Assembly: GCA_031763025.1 (NCBI GenBank)
Contig: JASSKH010000014.1
Coordinates: forward strand, 9,166,563 to 9,230,562
DNA: 64,000 bases
Source: Macrocystis pyrifera
Taxonomy: Eukaryota > Sar > Phaeophyceae > Laminariales > Laminariaceae
Direction of reading: 5' to 3'
The notes below the pieces were generated by a model. That model saw only the letters and a list, made by a program, of their open reading frames with translations, had not been told where the DNA came from and did not search any database. Both the position numbers and the translations under genes were made by a program. The number at the start of each line of letters is the position of its first letter. The first letter of the stretch is position 1. Of this stretch, positions 1 to 64,000 are shown one piece after another.

Positions 1-1888
1 TTTGAAGCGTTGACAGGTCAGATGCCCCTGCTGATGTGTAACATAGGTGTGATGCCCCTGTCGATGCGCTTACTACTGCAGGTGGGATAATATCTATTTT
101 GACGCGTTCAAAAAGTCAAGTAGTCGAATCGTCGCACTAGCTAGCTAACCCCTCGTGGTTTGAGCCTCCTATAGGAGATGCAGGTCTCTCGAACTCTAGT
201 CGGGCATCACTATACAATATTTTAGAGTGCTGAGTTTTGCCTGTCGTCAAAATATGTCGTAGTGTATTAGGCCACCGATGGTTTCAGCTGACGACGAGAT
301 TCCGTACCGACAGTGTCAATAGTGGTCGCTGCGCGTTTTGTTCTCCACGCACGAAACGCAGAATCAAACGCCTCTTGTCAATGTCTAATATGAGTCCTTT
401 ATAGCACAGCAGCGGGGATCGGGTAAACCAAATCCGTCTTAATTTATTTGTGTTACATAGACGAGGTAATGTGAAAAAAAAAGGCTCGGCCATAATATTC
501 CATATTTCAACACGCCCCCTTGATGGGAGCTCGGTCGCTAGAAGAACGTATACAAAAATGTGTTGCAAGCTGCTACAGAGTGACTAAGGTTATGCTTGGA
601 CGATATTTTTGGCCCGCGTATGAACGGCGGCAACACGTCATGTACTCTTGTTGCACAATACTCGTTGTGCCAACATTTGCGGGTTATGTTCTACAAACCA
701 AGTGCAGACCCATCTGTTGTGCTTTATAGACCCCCCTGGATAGAATCCTAGAGCTAAGAAGACGAATATAATAGAACATAATATCCTAAAATCCTGCAGG
801 TTTCTGCCCTGTACAACGTGTACCGTTCAGTTCTTGTTAATAGCTTGTACTCGTAATAATACCGAAGGATCAAGGGCAAGTAATTCGGTCAACTAATTTG
901 TCGATTGGCTGTACAAGCTACCCGTGGTACAAAGACCTAGAACATAGGTGTGATACCATACAAGCCCAGCTGTCATATAGTATCGACGACATTGAAGTCT
1001 GCTACTAGTATGTGCTCCTGGGTGCTCTGATCACCTCTCACCTCGCCTTGATACGTCAGTCTAATAGGCTTCGTCAGCCTCTCAGATCGGCACCATTTTC
1101 CTGGCATCGTGTCGCAGCGTTCGTAGCATGTTACCCGCGTCTCTTTTGCGGACCTCTAACCCAACGTCGACTAGGACTGGTCGTGAGTACGAGCAAGATT
1201 CACTGGTCTTTTAATCAGAAGGCGTGTATGAGGAATGGTGCGCTGCGTACCTGTATAAACCAGGGTCCGGTCTGTCACCTGTCATTATGTGCACATAGAC
1301 AACGAACTTAAACAGGTAAAGATGTCGACATGGTGTCGTCACGTCGCACCTGTAGTATTTCCTTAATATCGTCCTGTATTCCCACAAAAATCTGAACGTC
1401 ATGGCAATTCTAGAAGGATGTTAGACCTGTTTTTTTTCACTCCACGGTGAGGGTTGAACATTTTGGGCGAAATGTTTCTTACCAATTGAGTTCCTTAAGT
1501 GAATAGCTACCAGTTAGGATGAACATTTTACTCGTATATTCGTTTTAGGACTAGCGCATACAAGTGCCAGTCGGATGATCCGAACGAATTTCTTCCAAGT
1601 ATTGTATCGGGTGAGATATTGAGCTCCTAATGCGAGGGACTCAGGAACGTCGGGTGCACCCCGACTGTGGGATAGCGTATTACACCAAGTGAATCTACGT
1701 ATTTGGCTTCACTTTATGGTTGGTCCTCCGGTAGAATGGGCCTCGACTATTCGCAGCGCCCTTTGGGTTGTTAAATCTGTCATTTTTCGCGCCCTCAGGA
1801 ACGGCACCCGAGACCGCATTTTATTCCACTGCAACTGCGCGTAATGTGACGAATCGGAAACACCAACGAGACGTTGTCCTACCCGCAG
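1..1888. other. Left edge: presumed intron, no gene seen
   Basis: No coding exon, RNA gene or clear repeat was recognised. Because exon 1 begins in phase 1, this stretch is presumably intronic. Confidence 0.5.
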
Positions 1889-1972
1889 GTGCTATCTATG
1901 TGGCGGTGGACTCTAATGTGTACCTCACCGGCGAGTCACATTCGAGCTACAACTCAGGGAAACGCGACGGAG
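1889..1972 (+). CDS. Pmp-repeat exon 1 (84 bp)
   Basis: The acceptor ends CCCGCAG and the donor is GACGGAG|GTAAGT. The exon is phase 1 at both ends and encodes one 28-residue repeat that opens Gly-Ala-Ile and closes YNSGKRDGG. It is the first exon visible in the window. Since it starts in phase 1, at least one exon must lie further upstream. Confidence 0.8.
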
Positions 1973-4900
1973 GTAAGTGACCACCCGGTACTATGTGTGC
2001 TTTTACTGTCCACTACCAGTAGACGCTTAGTATTGCGACACCCAGTATGCAACGACCAACGTAGTCGATATCAACGTTGATCGGATTGTCAAGGCACATC
2101 GTACCCACCGCTACTGTAAAAACAATCGATACCGAGCTCAGACTTCAAGCTCTATAGGCAGGTATGGTCTAGGTGCTGCAAGGCAGCGATGATTTCTCTT
2201 TAACAAAGCTATACCTGCAAGAACAACATTGGTAGTGGCTGGAGTAATGTTTTTGCGTTCCTTCAACTTCCGGGGAAACGTCTGCTGTTTGGGTCATCTG
2301 TTTTGGGGTCAATTGGCTACAGATACTAGTATTGCAAAGTGATATCTTGGACGATCTCTGAAGCTACCAAAAAATGGAAAGATATCGTATGGCTACCCCC
2401 ACAAATACATAGTTGTTCGAGACCATAATAATAGTAGTTCTACAGTTTCTGCGATCGTCAATGTCAAAATCAATCGAGAGGTGGATCTCGTCACTGCTGT
2501 TCTTGGTGTCTAGCCTGTAGACTTCAGCTACATTTCTGGTCTGGACAGTACAGGCATCAGTCATGGAAAAAAAACCTGTGGCCGGTGTTTTCTAGAAGAA
2601 AACCTACTGTCGCGAAAGTCCCAACATGTAACCTTCAAGCGTGCGATGAATGGGCAACATGTACGCAGCACTTGCCAATTGCCGGCATTCTGGGTGTGCG
2701 GCGTTGCTATAGGTTCTTGAACATATTTATGAGGTATTTACATCTGCACCCGCGGGCATGTAGTGGAGCTACTTCGGTACTTCGTAAGTACAGAAGGATG
2801 ATCGTTGCAATGAAAGCGATGCCAGTGCTGGTCTTGGATACTATCATCAGCTTCGCTCGCAGCTCCGTGTGGAGCACCGTGCCGACTACAGAAAACTCTG
2901 AGCTTTCGTAAGAGTTCCCGATGGGTTTTGTTCGATATCCATGTCAATTACCATTTGTGATCTAACCTCGCAAGGTTCTCCACAAGCTTTGTTCAAGAGT
3001 CATATGCATTTCAATCGTTTGTAAGAGCACATCGCACACGAGATGCTCCAGTACGAACCACAAGGGTAAAGCATATCAAGGATTGACAGAGACGGTCGCC
3101 GTCGAATGTCAGCTGACGCTCGATACGTGCATGAATGCTGCGAAACGCCCTGGCTGGGTTACCCAGAAATCATGCCAGAGAATGCAACCTGAAATCCGTG
3201 TCTAGGTGAAATGTCTCGGTAGGGTGGGTCAACGTGAAGGCGGACGTTCAGGTAAAGCGGGCCTTATACCTTGGGTGGAAGATCCTATGTTACAGCAAGG
3301 AGTTAGGGTGCTGATTCAACTCATTTAGGTGTCGCGGCGGTCAGTCACTCTTGATCACCTCCAGGTTCTTAAGCAGTTGTCGATGTTTCCAGTCTGACCA
3401 GATCGTAAACCCCAACCATGTGTTGTTTTAGTTATCGGTTTACTCGCAGGGGTGTGTATCACCTGCTACCAATCAGGTTACGAAAATGAATTACACTAAT
3501 GTAGGGCACGTCATAGTGTACGAGGTATCCAAGGCCAACTCCAACGTATAGTACACCCTATAACCGTTTACGCCTCCCGCCGGTAAATGCACCCGCACCT
3601 ATGGGTGGACGAACTACAGATGGTCAGGGTGTTTTCCTGAAAACACAATGACGAGGTAGTAGACAGTCGGGCACAAGCGCAAAAAAAACGTCTCGCTGGA
3701 TCGATAGTCCAAGCGTCCGTGGTAGAACAGCCTGCTCTGCGGTCGCCACAGGAGCGACGGGCTAACTTGGCACACGACACGTGTTCTATAGTGGAAGTGT
3801 GTTGAGCGTAAGCTTCATTTCTACAAAATCCGCACATGGTTAAAAAAACGAAATAATAGATGCTAACAATGTACGCTGCAAAGAGCGATCTTACACCCAT
3901 CAGTCGGTGTTTCAAAGTTGTGGAAGTGTCTCTCTCTACAGTGTACTTGATGCATAGTTGGTTGATTCCAGTTTCATCGGCGGTTACTGGTTTCCTCTTA
4001 CCCCAGTTTCCTCTTACAATGCACTGGACGGGTCAACTACAGTGCTGTACGTTCAATCGAAGTATAGCATCGGCAAGGCTTCCGGCCGCTCAGTAGATGC
4101 AAGGCATGCCCATCGCCTCGTTTTGTGCTGAGCTACCGAGCACTTTTTAGTTGATTTGTTTATCCCTCGTACAGTAGTGGTTCCGTTAACACTTCTAACA
4201 GACCCACATCAAAAATTCGATTTGAGTATTTCGTGTGACGAGGACATCCGATTTCCCGCACAATACAGTGCGCGCTGCACACTGTTAAGGTCTTAGTCCG
4301 TTGGGCTCAAGGTAAAAACCAATCGCCTACCCAATACTAGCCTTATAACACTCTCCTCCCCTGGAACGGACCGGATATACGGGTCGACGCGTGACACAAA
4401 CACACGGTTCCATTTTCTGGGGATCCAGAAGTATTTTTTCAGGTTCTTGACATGAGGAAATTAAGTTTTCTTTAAAAAGCGATTTCATGGTGGACGTGAG
4501 ATTCGAACTCACGACCAACGACCCATGTCCTGCCGACGACGCCACTTGTTAAGATCAAGGGTTGCGGGACACTTTGTATCCCTGGACAGGTCTGCCTTTT
4601 AAGTCGGTAAACATTGTACTCACATGTTTTGTTTTGCTTAGCTATAGAAGAAGAGCAGTTTTATTCCTTTCGTGCACGCGGAGACTGAGACCAAGCTCGT
4701 GCTCCTCTGGAAAACCCCTGGTTTTCCATCTAAGATACGCCTTCCAAGTACTACTAATACGTTCCCAGTGACTGGACCCAGGTAGTTACCGGGCTTTCAA
4801 TCTCATACAAGACAATATCTTAACAAAACAGTACACACGCGGCGATGTCCGGTTTCGCGGTCTTCGACTATTATTGTATTGTTGTTATTTTGCGGTTCTG

Positions 4901-6622
4901 ACGTGTTGGCAAAATGTCCGTGACCTCAATTCGTTTTCGAACAGGCCTGGACTTTCGGTTGCCCCGTATCCCCGCGTTTCCTTTCGCTGATCTCTGACCT
5001 CAAGCGGGACACCTTTGGTTTGTTAGAACGCTGCTTGACAAGGCCCTGTCCCCGTCAGAAGAGGTGCTTGGATGGCGCAAGGTGCCAAGCGCCTGCGGTG
5101 AACGCTTGTGACGATAGAGGAAAGAGGCGACAAAAACAGAACTATCGTTTCAGGCAACAGCCGGCCATGATCGAACTGAATGCGAACACTCCAGTAGCAT
5201 TGTTTTTTGTTTTTTTTGCAGCACGTCGTACTCGTATTGACATTGTGAGAAACAAAAATGTCGATTGATGCGACGCTGGCAGACCTATCAGCCGGCCGTG
5301 GTAGACAGAAGAAGTTGCTGGCGTTTGGGACCCGTTCCGACATTCATTGTTGGCAAGCTTTAACTAGTAAGAGCAGCAGGATTTCGCTCCCGTCGGCTCT
5401 AAGGTTTTTCAACCAAAACCTATCACACCAACTGTCGACGTGTGTCTTCTATCGTTCAATCAGTCTTATGATATGCCAGTCTGAACTCGTTGCTGGCGCG
5501 AATATATGTTGATCGCTCATGGCCGTACGTCAGTGTTCCACTGGCGACTGGACTGCGGTATGTATGTCGAATAGATTCGTTTGGTTGGTAACTTACTCCT
5601 TCTTTTTGTAGACTAGGCTCGGGCGTGAAAATCCTACAGAAACAAATTAAGATGGAATGTTTATTGTGTACCACACTGTCAATGTAAACCATACTCCTGA
5701 TTTGTACGGGGACATCGTATATCTAACGTATCTCTCACTCCGTGCTTCATTATTAACCTCTTCAAGCCAAAGCCATCATCAGGCATCTTCGTATGATCGG
5801 CTGACAGCATCGTCATGCCCTCTCCGTCCGTAGGTGCCATGTGCTATCGCGACTCCAAGATATACGTGGACGGGGACAATACATTTACAAACAACTCAGT
5901 GGTTAGGACGGGAGGTGAGACTCAGCGTATGTTGAGAGGATAGCCGGCGTAGGCGACGCGAACACGTACGGCCTGCCATGAGGAGGAAGGGTGTGCGGCA
6001 AGCAAGGCACTACCCCCGTATATTGTGGCTTGGCCAGCATCTGAATGGATTTAGCACAAGTAACGGCACGCTAGTTGATGCAATATAGTACATCGCTGCC
6101 CAAAGCAGTAGTGGGGTTCGATACGATGGATAAATCGTAGCGCTCCGTAGCCAATGCTAACAAAGGTGTCCTCAGCGAGCTTTTTACATGGAATATTTCC
6201 GTGTCTGCGCGGCGATACGCGCTCACACCCAGCCGTGAGCACAGGTAGCAAACTGTCAGAGGAAACAACATGAAAATTACCGTATATCCGCGGTTTAATA
6301 TGCGATACGTCCCCGCTGTCCTACTGGGTTCAGCATCAGCCAACGTCGGTGAGCTCTAGCACCACAGAATTCTGGCTCGGCAAATTTTCTTCAATGAAGG
6401 TTTTGCTTGGCGTCTTCGTGTATTTCGACTGCTGACGTTGTTTGAAATAAGTGACATACAACGCATGCTTGTCCTCCAAGTATCCTAAAACTTGCATTTC
6501 ACTAGCTGCAAGCACAGCCAGCCAGCCTTCTGCTATCATACATGGACGAGCCCTTGGCAGCTGAATGAAAACTGACTGACTACCCAAGGCGTAATAAGGC
6601 ACACAGTAGGCTATGTTGGATG

Positions 6623-6654
<32 letters not shown>

Positions 6655-9600
6655 TGCTTTTGCTAGCATTCGACGCTTGGTTGTCAAATGACAAGCCCCA
6701 AAAACGACTTGGACACGGCGATAGTCTCTGCGTGTCAGAATGTGGCTGCTTTGTGTTGGCCAAGATACTTTTGTGCGTCATCTTCTACCACCACCCCCTA
6801 GGTATGCGCTATGGGATCAAACGCAACAGGCGCACAAGGCAAAGTAAAAGTATCGGTGATCACCAGAGAACTGCTGTAGGGGGGAGCTCACGTTTTCGAT
6901 TTCGGGCCGGGGTGGCACACCTTAAGGCAACGCATCCTAGACTTGAGATAAGTGGCCGCTGTCACGGCAGCCGATTCCAATAATTTTACTAAAGTATTAC
7001 TGTAGTGTATGGTCGAAAAGAACACATTTTTTTACTGACGACCGAAACAGCAAAGGTGTATTCGATATTCGCAGAATCGGTCCGCCAGCATTATTCAAGG
7101 GTTCGGTTGTCTATTGTTCCATTTCTGTACGTAGGCCAGATTTTATGAAAGGGGCCATCTGATGTAGAAGTCCCGGGGTGACATCCGTATATAACTCCAC
7201 TTCTTCAGCCTCCTACACTAGAACAAGCTACAAATAAACTATCGTCGAGTTTGTCTCGGGCGTGCGGAGAACAGACAAGACATATGAATGTGCTCTCCAG
7301 GCCTCCATGCCATGCTATTGTTTGGACAACGCTCACTCCAGTGCTCGATATTTCTCCTGCAGGTGCCATCGTTGCGTACGGTAGTGAGGTTTACATAAGC
7401 GGCAGCGCCATGTTCACCCACAACTCGGCCGGAGTAAACGGAGGTGAAAACGTGCTCGTGGCTGCTATGCTTTTTTATGCGCCTCTGCTGCATTAGCGTC
7501 GTGCACCGTAAACGCATTGGGTTGTGAGAAGAACAGTGCACAAACCGTAAAATCACCTCGGTATATCAGAGTTGAGCCTCATGCCAGAGTGATACCTCCA
7601 TTTCTGCTACTTCTTCCTAGTTAGCAGGGAGGTACATTGCAGCGACACTATGTGGACTTCTCGGTATGATGGTGATCACTGTCACCCTGCCATCGTGTCA
7701 TCCATTCGTTCTATCATCCAATCTGAATCTAGCCGCAATGATGACAATAGGTTTGTCATGTACTTCAAGCCCGCAGTTTCTCGTTTTCTGGTCTGCGTGA
7801 GGAAAGGTTATGGTCAGCGCACTGAACCGCCGTTTGCGGTGGACTTCAATGGATCGTCTTGAATTGGTCGGCACCTGCGGTACTTAGAAGTATTTTTTTG
7901 TCCTTTATTTTAGCGTTTGGGTGTTTGACGGCCGGAACTAAAGTGCCCCTTATAGTGTGTTAGACCCCTTGACCGTGTGCAGAGATATTGCCATGCATGT
8001 GAGAACCTCACAATGCTCCCTAATCATGTAGGCACGTCTTCTTAAATAGTGGCATTGGATGCGAAATGCATGCTCAGGGAATCTCAGGGTGGTCGTTCAT
8101 CAGTAAGCGTAAGACTCGGGTCTCGAATGTGACTCCAACCAGTCGGCAGCGGTTAGTCTTTACCAGTGTGCGGCAGGCCTCAACGATTACTATGGATATA
8201 CACTGTATAGCGATAGGACGATCCTTGGACCGGAAACAGCAGTGTCCCCCTTTCTGGCTGCACAGTACGTACGCCGTGTGCGCAACGGTGTGTGCTGGTT
8301 AGCTGGTTATCGATTTGTTCCGTCGCATCTACATACAAATAAAACAGCTGCATCGGCTGAAAAAAAATGTAGGTTGGACGAAGGGCTCTAAATCCTCGAA
8401 ACTACTTGTTCGTTGAGACAAACGTCCTTGGACTCGGTGCGATAACGATTCTCGTTCTCTGACAATTTTGGATTCGTACAAGACGATTCTCGGTCGGAGA
8501 AACTACATATCATCAACGTTTATTGTACGCTACGTAGAAGAGGGCATGGTCCAGCAAACACATCCGACCACAGCGTGTGGAATACTGATCCACCAAAACA
8601 AATACAGGCGAATGCTCCAACAGGGGGCATAGAGAACAGCGGCAAAGGAGTACCGTACGTACATGCTAGTTGTTCAAAGGTCCTGATCGCGGTTTTATCT
8701 AGCACATACTTTGCCCAACGTGGATTATTTTTCGTGTCGATGCTATCGTGCCTCGTTCATCCATACGACCTTTCTTCCTTTGCATCGAACGTTGTGGGAA
8801 GGGGAAGCTTCGCCGACCCGAAAATGAATGAAATATTCAATACCACGGACGCCGCACCTTCGCTCAGCCGTCAAAGCGCCTCTTTTGGCGTCTACGAACG
8901 TTTCCTGCCCGTAGGCGCCGTGGCTTGGATTGGGTCAGATATATACTTCACCGGTGAAACTTACTTTGGAAACAACTCAGCCAGAAGCAGAGGAGGTAAG
9001 AAAGATTAGCGGGTTTTGCACTTCAATTCGATAGTCCGGATGTATTTAGCTGGTGGTTCTCGTCATCAAATAGAAGCTCAGATTTAAGGTTGTGTGTTAA
9101 GCCTCGCCGTGTGGTGGGTGGTTTCCAAAAAAACTATTACTATCTACTACTAACATTATTCCCGCCGACACGTTTTAGTATTAGTCAGAGACTGCACAAC
9201 CAACTGATGGGGCTTTGATATTTAGCCGACAGCGTTGAGCTGGCAGGCGATGTGGGGTAGATACTCTTTATATTTGCGGCGCCTGAATATGGGTAAAGCA
9301 CTTGCTGGACTACAGTCTAGAGTAGTGGTCCTCTCGACCAATTGTGCTTCAAGTCGCTTAGATATGCCCTCCATGGTGAACTGCCACGCTTACTCGTCGT
9401 CTCGACTGTCGCGAATCACGACATTCGCGCTACTTCCGTACCCTATTCAAGCAGACTTGGTAAAGTACTATAGTATACATGGTCTGAGCGCGTATCTGAC
9501 ATGATCGTTTACGAGACTGCTGCTTTACATTGTTCAGCGAGGTGAAGTGATAGTAGCGCCCACTCGAATCACCTGAATACACGAATAGGTTCACAGGAGG

Positions 9601-12600
9601 CAGAAGCACTGTCTAATAGTAGATAAACTAAAGGCGTAGTGAACGTATATGGGGTCTTCATGTTGTCATCGGACCTACAGTACCTTGAGCGTGTTTCCTT
9701 CAGACGTTGCATGTACACAGTGGTGCGCATCCCCCAGAGTTATACATGTTATTCTTGTCCGATACTTTCTGTGATGTTCCCCGATGATGCCATGTTCGAG
9801 AAGTCGCGTTAATAATATCGCACGGTGTGTGTGAAGGATGCGTCGGGTGTCGGGTATGAGTGAAAAATTATCACAGAGTTAGTGACCAAAGACCAAGCAG
9901 TCAGCTGTTGCTGGCTGCACCAGCAACCGAGTTGACATGTAGTGTAATGCATTGTCGACATCTAGTCTCCACGGATCCTCCTCCTCTTCAGATTCAGAAA
10001 CGCGCTTGATATCTGCCAGTTTGCCTTTTGATGTTCTGTCCATGGTCTCATTTACATAGGGTTATCGTGACCCCCGCTTGTATGGAGCGTGCCGAAACCA
10101 AGATATGCAGTAGTACAGTAGTTTCCTATCGGATCGTATTTTCCCCTTCCCGCCGCAAAGCAGCGCTAAACGTAGATGTGTGTGATTAACCGTGTACGTC
10201 ACACCACCTACCCGTAATATCACGCGCTCTTTGCAAGTTGCTTGGGGTGTCAGCCAGTATTATTTTTTACATTTTCTTCTGCCCGCAGGTGCCCTGTCTG
10301 CTGGCAACGCGAATGTACGTATGGCCGGCCATACATGGTTTGGCTATAACTCAGCTCAATTGTCCGGAGGTGAGAACGGTAGCGGGGCTATGCCATGCTA
10401 TAGACCTTGACGATTGTTGAGACGATTGCGGCCCTAAAAGGCCCGTTCTATGATTGGGAATTGCGTAGATTATTATGCTTCTTTGCTGTGTGGTAGTGAC
10501 ACCTCACGCGCTACACTGCCCCCAAATTCTTCTCCAGTGCTGTACAAGTTGAGGGGCATTTTCGTGCTGAGTGAGGTTCATGTCGTAGTACGAATTTCGA
10601 GTATACTGACGGTACAGTCACGGCACCACCTGTGGCGCTAGCCCTGCGGGGCCCACATTTCGCAAGTACATGGTATGAATAGTACTCGCAGTGTCCTGTA
10701 ATGTAGTACTCTGAACGTAAATGTAATAACCCCCGTGCGGGGTGGTATTGACCCGAGAGATGTCCGTTTTTGTCCCCGGGTTCTTTGGTTTCTACATATA
10801 TGGAAAGATTTATGATCCGAAGATGGGACTTATCACCGGTCGGTGCGGCCAGTGGGGTTGAAGTTTCCACATCTTGACGGATGGTATCGACCCGGGGGAA
10901 GCCCGTTTTCGTCTCTGGGTTGTTGGAGTTGTAGATGTACGGAAGGCTCTCTGGTCCAGATATAGGCCCGTATCGTCCCCGCGTGCGGCGGGACCTCGAA
11001 GTTGTGGCAAGGGGAGACGTTCACCGCGCGCTGGCTCCAAGCCGTACCCCTAGCAAATCATAAATCAGCAGTTCGGGTTGGGATGTCCACACCTTCCGGG
11101 GCGCTATCGGCCCAGGGGCTGTCCGTTTTCATCCTCGGGTTGTTGAAGTTGTGGATGAACGGAAGGATTCAAGATCCGGGGATAGAAAATTTTCATCGCG
11201 GGGTGAGACTGGACCTCGCCGTTGTCAGGTGAGGCAACTCTTGCCACGCGCTGACTCTAGGAGAGCCAGCCAGCCGTAAATCAGCCAATGGGGTTGGTGT
11301 TTCTACACCTTGCGGGGTGATATCGACGCGAGGGACGTCTGTTGTCGTCCGCGGTTTGTTGAAGTTGTAGATGTACGGAACAATCTATGATCCGGGGATG
11401 GAGATATATCATCTCCGGGTGCGATGGGACCTCGACGTTGTCTCGGGCCAACTCACCGCGCCCTGGCTCTATGAGCCCCAGCCAGCTCACAAATCAGCCA
11501 ATGGGGTGGGATTGCCACAACTTTCAGGGCGGTATCGACCCGGGGGAACTACGTTTTCGTCCCCGGGTTGTTGATTTTGTGGATGTATGGAAATGTTTAT
11601 TATCACGGTGTAGGAGCTGTATCGTCCTCGAGTGCGACGGGACCTCTCCGTTGCCCCAGTGCAAAATTATCGCCGCGCTCTGGCTTCATGAACCCCAATC
11701 AACAATAATTCAACAAGTAGGTTTGGGATTTCCACGACCTGGGGGATGTCCGTTTTCGTACCCAGTTTGTTGGAGATGGGAATTTACGGAAGGATGTGTT
11801 GCACGGGGATGGTATCTTGTTATCCCCGGGTGCGGCGGGACTTCGACTTTGTCCCGAGGAGAAACTGTCGAGGCGTACTGGCTCCTTAAGCCCAGCCAAA
11901 TCAGTGTTTAGCCGATGCTGGTGGAGTTTTCACACGTTCTGCGGCAGTATCGACCAGGGGGGATCCGTTTCAATGCCTTAATGGTCGAATGTTGGATGTA
12001 CGGTAAGTGTTTTGATCCGGGGATGGGACCGTTCCGCCCCAGGGTGAGACGGAACCCCGCCGTTGTACGGAAGGGAAAGTCTCTCTGCCCGCTGACTCCA
12101 TGAGCCTTAGCCATAAATCAGCCAGTGCGGGCAGGATTTCCACACTTTGCGGGGAGGTATCAACCCGGGGGGTGTCCATTTTCGTCCCCGGGTTGTTAAA
12201 ATTGCAAACTCATGGAGGGAATATGATCTGGGGATGATGCACTATCGTTCCCGGTTGCCGCTGACTCTATGAGCCTCAGCGAATCTTTGATCAGCCGATG
12301 GGCGTGGGGTTTCCACACCCTGCGGGGCGGTGTCCACCCGGCGAGTCGCCGTTTCAGTCCCCCGTTTGACGGAGTTGTAGATTACATAGGAATTTCTGAT
12401 CCGGGGTTGGGACCCGATCGTATCCGGGTTTTATGGAAGCTGGATGGCTCTATTCACTGCCAATGTTCTAGAAAGAGCGAGCGGCCCCTGGCATGGATTT
12501 GTCCCACCAATCGGCTTCCAGAATTGTATTCCAATATTATGAGTCGGCATCTAGGGTGGCTAGGTGGCTGTCAGAACGGCCACGAGATTTTGTAACGGCC

Positions 12601-15600
12601 ACGACTCGGCGCGGCATGGGACCCAGTGTTCTGATGACTGTGGCACCCAGCCTCTCTACCCGTGGGCAAGGCGGATCTGAAGCTCTTTGGATCGCGCTCC
12701 CCAATTGCAGACAAACAGGCAGAAGTACGAAATATCAGCATTGGTGTTATTAGATACCATCCGCTGTCATTCCAACCACTGTGTTTGTTAACAAACACTT
12801 GCATTTTTTATGTCCGTGTCGCGTTGTCACCATACTACTATTAATAACAGCATGTTTGCACACTTGGTGTTGGACAAAATTCTTTTTAATCGGGCGCTCA
12901 TTTGCCTGACGTCGTCGAGCGTCGTGGAGTTCTACAGCTGTGGGTAATGACATATTTTGACAATCTCACCTCAAAAGCTAACATCACAAATAGTGTGAAC
13001 AATGAAACAAAATAAAGTTCTACACCCCATAGGACCACTGAAAAGCAAAAGACCTAAAGTTGAAGATAACCTAACACTGACACCCCTACCCTACCCTTGG
13101 TCAGCCATCTACAGTAAGCACAATAACAACACCAATCGTAAAAAAGGATGTATATTGTGTGAGAAACGAGTGCTCGTCAACGGTACTACACGCGGAACCG
13201 GACCTGCGCAAGTCACCGCCTGTTGCCGAAAACATACATTACGCATTTTCCCGAGAGCGCCGCAACGTCCAAACCCCATATTTACCCTATTGACCATCGG
13301 GTTCCAAATATGTTTGTTATTGTTCTAAAAATACTCCTGGCTCTTACTTGTTGCGGCTTCATATCCTCATTTTACCCGATCATATCTTAAGCATTGCTCC
13401 TATCGGCTCCTTGGCCTCATTACTATGCTATGGAAACTCGCGATGCTCGTTGTGCAATACCCGCAGGTGCCATGCAGGGTCATACTGCTCCAATCTACAT
13501 CGAAGGCAACACCACTTTCATCCACAACGTAGCCGGCGAGGACGGAGGTGAGTAAGACCACTCACCACTCATTTGTCGCCACTCACGGCCTTGCATCACC
13601 ACTAGCATTCACTATTGATCGTAAATGGTACACATAGCTCTCCAGCAGGGGCATGAATTATCAATAGCAATATGACACGTACTTCAAGGTACCTTCCTCT
13701 GGGCCAGACGAAGGCGTTGGGAAGCTGTCAGCAGAACTTTGCGATACTTTCTCCCCGGTCTGTGGACTCTCGCCGTACGAAGTGTACGTATTTTATGGTT
13801 AGCGCGTGCGAGTTGTGATCGGGTTGTCAATATTGTTTGTATTTATTAATGAACGTCCTGATATGTTATGCATGGCATGTTTATGGACGTCCCCTCCAGA
13901 GGTATTGAAGCTTATGTCTTAGAACTGCGGACTATAGGGTAGATTCCCGCCATTAGTTGGTACAGTTGAAACGCGAACAACAACACAACGTGGCGTAGTC
14001 TCCCAAATGCTCCTGGTTGATTTTAGTTGATGTTCCCACGACAATCGGAACTATTGGTGTGACGACTGCCTGCATGACGGTAATGCCTTGATGCCACAGC
14101 AGCCACACAAGTTTATTTAGTCGTTGGCCTTTTTTTTTCTAGCTGAAACATGCTATGTTCTTCTTCCACAATGCTTGGAACCTGTCTCGTTACCAGCACA
14201 AACAACCCTTCCGCGATAAGTTGATGTCGGAACATGAGCATTGACAGGAGTATCACTTCATGCTTGGCCGTCCCCAGGTGCCCTGAACTACTACACTGGA
14301 GAGGGAGTCGACATCGTCGGTACCAGCACGTTCTATCGCAACTCAGCCCGTTGGCGTGGAGGTGGGCAACACCACCATACATAAATAGACACAAGAACGG
14401 TGGGAAAGCGGAGCGTCACAGACGCGTTGAATTGATCAAAGCAGTAACTGTATCAAGCTACTGCGTTGGCGGTTGATCATTTTTTTCTGTGTTCCAGCAA
14501 CAGGTCTTGCGATCGTGCTCACTATTTATCGATGCGCGTCAGCGCAGAAACCTTGTGTGGTGGTTGGGTGGGTTTGGGTGGGTGGGTGTGGGTTAGCGGG
14601 TAAGCGGGGTGCTGGATGCGTTGGTTGGTGCGTAGGCTGGTTGGCCCAAACACCACGAGCACCACCCACCACCAACATTTCATTGTTTTCGATGCGTGCC
14701 TGCGCCAAAACCTTGTATAGTGGATGAGTATGCGGATGGGGGTGGGAGAAGTGTGCCGGTAATACTACTGTATGTCTTCGTAAGCACACCACCAAGTAAA
14801 ACACAAGCGCATACTAATAGTTAACCACAACAACCCTAATAGTTAACCACAACAACACAAAGTGGAACAAGGTCAGCAACAACACACATAAACAAACACG
14901 ACAACAGGCGGAGGGGCGGATACAAATTATCTACAACAGACAACAACAACAACAACAACATTCACCGCAGTAACAACAACAAAACCAACAAGAACAAAGG
15001 TCATCAGCCACAAAAAGTTAACAACACAACATTGAATACAAAACAAAAAATCAAACCAATAATAGAGGGGATGCTGTTTGAATAATGTCTTCTTCAGGTG
15101 TTATTATGTGCCTGGTACCAGGTTTTGGTTTTCCACTTCCACGAAAAAAAAAAATGCTTAATATTAATTGAAAAAGCCGAAATGGTGGGGGAGGGGGGGG
15201 GCTGCCCTGGCCCGTCCCCCCCCCTGCATGCGTACGCCTTACTTACCCCTGTATAAAATGCCCGGAGGGAAGAGAGAAAAAGGGGGGGGGGGGCCGCCTC
15301 GTCCTTTTTCGCTTGCTTACGCCTCCCCCCCCTCCACACAAACGAAACGCGGTCGACCTCCTTACCGGTCGCGCTCCGCTAGTGGAACGCCTCCCGTCAC
15401 GAGACCGCGGTCCCTTTCCCCCTTCGTCCGGATACGTGTAGGGACTGTTTGGGTTCCCAAGCGGTCCTTACTATACCTGGCGGAGTAGCACCTATAGTAT
15501 TTAACCCCATCTAGTCCCTTGTCCTGGCTGTCTCTCAACCCCCCCCCCCCCCCCCCCCCCCTTGCTCCGACACCTCTGTTACCCATACCGGGTCTTCCAT

Positions 15601-18600
15601 GTTAGCCCTAACGTACACCATAAACGAGCCGACGACCACCTCCCTTCTTTCTTAATCACTGCCTCTGGCACTCGTCTCGCGGCCAGTCTGGTTGCCCCCC
15701 CTATTCTCCCCGAACGCAACGCGAATTCGTCCGGAATCAGACTTGCCCCCGCTCCCCTCCCCTCTTCCTTCCACCTCCCCCCTACACTGGCGAGACCCTT
15801 CCTCAAGCACTGGGTTGCCTTCCCCCTGGACCATACCCTCCAACCGTCCGTTCCTCGATATGACATCAAAGGGGCTTCCCCTGTGAACTCCCCGTCATTG
15901 TACATTTCGAAAAGCTCCACCAATAGCCCCACTGCCCCCCCTTCCTCTCCTCCACCCCGTCCTGATCTTGTCCTGACTAGTACCGCTCCTTTTTTTCCTT
16001 GATCTCCCTTCGATCCCCTGAACCTCACCTCTACCTATTTGCTTCCCGAATGCTACCCTCCGCGAGTTGATCGTTATCTCTGAAAAACGCAACATCCCCC
16101 ATCCTCAAGCAGTATACCTTACGATACACCCCTTTCTCCTTGGCAAACAATTCTGACGCCCGCAACATAAAAACTAGGACAGTGCCAGACCTATCCATAA
16201 CACCCTCCCCCCTTCCCCCCATGATGCAGTGCTTCCTTGCATCCCCCTCAGCATCCCCCAAGTCAATGGTCTTCTTATCCTCTGCTGACTACCCGTCTCT
16301 ACGTGTGCCCTCTTGATACATTGCCCCACCGGTCTGATCAATGGGCTATTCATGGGCACCGAAAGCCCCACGAACTGCTCATGGTAGAAATTAACCGCCC
16401 CAACTTGCCTACTACAGTCGACTCCTTGTTCCCTTTTGCTGCGCAGCAGTACCCCATGAACTCGACCAACTCCCCCACTATCTCCATCTCCCCCATGTAT
16501 TTCTGCAGCCAACACCCCTTCCCGACCAACGATCTCCAGCTCACTCACATCCTCCAATGCGCCTCGTAAGTTTTTCGAGACGAAGCTGCAACTCTTCCAA
16601 ATGCGTACTCTCTCGCAATATTTACAAACACATTAGTTGCTCCCTCGATCCCAGTTCCTGCACCTGCCAAGCGATTTCGGGACATTCTGCGTTCAGTTTC
16701 CCGGGAATCTGGTGCTCTCGCCACCTAGTCAGTCCGTCTGCCAACCTGTTATCGACCCCTCGTACGTGCCTTGCCTGAAAACACTACCTTCCCCTTGCTT
16801 CCAACGCCCCCATCATTCTCATCAACGCCCGTTCTCTCGCTTGTTTCTTACCCCCCCCAGGACACCTCTTTACCCAGGTTACGGCTGCTTCGTTATCAGC
16901 CCTCATCAAAACTGCCTCCGGTCTCTCCCCCCTCATGTCTACCATTACGAACGCCGTCACCACGATGGCCGTGACCTCCAACAGGTTAATGGAAATTAAA
17001 TCAGCTACCGCCTGCCCCCCCCTTATCGTACGTTTCTGCACCTCTTCTGGCAGGGCGAATCTCCATTACACCCCCGTTTCCAAGCACAACCCCCCTATCG
17101 CTGTCAAGGAAACGTCCGAAAACCAGGTTCTACTCGGCCTCTGCTTCACGAAGCTGAAAGACGGTGCTGTTATGCTCTCTCCCCCGTACTCTCCCCCCGT
17201 CTCCAAAACCATCTCCACCATCCCACCTCTGCCATGAACTCCCGCGACAACCGTAAATCTCGTCTCGCCTCCTTCTGCTTTCTGAACCTACCCCACGCAC
17301 CCCCCCCCCCGGCCCGCTCCACCCCATCAAGATGTAGATTAGATACCTGCAGAAGCCAACGGACGAAGTACCGTCCGGGCCGGAATTAAAATGATGCGTG
17401 GTGCCACTTCCCTGCTAACATCAGCACCTCCCTCACCGTTGCAGTCTGTCGCCCTGCTGGCCAATCTGCCAATCGCGCGCGTAATTCCTCCACCTTTCAT
17501 TTCGGAAGGGCAATAGTCATGCTCTCCGTGTCAACATCGTACCCCAACACCTCTTGTTGCGTTGCCCAGCCTGTCACCTTTTTTCCCGAAAGTAACGGCT
17601 CCTCCCCTTCTGACCTCTCGCCCATAGCCTGCCCGTGGATTCCCGCTACCGATCGACACAAGTCCAAACACCGCGCCCCTTCCGGATCCCACTGAACCTC
17701 TACTGAGATGGCATCATCCATATGACAAAACATAAAGGCTGGGTCGCCCGGTCCTCCCCCGTTCGCTGGCCGTACTACGCACTCTGCCGGCCACCGGGCT
17801 ACTGGACGCCCCGTTGCCTGCGCAACCGTCACGTGCTCTACCGCGCGGTTTCCCGCCCTCGAAAACGACGCCGATGCGCTCGTGGTGTTGCGTTGCGCAT
17901 GCTGCATCGCAGCTGATATCACGCACCACCACCCCGGACTAACCCTCCACCCAAACTGCAAGCGCGAATCGACGAAAAGGTACTCCCCCAATACGTACCC
18001 GAAAGCCGCTGCACCGTCAGGGTCTACTGGGATCTGTCTGAACGCATTTTTGACGTCAATTTGTTTAATAAGAATTCGCGCTCGATCTCCGAACTTAACC
18101 CCCAACTCCAGTACCCTTTGTAAAACCTCATGCGTCACCCCCGGCAGGGCACATGCCGGAATCTCATCCCAATCCGTCTTCGAGTTCACCGACCCGCGCC
18201 ATTTTCGTGTTCGAAGGTCATGTCGTGGATTATCCTTATCTTTTCGCGCTTTTCTATTACCCCAACTGGGAACACCCGCAGTCCCGGAACCTTCTCTGCT
18301 TGCTTCTTAGGGAAAACAATCGCCCTGCCCCCCGCCACGTCCGCAACCGCTTTTCCAACACTGCGTCGCTAAATTTCTGCGCGCTTGAATGGTTTCCGTA
18401 TGCGAGTTCCTGTGTAAGGTCCCACCCTGGCCCAACGTCTACCGGTGCCCCCACGATTTCCGGGAATTGGTGCTTGTCCCCGAAGAACGCTTGTAAGCGC
18501 TCTGGGTCCATGTGGGGTGCTGTCAACGAACCCCCCAACCATTGCACAACCCTTCCTAACCCCTGTTCCCCCGCCCCGGTTACTCGCGACAAAACTGCTG

Positions 18601-21600
18601 CCCCAGCCATCGTGGCTAAACCTCGCACTAAGCTTGCCGCCTTCACCGATTTCCCCGACACGTTCCCCAACAACCCCTGTGCAACCTCCCAACGCTTCTG
18701 ATCTTCGACGCGCCGGCCGGATATCGCACCTGTTTCTGACAAAATCGCCAACCCCGGAGTCGTACCCCCCCTTTCCAAGCGCTCAACCCGAACCCCCCGC
18801 CGTCGCCGTCGCAGTCGCCCCAGAACTCGTGACGGTTGCTCGCTTGGTTGACTCCCCTGTGCCGCGGAGCCCGTGTCCTCATTTCTTCGCCGGCTCGTCG
18901 TTCCCCTCCTCTCCTTCTCTGTCCCCCGTCCTCCTCCCCCACCCTCCCCCGTCCCCCTCTCTCTTACGCTTCCCCAACCCGCCTCCGTCCCTCGACAGGT
19001 ACGCACCATTCGGGGTTTTGTAGCTGCCTTCGTGCCTGTACCTGCACGGCAGCCCCTTCTTAGGCTCGTGGAGGCACGCTTGCAACCCGGACGAGAAATT
19101 CGATGCTCCCCCTTCCCCCCACTGCGGCCTGGTGCTGAGTATTGAACTGATGCCGTCCCCCCACCCGGAGCTGCTTCGTGCTGCGGCTGCCGGTGCAACC
19201 TCCGTGCTCCCCTCTCCGACGGACTTGTCTCCTTCCCCGCCCACCCCCACTGTCCTTCGGGCGCCCCCATCTGCCGCTGTAGCGACCCCGACACGTCTAT
19301 CTCCCACTTGCTTACATCCCCGACCACCCCAGGCCTGACTGCTGCTGCTGCTGTAACTGCATGCTTGGCCGCTGTTGCTGCTGTCGCGGGTTCGGTACTC
19401 CCCCCGCCCCAACCTATCCCCCCCCCTCCCCCCCCCCCGCATTTTCCATGCCGCATTGCTCCGATGCCCACCCTTGCTGCTGCTGCTGCTGCTGCGGCGG
19501 GCCTCCCGGGCCCCAGGGTGCCTGCGAGGGCCCGTTAAAGGTCGTGAGCTGATGGCTAGCGCGCCTCCCCCCCCCCCGCCTCCTGCTGATCCGAACTCCC
19601 TCCACCCGACCATGGGGGGCCCTGAAACTCGTTTCCGGGTAAATTGGTCGTTGCGCCGCGATGGGGCATGTTGCATGGAGTTGGACTGCTCGCGGTTCCC
19701 ATACGAGCCGTTCCCACGCCCCCTACCCTGCGACGTGTAACCCCCCCTACCCCCCCTACCCGACCGCATGTGAGCTCCTTGGTGTACTGTCTGGCTACCC
19801 TCAAAGTGCACGTTCCTACTCGTACCCAGGCTACTCAGGGTATTTGCTCGCACTCTACCGTCGTCGGGGTTGCCCGATGCTCCTGCTGAAGACTGATCGT
19901 CCTCCGCGTTACCGGCCGCCCGTTCCCTTGGGTCGACCCCCGCCTTGGCCCCGGGCTCCCACAAGATTCTCGTGCTCCTCGTCCTGCTGCTGTATCCCGG
20001 TATGAGGTTCCCCCATCCTGCTCGTCGACCCTCCCAACGCACAGGCTCAACGACTGCTGACCACTTGACGACTCATTGACGTGCCTTGCCCTGTAAAAAA
20101 ACAACTAGAAGACTCCCTGACGTCCCTTGCCCGGTTCTATTCAGATATTGCAGGGCCTTGCCCGTGAGCTATATATCCTGGATACACGCTGCACCGACGA
20201 CCCCGCTTCACACCGCTCTACCGCTGCTTGCTCGTATCTGAATTGCGTTGGTCTTTCTACATCAATCATCCAGAACTTCTACTTTTTTTCATTCTTACCC
20301 CCGTACTAAACATCCCTTGTTATTAAATGGCACACCCTCCGAAACCGTCTCATTCCTTCACTGGTTTATCTTTTCTACCCGTTACCCCCCAAACACCAGG
20401 TTGCCCCTACGACAACCTTCCTCGCCAGGTACGTACTGTAGTAGCGAACGAAACCCCGCTGCTGCTGTACACCAGTAATAACTATCAACAGTAGTATTAG
20501 CAGTAGACTGCCACCTGGTACGAGGTGTTTTGAGTTATCTATACATTATTTTCTATACATTATTATGCCAAATTGCAATGTCGACGTCGCTAATCAGGTG
20601 AGATATCAACCATTACAGTGCCCGCTTCCCTGGTTTAAGGTCGTTATATCCTCGTGTCAAAACCATACATACATCGTGTTCTGATACAGGCGTCCTCCTC
20701 CGGCCCGTAAGCGACGAACACAGGAACAGTACCACCTACAGAGTTATGCAAACTCAATCCTTCGAGTCCTAGGTTCAATTTGATGTGGCTGGCAGACCCT
20801 GCGTCTTTGTGTTTGGGGGATACATTTGTTACTGGAGAACTCCAGGAGTTCTCGAAGGGAAACATCACTCGGTCTGTAGTGCTTCTGTGCTCTCTGGTAC
20901 GTGTGGTACATGCTCGAATTCCCAGTTACGGGCGGAACCCTCCTTTTTGTTCAGAGCACCTACCACGACAAAGTTCGACGAACTCAACACGGCTTTTGAC
21001 GGGAGCAGAGGAAGATAGAGGTACAAGCCAGGGACCTCCATCGATCCCGTCTGTTTCGAAATCGATCGTGATTTCATCTTGCGCAACGTACAAACGTCAC
21101 TTCACACATTCAGTCACCTACTCACTTAGACCTGAAGCAAATCAACTCCGAACAATATTGGCTCCCTCTGCCCGAAATTGCCTCGGAGTCTCCTAGCATC
21201 GCAGATGTGCCCCCGCACAGGCGGCCCGTTAGTTTACAGACAGATGCACGAGCAAGCGCGTCTGGCTCCACATTACATAGCGATGGGAATGAGGAGCGTC
21301 ACTAGCGCCTTGAACCACTCAAAACTCCTATTGCGGGGGTCTATAGTTAACAGGACCTATGGCATACATAAAAGCCTATATATTTAGGTATTTTTACTAA
21401 CAATATTTGGTCCTGTTAACTACGGACCCCCGTAATAAGTGCATTAAGCGTCCGGGTTGGCGTTGCTTTTACGTTTACCGTGTTCAAGCAACTATAACGT
21501 ATCATACGTGGTAAATGTATACCCTAGGTATGATGCACGTGCTCAATGCCGTCAGTGGATGATTTCCAAAGCATTCAAGTATTGATATATGCCAATACAT

Positions 21601-24600
21601 TGTGGTACTCATGGACGAAGAGTCCAGGGGTGCCATAAGAGCGCCCCCGGGGTTGGCAAACGCCTTAAGGTTCTGCTGAAAAAAAGAGATGATAACATCA
21701 CGAACATGTACAAAGGGGTTAGGGGGAAATTATAATAGAAGAGCACAAACCAGGCGACATCACTTTTTGCGTTGTTTATTTAACCGGGTAACTACTCTTC
21801 GCGACGAGGTGCCGCGTTAATTGCTGGCGAATCAACACAGGGGTAGTTGCCCTGGGTGCGCGACTCCGGCTGTTCGGGGCAGAGGAGCCCCATTGATCCC
21901 AAAGTATTGTTCACAAATTCAAGTGACAGTGGAATGTTACAACAGTACCAGTAGATAAAATGACGTACGTACCCTCTTGAACAGTTTAATTTAGGGTAGC
22001 CTGGGCCTCCTCTTGAACAGTTTATTTAGGGTAGTGTGGACCGTTAAATAGCTGACAAGCAATTAGCTGGTGCGTGTCCAATATTGCTGCAGCAGTACCA
22101 GCAGTTAAAACGGCGTGCGAACCCTCTCAAACATTTTTTCAAAGGCAGCATGAGCCTCCTCTTGAGTAGCTTAGGTTAAGGTTGTATGAACCGTAAAATG
22201 TCTGACAGGCAATTAGCTGGTGCGCGTCCAATGTTGTAACAATAGTAGACGACTGCAGATGTTCGCCTAGATGGTTTGGGCAAACGGTTTGGGCAAACGG
22301 TCGAGTTGCGTCTTGTACACATTCTAACGTTTGCTAACGAACCCACAACTAATAGTAAATGCGTATCCGGACTTGCACAGAACATGAGAAATGAGCTGGA
22401 TATGGCTGTTGGACGTCACGTTCATTTTGGAATAACATTTGCTTGAGACAGTAAAAAGAGAGTGTCGAAGGATGGCACAGTTTGCTGTCGTTTAATCGCT
22501 GCCATGGCATGACGATGTTGATAGCTGACAGAAAAATAAGGTCGACAACGTCCCTCTCCCGCGGTCAATGCTATCGAACTAATAGACCAAGTGCTCCAAA
22601 CTTCAACTAAACATATCTCTCTCCCCCCCCTATATATTATATACAGGTTGGGTTGGCGTCGGTTGGCAACGACACTGTAAGACATGCCGCTCACTATGTG
22701 AGCTAAACAACCAGGGTATCGTTTGCTTGTTTTTGGTTCTGATGGCCGGTCACAGGTGGTGGTCGAGTTAGATCATCTGTGCGAGGTGAAGAACCTTTCT
22801 CCCGCACGAGGGGAATGATTGTATCACGTACCCGGTATTTTTATGGTAACGCACCCAACAGGCAGTTACATAGTGCTCCCATTGTTGTCTCTAGAAATGG
22901 CCACACCGGAAATGAAATTCACTCATTGAAGCTGTCATCTATGTGCAAGTCCGCTCACAATCGGTTCTAAGTAGGATGCAGCTCACCCTTCAGGCCACTT
23001 GTCAGACACCTCACGGCGCTTCGCGCTTGGTGCAAGCACTGCCTGCCTGGTCGGTTAAAACCCAACGTGCTCTGTCCCGGCATTATAGGGTGTATGCTCG
23101 CACGACTACGATCATGCATGATATCGAGTACACCTCCTGCCCCCGCACACCACGGTTTGGATTGTTTTTATAATAGAAGAACAACCGGGAAGGTCCTTTA
23201 TTATTGTCTATTATCCCCCGCACCGATAAAAGGCATGAAAGTCCGTATCGGAAAGAGGCAAGGACAGACAGTTTTGTTGGATTTGATAAACCCGGTAGAG
23301 ATGACGTGCGTTTACGACGTTCACAAGATCCTTCCATCCCACGACTGGTCGTCAATACCCTACAATCATGTATTGGCCTTGCCGGCATGCACACAAAAAT
23401 GGGTAAAGAACACAGGACATTGCTGGCAGCCTCTCGTACATTACTCCTTTTAATCATGATCGTTATTTCTACTTTTTTAGCGACACCATAAAACGAAAGG
23501 GAGCGGTTTAAGCGCATTCTGCTCGACATGGCCTTCGCTGAGCTTACCTAACATGCTTACCTCCTGTAGGTTGGGGTATGGTCTGATAGTCTGATAATCT
23601 GATATTCGGATATTCGGACGGCCTTACTCGTCATCGCTGGCGTTGAATACCGGTTCGAAAACGTGTGCCAGCCTAAAATGCCTTTATGAGTTCGCGGGCC
23701 AGAGGTAGGAGCAGTACGACTTGCTTCGCTTCACCAGGCATGGTTATGTAACGAATGGGATGATTATGCTTACGAATCTGTGTGGGCTTTCATGGGTCAC
23801 CTACAGGTGCATTGCGTATCTTCTCGGCAGAACTCCGCATCACAGGGACCACTTCGTTTTTGCACAACACGGGCTACGATGGAGGTGAGAGAGGACCGAG
23901 ATGAGATGTGCGCAACAGCTACGATACAGTAGCTCCTTGGGCATGAATACACCCACGCGATTCTATAGATTGATCATATCCAACCAAGAGGTCTGTGGTA
24001 GGGTGTCCTAAGACCGTTGTATCAGCGTATAGTAGCTAAATCGACCTTTGGGGTTAGAATGTTTTCTCGATCACATCACGACGACAAGAACGCGTTCAAC
24101 TTTACTCGGCCAGCAGGGAGGCGCTGTTTCCATCACCCGAATTAAGTTCTGGCAGTACTGAACGGTGCCGAAGATAAGTGAAGAGAGCGTGGCATGAGGC
24201 ATTGTCCAGGACTGCAATATTTGAATAGGGTTGGGGTTAAGAAGATGAGGACAACGTGCAAGGCCTGACATTCATGATATATGACATGAGCAAAGCAGGC
24301 CGTTCGCTGAGGTGACGAAGGTGATCAGTTATACTTGATGGCTTTTTCCTTTTCCGAGCTATATTTGTTCTCATTTCGTCCGCGCCGACAAAACACATCC
24401 CTATTGTCTCCTACAATGACTGTAGCAAGTCAGCTCGAGTTAAATACTGTTGTCGATGTGGCGAGTACGAGAGGTGTATAATGTAATCACCGTTGTGTTG
24501 AAATCTTCAGGTTGGACAGTGTCCTAGGTTTGTCGAGGAAAATACACTCACAGAAAGACCAATGAGGATGTCACAACTGCATTATTTCCTCTGTTTTATT

Positions 24601-27600
24601 TTGAAGATTAGCGAGTTGGGTATTTATTGAGTGCTCACTCCTGTATGTTGGTTGCATTGTTTTTCAAAGTCGCTACAATTTAATAGAAATGAGCTTCGGG
24701 GGATACAACGTGGACCACAATGAGAAGTGTTGTCAATAAAGTTCTCGACCCTCGTGCGCCTAAAGGTTGCCTTCTTCGAAACTATTCAAACTGAAATCGC
24801 TGTCTCTAAACGGTTGTTTGTGTCATTCGCGGCTACTTATTACGGGGGTACATAGTTAATAGGACCTATGGTATACATAAAAACCTATATATTTATCTAT
24901 TTTTACTAACAAAATTTGGTTCCTGGACCCCCGTAATAGTTCAATCAAAAGACTACTCAGGCACTGAGTGTAACCAACCATGCATATGATGCGTACGTCC
25001 CACGCGTGTTTTATCTGATACGTCAACAATACCCCCGGACGGATTGATAGGAATTACTGTACAGCATTCATCATTTCCTTTGAATAACTTACGCCTTCTC
25101 ACAGGCGGCGTTACTGCCCACCAAACGGCGATCGTCATCGACGGCAACGCTAACTTCGTCAACAACTCAGCAGATCATGACGGGGGTGAGCGAAAAGGAA
25201 ATGCTTACGGTAACGCGCATGCATGAGGAGCATGGTAAAATATACAGTACTGAAACAATAGTGTGCTGACTCAAGGTCACACCGAATCGTTAGCCATTGT
25301 CAACTGGCCTCCACGGTCCCCGGCAGCTGACACATGCAGTATTCATTTCAATGTACTGCAGTCTTAACCTCCCCTCGGCCACGATCTATACTACCGCAAA
25401 AACATATATATACGGTATACGTATGATATTCATGGTGATCACATTTCGATCGAGGGTTTAATTCACGATAGCTCATACCACGTACCGGTGTTAGACTACA
25501 TCACCCACGGTTTTGCGTTTACTAATTTTTTTTCATTCAGCAAACAATCATGTTTGAAGTATTACGAGCCGCTACCTTCTGAACGTGCTCCGCCTTTGTG
25601 ACTGTGTTCTATGAGTGCCGCGAGAAGTCGGTTTAAATGTGATTTATGCCTCCCCGATTAAGTTTTATCATTCATTAGTTTTCACGTTCGCGGCACACGA
25701 TATGTGGCCAGGCTTGCCTGGTCATCGGTGTGTTAAAGTAGATGTATGTACGTTTCCCCTTGACACATGAGTATCTCAATGCTGTGCATGCCCATTGCGG
25801 CTGTTTCCATTTTGGATATGTATACACAACACCCTATAGTTGTGTTTGTCGCCGGTGTTTTCGCTTCAAGCGCTGACTACAGTACTGTAATCGGAGGCAC
25901 GCAGACGGAATGTCGACCATGGGTTTGACAGATAATAGCTTCCTACGGCATTACTCGGGCTGTCATAGGATGTGAATCATATATAAGCCAAGTAAAAGTG
26001 CAGGGCTTGTGGTGTAACGCTGGAGATACGGGATCATTAGCAATCCCCGGATGCCGACGTCGATGTTCAGGAGATTTACCGTACTTTCGTATCCAGGGTT
26101 CTTGATGCCGCTTGTCTTCCTGCTGGTTAATCGCCTAAGTTAGGATAGCACTCCATTTCACGTTGCATCATAGTACAACACCGGTGATCTGGGTTCGGGT
26201 TAGGATATTTTGCTTCGGGTTGTCTAACGGACAGAGATGAACGTGATAGGTATGTTTTAACTCACTTTATACTCATCCGAGAGAGTACACAACCAGAGCT
26301 GCCCCTGGAAGTGTGTTGCCTCCGAAATCATAACGCCGTGTATTCTGAATGATCCGATGCATGCCTGTCGCCGACAACGACTTGTTTCTACATCTCCTTG
26401 TACCACCCGTGTTTGTTGTATTTTCTGCCCGTCACTGCAATGTGCCGTCATATCTAGAGTCGCTGACATCCCCGTTGGCCTTACACCACACTGGTGCAAA
26501 GGTACAATACTATGCAGGCTAAATACAGAACAACCACCGAACGGGCGTTCGCGTTGTACTGGAATCGGCATGCTGCCGGAGAAGTTCATAAGTAGTCGAC
26601 GTGCGGATAAAGCCGGACTGACGTCGAGAAATCAACGCTACCAAGGAAGAAGTCCGGCGTTTGTTGTGGCGTGAAAGTGTTGATTTGCTTTACAGGCACT
26701 TGAGGGTATATGGTGTGTATTGGGGGTAGAAATTAGTTAATTCACACTACACTAAGGTAACTTAAGCCCACAAGTATATATTGTTTGAGCACGTTTGTAT
26801 CGTCGGGTAGTGACTGATTTTAGTATACTACTCTACCGTAGAATGTGTTTTCAGGGGTGATTATCAGCATATCATTAGTTTATGTATTAACATGCACGTC
26901 GCTTCCGTTCGCTGGGAATTATTTAAACTACTAGTACGACGATCCACGTGTGGTTTCCGGCCGTAGTTGATGCACGAATGGCCATGCTCTCGGCACGGCG
27001 ATGGAGATGCGCCACACACCGGCAGGAGTTTATGGTACAAATACGGTTTACAAGATTGTGATATACAATTGCCCCTGATCACGTCCCAGTGGTCGGTGAC
27101 AAGCGCGAGAACAATACTGCAAGTCAAAGTGGTCGAGGTAGGGTGGTACGGGGCTGGTCCTGATGCATGTGCTAGAGAAGATTACTCAAAGGCTAAACTC
27201 AGTAGATCATGCTTAAAATGGCTATCACGGTAGAGTCCTCAGGTTGACAACCATTGTATTACGAGAAAACGTGATGGTAAGTATTGGAAATAGGTACTGA
27301 CAGTTTCTCGGAGCGCTTCTGACTACGCCAATATACCCTCTGCGGTGTGCAGTTCGTGGTTATCGCCGTCATGGTGCGTTCGTTACTATTTGTGATTCCC
27401 TGCAGGTGTTGGATGTGGTTGAAAGAAGCGTGAGGGCTTGGAATGTCACGTGCTTACCATTCGTACTTCAATATGTCCATGCGCATGCATGATCTGTACG
27501 TTTGGCAATCATTGAATGAAGCGATCCCTAAAGTCGTCGGCCGATATCATTTTCATACATCGTTCGTAGCAATAATCATTTATGTCATTTTGCTGTAACA

Positions 27601-30600
27601 CTAACCATGTCCCCCACTCTAATACGCAGGGGCCCTGAACATTCTCGGCGCCAACGCCACCATCATGGGGACGATGGAGTTTTCAGGGAATACCGCCCTC
27701 AACGGAGGTATGGCCCGATTCAAGCAGTAAACCACGTTCATTAATTTCACTCGATCAGTTCGCAGGAACCTGCTGGCTTGTGCGGAGGCACGACTGAAAA
27801 GGGGGTGCGTTGAACTGGACATACTTGGCATCACATCGCGTTTGTGGGAAACATTTACGTTGTGGCTTCATGTTACTGAATAATGAAAATGTCTTCATAC
27901 GTTCACTCGCATGCAGCTGTTATTACGGGGGACCAAAGTAAATAGGACCAAATATTGTCAGTAAAAATAGGTAAATATATACCAGTAAGGTTTTGTGTGT
28001 TCCGTAGATCCTGTTTATTATGTTCCCCTGTAATAGAACGGGACATGAAGGTGAGTCATCAGCGAAATATAAGTCTTGTTTCGCGACTGCGCAGGGTCTA
28101 GTTGGGGATTTGAAGCCTTGCTACTATAGACACAGGTGTCATAACATGTGTTCTTACTTTGAAACTTACGATGTTTCACGCACGTCGAATCGGCTCACTT
28201 AATTTGGTCGCGTTACATCGAATACAGGGTATCCTCTAGGTATCCCCCCACACACACACATCACTGTTCCAATCGTCCGAGTGGTACTGAAAATTCCTTG
28301 CAATTTAGGCAGCCTAGCGGTTAGGCGACTTATACACTTGTGCTCAAATAATACGGAATGAGAACACTCACTATAGGGCTGGCGTTTCAATGAACCAAAC
28401 CAATCGCCTTCGCCTCTTCTCACGCTCCTCAGGTGGTATTTTTTCCGTACTATGCCCAAACTTCGAGGTCCTGGGGATGACATCCTTCGTTCGGAATACC
28501 GTACATTTTTACGGAGGGGCTATATCGCTATGGGACCCGCAACATGTTAAAATCGTCGGCGCTACATTCGAAAAAAATAAAGGTGCATCCGGTGGAGCTG
28601 TGGCTATTACGTCCACAGAAGGCACAGCAGGGGGGCTTGAGAGTTGTCGATTCGACAGCAACGATGCGACAAACGGAGGGGCTTTGTACTTGAGCACTGG
28701 CCCCGCAGACGACACAGACCAGACTGAGAATGTTAGGTTCGTGAAAGATTCGGTCTTCCTTCACAACGCTGCTGGTGAGAATTCGTTGAGATGTACTCAA
28801 TACTTGTATGTTGGGGATGGTCTAACTTAGGGCTAGGATTAGATCAATGCCTTTGGACTGTACGGGTTTCTTGCAGACGTTTTCCACCCGTTGGTGAAGT
28901 AATTCAACTACCACCAGCCGCTGCGTCCAAAGCTAGCGTCAGACGTCAAGAGTACGTGCCTGCTTCCATGATAAATCATTGCGAATAGCGCAGCGAAGAC
29001 GAGGTAAATATCTGCCTACTACTGTGGGGACACGCTAAAAAGGTACCCTTGTCCTGGGAAGGGAGCTTGTCTGAGGCACACGGCAAGAACAGTATGTAGT
29101 ACATAACGCCGCCTTTGACTCGATTCGAATCGTACCCTTGTGCTCCGAATGCTCTTTTGTCTTGTTTGGTCCATTGTTTTACAGTTGAATCGGGTGGAGG
29201 GCTCTACAACGCCGGCGCAATAGCAGTCAGCGGCACACTGTTTAAGGAAAACACAGCCGGGAAAAGCGGCTTAGCAATCCAGGACGAGGGATCTTACGTC
29301 GTGCTGGGGAACGTGACCTTCGAGGAAAACATGTTCAGATGCCCTGTCGACCAGTACGCCGACGCCCATCATGTGAGCGCATTCCTGACTTGCCTTCCTC
29401 TTGTTCGACACCTGGTACCTGGTACAATACAAATACCACATTTCCCTAAACAAGCCGCAGCAGATATAAGACAGAGACTTTATATATTGGCCGCTGTTTA
29501 TTATACGGTAAACTAACTTTGACAATGTTTCCTACGGTCAGTACCGTCTATCGTGGAGGGGTACCTTGAGACCGAAATGATCTCTGACCAACGGGGCTCC
29601 TTATTAAGTGTGAGGATGCGATAATTCCTGGGGCTGCTGTTACTTTGTAAAATTCTTTCGACGTCAGGTTTTGAGCGAATTGGAGAGATCTCCCTATGAT
29701 CGGAGTCTTAAACATCGTAGTGTAGGTACTCCTCCACCTTGCACCGCGGCACGGATCCTCAGCGGGGGATGGTGACAAAGCGGCCAAGCAACGCAGATTT
29801 TGCTTTTACCGCGCAAATGTAAATTGGTATAACCAGTGTGGGACTAGAAAAAAACAGGATTTATTTGGTGTTACGTGGTGCTACCGCAAGGGTTGAAGTG
29901 TGTTACGGTAAACCACTGTGTACCTAGCACTAGGTAGCTTCGAGAGCAAAGCAATCGGCTTCATTTCAGCTACGCGTTATCTATCATGTCCTTTGCATGC
30001 GGACTGCACCCACACACATCGCGTGCTTGAAAACTTTGGCCCTCTCTCCGTCTCGTTCGATCTTCCATCAGACGTCTGACGATGACGGCGTCTGCCGCTT
30101 TGAAGTGGTCTGCCACCAATGCTCGGAGGGGTGCGAGGTTAACGACGAGGTTGCTAAGGTGATAGCCGATACAATTCCCGTTTGCGAGGAAATCCCTGAT
30201 GGCGTTTCGCGATCGTCGGCGACTACGCTTGCAACGTTCGACCTTTTAGGGGGCTACTACCGCGTTTCCGACAAAAGTCGAGTTATCCGGGAGTGCTACG
30301 TGTCGGATGCTTGCACTGGGGGTACCGACCATCTCAATTACTGCGCCATGGGCTACACAGGACCTTGTAAGTAACTGCAGGGGTATCGGGTTGGGGGTAC
30401 TGGCTACTTCTGTTATTCTTCAGTGGTTCATAGCGGGAAAAGGGCTGCGCCAGCAGACCAACACCTGCATAACTGAGCAGCTTCGGCTCTACCTTTGTAC
30501 GCACCGCTCCGAGATCGAAAGCACTATTGCTGCCAGATATGTCACTAATACCACGCCAATGGATACTCTTACCTTGCAGTGTCAGCCTCGCACTACTGTA

Positions 30601-33600
30601 GGGAAAAATCACAAAGTTCCTCTTGTCCCTACGTTTCCCTTCCATCTCGTAGACTGTGCCGTCTGCGCTGACGGCTATGCACCGGGGTTATTGAGTCATT
30701 GTCACAAGTGCTCCACAGAAAACAGGCGCTGGACAGTGGGACTTGCAACAACAGTCTTGGTCCTTCTGGTTTTCGTGGTGGCCGTCGTCGTGTACCATAC
30801 GTTCCGAGGATCGGAGAACGAGGCCAGTACTCCGTGTCGCAAGAGGTTTCTGTGTTCCCAAGAAGGGTATCGCAAGGCGCTCCCGCTTGCTGCCATCAAG
30901 ATCGTCGTCGTCGTTTGGCAGATCATCACACAGGTGTGCGTTTCCTCTCTAGCTGAAGTTGCTGATTGTGCTTAGGAACACGACGCGTAAGATCGACCGT
31001 ATATTCAGGAGTTCCGCACCGGATAGGGGTTTGGTAGTGAGAAATTGAGATAATGGGGCAATGTGAAAGCCACCAATGCCACCCGTCGTTTAGCTCCTGG
31101 TGACACCGAGTAATCTTAACAGCTCGGGAACATTACAATAGAGAGGGCCCCGTGTTACTGTCTTGAGTCACCACCACGCGTTCCCGCATCACCTGCGCTT
31201 ACACCTTTAGAGACCGATGAACATACGAGTATAAGCCAGTTTTCTTTTATTGGTGAACGCGGCCACGGCCATCACCGAGTGAAATCCGAGAGGGGAGGGG
31301 TCTGCGTGTTTAGTGCATGTCAGGTCACGAAGATAATGGAACGGAGGGAAATATATATATCCGCTCAGGATAAAGATAGCGACTCAGAAGCTTCAGGGAG
31401 AGGTCGGACTCGTGGAGGAAGTCACGAGCGCCGTATGCAGCGGAGCCCGGCACGACTCGATTTTTGTCATGGCGAGTGCCAACGATAAAGCAGAGGCTTC
31501 GACTCCTCCGCGAGTGGAGGTCGTGAGGGAAACGGAAGGACAAGTGATTCGGAATGAGAACGAGAAAAGAGAAAACGAGGATGAACTGGAGAGACAGGAG
31601 ATGCCACCCCAGCAGCGCCAGTGCGATCCTTTTCGAAGCCAAGGATAAACGGCAGCTGGTAGATTTTGGTACTGGTGGCGAAGACGCTGGAGGGCTGCAG
31701 CTACAGAGGTAGCAGCAGCACCACCGTCAGAAGTGGCAGCACTCAGATTATTGCTGAACATGCGGCAACAATGAAGCGCAAATTCCGCGGCCATCGTCAC
31801 TGTTGCCGCTGCCGCCGCCGTCGTCACCTCCACCACCGTCACGGCCGCCACAACACCCCAGTAAAGCTGTATGCATGCGCCTGAATCTGTGGGTCCGCTT
31901 CGCGCCGGCGACGTAGAAAGAAGGAAAAAAAAACAGATGGCCGGCAGAAGGAGCAGGGAGAGGGGTGATGGAGACCGCGAAAGCGACGCTGAAATCTTTT
32001 TGGTACAAACATTCGCCTGGACTGCAGAAGCAGGGCCCCCGATGTGGGCGACGAGAGATACGTTGCCCCCGACAAAGGAGACGCGAGAGAGAGGGAGGGA
32101 GGATAGGCACTGGAGGGGGAGTATGTATCGTCGGTTGGGGACTGGCGCACGGGCGAAACAGGAAGCGATGTCCGAGAGAGATATGGAGGGTGAACGACAA
32201 AGGATCAACACTCCGTCAGCAAGAGCTCGACGCCCGAATCAGGCAGGTGTGGATACGTTGATCGCTTGCTGCTGCAGATTCCCGTGTTTGGGTGGCTCCA
32301 TACTGATTCAAGAATGGTGAAGAATATCGGACCATTTGAGATTGAGATTAAGGAGGGTTGGAGATTAGAAGGACATGGAGGTATTATACACAGGCGTGTT
32401 CGTATAGCTGCTTTCACTGGACACATGCTGTAGATCTACTGCAGGACAATGACGTCTGTCTGTTTTGTGGTGGCCTCGTCGAGAGCTCTGGCTATGATAG
32501 GCACCGACCCGAGTACGAGAAAAGAGTCTAAAAGGAGTGAGGCTAAAATCGAATAGGAAAGTGTGCAATGTCGTTTTCCGCACGTAGTTTATTGCAACTG
32601 CTGTATCACCCCTGGTACTACATAGAGTAGTCACAGCAGTAATGTTTGAACAAACAATTGCAATTCGGAGGGTTCAGGTGCTCGTACTAATAGAATATAA
32701 ATGAGATTACGCAGCTTGCAAAGTTGAGTATCAACTACTTAATCAGTCGAACTTACAGCTGACGCATTTCGTAATTAATTTTATAATGAGATAAATATTA
32801 GCGTGAACACCGCGAACTCAGTGACTGACATATGCAGTAAGTAGAGGATTGATGACTTTTGCGTTATTTGTGGTGCGATGCGGTGTTGGCTTGATGGCGT
32901 AATGCCAGCAACGAAATGTAAAAGTAGAAAGGGATGCATGTATAGAACCCTCGAGCGTTGCGGCAATTCGCACATGTACGCCTTTATTTACGGACAACTC
33001 GTTTTTGAGTTGTTCGGTCGATGTGTAAGACCACCCGTACCGCTATTGTTTCCCGAAAAGACTATTAATAGATAATTGTAAACGGAGCAATGTACTTGAT
33101 ATGAGCTCAGCAGCAATAGTATAGTACTGCGAGCGCAACAGAGTGTGAAATGCACAGATATTTGTTTTAAGTACAGAACTGTCTGGACTGCAGAGTAGAA
33201 CACCCCTTCGTCCAGTGTGCGTTGCCCCGGTACTACTGATGATGGTGGAGTTATTATGGGTATGAGCTGAGGCGACAACTCTTACAAATAGTTTGCATGG
33301 CACTGCCGTCAAGTACGACGATTGAGTGAGGTACTACGCGTACGTACAACAGTATATAGTGGTCGAGCAATGCATAAATGCGGTGCGGTATCCCATCTTG
33401 TCGTTGACGAGTCACAGTATATTTGCAGTGGTATTTGATAACTGGAATCGTTGTGGTGAAGAGAGGTTTGCGAGCTGAGTGCACACAAAGAGAGCAAAAC
33501 ACCTAACGCCGACCTAATCGCTCGATTGTGCGACCCATCCCCTGTTTCTTTCGAGTCAATGCTGTGGAGGCGACATCTGACTTCACTCAAGAGAATAAGC

Positions 33601-36600
33601 TGGATGGCCCGAGCTGCGGCAACGCCACGAGACGGGAAGGAGGCAGCTGCGGCGGAAACATCAGCAGTAGTGTTTGGGGCGTTGGGGCGGTTTGGATGAA
33701 ATGTGGCTACTTGGGGTTCTACGGGAACGAGTTCATCGTTTAAGTTTTTCTTTTAATTGTGCTTCTGACCGATTGCTTGTTTTGCATTGTGTGAAGAGAG
33801 TTGATGTTGTTTTTAAATTATAACAATCTCAGTTTACGGCAGAATGACCAGGACTCGAGTGACTATGATCTGTGTCAGAGGGCGGGTTCGGTCCGGAAAG
33901 GTGTTTTTGGTTTTTGAGTTTTGAGCAATGTCTCGTCTATTGCGTCTGTTGCACGTTTGTTGAGCGGGATTTGACCTATACATGACGTGGTGCAGACCCG
34001 ACGTGGATTGAGTATCTGTCGCTACGTTCGTGTAGTGTGGAGTTTTATTTTTCCTGCTTCAGTTAGGCCCCGTACTGGGTAGTCGGGGAACACCAGGGAG
34101 AATTTAAGTTTTAGAATTCCAGAGTGGACGGATTTGTTTGAATAAATTATATTCCGCGGAGAATGTCGTTTTTCCCGCCAAAACCCGAGAGTAATGCCGT
34201 TTTCGCCAGACAATTTATCGAGAGTTCTATAAATGTTCCCAACAAGAATAAGCTGCTGATTGGACAATTAGAGTGTCGATTCGAGCATTTTAATCTCGAC
34301 CGTGAATATTTGATTTTCATGTGGCAGATTGTTTTGGAGTTTCGGAGATCGATTTGAGTTCATTGTGATAACGATGTATCAACGCTGCTATGCCGTGCCT
34401 TGTCAGGCACAGAGCAGGGGGGATATTTGTCTGGTCGTGTATAATGGAATAGGCTTTGCAATCTGGGAGGTAGGATCTTTAGGGGTGTTTTAACTTGAAA
34501 ATTGCGTAGCGTGGTCTGCACTTCAGAATCGTCGTTCGCAATTGAGAAATTTCCTGGTTCGATGCCAACGCGGCGCAGTAGCGTTTATGGCCAGTTTTGG
34601 CCCGGTCTGGCTACGGTTAGGGGTAAGGGTTAGGGTTGGCGTCAGCGTTAGGATAAGAGGTTGGGTTGGGTCTTTGTCTGTACCTTGATCCCAACAGGAA
34701 CCAAAATACCTCAACAGCCTACCAACCTGAAGATCCTACCTCCCAGATCCTACCTCCCAGATTGTGGTGGGACTCATCATGAGCGGGGGGGATGTGCTCG
34801 GGAACATTGTGCATAAGATCTATCATATATTGCGGAGTTCCATGCTGAATGCGTATTCCTATAGTGGGATATTGGCACATCGGGATAATGTGCCTGCCAC
34901 CCGACGCCACTCGTTGTTTTCCTCCTCATGAGACCGGGTCATCCCGATAGCTTGAGAATACTTCGAGACAGAGCTCCGTGTTGATGTCTTGAATCACCAT
35001 CACACGCTCCCGTGCTAGCTACATCTACACCTTTAGAGACCGATCAACAACTGTTGACTGCTGACCCTAAATAACAAACCTGGTGTAGGGTAGGAATAGA
35101 CTAGAAGGCAGACATGAAGAGTATTGATGATCCATAGTAGCTTCCCAGGCATTTCTACTTCCATGACAAGGATACTGACAGTAGAACGCTACGCGAGTAC
35201 CGTTTATTTTGTCTTTGTCAGCCGCTTCGCATTACGTATGTAGCAGCGTCCACCAGATTTCGACATCACGATATCTACAATCGTGTGTCGTGCATGTGTA
35301 TTTATGATTCAAGTTGGAAGTCGAATGCACCGTAAGGTTTCTATCCGCAGCACACCCTTTTATGGCGCCGAACAGTAATCCCTTGCCGCAACGAGATTGT
35401 AACTACCCCTAACATTATCGACAATATAACCCTATCGACGACATAACGTTATCGATGACACTTTCCTATCGATCATATGGCCCTATCGACGATAGAATCC
35501 TATCGACGATATTACCCTATCGACATTCGATACACCCCTACCGACATAGGCTGGTGCGGTGGTCACGGGAACACGCACTGCGGCCTGCAGCTATGCCATT
35601 GAAACCTACACAGGTGCTAACACGGAACGACCCCGTGGTGACAAGCGGTTGCTCCCGCCATTTTCTACCACAACCTCGGAACACAATTTCTCCTCTTTCG
35701 TCTGGGGCAATTCGCAATTCCGGGCCGCGTGGCACATAGTCGGCGTGTTTAACGTCTGGTCGTCTTGCATATATGAATCACATTTTTGTTTGTTCACTGA
35801 GCTGGCTGTGTTCGTTCGTGATATCATGACAAGGACCGGGACAAAAAAACATTATGTTTATGATAGATAGTATGTACTTAGTATGCTATTTCTCATATTT
35901 GAAGGGGGATTGCAAGCTAACCGTTCGCCACCTACATGCATGCTGTGCTGCCATATAAAGCGTGATGTAAAGGGGGAAGAGCGTCTTTATTGTCGTGGGT
36001 GATTGACTTTCCCCTAAACCCCCTTCCACCCCGCTTGCATCGCCGTGTCAGTTCACCGAGGTCGCAGGTGCTGTGTATCCCGATGAATACGAAGCTTTCC
36101 TGACCAAGATGAGAATTATCAACCTTGGAATCGGGAGAATCCTCTCCAGCTCGTGTATATTCACCACGGATTTCTACGACAGTCTTTTGCTTGCCACGGT
36201 GGGGCCGATGCTCGTGCTGCTAGTGTTGTTCGGCACTCTGTTCATCACGAGGAGGAGAAACGCGAGGACCGAAGCTGCCGACTCCATGTTCAGGAGCACG
36301 CGAGCGTCAGTTGGGCTTTTCATTCTATTTTTCGTGTACTCCTCGGTCTCTTACACGATATTTCAGACATTTGTTTGCGATGATCTGGACGATGGCACGT
36401 CTTACCTGCGGGCGGACTACAGCATTGTATGCTCTACTGCAAGGCACGCAGCGTACAGGGCGTACGCAGGCGCCATGGTACTTGTCTATCCAGTCGGTAT
36501 TCCGGTGTTCTACGGCTGGTGGCTGGCGCGCAATCGTTCTGATTTGAAGAAACCTGGCAGGGAAGCACTTGCGCACCTGAGGTCGTTTCGTGGTCTTTGG

Positions 36601-37123
36601 GCCGCCTACACCCCGTCGTGTTACTACTATGAAGTCGTCGAATGCTGCCGCAGAATCGTGCTTACCGGCGCGGCCGTTTTCGTTTTGCCGAACAGTGTTG
36701 AGCAGATCGCTATCATTTTTCTTCTGGCAGTAGTATTCACGATCATTTCCGAGTCTCTTTCCCCCCCCTTTCGAAACGAAAGCCGATATGTGGCTATACC
36801 GGTGGGGGAACGCAATCATCCTGGCCAGCATGTACGTAGCCCTTATCTTGAAAGCTAACCTTACGGACGCAGGTAGCAAGACTTCTTCTGTTATGACGGT
36901 CCTCCTGTTCGCGGCGAACATATTCTTGATTGTGACTGTAGTTATGCAGACGGTTCTCTTGGTGAAAGGGCAGTATACACGGACGGTTGTTGAACAGGAG
37001 TTCCCCTCCCCTATGACGACGTTCTACAACGAGTCGAGGGATGAGCCGTCTGTGGAACAGGGTGACTTCAACGCCTCGCCAACACGCCGGATGTGTGCCG
37101 AGGACCCGTGGGGCTGTCATTAG
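1889..37123 (+). CDS. Pmp-like beta-helix repeat membrane protein, multi-exon gene (5' end outside window)
   Basis: Fifteen exons are joined: 1889-1972, 5834-5914, 7363-7443, 8915-8995, 10289-10369, 13467-13547, 14278-14361, 23807-23884, 25105-25185, 27630-27707, 28433-28774, 29185-29372, 30072-30366, 30653-30933, 36052-37123. All introns are GT-AG and all phases agree. The protein has tandem ~27-residue repeats resembling chlamydial-type Pmp repeats (GGA[I/L] and FxxN), expected to form a right-handed beta-helix outside the cell. Next come a Cys-rich segment ending in GYTGPYCAVCADGYA and about eight hydrophobic helices. Known relatives in brown algae and other stramenopiles share this layout; their function is unknown to me, and a surface or receptor role is inference. 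The placed coding length is about 2,988 bp. It exceeds a whole number of codons by one base, matching the frame break in the last exon. No start codon or signal peptide is visible. Confidence 0.85.
1973..5833 (+). other. Intron 1 (3.9 kb)
   Basis: Apart from a minus-strand SINE-like copy at about 4486-4805, nothing was recognised. No further repeat exon with the G-A...FxxN...GG pattern was found by eye. Confidence 0.6.
4486..4805 (-). repeat. SINE-like repeat copy with tRNA-like segment
   Basis: Read on the minus strand, a ~255-bp body is followed by a tRNA-like segment. The segment has a box A-like GTGGCGTCGTCGGCAGGAC and a clear T-arm/box B, GTGAGTTCGAATCTCAC. The body matches the copies at 40.4-41.6 kb, sharing CTCAGTCTCC, GTGCACGAAAGGA and GGATACAAAGTGTCCCG. 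Confidence 0.6.
5834..5914 (+). CDS. Pmp-repeat exon 2 (81 bp)
   Basis: The acceptor ends CCGTAG and the donor is GGGAG|GTGAGA. The 27-residue repeat starts GAMCYRDSKIYVDG and ends FTNNSVVRTGG. It is too short to show as a long open frame and was found from its repeat motif and splice sites. Confidence 0.8.
5915..7362 (+). other. Intron 2 (1.4 kb)
   Basis: It contains a 29-G homopolymer (6626-6654). No other structure was recognised. Confidence 0.6.
6626..6654. repeat. Poly-G homopolymer, 29 G
   Basis: An uninterrupted run of 29 G in intron 2. Its length may be unreliable in the assembly. Confidence 0.9.
7363..7443 (+). CDS. Pmp-repeat exon 3 (81 bp)
   Basis: The acceptor ends CCTGCAG after a pyrimidine-rich tract and the donor is ACGGAG|GTGAAA. 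Phase 1-1. The repeat starts GAIVAYGSEVYISG and ends FTHNSAGVNGG. Confidence 0.8.
7444..8914 (+). other. Intron 3 (1.5 kb), unique sequence
   Basis: No repeat, RNA gene or extra exon was recognised. Confidence 0.55.
8915..8995 (+). CDS. Pmp-repeat exon 4 (81 bp)
   Basis: The acceptor ends CCCGTAG and the donor is AGGAG|GTAAGA. The exon begins GCGCC where most start GTGCC, still giving Gly-Ala. The repeat starts GAVAWIGSDIYFTG and ends FGNNSARSRGG. Confidence 0.8.
8996..10288 (+). other. Intron 4 (1.3 kb), unique sequence
   Basis: No repeat, RNA gene or extra exon was recognised. Confidence 0.55.
10289..10369 (+). CDS. Pmp-repeat exon 5 (81 bp)
   Basis: A strong TTTTTTACATTTTCTTCTG tract precedes the acceptor CCCGCAG; the donor is CCGGAG|GTGAGA. 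Phase 1-1. The repeat starts GALSAGNANVRMAG and ends FGYNSAQLSGG. Confidence 0.8.
10370..13466 (+). other. Intron 5 (3.1 kb), mostly tandem array
   Basis: More than half of this intron is the ~215-bp tandem array at about 10741-12470. The rest shows nothing recognisable. Confidence 0.6.
10741..12470. repeat. Degenerate ~215-bp tandem array inside intron 5
   Basis: The landmark GGTATCGACCCGGGGGA, followed by GTCCGTTTTCGTCCCCGGG, recurs near 10743, 10883, 11101, 11319, 11531, 11730, 11947, 12156 and 12330. Most spacings are 200-218 bp. Other landmarks (GATCCGGGGATGGGA, CGGGACCTCGACGTTGTC, AAATCAGCCAATGGGGT) recur in the same order. That gives about nine diverged units; the open frames across them follow the repeat and are not taken as genes. 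Confidence 0.85.
13467..13547 (+). CDS. Pmp-repeat exon 6 (81 bp)
   Basis: The acceptor ends CCCGCAG and the donor is ACGGAG|GTGAGT, a consensus match. Phase 1-1. The repeat starts GAMQGHTAPIYIEG and ends FIHNVAGEDGG. Confidence 0.8.
13548..14277 (+). other. Intron 6 (730 bp)
   Basis: Unique sequence with no recognised element. Confidence 0.55.
14278..14361 (+). CDS. Pmp-repeat exon 7 (84 bp)
   Basis: The acceptor ends TCCCCAG and the donor is CGTGGAG|GTGGGC, weaker than the others. Phase 1-1. The 28-residue repeat starts GALNYYTGEGVDIVG and ends FYRNSARWRGG. It precedes the longest intron (9.4 kb). Confidence 0.75.
14523..15010. repeat. Low-complexity GGGT-rich then AAC-rich tract
   Basis: A G-rich stretch of GGGT/GGTT units (about 14560-14640) lies beside two ~40-bp related segments (CGATGCG...CAAAACCTTGT) about 160 bp apart. 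A CA/AAC-rich stretch with an (AAC)n run near 14940 follows. Nothing here supports a gene. Confidence 0.7.
15100..20500 (-). mobile_element. Tyrosine-recombinase retrotransposon fossil (DIRS/Ngaro-like), antisense in intron 7
   Basis: On the minus strand the parts occur in the order expected for this group. A Gly/Ser/Arg-rich Gag-like region lies at about 20040-18260 and a reverse transcriptase region at about 18320-17500, with IDVKNAFRQIP, FGWRVSPGWW and CHMDDA. An RNase H-like region follows at about 17040-16780 (INLLEV...MRADNEAAVTWV). A tyrosine recombinase lies at about 16560-15580 (IKRAHVETGSQQRIRRPLTW and SGRIGGATRLAARRVPEAV). The element is broken, with its parts spread over several frames. 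Its ends and terminal repeats were not resolved, so the outer limits are approximate. The plus strand here is strongly C-rich, unlike the rest of the intron. Confidence 0.7.
15539..15561. repeat. Poly-C homopolymer, 23 C
   Basis: An uninterrupted C run at the recombinase end of the DIRS-like fossil. Confidence 0.85.
21329..21437. mobile_element. MITE copy 1 (~109 bp, TA ends, inverted termini)
   Basis: It starts TATTGCGGGGGTC and ends GGACCCCCGTAATA, with an AT-rich middle containing CCTATATATTTA and TTTTTACTAACAA. The TA at each end fits a Tc1/mariner-type target duplication (inference). Confidence 0.8.
21935..22245. repeat. Tandem duplication, ~148-bp unit, two copies
   Basis: The two units share AGCAATTAGCTGGTGCG-type and CCTCCTCTTGA segments in the same order, with visible divergence. 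Confidence 0.7.
22646..23150. repeat. RepX copy 1 (~500 bp dispersed repeat)
   Basis: It begins GGTTGGGTTGGCGTCGG, contains CATGCCGCTCACT, ATGCAGCTCACCCTTC and TCACGGCGCTTCGCGCTTG, and ends in a C-rich stretch. It matches the copies at 43.8, 44.2 and 46.7 kb. No coding potential or terminal inverted repeat was recognised. Confidence 0.75.
23807..23884 (+). CDS. Pmp-repeat exon 8 (78 bp)
   Basis: The acceptor ends CCTACAG and the donor is GATGGAG|GTGAGA. Phase 1-1. The 26-residue repeat starts GALRIFSAELRITG and ends FLHNTGYDGG. Confidence 0.8.
23885..25104 (+). other. Intron 8 (1.2 kb)
   Basis: It contains one MITE copy (24838-24938) close to its 3' end. Otherwise nothing was recognised. 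Confidence 0.6.
24838..24938. mobile_element. MITE copy 2 (~101 bp)
   Basis: Same family and orientation as copy 1, with TATTACGGGGGT at one end and GGACCCCCGTAATA at the other. It is slightly shortened near the right terminus. Confidence 0.8.
25105..25185 (+). CDS. Pmp-repeat exon 9 (81 bp)
   Basis: The acceptor ends TCTCACAG and the donor is CGGGG|GTGAGC. Gly-Gly replaces Gly-Ala at the start (GGVTAHQTAIVIDG); the repeat ends FVNNSADHDGG. Phase 1-1. Confidence 0.8.
25186..27629 (+). other. Intron 9 (2.4 kb)
   Basis: No repeat, RNA gene or extra exon was recognised. The longer open frames here show no coding signature. Confidence 0.5.
27630..27707 (+). CDS. Pmp-repeat exon 10 (78 bp)
   Basis: The acceptor ends ATACGCAG and the donor is ACGGAG|GTATGG. 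The exon starts GGGCC (Gly-Ala). The repeat starts GALNILGANATIMG and ends FSGNTALNGG. Phase 1-1. Confidence 0.75.
27708..28432 (+). other. Intron 10 (725 bp)
   Basis: It contains an inverted MITE copy (27921-28035). Otherwise nothing was recognised. Confidence 0.6.
27921..28035. mobile_element. MITE copy 3 (~115 bp, opposite orientation)
   Basis: It begins TATTACGGGGGACC and ends TCCCCTGTAATA. Its reverse complement aligns with the other copies over the whole length, and it is the most diverged of the four. Confidence 0.75.
28433..28774 (+). CDS. Pmp-repeat exon 11, several repeats in one exon (342 bp)
   Basis: The acceptor ends CTCCTCAG and the donor is GCTGCTG|GTGAGA. Phase 1-1, 114 codons. 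It holds about four consecutive repeats with the same GGA[I/V/L] and FxxN signatures as the single-repeat exons, here without introns. The internal joints are encoded GGAGGGGCT, GGTGGAGCT and GGAGGGGCT, so none offers the AG|GT seen at the split joints. Confidence 0.85.
28775..29184 (+). other. Intron 11 (410 bp)
   Basis: Unique sequence between GTGAGA and TTTTACAG; nothing was recognised. Confidence 0.65.
29185..29372 (+). CDS. Pmp-repeat exon 12, last beta-helix repeats (188 bp)
   Basis: The acceptor ends TTTTACAG and the donor is CATCAT|GTGAGC. Entry is phase 1 and exit phase 0. After joining, it reads HNAAVESGGGLYNAGAIAV across the junction, a canonical repeat joint. It continues with LFKENTAGKSG and FEENMFRCP, the last repeats before the Cys-rich part. 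The exact donor is the least certain splice call here. Confidence 0.7.
29373..30071 (+). other. Intron 12 (699 bp)
   Basis: Unique sequence between GTGAGC and CCATCAG; nothing was recognised. Confidence 0.55.
30072..30366 (+). CDS. Exon 13, Cys-rich linker between beta-helix and membrane domain (295 bp)
   Basis: The acceptor ends CCATCAG and the donor is GGACCTT|GTAAGT. Entry is phase 0 and exit phase 1. Visible motifs are CRFEVVCHQC, GYYRVSDKSR, ECYVSDACTGG, YCAMGYTGP. Joining to exon 14 gives GYTGPYCAVCADGYA, matching the membrane-proximal motif I know from this family. The Cys pairs suggest an extracellular disulfide-bonded module (inference). Confidence 0.8.
30653..30933 (+). CDS. Exon 14, first membrane helices (281 bp)
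   Basis: The acceptor ends CTCGTAG and the donor is ATCACACAG|GTGTGC. Entry is phase 1 and exit phase 0. It begins CAVCADGYAPGLLSHCHKC. A clear helix follows (VLVLLVFVVAVVVYHTF), then a basic Cys-containing loop and a second helix start (AAIKIVVVVWQIITQ), which continues across the junction into exon 15. Confidence 0.8.
34459..34764. mobile_element. MITE-like element nested in the LTR fossil
   Basis: CAATCTGGGAGGTAGGATC at the left end (34459) recurs inverted at the right end (to 34764), where the terminal ~16 bp are duplicated. The middle holds a TTAGGG-like stretch. No coding capacity. Confidence 0.6.
34615..34651 (+). repeat. Short interstitial telomere-like tract
   Basis: GGTTAGGGGTAAGGGTTAGGG followed by degenerate GTTAGG units. 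It is too short and imperfect to be a chromosome end. Confidence 0.45.
35411..35547. repeat. ~18-bp minisatellite in intron 14
   Basis: About seven imperfect units of the type CCTATCGACGATATAA, with spacing 15-20 bp. Confidence 0.7.
36052..37123 (+). CDS. Exon 15, multi-spanning C-terminal membrane domain and stop; one-base frame break
   Basis: The acceptor ends CGTGTCAG, phase 0, and the exon begins FTEVAGAVYPDEYEAFL. Hydrophobic segments follow: LLLATVGPMLVLLVLFGTLF, VGLFILFFVYSSVSYTIF, AMVLVYPVGIPVFYGWW, a long stretch up to IIFLLAVVFTIISESLSP, then NAIILASMYVALILK and LLFAANIFLIVTVVMQ. The frame shifts at the C8 tract 36761-36768: upstream the frame starting at 36052 is used, downstream the frame ending at the TAG at 37121. 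Both flanks carry conserved family sequence, so this is a single-base indel (sequencing error or recent mutation), not an exon boundary. A short polar tail ends the protein. Confidence 0.8.
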
Positions 37124-39310
37124 AAGTGCACAGAACTAACTGTATCGTCTGCACCTAAGAACTACTATCTATGTCACCAAAGACTGCTGTTGTTGGCGTT
37201 TTGTTGATGTTTCGAGTTGATGGAGGCGTTGATTGATTGGTGACGCACAGCACGTGCTACTACTGTGATGAGGGTTTGCCACGGTACCGCCGATTCAACT
37301 GACCCAAGGAGGAGAATACTTGATGGTTTGAGCGTGGTTGGCGAGGATGCTTATGTTTGTTTTCGAGGACTACTTCACAGCAGTAGTGAAGAATCGTCGA
37401 TTTCCGTTCTATATGTGAAACGCGTTGCGCAATCGATCGAACGCCATCAAAAGAGGGGAGGTCTGGCGACGACGTGCGAAAAGCACCCCAAACACCTTGA
37501 GTTCATGCGCACTCAGATAATTATTCGTGGAAAAGCGTTGTGGATTGTGGACGTTGCACGCGCGTTCGTATGCCATCTCCACCGCCGTTCCACCGGGTAG
37601 ATGAATCAGTCCAGCAATACATCCCTTGTTGATATTTTGCGCTTGAAAACGATACGGGCGTATATACCGTGTGCGGAGCAGTTCACACTTGGGAATTCTA
37701 TGGGGCCATGCTTTTAAGATAGTCGCCGCAGTTGTATTGAGTGTCGCAATCCGCGTAAAGCGACTGCAGTGCGTGCGAGATCGGTGAGTATTCGTGGCGA
37801 AATGCAAGCACGGTGAATGGGAGCAACAGGAGAACACTGGCGTTTCTTTGTGAAGCGCTGAGTACAACCAACGCCCCTACCACAGGGTGCTAAACGGCGT
37901 ATATTTTCTTTATTAATAAATAGTTATCAGGCGACAGGAGGGCCGTGAACTGATCTCCTAAGAGTCTAGTGTGGTTTTTGTTTACCATGTGAGGTCGAAG
38001 GGAGAAGAGAAGAGCACAATGTTCGAGTACGTGTACAATGCGAGAGATACCACAGGTCGGTGGGATACCGTGGAATATCGTGGTAAGTAATATGTATACT
38101 GTAAGATAGCGTGGGAATGTTGGTTGGATGCCGTGGGAAATCGGTGGGATACCATGGGATACAACTATAAACCTTGGAACACATACTATGTTTGCTGAGT
38201 GGGATATGTATGATTCAGATTAGGTACACACGCCTGCAAGGTGATGGGATCCGCCCGATCAAGATAAGAAGAGTTGGTTCTCTCATAAAAAGATGACTGT
38301 AGTGTGGACAGGCATCAAACAAACTTTGCCAGCGTAGCTCAACAGACTAACGCCGAGAAAAAATAATTTCGGATTGTGAGTTCGGTTTTAGGGTTGGTTG
38401 GTGAGCAACTAAAATGCGGCCTTGATTTGATTTTTGACTATTTCGGTTATTTTTGGCTTGATTAATCGTGATTATTTTATTTACTATATATAAAATCATC
38501 TGGTCGTGGTGAAATCAGGAAAATAAAAGTTGATTGGGTAATCATGATCTTTTTCATTATTTACAGAGAAATTGACGGTGTTATCATGCTGAGATACTAT
38601 TATAGGCGGCTACGACATCACGACGCCCGAGGGCACAACAGCGCACCCAGCACGCAGCTACTGGAGCAGCTAAGCCACGGCAGTCTGGCCTTCTGCAATC
38701 GGGCTTCGTCAGTTGGAGTCATGAGAAACGCCGGCAAGCGCAAAGCAGCGGCGACGAGGGCCTCATCAGCGTCGCCGAGAGCCACTTGTCTTTAGTTGTA
38801 GGAGTTACATCCCTGTTGTTTTTTGCACTTGAGATCTAAACGATACGCACTACTTCTGCGCATCCGCCATCCGCCAAACCCCATCTCCACGATATGTATG
38901 TGTACCCAATACCGGTGTACTGGCCCAGGCTACGTAGCTTTCTCATACCAGTATGATTTCGAGGGCGTGTTCCACACACTTTTCCACACACTAACTTTGG
39001 TATAACCCGCTGCGGCAGTTATGTCTGTAGTCGGTGAGCTAATCTCGGCCCAAACCGCATAAACTCATTCGAACCGAGGGCGACCAAGAACCAAAATCAA
39101 GTTCCCACACCACTTCCGCTCTCCAAAAAACACAAAAATGGGGCCGGGAAAAAAAAAAAGAAGTAAAATATCAACTAAGGGCGCCTAAAAATCGAAACCC
39201 ATGACCCCAACCACTCTCCCACCCGAAAACAAACAAACCGGGCGGGAACGGGAAAAAAACGCCAAACCTATCACCTTACAACTTGCAGCCAGCAAGACAT
39301 ATCAAACCAT
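37124..39310. other. Downstream of the Pmp-like gene: no gene recognised
   Basis: The first part is presumably 3' UTR and intergenic. It holds a minisatellite with GGTGGGATACCGTGG-like units (about 38050-38165). A weak tRNA-like A-box (TAGCTCAACAGACTAACGCC) lies near 38335. The open frames have no coding signature I recognise. Confidence 0.5.
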
Positions 39311-39407
39311 TGACCCCTTGGAAACTCCACTCCCGTTTCGGGGGGAAATTACTTGGAATTAGAGTCTGATTTTAATATATATGTGCAGTGCAGTACTAAA
39401 AGGGTTG
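39311..39407. repeat. Diverged copy of the 41.85-kb hairpin MITE
   Basis: It shares the central ACTTGGAATTAGA segment and the ACTAAAAGGGTTGA right end with 41854-41950. The hairpin pairing is largely decayed. Confidence 0.45.
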
Positions 39408-39613
39408 AGACATATTTAATGTATACCTACGAGAGTATGTTGACCCCACGCACTCCCGAAAAGCAGCAGCAATTCGAAATTGCTCAAAACGATGTAAGGC
39501 ATTTACATCTCGATTGCTCACCCTGAAGAAGAAGGAATTTTTACGGTCGAGTGCTCATCTGACACTATTATCCAGTTCAGAGTGCTCGGCCACGTTGCTC
39601 CCCCCCCAACGCA

Positions 39614-39782
39614 TGGTTAACATGGTGAGTTCCCGCAGAAACGCCGGCCACTGGACACCGCCAATCCCCTGTGCGAAGGTCATACCGAACTCCAGACACA
39701 CCACCGAATCAGACCACGCCACGTCCTGCACTCTGTCGTCGAACCTGTCGCCGAACACCATGTCCTCAACGTCGCCAACGAA
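39614..39782 (-). pseudogene. FNIP/leucine-rich-like repeat fragment
   Basis: Inside a 156-residue minus-strand open frame (40025-39555), residues 82-137 show about two and a half repeats of 22-23 residues. Each has an L/M-x-FG..F motif followed by a V-x-W-[P/S] step: MVFGDRFDDRVQDVAW, then LEFGMTFAQGIGGVQWP. This resembles the FNIP-type repeats abundant in brown algae and Dictyostelium. Only a fragment is present, with no intact start or domain context, so a decayed gene piece is the likeliest reading. Confidence 0.45.
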
Positions 39783-40035
39783 TTGCATATAGCAAGTTGA
39801 AACCACGGTTGACAAGATGTCCCACTCAACGCTCCGATCTCGAATCCGTGGCACCCGCGAGCCATGAGTGGGACCGTTATGTTCGGGGTCAGCTTCGCCA
39901 ACAGCCACAATCGGCAGTAGGTGGGGAGTGTTGTCGATTCTCGCGCGGCAACCTTCGCACAGCCGCACACAGCTGCAGCGACGTTTCTTGTAGCTGCTTT
40001 GTGGATGTGTACCACTACTTCCCATATACCGGCGT

Positions 40036-40150
40036 CCCCGGTGGCTTGGTAGGTGGTCCGCGAGCCTATCAAGATCAATTTCGTGAGTTCGAGTCTCACC
40101 GAGTGCATGCTCATAGGGACTTTTTCTTGCATAGAATTGATTAGCGGAAA
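40036..40150 (+). repeat. tRNA-derived SINE-like sequence
   Basis: A box B-like T-arm (GTGAGTTCGAGTCTCAC) lies about 40 bp after GGTGGCTTGGTAGGTGG. A short tail with TTTTTCTTG follows. No full cloverleaf is convincing. Confidence 0.4.
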
Positions 40151-40339
40151 GCGCGAGAGCGTGAGTTAGCTGTACATTCGATGAAAATCGACGAGCAGTG
40201 GGAATGCTGAACCCTATGCGCGATAAAAACTAAAGGCACGTACCGGGGGGGAGAAGGGACGACACCTGTGACCACGGCTTGTCCAGAAGATCGTCGAGGG
40301 TAAAACCTCCTACGAGTGAGCTGGAAAGTAAAAGTGATG

Positions 40340-40367
40340 ATGAAAAAAAAAAAAAAAAAAAAAAAAA
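40340..40367. repeat. Poly-A run
   Basis: A long uninterrupted A tract starting after GATG, upstream of the first SINE-like repeat of the 40-41.6 kb cluster. Confidence 0.8.
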
Positions 40368-40399
40368 TCTAGGATGTCCAAGACAACAAGCAAGTGTAG

Positions 40400-40660
40400 G
40401 GTACTGCTTTGAATGAGGCTGAAAGCTCGGTAATTACCTGGATTCAGGAATTTGGATCGTATTTGTACTACTTGCGAGGCGTACCTTAGATTGAAAACCA
40501 GGGGTTGTCCAGCAAGGCACGAGCCTTGCTCTCAGTCTCCCCGTGCACGAAAGGAATAAAGATGCTCTTCTTCTATATCCTAACGAATAACACACGTGAG
40601 TACCAACGAGTAAGGTGAACCTGTTTTGGGGTACAAAGTGTCCCGACGTTGGTCTTGACA
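40400..40660 (+). repeat. SINE-like repeat body, copy 2
   Basis: It starts TACTGCTTTGAATGAGGCTG and ends near GTACAAAGTGTCCCGAC. It is directly followed by a tRNA-Ser-like sequence on the minus strand. Homologous to 4486-4805 (inverted), 40807-41160 and 41347-41610. Confidence 0.65.
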
Positions 40661-40661
40661 A

Positions 40662-40743
40662 GTGGCATCGACGGCAGGAACCGAACCTGCGCGGGAAATC
40701 ACGACGGGTTTCGAATCCATTCCCTTAACCACTGGGGCGCCAC
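40662..40743 (-). tRNA. tRNA-Ser(CGA)-like sequence, probably a tRNA-derived pseudogene
   Basis: On the minus strand a CCC/GGG D-stem encloses AGTGGTTAA. The anticodon loop is TTCGAAA (anticodon CGA) with an imperfect stem. A long variable arm and a clean T-arm (GCAGG/TTCGGTT/CCTGC) follow, as in class II tRNA-Ser. The acceptor stem does not pair properly in the standard register. Adjacency to the SINE-like body, whose other copies continue into GTGGCGTCG too, favours a repeat-associated tRNA relic over a working gene. Confidence 0.35.
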
Positions 40744-40806
40744 GAAGGCGGCCTCCATTGTTCCTGTCATGCCGGTGAAGGCTTGAACCAGTGCCGCGGC
40801 GTTATA

Positions 40807-41160
40807 TTATGGTACTGCTTTGAATGAGGCTGAAAGCCCGGTAATTATCTGGTGTCAGGTATTGGGATCGTCTTAGTAGTACTTGGGAGGCGTGTAATAG
40901 ACGGAAAACCAGGGGTTTTCTCGGCGAGGCACGAGCCTTGCTCTCAGTCTCCCCGTGCACGAAAGGAGTAAACAGTTTTTCTTCTATATCGAAGGAAAAA
41001 ACACGCGTGAGTACCGACGACTACCTGCTCAATAAGCAAACCTGTCTTGGGATACAAAGTGTTCCGACCGTGAACTTCACAAGTGGCGTCGGCTTCGTTA
41101 CCTCGTCTTTCAGAGGTGTGGGAGTGGGTTTTGAGGAGCCGCATCTTCGACTCATTTTCT
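40807..41160 (+). repeat. SINE-like repeat, copy 3
   Basis: Same body (TACTGCTTTGAATGAGGCTG, CCCCGTGCACGAAAGGAG, GGGATACAAAGTG). It continues through ACAAGTGGCGTCGGC into a ~70-bp tail unlike that of the other copies. Confidence 0.65.
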
Positions 41161-41233
41161 AGCTTGTGGAATCGGGGTTTCCACGGATTTCCTATAATTC
41201 TGCATACTGTATATACGCACCGTCGGAGTGGGC

Positions 41234-41342
41234 TATTACGGGGGTCCATAGTTAATAGGACCTATGGTATACATAAAAACCTATATATTTACCTATTTTT
41301 ACTAACAAAATTTGGTCCCGTTAACTATGGACCCCCGTAATA
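41234..41342. mobile_element. MITE copy 4 (~109 bp), best preserved
   Basis: TATTACGGGGGTCC at one end and GGACCCCCGTAATA at the other; the outer ~20 bp pair almost perfectly. It sits between two SINE-like copies. Confidence 0.85.
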
Positions 41343-41346
41343 GCGT

Positions 41347-41610
41347 TATTGTACTGCTTTGAATGAGACTGAAAGCCCTGTTATTACCTGGGTTCAGGTA
41401 TTGGGATCGTATTTGCAGTACTTGGGAGGCGTGCCTTGGATGGAAAACCGGGGGTTTTTCCAGCGAGACACGAGCCTTGTTCTCAGTCTCCCCGTGCACG
41501 AAAGGATTAACGCTGCTCTTCTGTCTCTCAGCAAACAATACACGCGAGTACCAACGAGTACCGGCTTAATTGGCAAAACCTGTCTAGGGATACAAAGTGT
41601 CCCGACCTTG
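41347..41610 (+). repeat. SINE-like repeat, copy 4
   Basis: It starts GTACTGCTTTGAATGAGACTG and ends GGGATACAAAGTGTCCCGAC. It has no tRNA-like segment after the body. Confidence 0.65.
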
Positions 41611-41853
41611 ATATTAACAGCTGTACGAAGCGAAATAGTTACTTTTACGAAAAAAAAATTGCAATAATCACCAAGCTTAAGTTCATTGATTAATCATGAT
41701 AAATTTTCGGGATAGTCAAATAATCACGGAAATATAATCATGATCATGATTAAAATAATCACGGTTTGAAAACGTGATTAATCATGCATATTTTACGTGA
41801 TTACCATCCCTAGTTCGGTTCGCCGAGCTCCATTGTTCTTGTTAAAAGAAGGC

Positions 41854-41950
41854 TTAACCCTTTTAGTACCGCAGTCCCGCTTTGGGGACAAATCACTTGG
41901 AATTAGACTGGTTTGTCCCCAAAACGAGACTGCGGTTCTAAAGGGGTTAA
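41854..41950. mobile_element. 97-bp hairpin MITE
   Basis: TTAACCCTTTTAGTACCGCAG at the left pairs with CTGCGGTTCTAAAGGGGTTAA at the right. The stem extends through TTTGGGGACAAA / TTTGTCCCCAAA around a ~20-bp loop. Flanking TTAA could be a target duplication (inference). Confidence 0.75.
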
Positions 41951-42907
41951 AAGGTTATCGTCGTCAAGAATCGGGGTCGAGACCCGTGATTCTCGCCGAT
42001 CTCCGGTTTGATGAATGAAGAAACGTGAAAAATAATCTTCTTCACGAACAGGTGACAAGCTTGGCGTTAGACGGGGTTATGAACCGTCATAGTCGGGATC
42101 TGGAGATCACGATAAGAGCTCACGAGAAACGTTTTGTTTTGTTGTTTCCTTCCCATCAATGATTTTCGGACTCACCTCCTGGAGATAGGGACAACGTTTG
42201 CCTACTAAAAGCTTTTGAGGCGTTTCGGTCGATTTTTGTACGCCCCATTGCCGGTCAATCAACTTTTGCACGGCAAGATGTAGGCAGTGCGTGTGGTGTG
42301 GAGGCAAACGACGACCGCAGGAACTATACTGCTACTACTACTGCTGTCCTCCTTGTGGTTGCAGTGGATGCACTGCTGCTGTGCCGCAGCTTTCGGGTCC
42401 ACTGCGCCAATGCAATTATGACGAGCTTGTCGATCCAAAATACCAACCGCACAGCTCGAACAACAGTAGAAACGGCGGTGCATGGTGGTGGTGCAGGTAA
42501 ACGGTGACCAGCAGCGACGTGCGGACCGCTGTGCTCTCGACAGGCTATGTGAATTCGTATGCTGCTCAGAACAACGGCAGAGGAGTAGAGCAGTCTTTTT
42601 TATCTGGTGGCGGTCGTTCATGGTTGTGGCCGGTGTCGTTTGGAATCGGGATGACATGCTGTACATGCGCCCGCGACCCCGGCTCTGCCTATTATCAGTC
42701 CTCGGTACTGCATCGTAGGCTCCGATACATGCAACTAGCTATGAACTGCACCCCGGATGTGCCACCACATGCGCATGATTTTGCCTGCTGCTGCTGCTGC
42801 GCGCCTGCTGCTGCTAGAAGAAGAGTAGTTTTGTCGGGTGGCAGCTGGTCGTTGATCGTTGTGGTGGGAGTAGTCGGAAGTCGGGATATATACATAGAAC
42901 CACTTAC
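41951..42907. other. No gene recognised; GCT/CTG-rich and partly duplicated
   Basis: CTG/CTA-type triplet runs occur near 42330 and 42785. Two diverged copies (~245 bp apart) of a segment near GTTCATGGTTGTGGCC (42616) and GTTGATCGTTGTGGTGG (42852) are present. The open frames on both strands follow the triplet repeats. Confidence 0.5.
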
Positions 42908-43797
42908 TTAGATCTCACTCTCTGAGCGTGCTCGGTTGGAACATCCCTGACCTCTCAGACCGCCAGCTTGGGAACCGCCTCCCTTCATTGCTTGCCGGGG
43001 GCGAAACCGGCGCCGTCGCGGGTGTCAGCGGGTGCTGGCGGGTAGAGGGGGGGTTTCAAGGAGCGCGGTCGCCGCTTTCGTGCCTATGCGTAGCGTGTGC
43101 CTCGAGACACGAGGGATGCATCAATGAACTCTGTCAAGCCTCCATCTGTGATTTTTTATAGAGTACGTACGAGTAATTAAGAGTCGTTCGGGATTGTAAG
43201 ATAATATTCAAGCGGTGCTTATTTTTGCGACCGGGCTGAAAATCACAGAGGGAAGTACCCAGTCTGAGCAACAATATTATCGAGCTGGCGAACGACGACC
43301 ACGGTGAGCACCGGGCTTCACGCGAGGCGGGCGACGGGTCTGACTGTTGCAGAGATTGAGGAACGTTTTATCCGGACCAAATCGGTGGCGAGGTGGTCGC
43401 GAGAGGGGTGGGCGGCGTACTAGGCTGAGAGAGAAGCTCTGCTCTTCGTTTTTATTCTTTTTTTTTCTTTGACCGGTTCGGTGTAAGGTATTCCAATCAG
43501 GCAGGACATTATTACACGAGAGGGGGCGGTCGTTTTTTTCTTTCCGAATTTTTCCGTTTCATTTTCACTGTTTTTGCGGTGCTGCTACTGTGTAGCGCTG
43601 TCAGTGTGCTTTCTCTTTGTACGAGTACCGACATACAGCATATCAAAAGAAAAAAATAAGTACCCTACCTGGGGTATATACATAGCTACGACATGTGAGC
43701 GAGAGTAGCGGGCGGAACCGCAGGCGACGCGAAGCGTATGTGGCGTCCGAGCTGTTTTCTCCTGGAGCATGGCGGCGGGACTCTTGTGTTTTTTTTT
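42908..43797 (-). repeat. RepH unit 1 (inverted copy)
   Basis: Reverse-complement order of the blocks seen in the plus-strand units. It runs from the terminal CTCACTCTCTGAGCGTGCTC through the CTCGAGACACGAGGGATGC and TTATTTTTGCGACC blocks to the CTCCTGGAGCATGGCGGCGGG block. Confidence 0.7.
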
Positions 43798-43830
43798 CGT
43801 TTTTTTTCTTCTTTCTTTCTTTTTTTTTTC

Positions 43831-44242
43831 CGGCGGTTACCACGGCTGGCGGTCAAGTTAGATCATTTTTGCGCGGGGAGAACCTTCACTCCGCACAAGA
43901 GGGATGATCGCATCACGTAGTGTGTGCATGGTGAGGCGCCCACGAGGCAGTTACAAGCCCATTGCTGTCTCTGGTAGTCGCCACACCAGAAATTAAATCA
44001 ATTCATTGATGCTGTCATCCATATGCAAGAAAATCCGCCTCTAAAGCGGTTCATATTAGGTTGCAGCTCACCCTTCATGCGACTCGCCCAACACTTCACG
44101 GCGCTTCGCGCTTGGTGCAAGCAATGTCTGCCTGGTCGGTGAAAACCCGACGTGCTCCGTCCCGGCATTGTAGGGATGCGAGGGTCTATGAGCATACGAC
44201 TACGGCCATGCACGATAATGAGTACACCCCCCCCCCCCCCCC
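43831..44242. repeat. RepX copy 2 (lacks its start)
   Basis: Matches RepX from GGTCAAGTTAGATCATTT through CACGGCGCTTCGCGCTTGG to a terminal poly-C tract. Confidence 0.7.
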
Positions 44243-44757
44243 TCCGACACTGTAAAACATGCCGCTCACTACGTAAGCTAGACAACCAGGGTACCGTTTG
44301 TTTGTTTGTTTGTTTGTTTTATTTTTGGCGGTTGCCCACAGCTGGCCGTCGAGTTAGATCATTTGTGCGATGTAAAGAGAACCTCCTTTACTCTACACAA
44401 GGGAATTGATCGTATCACGTAGTGTTCAAGGTAAGGCACCCAAGGGGCAGTTACATAGTACTCCCATTGCTGTCCCTGGAAGTGACTACACCGGACATTA
44501 TAGTAACTCATTGAAGCTGTCATCCATATGCAAGTCCGCCTCACAAACGGTTCTTGGTAGGATGCAGCTCACCCTGCATGCGACTCGCCGGACACCTCAC
44601 GGCGCTTCGCGCTTGATGCAAGCAATGTCTGCCTGGTCGGTGAAAACCCAACATGCTCCGTTCCGGCATAGTGGGGATGCGAAGGTCTATGGTCTTATGA
44701 CTACGGCCATGCATGAGATCCAGTACATCTCTCCTATTGAGTACACCCCCCCCCCCT
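44243..44757. repeat. RepX copy 3, head-to-tail with copy 2
   Basis: It begins GACACTGTAAAACATGCCGC immediately after the poly-C end of copy 2 and ends in another poly-C tract, so the two copies are in tandem. It contains a (GTTT)n run near 44300. Confidence 0.7.
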
Positions 44758-45066
44758 CCGCCGCTGTTGCCACCCCCCTACTCCTACTCTTCGTAATGTG
44801 GGAAAACTAAAACAAGCACTATCTAGCGTTCTAGGAACTTGTGTGAAAAAAAAACACATGGGAGGTATGGTTGCAGTTTTGGGGAGGAAATGGTTGCCGG
44901 GCACCGACCCACCCCAAAAGGACCCAAGAGGAAAAAAACCCAAAATTTGTGTTGGTCATAGACTGTGTTTTGGACGTCCTTTGTGTAGGTTGAGGTCGGG
45001 TCTTGACTAACCGAAAGTCGATGTTCTGAGAAACACAAAATACAAGCCTGTCTCAAAACGGCCCGA

Positions 45067-45246
45067 GGTCACGGAGAGCTTACCGACAACCCCTAATATC
45101 GATGAAAAAAACACAAAACCGAGCACTGCCCACTTTGTACAATACAGGTGGAGAGGTCACGGAGGGCTTACCCACAAGCCTCAACATCGATGAAAACATA
45201 CGTAACAGAGCACTCCCCACTACCTGGTATGTACAATACAGGTGGC
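45067..45246. repeat. Tandem duplication, ~90-bp unit
   Basis: Two units, each starting GGTCACGGAG, containing ATCGATGAAAA and ending TGTACAATACAGGTGG. Confidence 0.75.
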
Positions 45247-45820
45247 AGGGATCCCGCGCTTGCACAATATAGCGTAAAAAAATTGTGGTGGAGATATTGG
45301 ACCACGTAATACACCATCAGGCGTACCGAAAGGAGGGGTTACCGACAGCTTGTGAGGGTTTCTATGATACCTTGTCGACAACGTCGCAATTCGGTACGCA
45401 TGCTGGTGGGCTACATTGTTGAATGATGTCGCAAGGATTGTTCTTCGCCCACATTGTGCAAGGTGAGGTTCTTACTTCCAACAGGTAGTTTCCCCCCAAG
45501 TTTCGGGTTTTGCTGGCCACCGCAGTAGCAGTAGTTTATGCTTCGCCCTCGATGTTCTACACACTCCTTAATATCTCAAGGCCCGCCAGATCCTGCCCTG
45601 AAGATGCAAGAGGGCATTCGGCACACCTCACACCACAAAAAATCAACATTCCTCACCAACATCAGAATAAGCCTACTAAAAAACATACCAGGTACTGATA
45701 CTTCGTACCTGGTATGCGACAAAAAAATCTTTGACTTTCCAATATTTCCGTTTTTTATTTTACATTTATTCATGTCGTCGTGTCCGACCATGGTCATCAA
45801 CGAGCGGCCGCGTAAGTATG
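45247..45820. other. No gene; one imperfect foldback
   Basis: ACACCATCAGGCGTACCGAA (about 45310) pairs with TTCGGTACGCATGCTGGTGG (about 45392), leaving a ~60-bp loop. The remainder is unique sequence with no recognised feature. Confidence 0.5.
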
Positions 45821-47480
45821 TACAAGGCGCTTCGCTCCGCGGGCGGCCTACGCTGCCCGCTACGCTCGCTCAGCCAGGAAAAGTACATCAAATTATTCGA
45901 AGCGGACAGAGGTCCATGATTGAACATTGTTTTTTCATGTCAGCAGTTGCAAACTGGCGACTTGATAATGCCAAGAGTCCCGCCGCCATGCTTCAGGAGA
46001 AAACAACTCGGGCGCTACATGCGCTTCGCATCGCGGGCGGTTTTCCGCTGCGCTCGCTCACATGCCGTACGTACGTACATACCCCAGGTAGGGTACGTAT
46101 TTTCTTCGTTCGATATTCTCTGTGTCTGTACTCGTAAGCACGAAAGATAAAGCACACAGCACGGCACAGCAACACAGCAATATCAATGAAAATGAAACCG
46201 AAAAAAATCTGAAAGAAAAAAAATCCCGGTCCCCATTCGTATAATAATTTACTCCCTGATTAGAACACCTTACACCAGTCAAAAAGAAGAAATGAAGAAT
46301 AGAAAAAAATCAAACAACAGAGCTTCTCTCTCAGCCTCGTATGCCGCCCACCCCTCTCGCGACCATCTCGCCGCCAATTCGGTCCGGGTAAAGCTCTTCT
46401 CTCTCTCTTCCACAGTGAGCCCCGTCGCCCGCCTCGCGTGAAGCCCGGTGCTCACCGTGGACCTCGTTTGCCAGCTTGATAATTTTGGTGCTCAGGCTGG
46501 GTACCTTCCTCTTGTGATTTCAACCCGGTCGCAAAAATAAGCACCGCTTAAATATTATCTTGCAATCTCGAACGGTCCTTAAATAGTCGTGCGTACTCTA
46601 TCAAAAATCACAAACGTAGGCCAGACAGAGTCTATTGATGCATCCCTCGTGTCTCGAGGAACACGCGACGCCTAGGTACGAAAGCGGCGACCGCGCTCCT
46701 TGCAACTTCCCCTGGGTTGGGTTGGCGTCGGTTGGCAACGACACTGTAAAACATGCCGCTCACTACGTGAGCTAGACAACCAGGGTACCGTTTAGTTTTT
46801 TTTTCGGCGGTCGCTCACAGCTGGTCGTCGAGTTAGATCATTTGTCCGATGTAAAGAGAACCTCCTTTACTCTGCACAAGGGAATTGATCGTATCACGTA
46901 GTGTTCAAGGTAAGGCACCCGAGAGGCAGTTACATAGTACTCCCATTGCTGTCTCTGGAAGTGGCTACACTGGAAATTAAAGTATCTCATTGAAGCTGTC
47001 ACCCATATGCAAGTCCGCCTCACAAGACGTTCTTAGTAGGATGCAGCTCACCCTTCATGCGGCTCGCCGAACACCTCACGGCGCTTCGCGCTTGGTGCAA
47101 GCGATGCCTGTCTGGTCGGTGAAAACCCGACATGCTCCGTCTCGGCATTGTGGGGATGCGAGGGTCTATGGTCATTCGACTACGGCCATGCATGAGATCG
47201 AGTACGTCTCTCCTATTGAGTACGCCCCCCCCCCCTGTACCCGCCAGCACCCGCTGACACCCGCGACGGTGCCGCGCTCGCCCGCGGAACCGTGCTCGGA
47301 GTACACCCACGCACACGAAACGAAAGAAGGAAAACGTATGGAAGGACTGGAAGTACGAAGAGAAATGGAGAAAACAATGACCCGCTGGAAAGGTAAGGCA
47401 AGTGATAAAAGGATGCGATTTCCAAGTGGGAGCTCTGAGGGGCCAGGGATGTACCAACTGAGCACGCTCAGGGAGTGAGT
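45821..47480 (+). repeat. RepH unit 2, interrupted by a nested RepX
   Basis: It starts TACAAGGCGCTTCGCTCCGC with a GC hairpin. The block with CCGCCGCCATGCTTCAGGAG and the AGCAGAGCTTCTCTCTCAGCC block follow. Next come TCGCAAAAATAAGCACCGCTT and the CGTGTCTCGAGG block. It ends AGCACGCTCAGGGAGTGAG. RepX sits within its C-rich block (46714-47235). Confidence 0.75.
46714..47235. repeat. RepX copy 4, nested inside RepH unit 2
   Basis: Full-length RepX, starting GGTTGGGTTGGCGTCGG and ending in poly-C. The flanking CTTGCAAC...CCCCTGTACCCGCC is continuous in the uninterrupted RepH unit at 49.5-50.2 kb, so this copy inserted after RepH. Confidence 0.75.
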
Positions 47481-47500
47481 TCTAAGTTGGTAGTCCTATC

Positions 47501-48632
47501 TACAAGGCGCTTCGCTCCGCGGGCGGCCTACGCCGCCCGCTACGCTTGCTCAGGACGGAAAAAAGTGCTTCAAATTATGCGAAGTGGACAGAAGGTCCAT
47601 GATTGAATATATATATATTTGTGATTGTAGTTGCAAACTGGCGACTTGATATCGCCAAGAGTCCCGCCGCCATGCTTCAGGAGAAAACGGCTCGGACGTC
47701 ACATACGCTCCACGTCGCGGGAGGTTCCGCCGGCTACGCTCGCTCGCATGTCGTATGCACGTACATACCCCAGGTAGGGTACTTATTTTCTTGTTTTGAT
47801 ATGCTGTATGTACGAAAGAGAAAACACGGCACAGCTAGCTGCAGCAGCACCGCAAAAACAATGAAAGGAAACCAAACATTTCGGAAAGAGAAAAAAAAAT
47901 CCCTGTCCCCTCTCAGGTAATAATTTTCTGCCTGAATGAAACACCTTGCACTGGTCAAAAAATAAAAAAACGAACAGCAGAGCTTCTCTCTCAGCCGTGT
48001 ACGCCGCCCGCCGCGGTCGCGACCGTCTCGCCATCGATTCGGTCTGGGTAAAGCTCTCTCCTCTTTCTGCCACAATGAGCTCCGTCGTCCACGTCGCGTG
48101 AAGCCGGGTGCTCACCGTGACTCTCGTTCGCCAGCTCGACAATGTTGGTGTTCAAACTGCGTAGCTCTCACTGTGAACCTCAGCTTGGTCGCAAAAATAA
48201 GCACCGCTTGAATGTTACTTTGCAATCCCGAACGACCCTTATAGACTCTTACATACTCAATCTAAGTCCGCAGAGGGAGGCCAGACAGAGCCCATTCATG
48301 CTTCCCTCGTGTCTCGAGGCACACGCGACGCCTAGACACGATCACAGCGATCGCGCTTCTTGCAACCCCCTCTGTAACCGCCTGCTCCCGCTGACGCCTA
48401 CGAAGCTGCCGCGCTTGCCCGCGGTACCGTGATCGGAGTACACGCACGCACACGAAACGAAATAAGAAATAAAGAAAAAAACCTGAATGAAGATAAAAGT
48501 GCCAAGAAAAATGGAGAAAACAAAGGACCGCTGGAAAGGAAGGTCCTGCAAGTAATCAAAGGAGGCGATGTCCAAGTGGGAGCTCTGAGAAGCCAGAGAT
48601 GTACCAACCGAGCACGCTCAGAGAGTGAGATA
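47501..48632 (+). repeat. RepH unit 3 (most complete, ~1.13 kb)
   Basis: It contains all blocks in order. The hairpin is perfect: GCGGGCGGC, loop CTAC, GCCGCCCGC (47519-47540). It ends AGCACGCTCAGAGAGTGAGA. The open frames on both strands are repeat-borne and differ between units. Confidence 0.75.
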
Positions 48633-48653
48633 TCTGGAAGTAGTTCTATGTAT

Positions 48654-49515
48654 GTACAGGGTGCTTCGCTACGCGGGTGGCCTACGCCGCCCGCTACGCT
48701 CGCTCAGGAAGGAAAAGTACATCAAATCATCCATGATTGAATATAATTTTTTCATGATTGTACACGTAGTTACTGCAGTGGCAAACTGGCGGTTGATAAT
48801 GCCAAGAGTCCCGCCACCATGCTCCAGGAGAAAACGGCTCCGACACGACATACGCTTCGCGTCGCCTGCGGTTCCGCCCGCTACGCTCGTTCACATGTCG
48901 TACTTATGTACATACCCCACGTAGGGTACTTTTGGTACGCTGTTTGTCTTATGGACGACAGAGAAAACACAGCATGGTACAGCAGCCTCACCGCAAAAAC
49001 AATGAAAGTGAAACCGAAATTGCGGACTGAAAAAAAAAACCCTGTGTAACAACTTCCTGCCTATTTGGAACACTTTGCACCGGTCAAACAGAAAAAAAAA
49101 GGAAAAAAAAACAACAGCAGAGCTTCTCTCTCAGCCTCGTACAACACCCGCCCCTCTCGCGACTATCTCCCAACCGATTCGGTCAGGGTACCGCTTTTCT
49201 CACTCTCTGCGACAGTGAGCCCCGTCGCCCGCCTCGCGTGAAGCCCGATACTCACCGTGGCCCTCGTTCGCCAGCGCGACAAAGTTGGTGCTCAGACTGC
49301 CTCGCTATTTCTGGGATTTTTAGTTTCGTCGCAAACATAACCACCGCTTCAACTTTATTTTGCATATCGAAACGACCCTTATATATTCGTACATAATATA
49401 ACCGGAATCACACCAGGAGGCCAGACAGAGCCCATTCATGCTTCTCTCGTGTCTCGAGGCGCATGCGACGCTTAGCCACGAAAACGGCGACCGCGCTCCT
49501 TGCAACCCCCCCTCT
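48654..49515 (+). repeat. RepH unit 4 (3' truncated)
   Basis: Runs from TGCTTCGCTACGCGGGTGG through the CGTGTCTCGAGGCGCATGCG block and stops in the C-rich block, where unit 5 begins. Confidence 0.7.
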
Positions 49516-49529
49516 AAGAAGAAAACCCC

Positions 49530-50247
49530 CCGTACCCTCTCGTGCAATAGTTTCCTGCCTGATTGGAACACCTTGCATCAGTCAAAAAGGAAAAACAAAA
49601 AAATCAAACAGCAGAGCTTCTCTCTTAGCCTCGTACGCAGCCCGCTGCTCTCGCGATGACCTCGCCACCAGTTCGGTCCCGGCAAAGCTTTCCTCATTTT
49701 GTGTCACAGTGAGCCCCGTCGCCCGCCGCGCGTGAAGCCCGGTGCTTACCGTGGCGGTCGTTCGCCAGCTCGACAATGTTGGTGCTCAGGCTGCGTACCT
49801 CTGCCTTCGAGCTTCAATACTGGTCGCAAAAATAAGCAACGCTTGAATTTTATCTTGCAATCCCGAACGACCCTTATAATCTCGTATACAATCTAATGAA
49901 AACCACAAATGGAGGCCAGACAGAGCCCATTCATGCTTCCCTCGTGTCTCGAGGCGACGCCTAGCCACGAAAACGGCGACCGCGTTCCTTTCAACCCCCC
50001 CTCTACCCGCCAGTACCCGCTGATACCTGCGACGGCGCTGGACTCGCCTGCGGTGCAGTGCTCCGAGCACACGCACGCACACGAAGCGAAAGAAGAAAAC
50101 AGGAAAAAAAAAAACCGAAAGTGCCAATAGAAATGGAGAAAACAAAGACCCGCTGGAAAGGTCCGGCAAGTAATAAAAGGAGGCGATTCCCAAGTGGGAG
50201 CTCTGAGAGGCCAGGGATGTACCAACCGATTACACTCAGAGAGTGAG
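49530..50247 (+). repeat. RepH unit 5 (5' truncated)
   Basis: Begins in the middle of the unit (TTTCCTGCCTGATTGGAACA) and runs to the terminal ACTCAGAGAGTGAGATCT. Its C-rich block is uninterrupted, providing the empty-site reference for the RepX insertion in unit 2. Confidence 0.7.
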
Positions 50248-50263
50248 ATCTAGGTAAGTGGTT

Positions 50264-50413
50264 CTACAAGGCGCTTCGCTCCGCAGACGGCCTACGCCGC
50301 CCGCTACGCTCTCTCAGGAAAGAAAAGTACATCAAATTATGCGAAGCGGACAGAAGGTCGATGATTGAATATAGTTTTTTTTTTAATATTGTTGTAGTTC
50401 TAAACTGGCTTGC
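50264..50413 (+). repeat. RepH unit 6 (5' end only)
   Basis: CTACAAGGCGCTTCGCTCCGC plus the GC hairpin and about 100 bp more, ending where LINE-derived sequence starts. Confidence 0.7.
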
Positions 50414-50419
50414 TCTAGT

Positions 50420-52180
50420 TATTTAACCATTGACCACGCATCCCTTTCGAGACGGAGCACCGTTCCTACTCCTGATAGAGACACCTCCAACATGTGGGCG
50501 CTCACTAAGTTGTTTCCGTGTATCATATAAATGTTTTGAGAATATTATGCCCTTAATGCTTCGCCGTCTGTGACCACCATCTATCTCCTATGATAGCGTT
50601 CGTTCTCTCGCTGCAATCTAGTGTACCAAGCTCCTCTATGCCCCCTTCATGCGTCTCCCCCATTCTCTCTTCTAACACATCCTGTTCGTCCTTGTGCGTT
50701 TCACATTCTCCTACTATGTGAGTTCTATAGTCTATATCGCTTTGCGGCACTGGCACATATATGCACCTACTTCCTCCTCCTTCTTTCTGTCAGGCCCAGG
50801 TCCCCTGCACCAAATATCGGTTTCAGTGTTTTCGCAAGGGCCATTGAATCGTGCGCAGGCGTTTTCATTAATATTCCTTTTCTCAAATATCCCGTACATC
50901 CCTAAGTATTTCTCTGATTTCACCTTGTTTCTTAGCACTAGCCTTTCCCATCTTTCTATCCTCTTCTACTTCTGTCTTGTACCTGGTACCTCCCAAACGT
51001 CTCTGCAGACACCATTTCTTCTTGGTTCCTCCTATATCCTTCCATACTTTCTCAACTACGCTATCCCATATTATTACAGTTCGCCTTTTTGTTATTTTTT
51101 TCTCCCACACAGCTCTATCAACCATGGCTGGCGACCTCTTTGTTGGCATGCTCCTTGAACTATTGCCGGGTTAAATTGAAGGGGCTGCAAGAACCGGGTT
51201 GTTCGGCCGAAAACCCACTATTTACTCGGCGAAACTGCTGTCAAAAACACCGCAAAACTCCTCAGGATGCTCCCTTAAGGTTTCCGAGAGTTTTCTTCAG
51301 CAGTTTTCCGTTCCTCCAGAGTTACAGTTTGACTGTTGGAGGACATCATGATTTTTCGCCATAAAAAGTAAAGATCCATTATTTCTGACCCCAGTTCTGA
51401 CAAAAAAAAAAAAAAAATCCCTGCAGAGAAAACGGATTGGCTGCTTCCAAAATCAAAGTACGACTCTGGAGAAACAGTAAACTGTTCCAGAAAATTCTCG
51501 GAAAACTTCGGGGAGCAGTCTGAGGAGTCTACCGGTGCTTTTGATTGTCCCGCCGAGTACAACGTTCATATTCGACCTAAAACCTCAGTTCCTGGAGCCC
51601 AGAAAAAAAAACCCGTAACAAAATGAAACACTTTATGTTGCCATGTCAACTTCCTCATGTCTCTTTTTGTCTTGGGTGGGTGTGTTCGCGGCTAGTCGTG
51701 CTTTTGGTACTGTGTTTCTCGTCGTAATTGAGCATCTTTGTGTTTTTTTAGCTGCTGTCATATGTGATGTTTTCAACTGTTTTACGACATTCGCGGTTCC
51801 CTTCCCATACTTCTTCTGTATGTTTTAGCTTTGATACTATCTCACCAATCATGTTAGGTCTCTTGATTCTATTGTCAAGGTGCGAGTCTGTTAGAGTCGC
51901 ATCCATCTTGCCTGCGTGTCCTTTACCCTTTCGTATTAATTTTGCTATGTGTGTATCCCAAGAGCAGTCGTTTGAGATCTCTGCGCCAAGGTACGTATAC
52001 TGGTCTACAATCTACAATAATTCATTTTCTCCCCACTTCCAACTGAAATTTACGAGGTTCACGTTATCTTCGTTATAAACAACTACTGCGTACTTCTTGA
52101 CGTTCGCCGTCACCCTCTATTTCCTGGTGTATTATAGCCCCTTCTCTGCTCGTTTCCACAATCCTTCGGAAGTTTCTGGT
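50420..52180 (-). mobile_element. LINE (non-LTR retrotransposon) 3' fragment, split by a foldback insertion
   Basis: Minus-strand translations show the C-terminal half of a LINE ORF2. From 52180 to 51630 it reads YLGAEISNDCSWDTHIAKLI, GKMDATLTDSHLDNRIKR and IVSKLKHTEEVWEGN. After an insertion, 51150-50553 continues with MVDRAVWEKKI and VVEKVWKDIGG. A CCHC-like MCQCRKAIDYRTHIVGECE and GDRWWSQTAKH end it. Several frame changes and stops separate the pieces and the RT catalytic region is missing. It is a dead 5'-truncated copy. Confidence 0.75.
51163..51613. mobile_element. ~450-bp foldback element inserted in the LINE
   Basis: The two halves are imperfect inverted repeats. GGGCTGCAAGAACCGGGTT near 51182 pairs with AACCTCAGTTCCTGGAGCCC ending at 51600. 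TTTCCGAGAGTTTTCT pairs with AGAAAATTCTCGGAAA. LINE coding sequence resumes on either side. An A-run near 51405 lies in the loop. Confidence 0.7.
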
Positions 52181-52204
52181 GTCAATAAAATTAAATGAGA
52201 AAAG

Positions 52205-52420
52205 GCATAGTATTATCAAGTCACGAGAAAATGCGAGTTTTACACGTACGGAAGAAGTTTGGGCAACCAATCAGATCAACGCGGGTTAATTGTACGTAAC
52301 AAGTGGATAGTCTTGAGACACACCTTGCCTAGTTCGTAGTTGCTGACCAGCGAGCTAAACACCTTGTCAAGCAGAGTCAGAGCTACAAGAGTACAGGTGT
52401 GATACAGATTAGTTCGAGTT
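52205..52420. repeat. LTR-like repeat, segment R2 (partial copy)
   Basis: A 216-bp segment, GCATAGTATTATCA to TAGTTCGAGTT, about 95% identical by eye to 57012-57227 in the same orientation. It abuts the LINE fragment. Confidence 0.7.
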
Positions 52421-52687
52421 GAAGCGGGCTCTGTGCTGAGCGTTCGATCTGATCTGTTTGAACGCTGAGCAGGCAGCGTTTTCGCCAGCCAGACATTTTT
52501 TGTTTTTATTTTCTTGATCGAGGGACCTCCCTTGGAAAGACTCGTTCGTGGTGTCTTGTGAGCGCGTGTACGAGAGCAGCTAGCTAGCTGCGAGTGTGGA
52601 CGGAGGACCATGTCAGAGGGCATGGCAAGCGTGGTCAGACAAGCCAACACAGGAGCGAATCGCCTAGATCGGTACCTCTGGTATGTC

Positions 52688-52753
52688 GTAGCACAGTGAG
52701 ACGTTACAGGGGATGTGTACTGCTGTAGCACAGTGTGACGTTACCCGGGATGT
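52688..52753. repeat. Short tandem duplication, 37-bp period
   Basis: GTAGCACAGTGAGACGTTAC and GTAGCACAGTGTGACGTTAC, each followed by a GGGATGT-like end. Confidence 0.75.
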
Positions 52754-52845
52754 TGCGCCCTCGGCGGTATCATTATGTTCGCAACTTGCAAACACATGCG
52801 TACAGCAGTCATGGGCCGGTAGCGTATGCTTGCGGGAATATTATA

Positions 52846-53160
52846 CCAGACGCGAGTATGCATACTCTCGTACTTTTGCTTGGTACCAAACTCGAGGAAA
52901 GGCACGATCAATAAGTATGACGGGTTCAGCAGAAGAGCGGATACAGCAGCAGGGTTCGTGCAGCAGTGGTCGTACGATGTTTCAAGTGCTCATACTATTA
53001 ATGCGAAATATCATACCTCATGCGAGACTTTTATCGGTGGTACCAAACTCGAGAAGAGGTTACATGAGTATGACTGGTACAGCCATGCGTATACAACAGT
53101 GTTCGTGCAGCAGTGGTTGTAAGTACGATATGTCAAATGCTCAGACCGGAGTATACTACC
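52846..53160. repeat. Tandem duplication, ~159-bp unit, two copies
   Basis: Both units contain GGTACCAAACTCGAG (near 52881 and 53040) and TTCGTGCAGCAGTGG in the same order. Confidence 0.7.
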
Positions 53161-53399
53161 AATGTATGGGATAGCGTTTTCCGGAAACTGGGGCGTGTGC
53201 AGTATTCTGGTAGAGCGTACTCTGAACTATTTGTGCTATGATTGTTTCTTGGTGGTATGAGATTATCAGAGTATACAGGCTGTGTAGCTGGTAGCGGTGG
53301 TAACTGATATTTTACTGTCCTTCGCTGCAATGATACGTGGATTGGGGTCTAACTGGTACCGGTTGCTCCACTGTAGCGTAACTACCTATGGTGGTACAA

Positions 53400-55990
53400 T
53401 TTGCTGGTCGCGATTCGGGGGGGTCGCGCGTCGGCTTCCTCGCGCATATTGCGTTAGACGGTAATCCGGGGGAAGTTTTCACCAGCGGGTTCATGACCTC
53501 CGTGGGTACACCGCGTATAGCCGCCGAAGCGGATTTCGTCGGTTCTCGTTTCTTCGTCTGCGTAGCACCCGTCCACAGGGGGGGCGGTGTGCTGTCGCAG
53601 TGTGCGCACCTTCTTCAACGAAGCAGGTATCGCATCTTGTTGACTTCCTCGTCCGTGTTTCGTGTGCCGTTCCTTCGGGGGAGCGTGTGACACAAGTTGG
53701 ACCATGTGCTATTGTATAATAGTGCGCGCGTCTGTTTCAGCGAAGCAGGTTCTGCAAATCCTTGACTCCGTTGTCCGTGTCTCGTGTGCCGTTCATCCGG
53801 GGAAGCATGTGCCACAAGTTGGACTGTGTGCTGTTGCAGCATGTGCGTCTGCTTCAGCACTACAAGTGTCGCGACTCGTCGGCTTTCTCGTGCGTATCAC
53901 CAGTCGACAGGGGGACGGTGTGCTGTCGCAGTGTGTGCGCCTGCTTCAGCGAAGCAGGTGTCGCATCTTGTGGACTTCCTTGTCCATGTTCATGTGGCGT
54001 TCATCCGGGGAAGCTTATGCCACAAGATGGACTGTGTGCTATTACAGTGCGTACGTCTGTTTCAGCGAAGCAACTGTCACTCTTTGGCTCCCCGTCCATG
54101 TTTCGTGTGCCGTTCATCCGGGGAAGCATGTGTCACAAGTTGGACAGTGTGCTGATGTAGCATGTGCATCTGCTCCAGCTCTACGCGTCCATGTTTCGTG
54201 TGCGTTTGTCGTTCATCCGGGGAAGCGTGTGCCACGAGTTGGACCGTGTGCTATTGCAGTGCGTACGTCTGTTTCAGCGAAGCAGGTGAGACTCTTTGGC
54301 TCCCCGTCCATGTTTCGTATGCCGTTCATCCGGGGAAGCATGTGTCACAAGTTGGACAGTGTGCTGATGCAGCATGTGCGCCTGCTCCAGCGCTACGCGT
54401 CCATGTTTCGTGTGCGGTTCATTCAGGGGAGCGTGTGCCACAAGTTGGACCGTGTGCTATGGTAGTGCGTACGTCTGTTTCTGCGAAGCAGGTGTCGCGA
54501 CTCTTTGGCTCCCCCGTCCATGTTTCGTGTGCTGTTCATCCGGCGAAGCATGTGGCACAAGTTGGACTGTGTGCTGTTGCAGAACGTGCATCTGCTCCAG
54601 CGCTACAGGTATCGCGACTCGTCGGCTTCCTCGTGCATGCTTCGTTAGCTGTTCATCCGGGGGAATTTTTCGCGATGTGTTTGGTGACCTCCGCGGGCAC
54701 ACCGCATATCGCCGCCAAAGCTAATTGCGTCGGTTCTCGTTTCTACGTCTGCGTAGCACCCGTCCAATTGGGGGACGATGTGTTGTCGCAGCGTGTGCGC
54801 ATGCTTCAGCGATGCAGGCGTCGCGTTTTGTTGGCGCCCTCGTCCGTGTTTCGTGTGGCGTTTATTTCCGGAAGCGTGTGTCACAGGTTGGACCGTGTGC
54901 TGTTGCAGTGTGTGGGTGTGCTTCAGCGCTGTATGTCAGATATTTGCAGATGTCGCAACTCGTCGGCTCTCTCGTGCATGTTTTGTTTGCCGTTCGTCCG
55001 GGGAAGTATGTGTCACAAGTTGGACTGTATGCCGTTGCAGTGTGTGCATCTGGTTCAGCACCGCGCAGGCGTCGCAACTCGTCGGCTTTCTCGCGCATGT
55101 CCGTGTGTCCTTCATCTTGGGGGGTTCTTCGCAAGGCGTTTCGTGGTGTCCGTGGTACGCCGCGTATCTCCGCCGTCGCGGATTTTTTTGGGTACCTGTT
55201 TCTTCGTATGCGTAACAGCCGTCTAGAGGGGAGGACAGTGTGCTGTTGCAGTGTGTGCGTCTGCTTCAGCGAAGCAGGTGTCGCATTTTGGTGTTTCTTC
55301 GTATGCGTAGCACCCGTCCACAGGGGGAGGCAGTGTCCTGCTGCAGTGTGCGCATCTGCTTCGGCGAAGCAAGTGTCGCAACTCGTTGGCTTCCTCGCGC
55401 ATGTTCGTCAGCCGTTCATCAGGGGAAGGTTTTTCGCTAGACGCTTCGTGGTCTCCGTGTGTGCTGCGTAGCACCTGTCCACAGGGGGAGGCGATGTCCT
55501 GTTGCAGTGTGTGCGTCTGCTTCAGCGAAGCAGGTGTCGTAACTCTTCGACTTCCTCATCCATGTTTCGTGTGGCGTTCATCCGAAAAAGCGTGAGCCAC
55601 ACGTTGGACTGTGCGCTGTTGCAGTGAGTGCGTCGGCTTCAGCGCTGCATGTGTTGCAACTAGTCGGTTTCCTCGCGCATGTTCGTCAGCCGCTTCTCCG
55701 GGGGAATTGTTCGCGATACTCTTCGTGGTGTCCGTGGGTGCGCTGCGTGCCTCCGCCGAAGCAGACTGCGTGGGTACTTGTTTCTTCGTATGCGTAGCAG
55801 TGTTCTTCAGGGGGAAGTGTGCCGTTGCAGTGTGTGCGGATGCTTCAGCGAAGCAGGTCTCGCATCTTGTTGACTTCGTCGTCCTTGTTTCGTGTGTCGT
55901 TCATCTGGGGAAGTATGAGCCACACGTTGATTTGTGCGTTGTTGCGGTGCGTGTGCACAGCACCCGTCCATAGGCGGGGACGGTGTGCTT
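53400..55990. repeat. Degenerate tandem array, two interleaved unit types, ~92-240 bp
   Basis: One unit type has CATGTTTCGTGTGCCGTTCA, GGGGAAGC and ACAAGTTGGAC, then CTGCTTCAGCGAAGCAGGTG. The other has CGTAGCACCCGTCCACAGGG and a GTGTCCGTGGGTACGCCGCG-like part. Because the unit lengths are often near multiples of three, long frames stay open on both strands (up to 354 codons on the plus strand). Their translations change frame between units and give unlike Cys-rich or His/Arg-rich strings. No start or splice context supports a gene. Confidence 0.8.
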
Positions 55991-56833
55991 TTTCAGTCAA
56001 TCAGTGATTTTCTGTCCTGGTTTGCGAGTATTCTTGGGCAATTTTTTCCCCAGGTGGTTTTTATTTTCCCACCTGGTTACCTTTTCCCCGTGTGTCTTGC
56101 GAGTTGGGCTGTTTATCCCGTCCGTGTGCGACGGACTGATGTTGACCTCAATCGCGAAACCGTTCAACTTGCAGCGCAGTGCAGCCCGCGTTGAGGTGCG
56201 GTTTCGTGAGTTGAAAGGTGACCTGCTTGGGAAAGGGGAAGTTTCTACGTGTGTTCGGGTGTGGGTTCGTTGCGCCGGTGGCGATGCCACCTTCGCACGT
56301 TCGCGTGTAGGTCTTGTTACTACCTTTGTTTTACCTCGCCGGACCCCTCGTTACGTGCTGCGTCAAAAGCGGCGAATGATCTATGTGGACTCCGCTCCAA
56401 CGGCCGCTAACCCAGCGACGAATCGTTGCGTTGGGGGGAGTGTGCGCACGGAGGAGTACGCTCGACTCCCTGAGGATTGGAGGCGCAACGAACTCGTCGA
56501 AAGAGGGAGCTGTACCAGACGAGTTGCAGCCCGGCGGTCGATGGACGTGTTTTGCCACGGGGCAGGACGCCAGCTGGGTAGCAAACGGAATGGCCTAGGA
56601 GGGTCGTGACAATGGGATCCCACCGGACCTGGGTGGGAGCGGGTTGATCCACCTAATGATTTGGACCGGCAGACGTGGCCAAATGTATATTCCGGTCATG
56701 CAGCGTTTCTGTGTGTGCCAAGTGAAACGAGTATGGAGGAGTTGGGTTATCATGCGCGTTCACCATGGTCTAGCAACAAGGGGGGGGATAGCACTAGCAT
56801 GGGTTCGTAAATCGGGTCAATCCCATTTGTTGG
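55991..56833. other. Open frame of unknown status, otherwise no feature
   Basis: A 208-codon plus-strand frame (55983-56609) runs out of the tandem array into unique sequence. Its latter half (RFRELKGDLLGKGEVSTCVR and onwards) is compositionally plausible as protein, but I recognise no family and see no conserved motif. A decayed element piece is also possible. Confidence 0.25.
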
Positions 56834-57227
56834 AGGCTGGCGTCGAGCGTTAGACATTGCCAGTTGGGATGGAAGTTGACTCGAGTTTACGGATGCTAGC
56901 GTGGGGTTGCTGTTGGAGCAGCCTGAGGAGCTTGCCCTTCTGGCCGCCCCCCTTGTCTCCGAGCGGGGGGGTGCGCAATAATATGATACAACTTCGAAAG
57001 CAAAGTGCAAAGCATAGTATTATCAGGGCACGAGAAAATGCGAGTTTTACACGTACGGAAGAAGTTTGGGCAACCAATTTAGTCAACGCGGGTTAATTGT
57101 ACGTAACAATTAGATAGCCTTGAGACACACCTTGCCTAGTTCGTAGTTGCTGACCAGCGAGCTAAACACGTTGTCAATTAGAGTCAGAGCTACAAGAGTA
57201 CAGGTGTGATACAGATTAGTTTGAGTT
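56834..57227. repeat. LTR-like repeat, composite copy (R1+R2, ~394 bp)
   Basis: R1 (56834-57011) matches 57910-58088 and R2 (57012-57227) matches 52205-52420, so this is the longest copy of one repeat. TTGTTGG precedes R1, but clear TG...CA ends and target duplications are not resolved. It could be a solo LTR or another dispersed repeat. Confidence 0.6.
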
Positions 57228-57909
57228 CCCACCCACCCGCCCGTGCTTTTGAGGGAGTCAGTGAAGGGGAAGTTGAACGGTCGCAGCAACGTTGTGGTGT
57301 GTTTGTTGCTGTTTGTTAGACGTACCTAGTGGACGCTGTGTAGGCGTCCGGGTGTCGTAGATTGCGCAGGTTTGCGGTGGTGGCTAGCCGCTTTTGGTAT
57401 TTTGGTTATGATGCACCGCATGCCGCCTTCATTGTGTCGTAGATAATGGACACATATATCTCTCCTTGGTTTGGGGGTGCGTTTGAAGTTAATATGGTAC
57501 GTTTAGGACTGAACGCGGTAGTGCATCAGCTAGCTGACTGAATGATGCAGAGGGGCGTTGCTTTAATTCCTTTATTATGAACACTTTTATGTATGTCTCC
57601 AGGCTGGGAGTACGTGTTTCCTTGTCGAGAACTCTACGTTGTTGTAGCGCAGACATCAATGTGGTTTTGTTTTAAAGCGGACGCAATGGTGCTGATTCAT
57701 AAGCTGCTCGGAATGTGGGCGCAATCTAAAACTGTGGGAGAGAGGTGGCGTATCCGTAGTTATACGTTGGCCGTGAAGTGCATCTATCTGGTATGATATA
57801 GTGTATGTATGTATACTTGTTCTTTGCATATACACGCCTGTGTAGTCGCCAGGTGTTTGCGTGTGTTGATGTTGGCCTTTGTATTGCAAGTGTTCACGAG
57901 TTTTGAGAC
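57228..57909. other. Between repeat copies: no feature recognised
   Basis: Unique sequence. No gene, tRNA or internal repeat was seen. Confidence 0.5.
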
Positions 57910-58088
57910 AGGCTGGCGTCGAGCGTTAGACATTGCCAGTTGGGATGGAAGTTGACTCGAGTTTACGGATGCTAGCATGGGGTTGCTCTTGGAGCAGCCT
58001 GAGGGGCTCGCCCTTCTCTCCGCCCCCCTTGTCTCCGAGCGGGGGGGTGCGCAACAATATGATGCAACTTCATAAGCAAAGTGCAAAG
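57910..58088. repeat. LTR-like repeat, segment R1 (partial copy)
   Basis: GGCTGGCGTCGAGCGTTAGA to GCAAAGTGCAAAG, same orientation as and closely matching 56834-57011. Confidence 0.7.
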
Positions 58089-58090
58089 GG

Positions 58091-58312
58091 TTTGTTTAGT
58101 CGTATACGTATTTTAGTCTTGGAGTTAATATTACCGATATATATAATAGTTATCATAGCAAAATTAAAGACAATATCAATGGTTTATTTGTTCATCACAT
58201 GTTCTCTATAACAATAAATTAAATGGGAAAATGGGTTTACTTATTTGTATACGTATTTTAGTCTTGGAGTTAATATTATCGACATATATAATATTTATCA
58301 TAGCAAAATTAA
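58091..58312. repeat. AT-rich tandem duplication, ~145-bp period
   Basis: GTATACGTATTTTAGTCTTGG, followed by AGTTAATATTA and ATAGCAAAATTAAA, occurs twice. Confidence 0.75.
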
Positions 58313-58720
58313 ATAATTTAGAGCTACTGTAGCCCACGGGCGTTTGATGGTTTTTCGTCCGTCGTGTCGCTGTTTTCTGGTAGTTCGAAGAAGGGGGCAT
58401 TTCAATTTTTTCAAGTGGACAGCAATGTCAAGTAGAAAAGGACTTTTCTGTCATCTATAGCTCTGTGTCGTAGTCTGTGACCACAGAGCTCGTATCTTTC
58501 TAGGGTGAAGAATCAGCACGGACACTGGGCTTGCTGGATGTCGACGAGTAGAAGAACGGTTTAATTTGAAGAACACACACACATACGCGGCAGTATAATA
58601 GGTACGTTGCAGCAGTTTAGTATGTGCTGGTATGTGGACGAAGCGTTGGCGTGCGTGCGTACGTATGCATGTGGACGGAGCGTTGGTGTGCATCACGAGT
58701 TTGACCTGAAAATGAAGTTA

Positions 58721-59105
58721 TACAAGTGGTGTAAATCTCTCCAAAGGTACACTGACTGTTGTTTGTGTTGGTGAGCGTTGATATTAGAGATGCATGCATT
58801 ATCTTCGATAATGCGATGGAGCATGTGTACCAGCGCAGTTGACGCCGGTAAACAAGCATGCGATCGAAGGAAAACGCGGTCATGGCAAGCACAGCAAGCA
58901 ACACCGCTGGTAGTTGAAGCGGTGCAAGTGATATAAATCTCTCCGAAGGGTACAAGCAATATTGTTGGTGAATGTCCATATTAGAGATGCATACATTAAT
59001 TTCGACAAAGCGGTAGAGGGTGTGTACAGATACACAGCCATTGATGCCGGTAAGCCAGCATGCGACCGAAGGAAGAAGCGGTCTCAAGCGTAGCAAGCGA
59101 CAGTC
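58721..59105. repeat. Tandem duplication, ~201-bp unit
   Basis: Both units contain TAAATCTCTCC, ATATTAGAGATGCAT, GCCGGTAA and GCATGCGA in order, with substantial divergence. Confidence 0.7.
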
Positions 59106-59240
59106 CGATGTAGCCCAGTAGCTAGGATATTTGGCTTTCACTGATCGGGCCCGGGTTCGATTCTGGCGGGGCAGCCCTGTTACGGGAAGCGACCCTATGC
59201 GCATCACGATTTTGTACATCTATGTATTGTCCTATTATTG
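59104..59240 (+). repeat. tRNA-Glu-like SINE sequence
   Basis: GTAGCCCAGTAGCTAGGAT (box A-like), GGCTTTCAC (anticodon region as in tRNA-Glu UUC) and GGGTTCGATTC (box B) are correctly spaced. The acceptor stem does not pair. The sequence runs on into a tail with ACATCTATGTATTG, so a SINE is likelier than a working tRNA. Confidence 0.5.
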
Positions 59241-59439
59241 CCTGAGACATCCTATTAATACAATGCGAAAGCGTGTATTTCTACCTTCTACTGTCTGACC
59301 TGTTGGATGCTCCCGGGGATCAAGCGAAGCGTGGGGGTAGGCCAGGCGGGTGACTCACGAGAGTGCAGATGAGGTTCCGAGCGTTGAGGCGAGTATTTCG
59401 TGCGTTCAGAGCGAGGGTTTCGTGCCAGGGGTTCACAAG

Positions 59440-60560
59440 TTCTCAGTTTGGTTTAAGTCCGTGCTTTCCAGTGATCGACAGACCCAGCTCTCCCAGAGCC
59501 CCACGCACGTTTAGTCGATCTCCTTCTATGGTATCCTTCCGAGGTACTACAACTCCGGGTTCACAAATAAAACGGTGAAATGTCCCCTGCTCGCCGTGAC
59601 ACTTACGAAAGGTTTTGCCTACTGTACTTACTCGCGTTGTTCCTCGATATTTCCTCGGACCAGCCATATCTTCTGTCTTAAACATATTTACTACTACTCC
59701 TTATCTCCACCTCGTTGGTGCGTACTCGTTTTTCCATATCCAGCTATCAACATGGCCGTCATGGTAAGCATTCCTTCTCCCCCGTACTTCATAAATTCAT
59801 TCACTATTTGGTCTGCCCCTGCTGCCTTTCTATTCTTAAGTTTAGCTGCACACTTCTTTAGTTCTTCCCTTGTGCACTCTCTCTGTAACCCTCCCGAACC
59901 ACTGTCCTCCCTTTCTGATGTATCTACGTTCGCCTCTGCCCACGCGTTGATTTCCTCCTCGAATTCTGCGTCGAAGGTTTCGTTGGCTGCTGGCGTTCCT
60001 AGCTTACGGCAATGCTCTACTAGTACTTCTCTTTTCCCCATTGAACTACGAACAATTGTACCGCTCTGTGCTCTCAAGGTAGATATTCTCGTATCTGCCT
60101 CTCCTGCGCGTTTGCCCAGTAGCCCTTTGATCCCTAATCACATCTATCTGCTTCATGCCACCCTCAATATCTTCATTCGTTTTATTCTTTACGTATGTCC
60201 ATTTCCTATTATTTTTCTCTCCCATCTATCGCAGTATTACTCGATGTATATATTGCGTGCGCCTTTCTTCACTCGTATAATAGTCGCCATCCCACCATTG
60301 TACTGCTCTATTGTATACTACTAACGTCTTCCCTATTACATTGCTTGCTATGGTCTTGACCAATTGCTCCCATCCTTTGATAATCCCAACTCCTGTATTT
60401 CTATGTACTTCTTTGCTGTACATATTGTTGCCAACAGCTCGTAAAATTGGCGATGACAACAGAGGTAATGATTTGGCACAGATCATGGAACTCAGGGCGC
60501 CATCGAAAATGTCTTGAATCTGTATTGTGGAGTGGTCGCTTACGATCACTCGTCATTTCG
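59440..60560 (-). mobile_element. LINE fragment, region ahead of and into the RT domain
   Basis: Minus-strand frames show YNRAVQWWDGDYY, then CTREELKKCAAKLKNRKAAG, DQIVNEFMKYGGEGML and KYRGTTRVSTVGKTF. This is typical of the segment between endonuclease and reverse transcriptase in LINE ORF2. The pieces lie in several frames and the catalytic RT motifs are absent. It may belong to the same family as the 50.4-52.2 kb fragment, which covers a different part, so this cannot be checked here. Confidence 0.65.
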
Positions 60561-60617
60561 TTCCCAAACCCTCGTGAGCAGAGGGGGACACGAAATATTT
60601 ATTGAGAGGTAAACGAG

Positions 60618-60989
60618 ATGCCTAGGACCACGCGGTGGACACCGGCCCCAACGCCTCCGGTGGACGCGACGGCTCCGGTCCCGGTGCCGCTGGCGTTACC
60701 CTTGCCCAACCCCAACCCCGACCGGGCGTCCGCTACGTTGGTGAACTTGGTGACCCCGCTGGAAGGTCTTCCCCGCTTCATGCCGAGTGCCTTGGGGGTG
60801 GGCATGGTACTGAACCTGGAGCGCGTCTTCTTGGTGACGGGCAACAGCTGTGCCGATGGTTCGCGCTTCCATGACTCGTACGCCCGGGCTCGGCAGGAGC
60901 GAGTGCCGGTGGGACGGGTGTGTTGGGCGCGGTGGAGTCAGGGCAGCACGACGAGTAGACGCAGGCCGACAAGGACTTGCTCGGGTTGA
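60618..60989 (+). CDS. Unrecognised 123-codon open frame, GC-rich
   Basis: It starts ATG (MPRTTRWTPAPTPPVD), has a Pro/Ala-rich first third, then a better-ordered stretch (ASATLVNLVTPLEGLPRFMP, VLNLERVFLVTGNSC). Third codon positions are G/C-rich up to about codon 100. The last ~20 residues look like out-of-frame sequence. An overlapping frame gives ADKDLLGLITEIHSPE just before a GTACGC. It may be a gene fragment, or an exon pair with an unresolved intron or frame break. I do not recognise a family. Confidence 0.3.
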   Translation: MPRTTRWTPAPTPPVDATAPVPVPLALPLPNPNPDRASATLVNLVTPLEGLPRFMPSALGVGMVLNLERVFLVTGNSCADGSRFHDSYARARQERVPVGRVCWARWSQGSTTSRRRPTRTCSG

Positions 60990-61199
60990 TCACCGAAATA
61001 CACTCCCCCGAGGTACGCACGGTTGTACGAGTGCTGCTCTATCTATTACATTTGTTTTTTTTTCTTGTATACGAACATTGTTCTTGTACGTACTGCTGTA
61101 CAGGTTTACATATCATTGCTTTTGTATTCGAGCATTATACTGCTGTACGGGTATTGACCTGTGATTCATGCGAGAACTCTCTCGCTCTGAGTCGAGGTG

Positions 61200-62130
61200 A
61201 CTTCTCTCCGTGGCAGCTGTTTACTCGTGCGTGCTGCTGTTCGGAGTATACGAGGCACAGAGTGGTTTCGTCCGTCGGCGCTGTCGCTGGCCCGCTTGGG
61301 GATATACGACCCCCATAGCCGGGTACATGTGCACAGCAGTGGCTTTGTCCATTGCGGCCGCTTCCTGGTACGTGCTGCTGTTGGGTGTATACGAGGCACT
61401 TGAATCTGGCCCACGGGGTGCTCTCCATGCCACGTGTTTTCGTATGCGTCACGGGGTGATTTGTCCGTGCAGCTGTTTAGAGGGTATGAGATCCTTAAAT
61501 TTGGCCCGCTCGTCCTCTACAATTTTCCACACGCCGGTGTGTACTCGAAGATCTGATGCTGAGGTGCCGGGTACTGGGGTACCCGTAGGTTCTCGGCGAG
61601 TGTTGTGCACAAGGGTTTCTGTCCGTTGCGACTGTCACCGCGTACGTGCTGCTGTTTGCTGTATACGAGGCACTTGAATCTGGCCCGCGGGGTGCTCTCC
61701 ATGCCACGTGTTTTCGTATGCGTCACGGGGTGATATATGTCCGTGCTGCTGTTTAGAGGATATGAGATACTCAAATCTGGCCCACTCGTCCTCTACAATT
61801 TTCCACACGCCGGTGTGTACTCGAAGATCTGATGCTGAGGTGCCGGGTACTGGGGTACTTGTAGGTTCTCGGCGAGTGTTGTGCACAAGGGTTTCTGTCC
61901 GTTGTGGCTGTCACCGCGTACGTGCTGCTGTTTGCTGTATACGAGGCACTCGAATCTGGCCCGCGGCGTGCTCTCCATGTCACGTGTTTCATATTCGTCA
62001 CTGGTTGATTTTGTCCGTGCTGCTGTTTTAGAGGATACGAGGTACTCGAATCTGCCCCGCTCGTCCTCTACTAACTTCCACCCGCCGGTGTGTACTCGAT
62101 GGTCTGACGCTGAGGTAGCTCGTACCGGGG
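61200..62130. repeat. Tandem array, ~275-bp unit
   Basis: AATTTTCCACACGCCGGTGT recurs at 61521 and 61797, with a diverged third copy near 62070. The first two units look nearly identical. Each unit includes GTGCTGCTGTTT...GTATACGAGGCAC and TCTGGCCCGCGG. Partial units extend left to about 61200. Confidence 0.85.
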
Positions 62131-64000
62131 TACCCGCTCCTCCCTCGACTAAGGATGCTATGGAAAAGTACTTCGTGAGATATCGTACACAAGCCGGGTG
62201 TGCGTGAGTGTCTGATGCTGATAGGCTGGTACCGGGGTAGCCGCTCGTTTCTCGACTAATTTTTCTGATGCTGAGGCATGGGGTACGTGCCCGCTCGTTC
62301 TCGACTCATTTGGCGCCCACGCCGTGGTGTATCTGAGTCATGGCATGTCGCTAGAATTTTATGGAGAAGTTCGTCATGAGATATCGTACACACGCCGTGG
62401 ATACGTGAGTGTCTGATGCTGAGGTATCTGGTACCGGGGTACCCGCTCGTTTCTCGTCTGATTCTCGCTCGAATTTTATGGGAGAAGCACTTCATGAGAT
62501 TCCGTACGCACGCCGTGTCTACGTGAGTGTCGCCAGAAATTTATGAAAAGTACCTCAGGATATATCATACACACGCCGTATATGTACGGGAGTGTCGGAT
62601 GCTGAGGTATCTGGTATCGAGGTACCCGCTCGTTTCTGTCTCGTCTAATTCCCGAATTTTATGGAGAAGCACCTCATGAGATTTCGTACGCACGCCGGGT
62701 GTACGTGAGTGTCGCTATAATTTTTATGGAGAAGAGCGTCATGAGATATCATACACACGCCGTGTGTGCATGAGTATCCGATGCTGAGGTATCTGGTACC
62801 GGGGTACCCGCTCGTCTCTCGTCTAATTTCCACTATTAACATAACTTTGTGGAGAGTTACCTCATGAAATTTCGTACGCACCCCGGGTGTGCGTGAGTAT
62901 CTGATGCTGAGATATCTGGTGCCGGAGTACCCGCTCGTTCTCGTCTAATCTTCGCTATTAATTGTGGAAAAGTACTTCACGAGATCTCGCATTCACGCCG
63001 TGGGTACGCGAGTGTCGCTCGAAGGGTATGGAAAGGCACTTCATGAGATATCGTACTCACGCCGTGAGTATGAGAGCGTCTGATGCTGAGGTGTCTGGTA
63101 CCGGCGTACCCGCTCGTTTCTCGTCAAAATTTCGCTAAACTTTTTATGGAGTAGTACTTTATAAGAACTCACGCTGTGGGTACGTGAGGGTCGCTCGAAG
63201 GGTATAGAGAGGCACTTCATGAGATATCGTACTCACGCCGTGGGTACGTGAGCGTCTGATGCTGAGGTGCCTGGTACCGGGGTACCCGCTCGTTTCTCGT
63301 CAAAATTTCGCCAATTTTTTTTGTTTTTATGGAGTAGTACTTCATAAGAACTCACGCCGTGGGTACGTGAGCGTCTGATGCTGAGGTGTCTGGTACCGGG
63401 GTACCCGCTCGTTTCTCGTCAAAGTTTCGCTAAACTTATTATGAAGTAGTTCTTCATAAGAACTCACGCCGTGGGTACGTGAGTGTCGCTCGAAGGGTAT
63501 AGAAAGCCACTTCATGAGATATCGTACTCACGCCGTGGGTACGTGAGCTTCTGATGCTGAGGTGTCTGGTACCGGGGTACCCGCTCGTTTCTCGTCAAAA
63601 TTTCGCTAAACTTATTATGAAGCAGTACTTCGTAAGATCTCGTACGCACGCCGTGGGTACGTGGGGGTCTGATGCTGGGCCATGTGTGCGTGAGTATCTG
63701 ATGCTGAGGTATCTGGTACCGGGGTACCCGCTCGTTTCTCGTCTAATTTCCGCTAGAATTTGACGGAGAAGTACTCTATGAGATTCCGTACATACGCCGG
63801 GTGTACATAAGTGTCTAGTGCGAGGTATCTGGTACCGGGGTTCCCGCTCGTTTCTCGCCTCATCTTCCGGATATCTCGTACACACGCCGTGGGTACGTGA
63901 GTGTCGCTAGAAGCGTATGGAAGCACTTCATAAGATATCGCACACACGCCGTGTATACGTGAGTGTATCATGCTAAAGTGTCTGGTACCGGGGTATCCGC
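62130..64000. repeat. Satellite-like array running off the right edge
   Basis: The core TGATGCTGAGGT, TCTGGTACCGGGGTACC, CGCTCGTTTCTCGTC recurs about 14 times at spacings of 25-180 bp. It alternates with hairpin-like TCACGCCGTGGGTACGTGA and with AGTACTTCATGAGATATCGT. Every core carries two GGTACC sites 8 bp apart. The preceding ~275-bp array shares the GATGCTGAGGTGCCGGGTAC element, so the two arrays are related. Confidence 0.85.

Follow-up and report, generated by a model that had tools for sequence, protein, structure and literature searches.

In this study, we analysed a window of 64,000 nucleotides from the brown alga Macrocystis pyrifera and detected ten small exons that each code for a single Pmp-type repeat. 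With a probability of roughly 0.6, these exons would represent an old rod of Pmp repeats, one repeat per exon, in a large membrane protein; the rod would have arisen by duplication of a founder exon, would be spliced mainly constitutively and would be modular on an evolutionary time scale. The exons were found in an exon pattern scan of the window as open, AG...GT-bounded segments of 78, 81 or 84 bp on the plus strand between positions 1889 and 27707, all ten with phase 1 at both ends (phase 1-1):

Cassette exon E1, 1889..1972, plus strand, 84 bp, phase 1-1; Pmp-type repeat without the FxxN motif, leave-one-out E 0.0015.
Cassette exon E2, 5834..5914, plus strand, 81 bp, phase 1-1; strict pattern and leave-one-out profile.
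Cassette exon E3, 7363..7443, plus strand, 81 bp, phase 1-1; strict pattern and leave-one-out profile.
Cassette exon E4, 8915..8995, plus strand, 81 bp, phase 1-1; strict pattern and leave-one-out profile.
Cassette exon E5, 10289..10369, plus strand, 81 bp, phase 1-1; strict pattern and leave-one-out profile.
Cassette exon E6, 13467..13547, plus strand, 81 bp, phase 1-1; strict pattern and leave-one-out profile.
Cassette exon E7, 14278..14361, plus strand, 84 bp, phase 1-1; strict pattern and leave-one-out profile.
E7-E8 intron, 14362..23806, plus strand, 9445 bp; contains repeats and a minus-strand reverse-transcriptase-like open reading frame.
Cassette exon E8, 23807..23884, plus strand, 78 bp, phase 1-1; strict pattern and leave-one-out profile.
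Cassette exon E9, 25105..25185, plus strand, 81 bp, phase 1-1; strict pattern and leave-one-out profile.
Cassette exon E10, 27630..27707, plus strand, 78 bp, phase 1-1; strict pattern, weakest leave-one-out result (E 0.026).

The splice sites read from the sequence are ordinary GT-AG at all ten exons. The nine introns between E1 and E10 measure 730-9445 bp (median 1471), in agreement with the 0.7-9.4 kb given in the preliminary description. All cassette introns interrupt the second Gly codon of a Gly-Gly turn, and the exons end in GGAG (9/10) or GGGG (1/10). The reverse-transcriptase-like reading frame in the E7-E8 intron spans 17497-18306 on the minus strand, and its match to RVT_1 is weak (E 0.19, below the cut-off). 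No further repeat exon was found in positions 1-1888 with a DNA profile of the ten exons. The gene start was not found in the window and may fall outside it; therefore, ten cassette exons are possibly a minimum.

As a chance control, a strict exon test (72-90 bp, open, a Gly-small-hydrophobic start, a Gly end and the motif [FILVMY]xxN) gave nine matches on the plus strand of the window and none on the minus strand, E1 missing only the [FILVMY]xxN part. Scanning one strand of each of 100 first-order Markov copies of the window gave a mean of 0.04 matches per copy and a maximum of 1. Leave-one-out profiles, trained on nine exons and run against the six-frame window, returned the nine on top and the omitted exon as tenth in 10/10 cases (E 3.6e-8 to 0.026); E10 is marginal, with E 0.026 versus 0.03 for a segment of exon 11. 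The DNA profile recovered its own ten exons, which are its training set, at E <= 6.3e-8, followed by exon 11 (E 0.42), exon 12 (E 1.6) and scattered noise. Over the whole window, introns included, it detected no decayed eleventh cassette copy above noise. Coordinates, chance control and leave-one-out profiles thus bear out the earlier claim of ten phase 1-1 exons of these three lengths with a single Pmp-like repeat each.

In profile searches, the repeat matched Pfam Chlam_PMP (PF02415; E 2.4e-13, 49.3 bits versus a cut-off of 20.6) and NCBIfam POMP_repeat (TIGR01376; E 2.7e-18, 64.8 bits versus 15). By these matches it is a repeat of the Pmp/POMP family, rather than LRR or TPR, and family membership suggests that the rod is a right-handed beta-helix. 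Weak matches to PDB entry 7w5z (E 0.0013) and of E11 to Pfam Beta_helix (E 0.11, below the cut-off) were also obtained; the AlphaFold2 model of E11 alone has a pLDDT of 33.9, too low to inform on the fold. The most variable repeat columns are 4-7, 9, 14, 16-18, 20-21 and 25-27 (entropy >= 2 bits). Chlamydial Pmp proteins are bacterial, intronless autotransporters with a C-terminal autotransporter barrel. The present gene shares their repeat family by profile; however, its repeats precede a polytopic membrane domain, and the C-terminus carries hydrophobic segments instead of that barrel. The Pfam matches to E <= 1 contained no autotransporter family; they were weak and below the cut-off, e.g. 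DUF6338.

Downstream of the array, the gene continues as follows:

Exon E11, 28433..28774, plus strand, 342 bp, phase 1-1; same G|G starting point, four repeats with no internal introns, Chlam_PMP E 9.3e-6.
Exon E12, 29185..29372, plus strand, phase 1-0; two more fused repeats, read by eye.
Exon E13, 30072..30366, plus strand, phase 0-1; Cys-rich juxtamembrane segment, DUF7630 E 0.0027, below the cut-off.
Exon E14, 30653..30933, plus strand, phase 1-0; Cys motif and first two hydrophobic segments.
Exon E15 region, 36052..37123, ending at a stop codon, plus strand; polytopic C-terminal membrane domain.

Exons E11-E14 likewise have open frames and GT-AG sites, and along the protein hydrophobic segments occur only downstream of the repeats. 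The open frame of E15 shifts at a C run (36761-36768), so that E15 was read as two pieces; this frame change may stem from misassembly or represent a defect. One repeat per exon, in tandem, in the same phase and at the same structural border, was observed for E1-E10 (10/10), as had been proposed. After 27707 the pattern changes: six repeats of the same gene sit fused in E11 and E12, which counts against a strict one-repeat-per-exon rule. The preliminary description had named a related result as refuting, namely repeats not bounded by introns in homologous genes; here, it is seen in the same gene. No confirmed match was obtained for E15 in IMG/VR, phages and GTDB genomes, or for E11 in IMG/VR and GTDB genomes; as these collections are viral, phage and prokaryotic, the absence of relatives there means little. 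A PDB search with the membrane part returned only cytidylyltransferase entries (E 0.02), and tRNA and Rfam scans gave no match.

Mean identity among the cassette exons is about 35% for protein and 49% for DNA, and adjacent exons are as different as non-adjacent ones (34.9% versus 35.1% for protein, 48.9% versus 49.2% for DNA). No pair among E1-E10 exceeds 59% DNA identity; one local exon match, between E3 and E6, reaches 72% across 43 bp (E 0.002). Intron flanks are about equally unlike as random pairs (mean score 14.6 versus 14.3), and a full intron comparison revealed no common sequence except a dispersed hairpin repeat, with copies in introns 7, 8 and 10 and a fourth outside the gene at 41234-41342. 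Two roles weighed for this element, that of a splicing selector and that of a relic of exon duplication, were both rejected, as one copy lies outside the gene and its distances to the exons are unrelated. Codon variability is highest at position 3 and lowest at position 2, which is ordinary constraint. Synonymous codons are shared above expectation (196 of 374 same codons versus 142.7 expected; 0 of 2000 resamplings that high), mostly in codons next to the splice sites and in one Ser codon, and traces of descent may remain. The low exon identity, the lack of a neighbour effect and introns sharing only the hairpin point to an old array that most likely arose from a single symmetric founder exon.

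On the reading that we prefer, the window would contain much of the gene for a large membrane protein, in which an outer rod of Pmp-type repeats is followed by a Cys-rich collar and then by a polytopic membrane domain. The ten symmetric exons would encode the distal rod, with at least ten repeats, and the two fused exons the membrane-proximal repeats. A founder exon may have been duplicated repeatedly via its flanking introns, long enough ago for the introns and most synonymous sites to have diverged. As the cassette introns fall within the Gly-Gly turns that link successive repeats, gain, loss or skipping of an exon would alter the rod by exactly one repeat and leave the core untouched. At present, the cassette exons would be mainly constitutive, with some skipping possible, and the modularity would work on an evolutionary time scale by altering coil number and variable faces. 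From the domain order, it is tempting to speculate on a cell-surface role in adhesion or recognition. Potentially, splicing or recombination could use the cassettes to alter the length or shape of such a surface protein.

Exon-shuffling receptor systems that invite comparison are the ROCO, NB-ARC-TPR and Tetrahymena LRR genes. The likeness to brown-algal LRR-ROCO genes drawn earlier is apt: according to Teng et al. (2024, PMC11378527), these have 72-bp, phase 2 exons and splice variants. As described there, these candidate recognition proteins share with the present gene a tandem array of one repeat per exon, a fixed exon length and a constant phase. They differ in their LRR fold and GTPase, whereas here exons of 78, 81 or 84 bp in phase 1 encode a Pmp-type repeat of a membrane protein; splice variants and selection are reported for them. 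A further study on brown-algal LRR-ROCO genes is reportedly that of Zambounis et al. 2012. Exon shuffling was also proposed for an LRR system of thousands of genes, whose repeat proteins are likewise encoded by tandem exons of equal length and phase. That system is in phase 2, and its young members have exons that are nearly identical and introns of characteristic length, in contrast to the one gene, diverged exons and very unequal introns seen here. Human NLRP3 is a cytosolic receptor with 171-bp exons of two LRRs each, unlike the present gene. In the LRR exons of NLRP3 and other NLRs, the exon border always lies at one structural point, as here, and modular exon skipping is demonstrated for NLRP3 (PMC6642158). 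Expression of a kelp transcript annotated with the Pmp-type repeat family of the present gene is described in a passage that carries no gene structure, together with a difference between cadmium/iodine treatments. One-repeat-per-exon arrays are known for LRRs; our literature search found none for the beta-helix.

It is conceivable, if on the unlikely side, that the gene encodes an alternatively spliced receptor, with cells including differing exon subsets to yield many ectodomain lengths and faces, like the Ectocarpus LRR-ROCO isoforms. All 1024 computed subsets of E1-E10 stay open in frame into E11, and the junction codon is Gly in 100/100 ordered exon pairs and 10/10 exon-to-E11 joins, so the earlier claim that any subset can be skipped or shuffled with the frame kept was correct. 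This neutrality already follows from symmetric exons, however, and by itself does not demonstrate skipping. Alternative splicing is further favoured by brown-algal ROCO genes of the same design, with up to nine transcripts (Teng et al. 2024, PMC11378527), and by NLRP3, which omits one modular LRR exon; it is disfavoured by ordinary splice sites at all ten exons and by the hairpin repeat, whose occurrence outside the gene argues against a dedicated selector. We consider it unlikely that the gene provides a beta-helix equivalent of the LRR and TPR cassette receptors, in which a polytopic surface protein would combine at least ten frame-neutral exons in differing selections to vary its recognition rod one coil at a time, next to a constant, fused, membrane-proximal part. 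Symmetric exons and long introns would permit shuffling in germline or soma that still generates ectodomain diversity, a process suggested for ROCO and NB-ARC-TPR genes, and some repeat-rich introns could aid recombination. The exon divergence without neighbour effect, the introns sharing only the hairpin and the high variability of codon position 3 make such shuffling very improbable, and the ROCO paper itself states that somatic recombinant ROCO loci are unreported (PMC11378527). Signs of recent exon duplication or exchange were absent within this gene, with no close exon pairs and intron homology limited to the dispersed element. Of the earlier suggestion that Pmp-like genes are another diversifying system on a different fold, the architecture on a Pmp-family repeat is therefore supported and active diversification is not.

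Alternatively, an older repeat free of introns might have acquired them by independent insertions, each at a recurring proto-splice site GGAG|G of the turn. The uniform exon ends, an unoccupied GGAGG at 2/3 fused junctions inside E11 and the unrelated intron flanks are compatible with this scenario, which we nevertheless regard as doubtful: the intron-bearing Gly-Gly junctions are the first 10 of 14, followed by four without introns, an order expected in 1 of 1001 cases if random (the E11-E12 border, where the intron lies at another point, is left out). Moreover, insertion into one homogeneous array does not predict that cassette repeats resemble each other (mean score 37.4, sd 12.0) more than the six fused repeats (9.3-27.0). 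The fused repeats are diverse among themselves (mean score 14.3) and one of them, E12r1, scores 27.0, less than one sd below the cassette mean; thus, a split into separate subfamilies is only suggestive. Structural capping could also produce this difference. A decaying or misassembled, functionless gene copy would account for the frame change in E15 and the transposable-element-like reading frame in one intron; it is hardly probable, since long decay would not be expected to leave the ten small exons and E11-E14 all with open frames and GT-AG sites.

In summary, the sequence contains an old array only and no sign of shuffling going on now. Even with constant inclusion of the ten exons, the gene would illustrate clearly how a repeat protein is extended unit by unit, each intron being placed at the turn. 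Were the cassettes used in combination, brown algae would apply the one-unit-per-exon plan to no fewer than three unrelated repeat folds (LRR, TPR and beta-helix), the beta-helix being the third that a single lineage would have adopted for this way of diversifying. This would argue for a general mechanism to vary surface and immune-like proteins.

The preliminary description had placed ten exons between 1889 and 27707, each in phase 1-1 and encoding one Pmp-type repeat. A scan for open stretches that are bounded by AG...GT, begin and end in phase 1 and carry a Gly-small-hydrophobic ... Gly signature recovered them exactly there, on the plus strand. These ten cassettes (E1-E10) were chosen by hand from the scan list, whose remaining rows extend these exons further, cover parts of E11, or are lone low-scoring matches. 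The gene does not end at 27707, the limit of the span described, and continues downstream through E11-E15. One repeat per exon holds for E1-E10 but not for E11 and E12.

Exons of the gene (E1-E10 from the exon scan)
E1: 1889-1972, plus strand, cassette of 84 bp
E2: 5834-5914, plus strand, cassette of 81 bp
E3: 7363-7443, plus strand, cassette of 81 bp
E4: 8915-8995, plus strand, cassette of 81 bp
E5: 10289-10369, plus strand, cassette of 81 bp
E6: 13467-13547, plus strand, cassette of 81 bp
E7: 14278-14361, plus strand, cassette of 84 bp
E8: 23807-23884, plus strand, cassette of 78 bp
E9: 25105-25185, plus strand, cassette of 81 bp
E10: 27630-27707, plus strand, cassette of 78 bp
E11: 28433-28774, 342 bp, phase 1-1, same Gly|Gly start point, four repeats without introns between them
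E12: 29185-29372, two further repeats, divided by eye
E13: 30072-30366, Cys-rich
E14: 30653-30933, Cys motif and two hydrophobic segments
E15 region: 36052-37123, further hydrophobic segments, ends at a stop codon

The first exon of the gene was not found in the window and may sit unrecognised in 1-1888, where no further repeat exon was recognised, or outside the window; ten cassettes may therefore be a minimum. The nine introns between E1 and E10 measure 730 to 9445 bp (median 1471). Intron 5 contains a diverged tandem repeat (10733-12410, unit of ~216 bp), and the 9.4-kb intron contains long minus-strand ORFs at 17497-18306, 18257-19534 and 18879-20072; the first resembles a reverse transcriptase below the cut-off (RVT_1, E 0.19), and the other two gave no Pfam matches. 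The stretches 53913-55380 and 61368-63641 hold large tandem arrays, their units 95-471 bp long.

The array is not a chance product. A strict form of the repeat pattern occurs nine times on the plus strand and never on the minus strand (E1 fails it at the FxxN part only). A one-strand scan of 100 first-order Markov versions of the window gave 0.04 matches per copy on average and 1 at most. To avoid circularity, profiles were rebuilt ten times with one exon omitted each time. In all ten six-frame searches the omitted exon came tenth, directly after the nine training exons (E 3.6e-8 to 0.026), E10 being marginal (0.026 vs 0.03 for a segment of exon 11). As isolated repeats the omitted exons scored 12.7-34.8 bits, and the best shuffled repeat gave 10.1 bits (300 made, hmmsearch score obtained for 267). 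Eleven consecutive phase-1 boundaries have p = 5.6e-6 under uniform and independent phases, an independence that duplication would break.

Joined, the repeats match Pfam Chlam_PMP (E 2.4e-13, 49.3 bits, cut-off 20.6) and NCBIfam POMP_repeat (E 2.7e-18, cut-off 15); E11 alone also exceeds the Chlam_PMP cut-off (25.8 bits) and matches Pfam Beta_helix below it (E 0.11). The best PDB sequence match was weak (7w5z chain U2, E 0.0013; this chain is a 3634-residue putative transmembrane protein of Tetrahymena), and AlphaFold2 failed on E11 alone (pLDDT 34). The repeats are therefore assigned as putative beta-helix coils by family membership. Searches of viral contigs, phages and prokaryote genomes, collections unlikely to contain a relative, found none.

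The cassettes share an invariant border Gly pair, central Gly and Asn, and a near-invariant Ala and Phe; columns 4-7, 9, 14, 16-18, 20-21 and 25-27 are the most variable (entropy >= 2 bits). Exons begin with GT, GC or GG in all ten cases and end in GGAG in nine, with GGGG in E9. Every one of the 1024 possible subsets of E1-E10, when joined in order to E11, remains open and in frame, and the split codon encodes Gly in 100/100 ordered exon pairs and in 10/10 exon-to-E11 junctions. Neutrality thus goes beyond phase alone, as the junction residue is also constant. Such a design would permit combinatorial splicing of the cassettes, which we regard as rather unlikely, at about one chance in four. 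A TPR result is reportedly due to Zambounis et al. 2012, as relayed by the ROCO paper. In brown-algal ROCO genes each 72-bp phase-2 exon encodes one LRR, splice variants occur, and positive selection is predicted at four sites (PMC11378527); Tetrahymena has 90-bp phase-2 LRR exons in thousands of genes (PMC6564038), and human NLRP3 has 171-bp exons of two LRRs each, with skipping of exon 5 shown (PMC6642158). None of these arrays is a beta-helix. Among the matches listed, no literature on one-repeat-per-exon beta-helix genes was found, subscription papers lying mostly outside coverage. Expression is documented for a kelp transcript that carries a Pmp family annotation (PMC10573767).

Cassettes score 37.4 on average against each other (sd 12.0). 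Scored against the cassettes, the six fused repeats of E11 and E12 reach 9.3-27.0 each, and among themselves they average 14.3; on the cassette profile the best fused repeat reached 10.0 bits, not above the shuffles. The ten intron-bearing junctions all precede the four intronless ones, an order expected once in 1001 random placements (this count leaves aside the E11-E12 border, where the intron is placed differently). Both the scores and the junction order fit growth of the array from one symmetric founder exon. It is also possible that introns were inserted independently at a recurring GGAG|G sequence, as 2/3 of the fused junctions in E11 have this sequence unoccupied.

Growth from a founder exon would not have been recent. 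Mean identity between cassettes is ~35% for protein and ~49% for DNA, and adjacent cassettes are no closer than non-adjacent ones (protein 34.9 vs 35.1%, DNA 48.9 vs 49.2%). The closest DNA pair shares 59%, and the best local match, E3-E6, is 72% across 43 bp (E 0.002). Intron flanks of 120 bp, upstream and downstream, score 14.6 on average vs 14.3 for random pairs, with a maximum of 21 equal to the random 99th percentile (21). Comparison of 15 stretches across introns gave 10 matches at E <= 0.01, every one of them due to a single hairpin element of ~110 bp present in introns 7, 8 and 10. This element, an imperfect palindrome of ~100-117 bp with ends like TATTACGGGGG...CCCCCGTAATA, has intronic copies at 21329-21437, 24838-24938 and 27920-28036, which fold at -26 to -55 kcal/mol, and one outside the gene at 41234-41342; the four-copy palindrome looks like a MITE. 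Identity at codon positions 1, 2 and 3 is 0.476, 0.559 and 0.412, the usual pattern of constraint. Exon shuffling ongoing at present is, in our estimate, improbable. The sharing of codons, however, points the opposite way from the other results on age: identical residues use the same codon in 196/374 cases vs 142.7 expected by codon usage, a value reached in 0/2000 resamplings. Much of the excess falls on the splice-adjacent last Gly codon (36 vs 12.1) and first Ala codon (21 vs 9.9), but one Ser codon distant from splice sites adds to it (15 vs 4.1), and thus some trace of descent may remain.

At its threshold, the hydropathy scan detected two hydrophobic segments in E14, and in E15 three in the first part and one in the second; E1-E13 have none. 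E15, the C-terminal membrane domain, was read as two separate pieces on either side of a run of eight C at 36761-36768, where the open frame changes through assembly error or in reality. Pfam matches of the membrane part were weak and all below cut-off (best DUF6338, E 0.00042). The repeat part has six N-x-S/T sites, five of them within cassettes. The order of the domains points to a rod at the surface, standing on a membrane base. The rod would be mainly constitutive, and whole repeats would have been gained or lost over evolutionary time.
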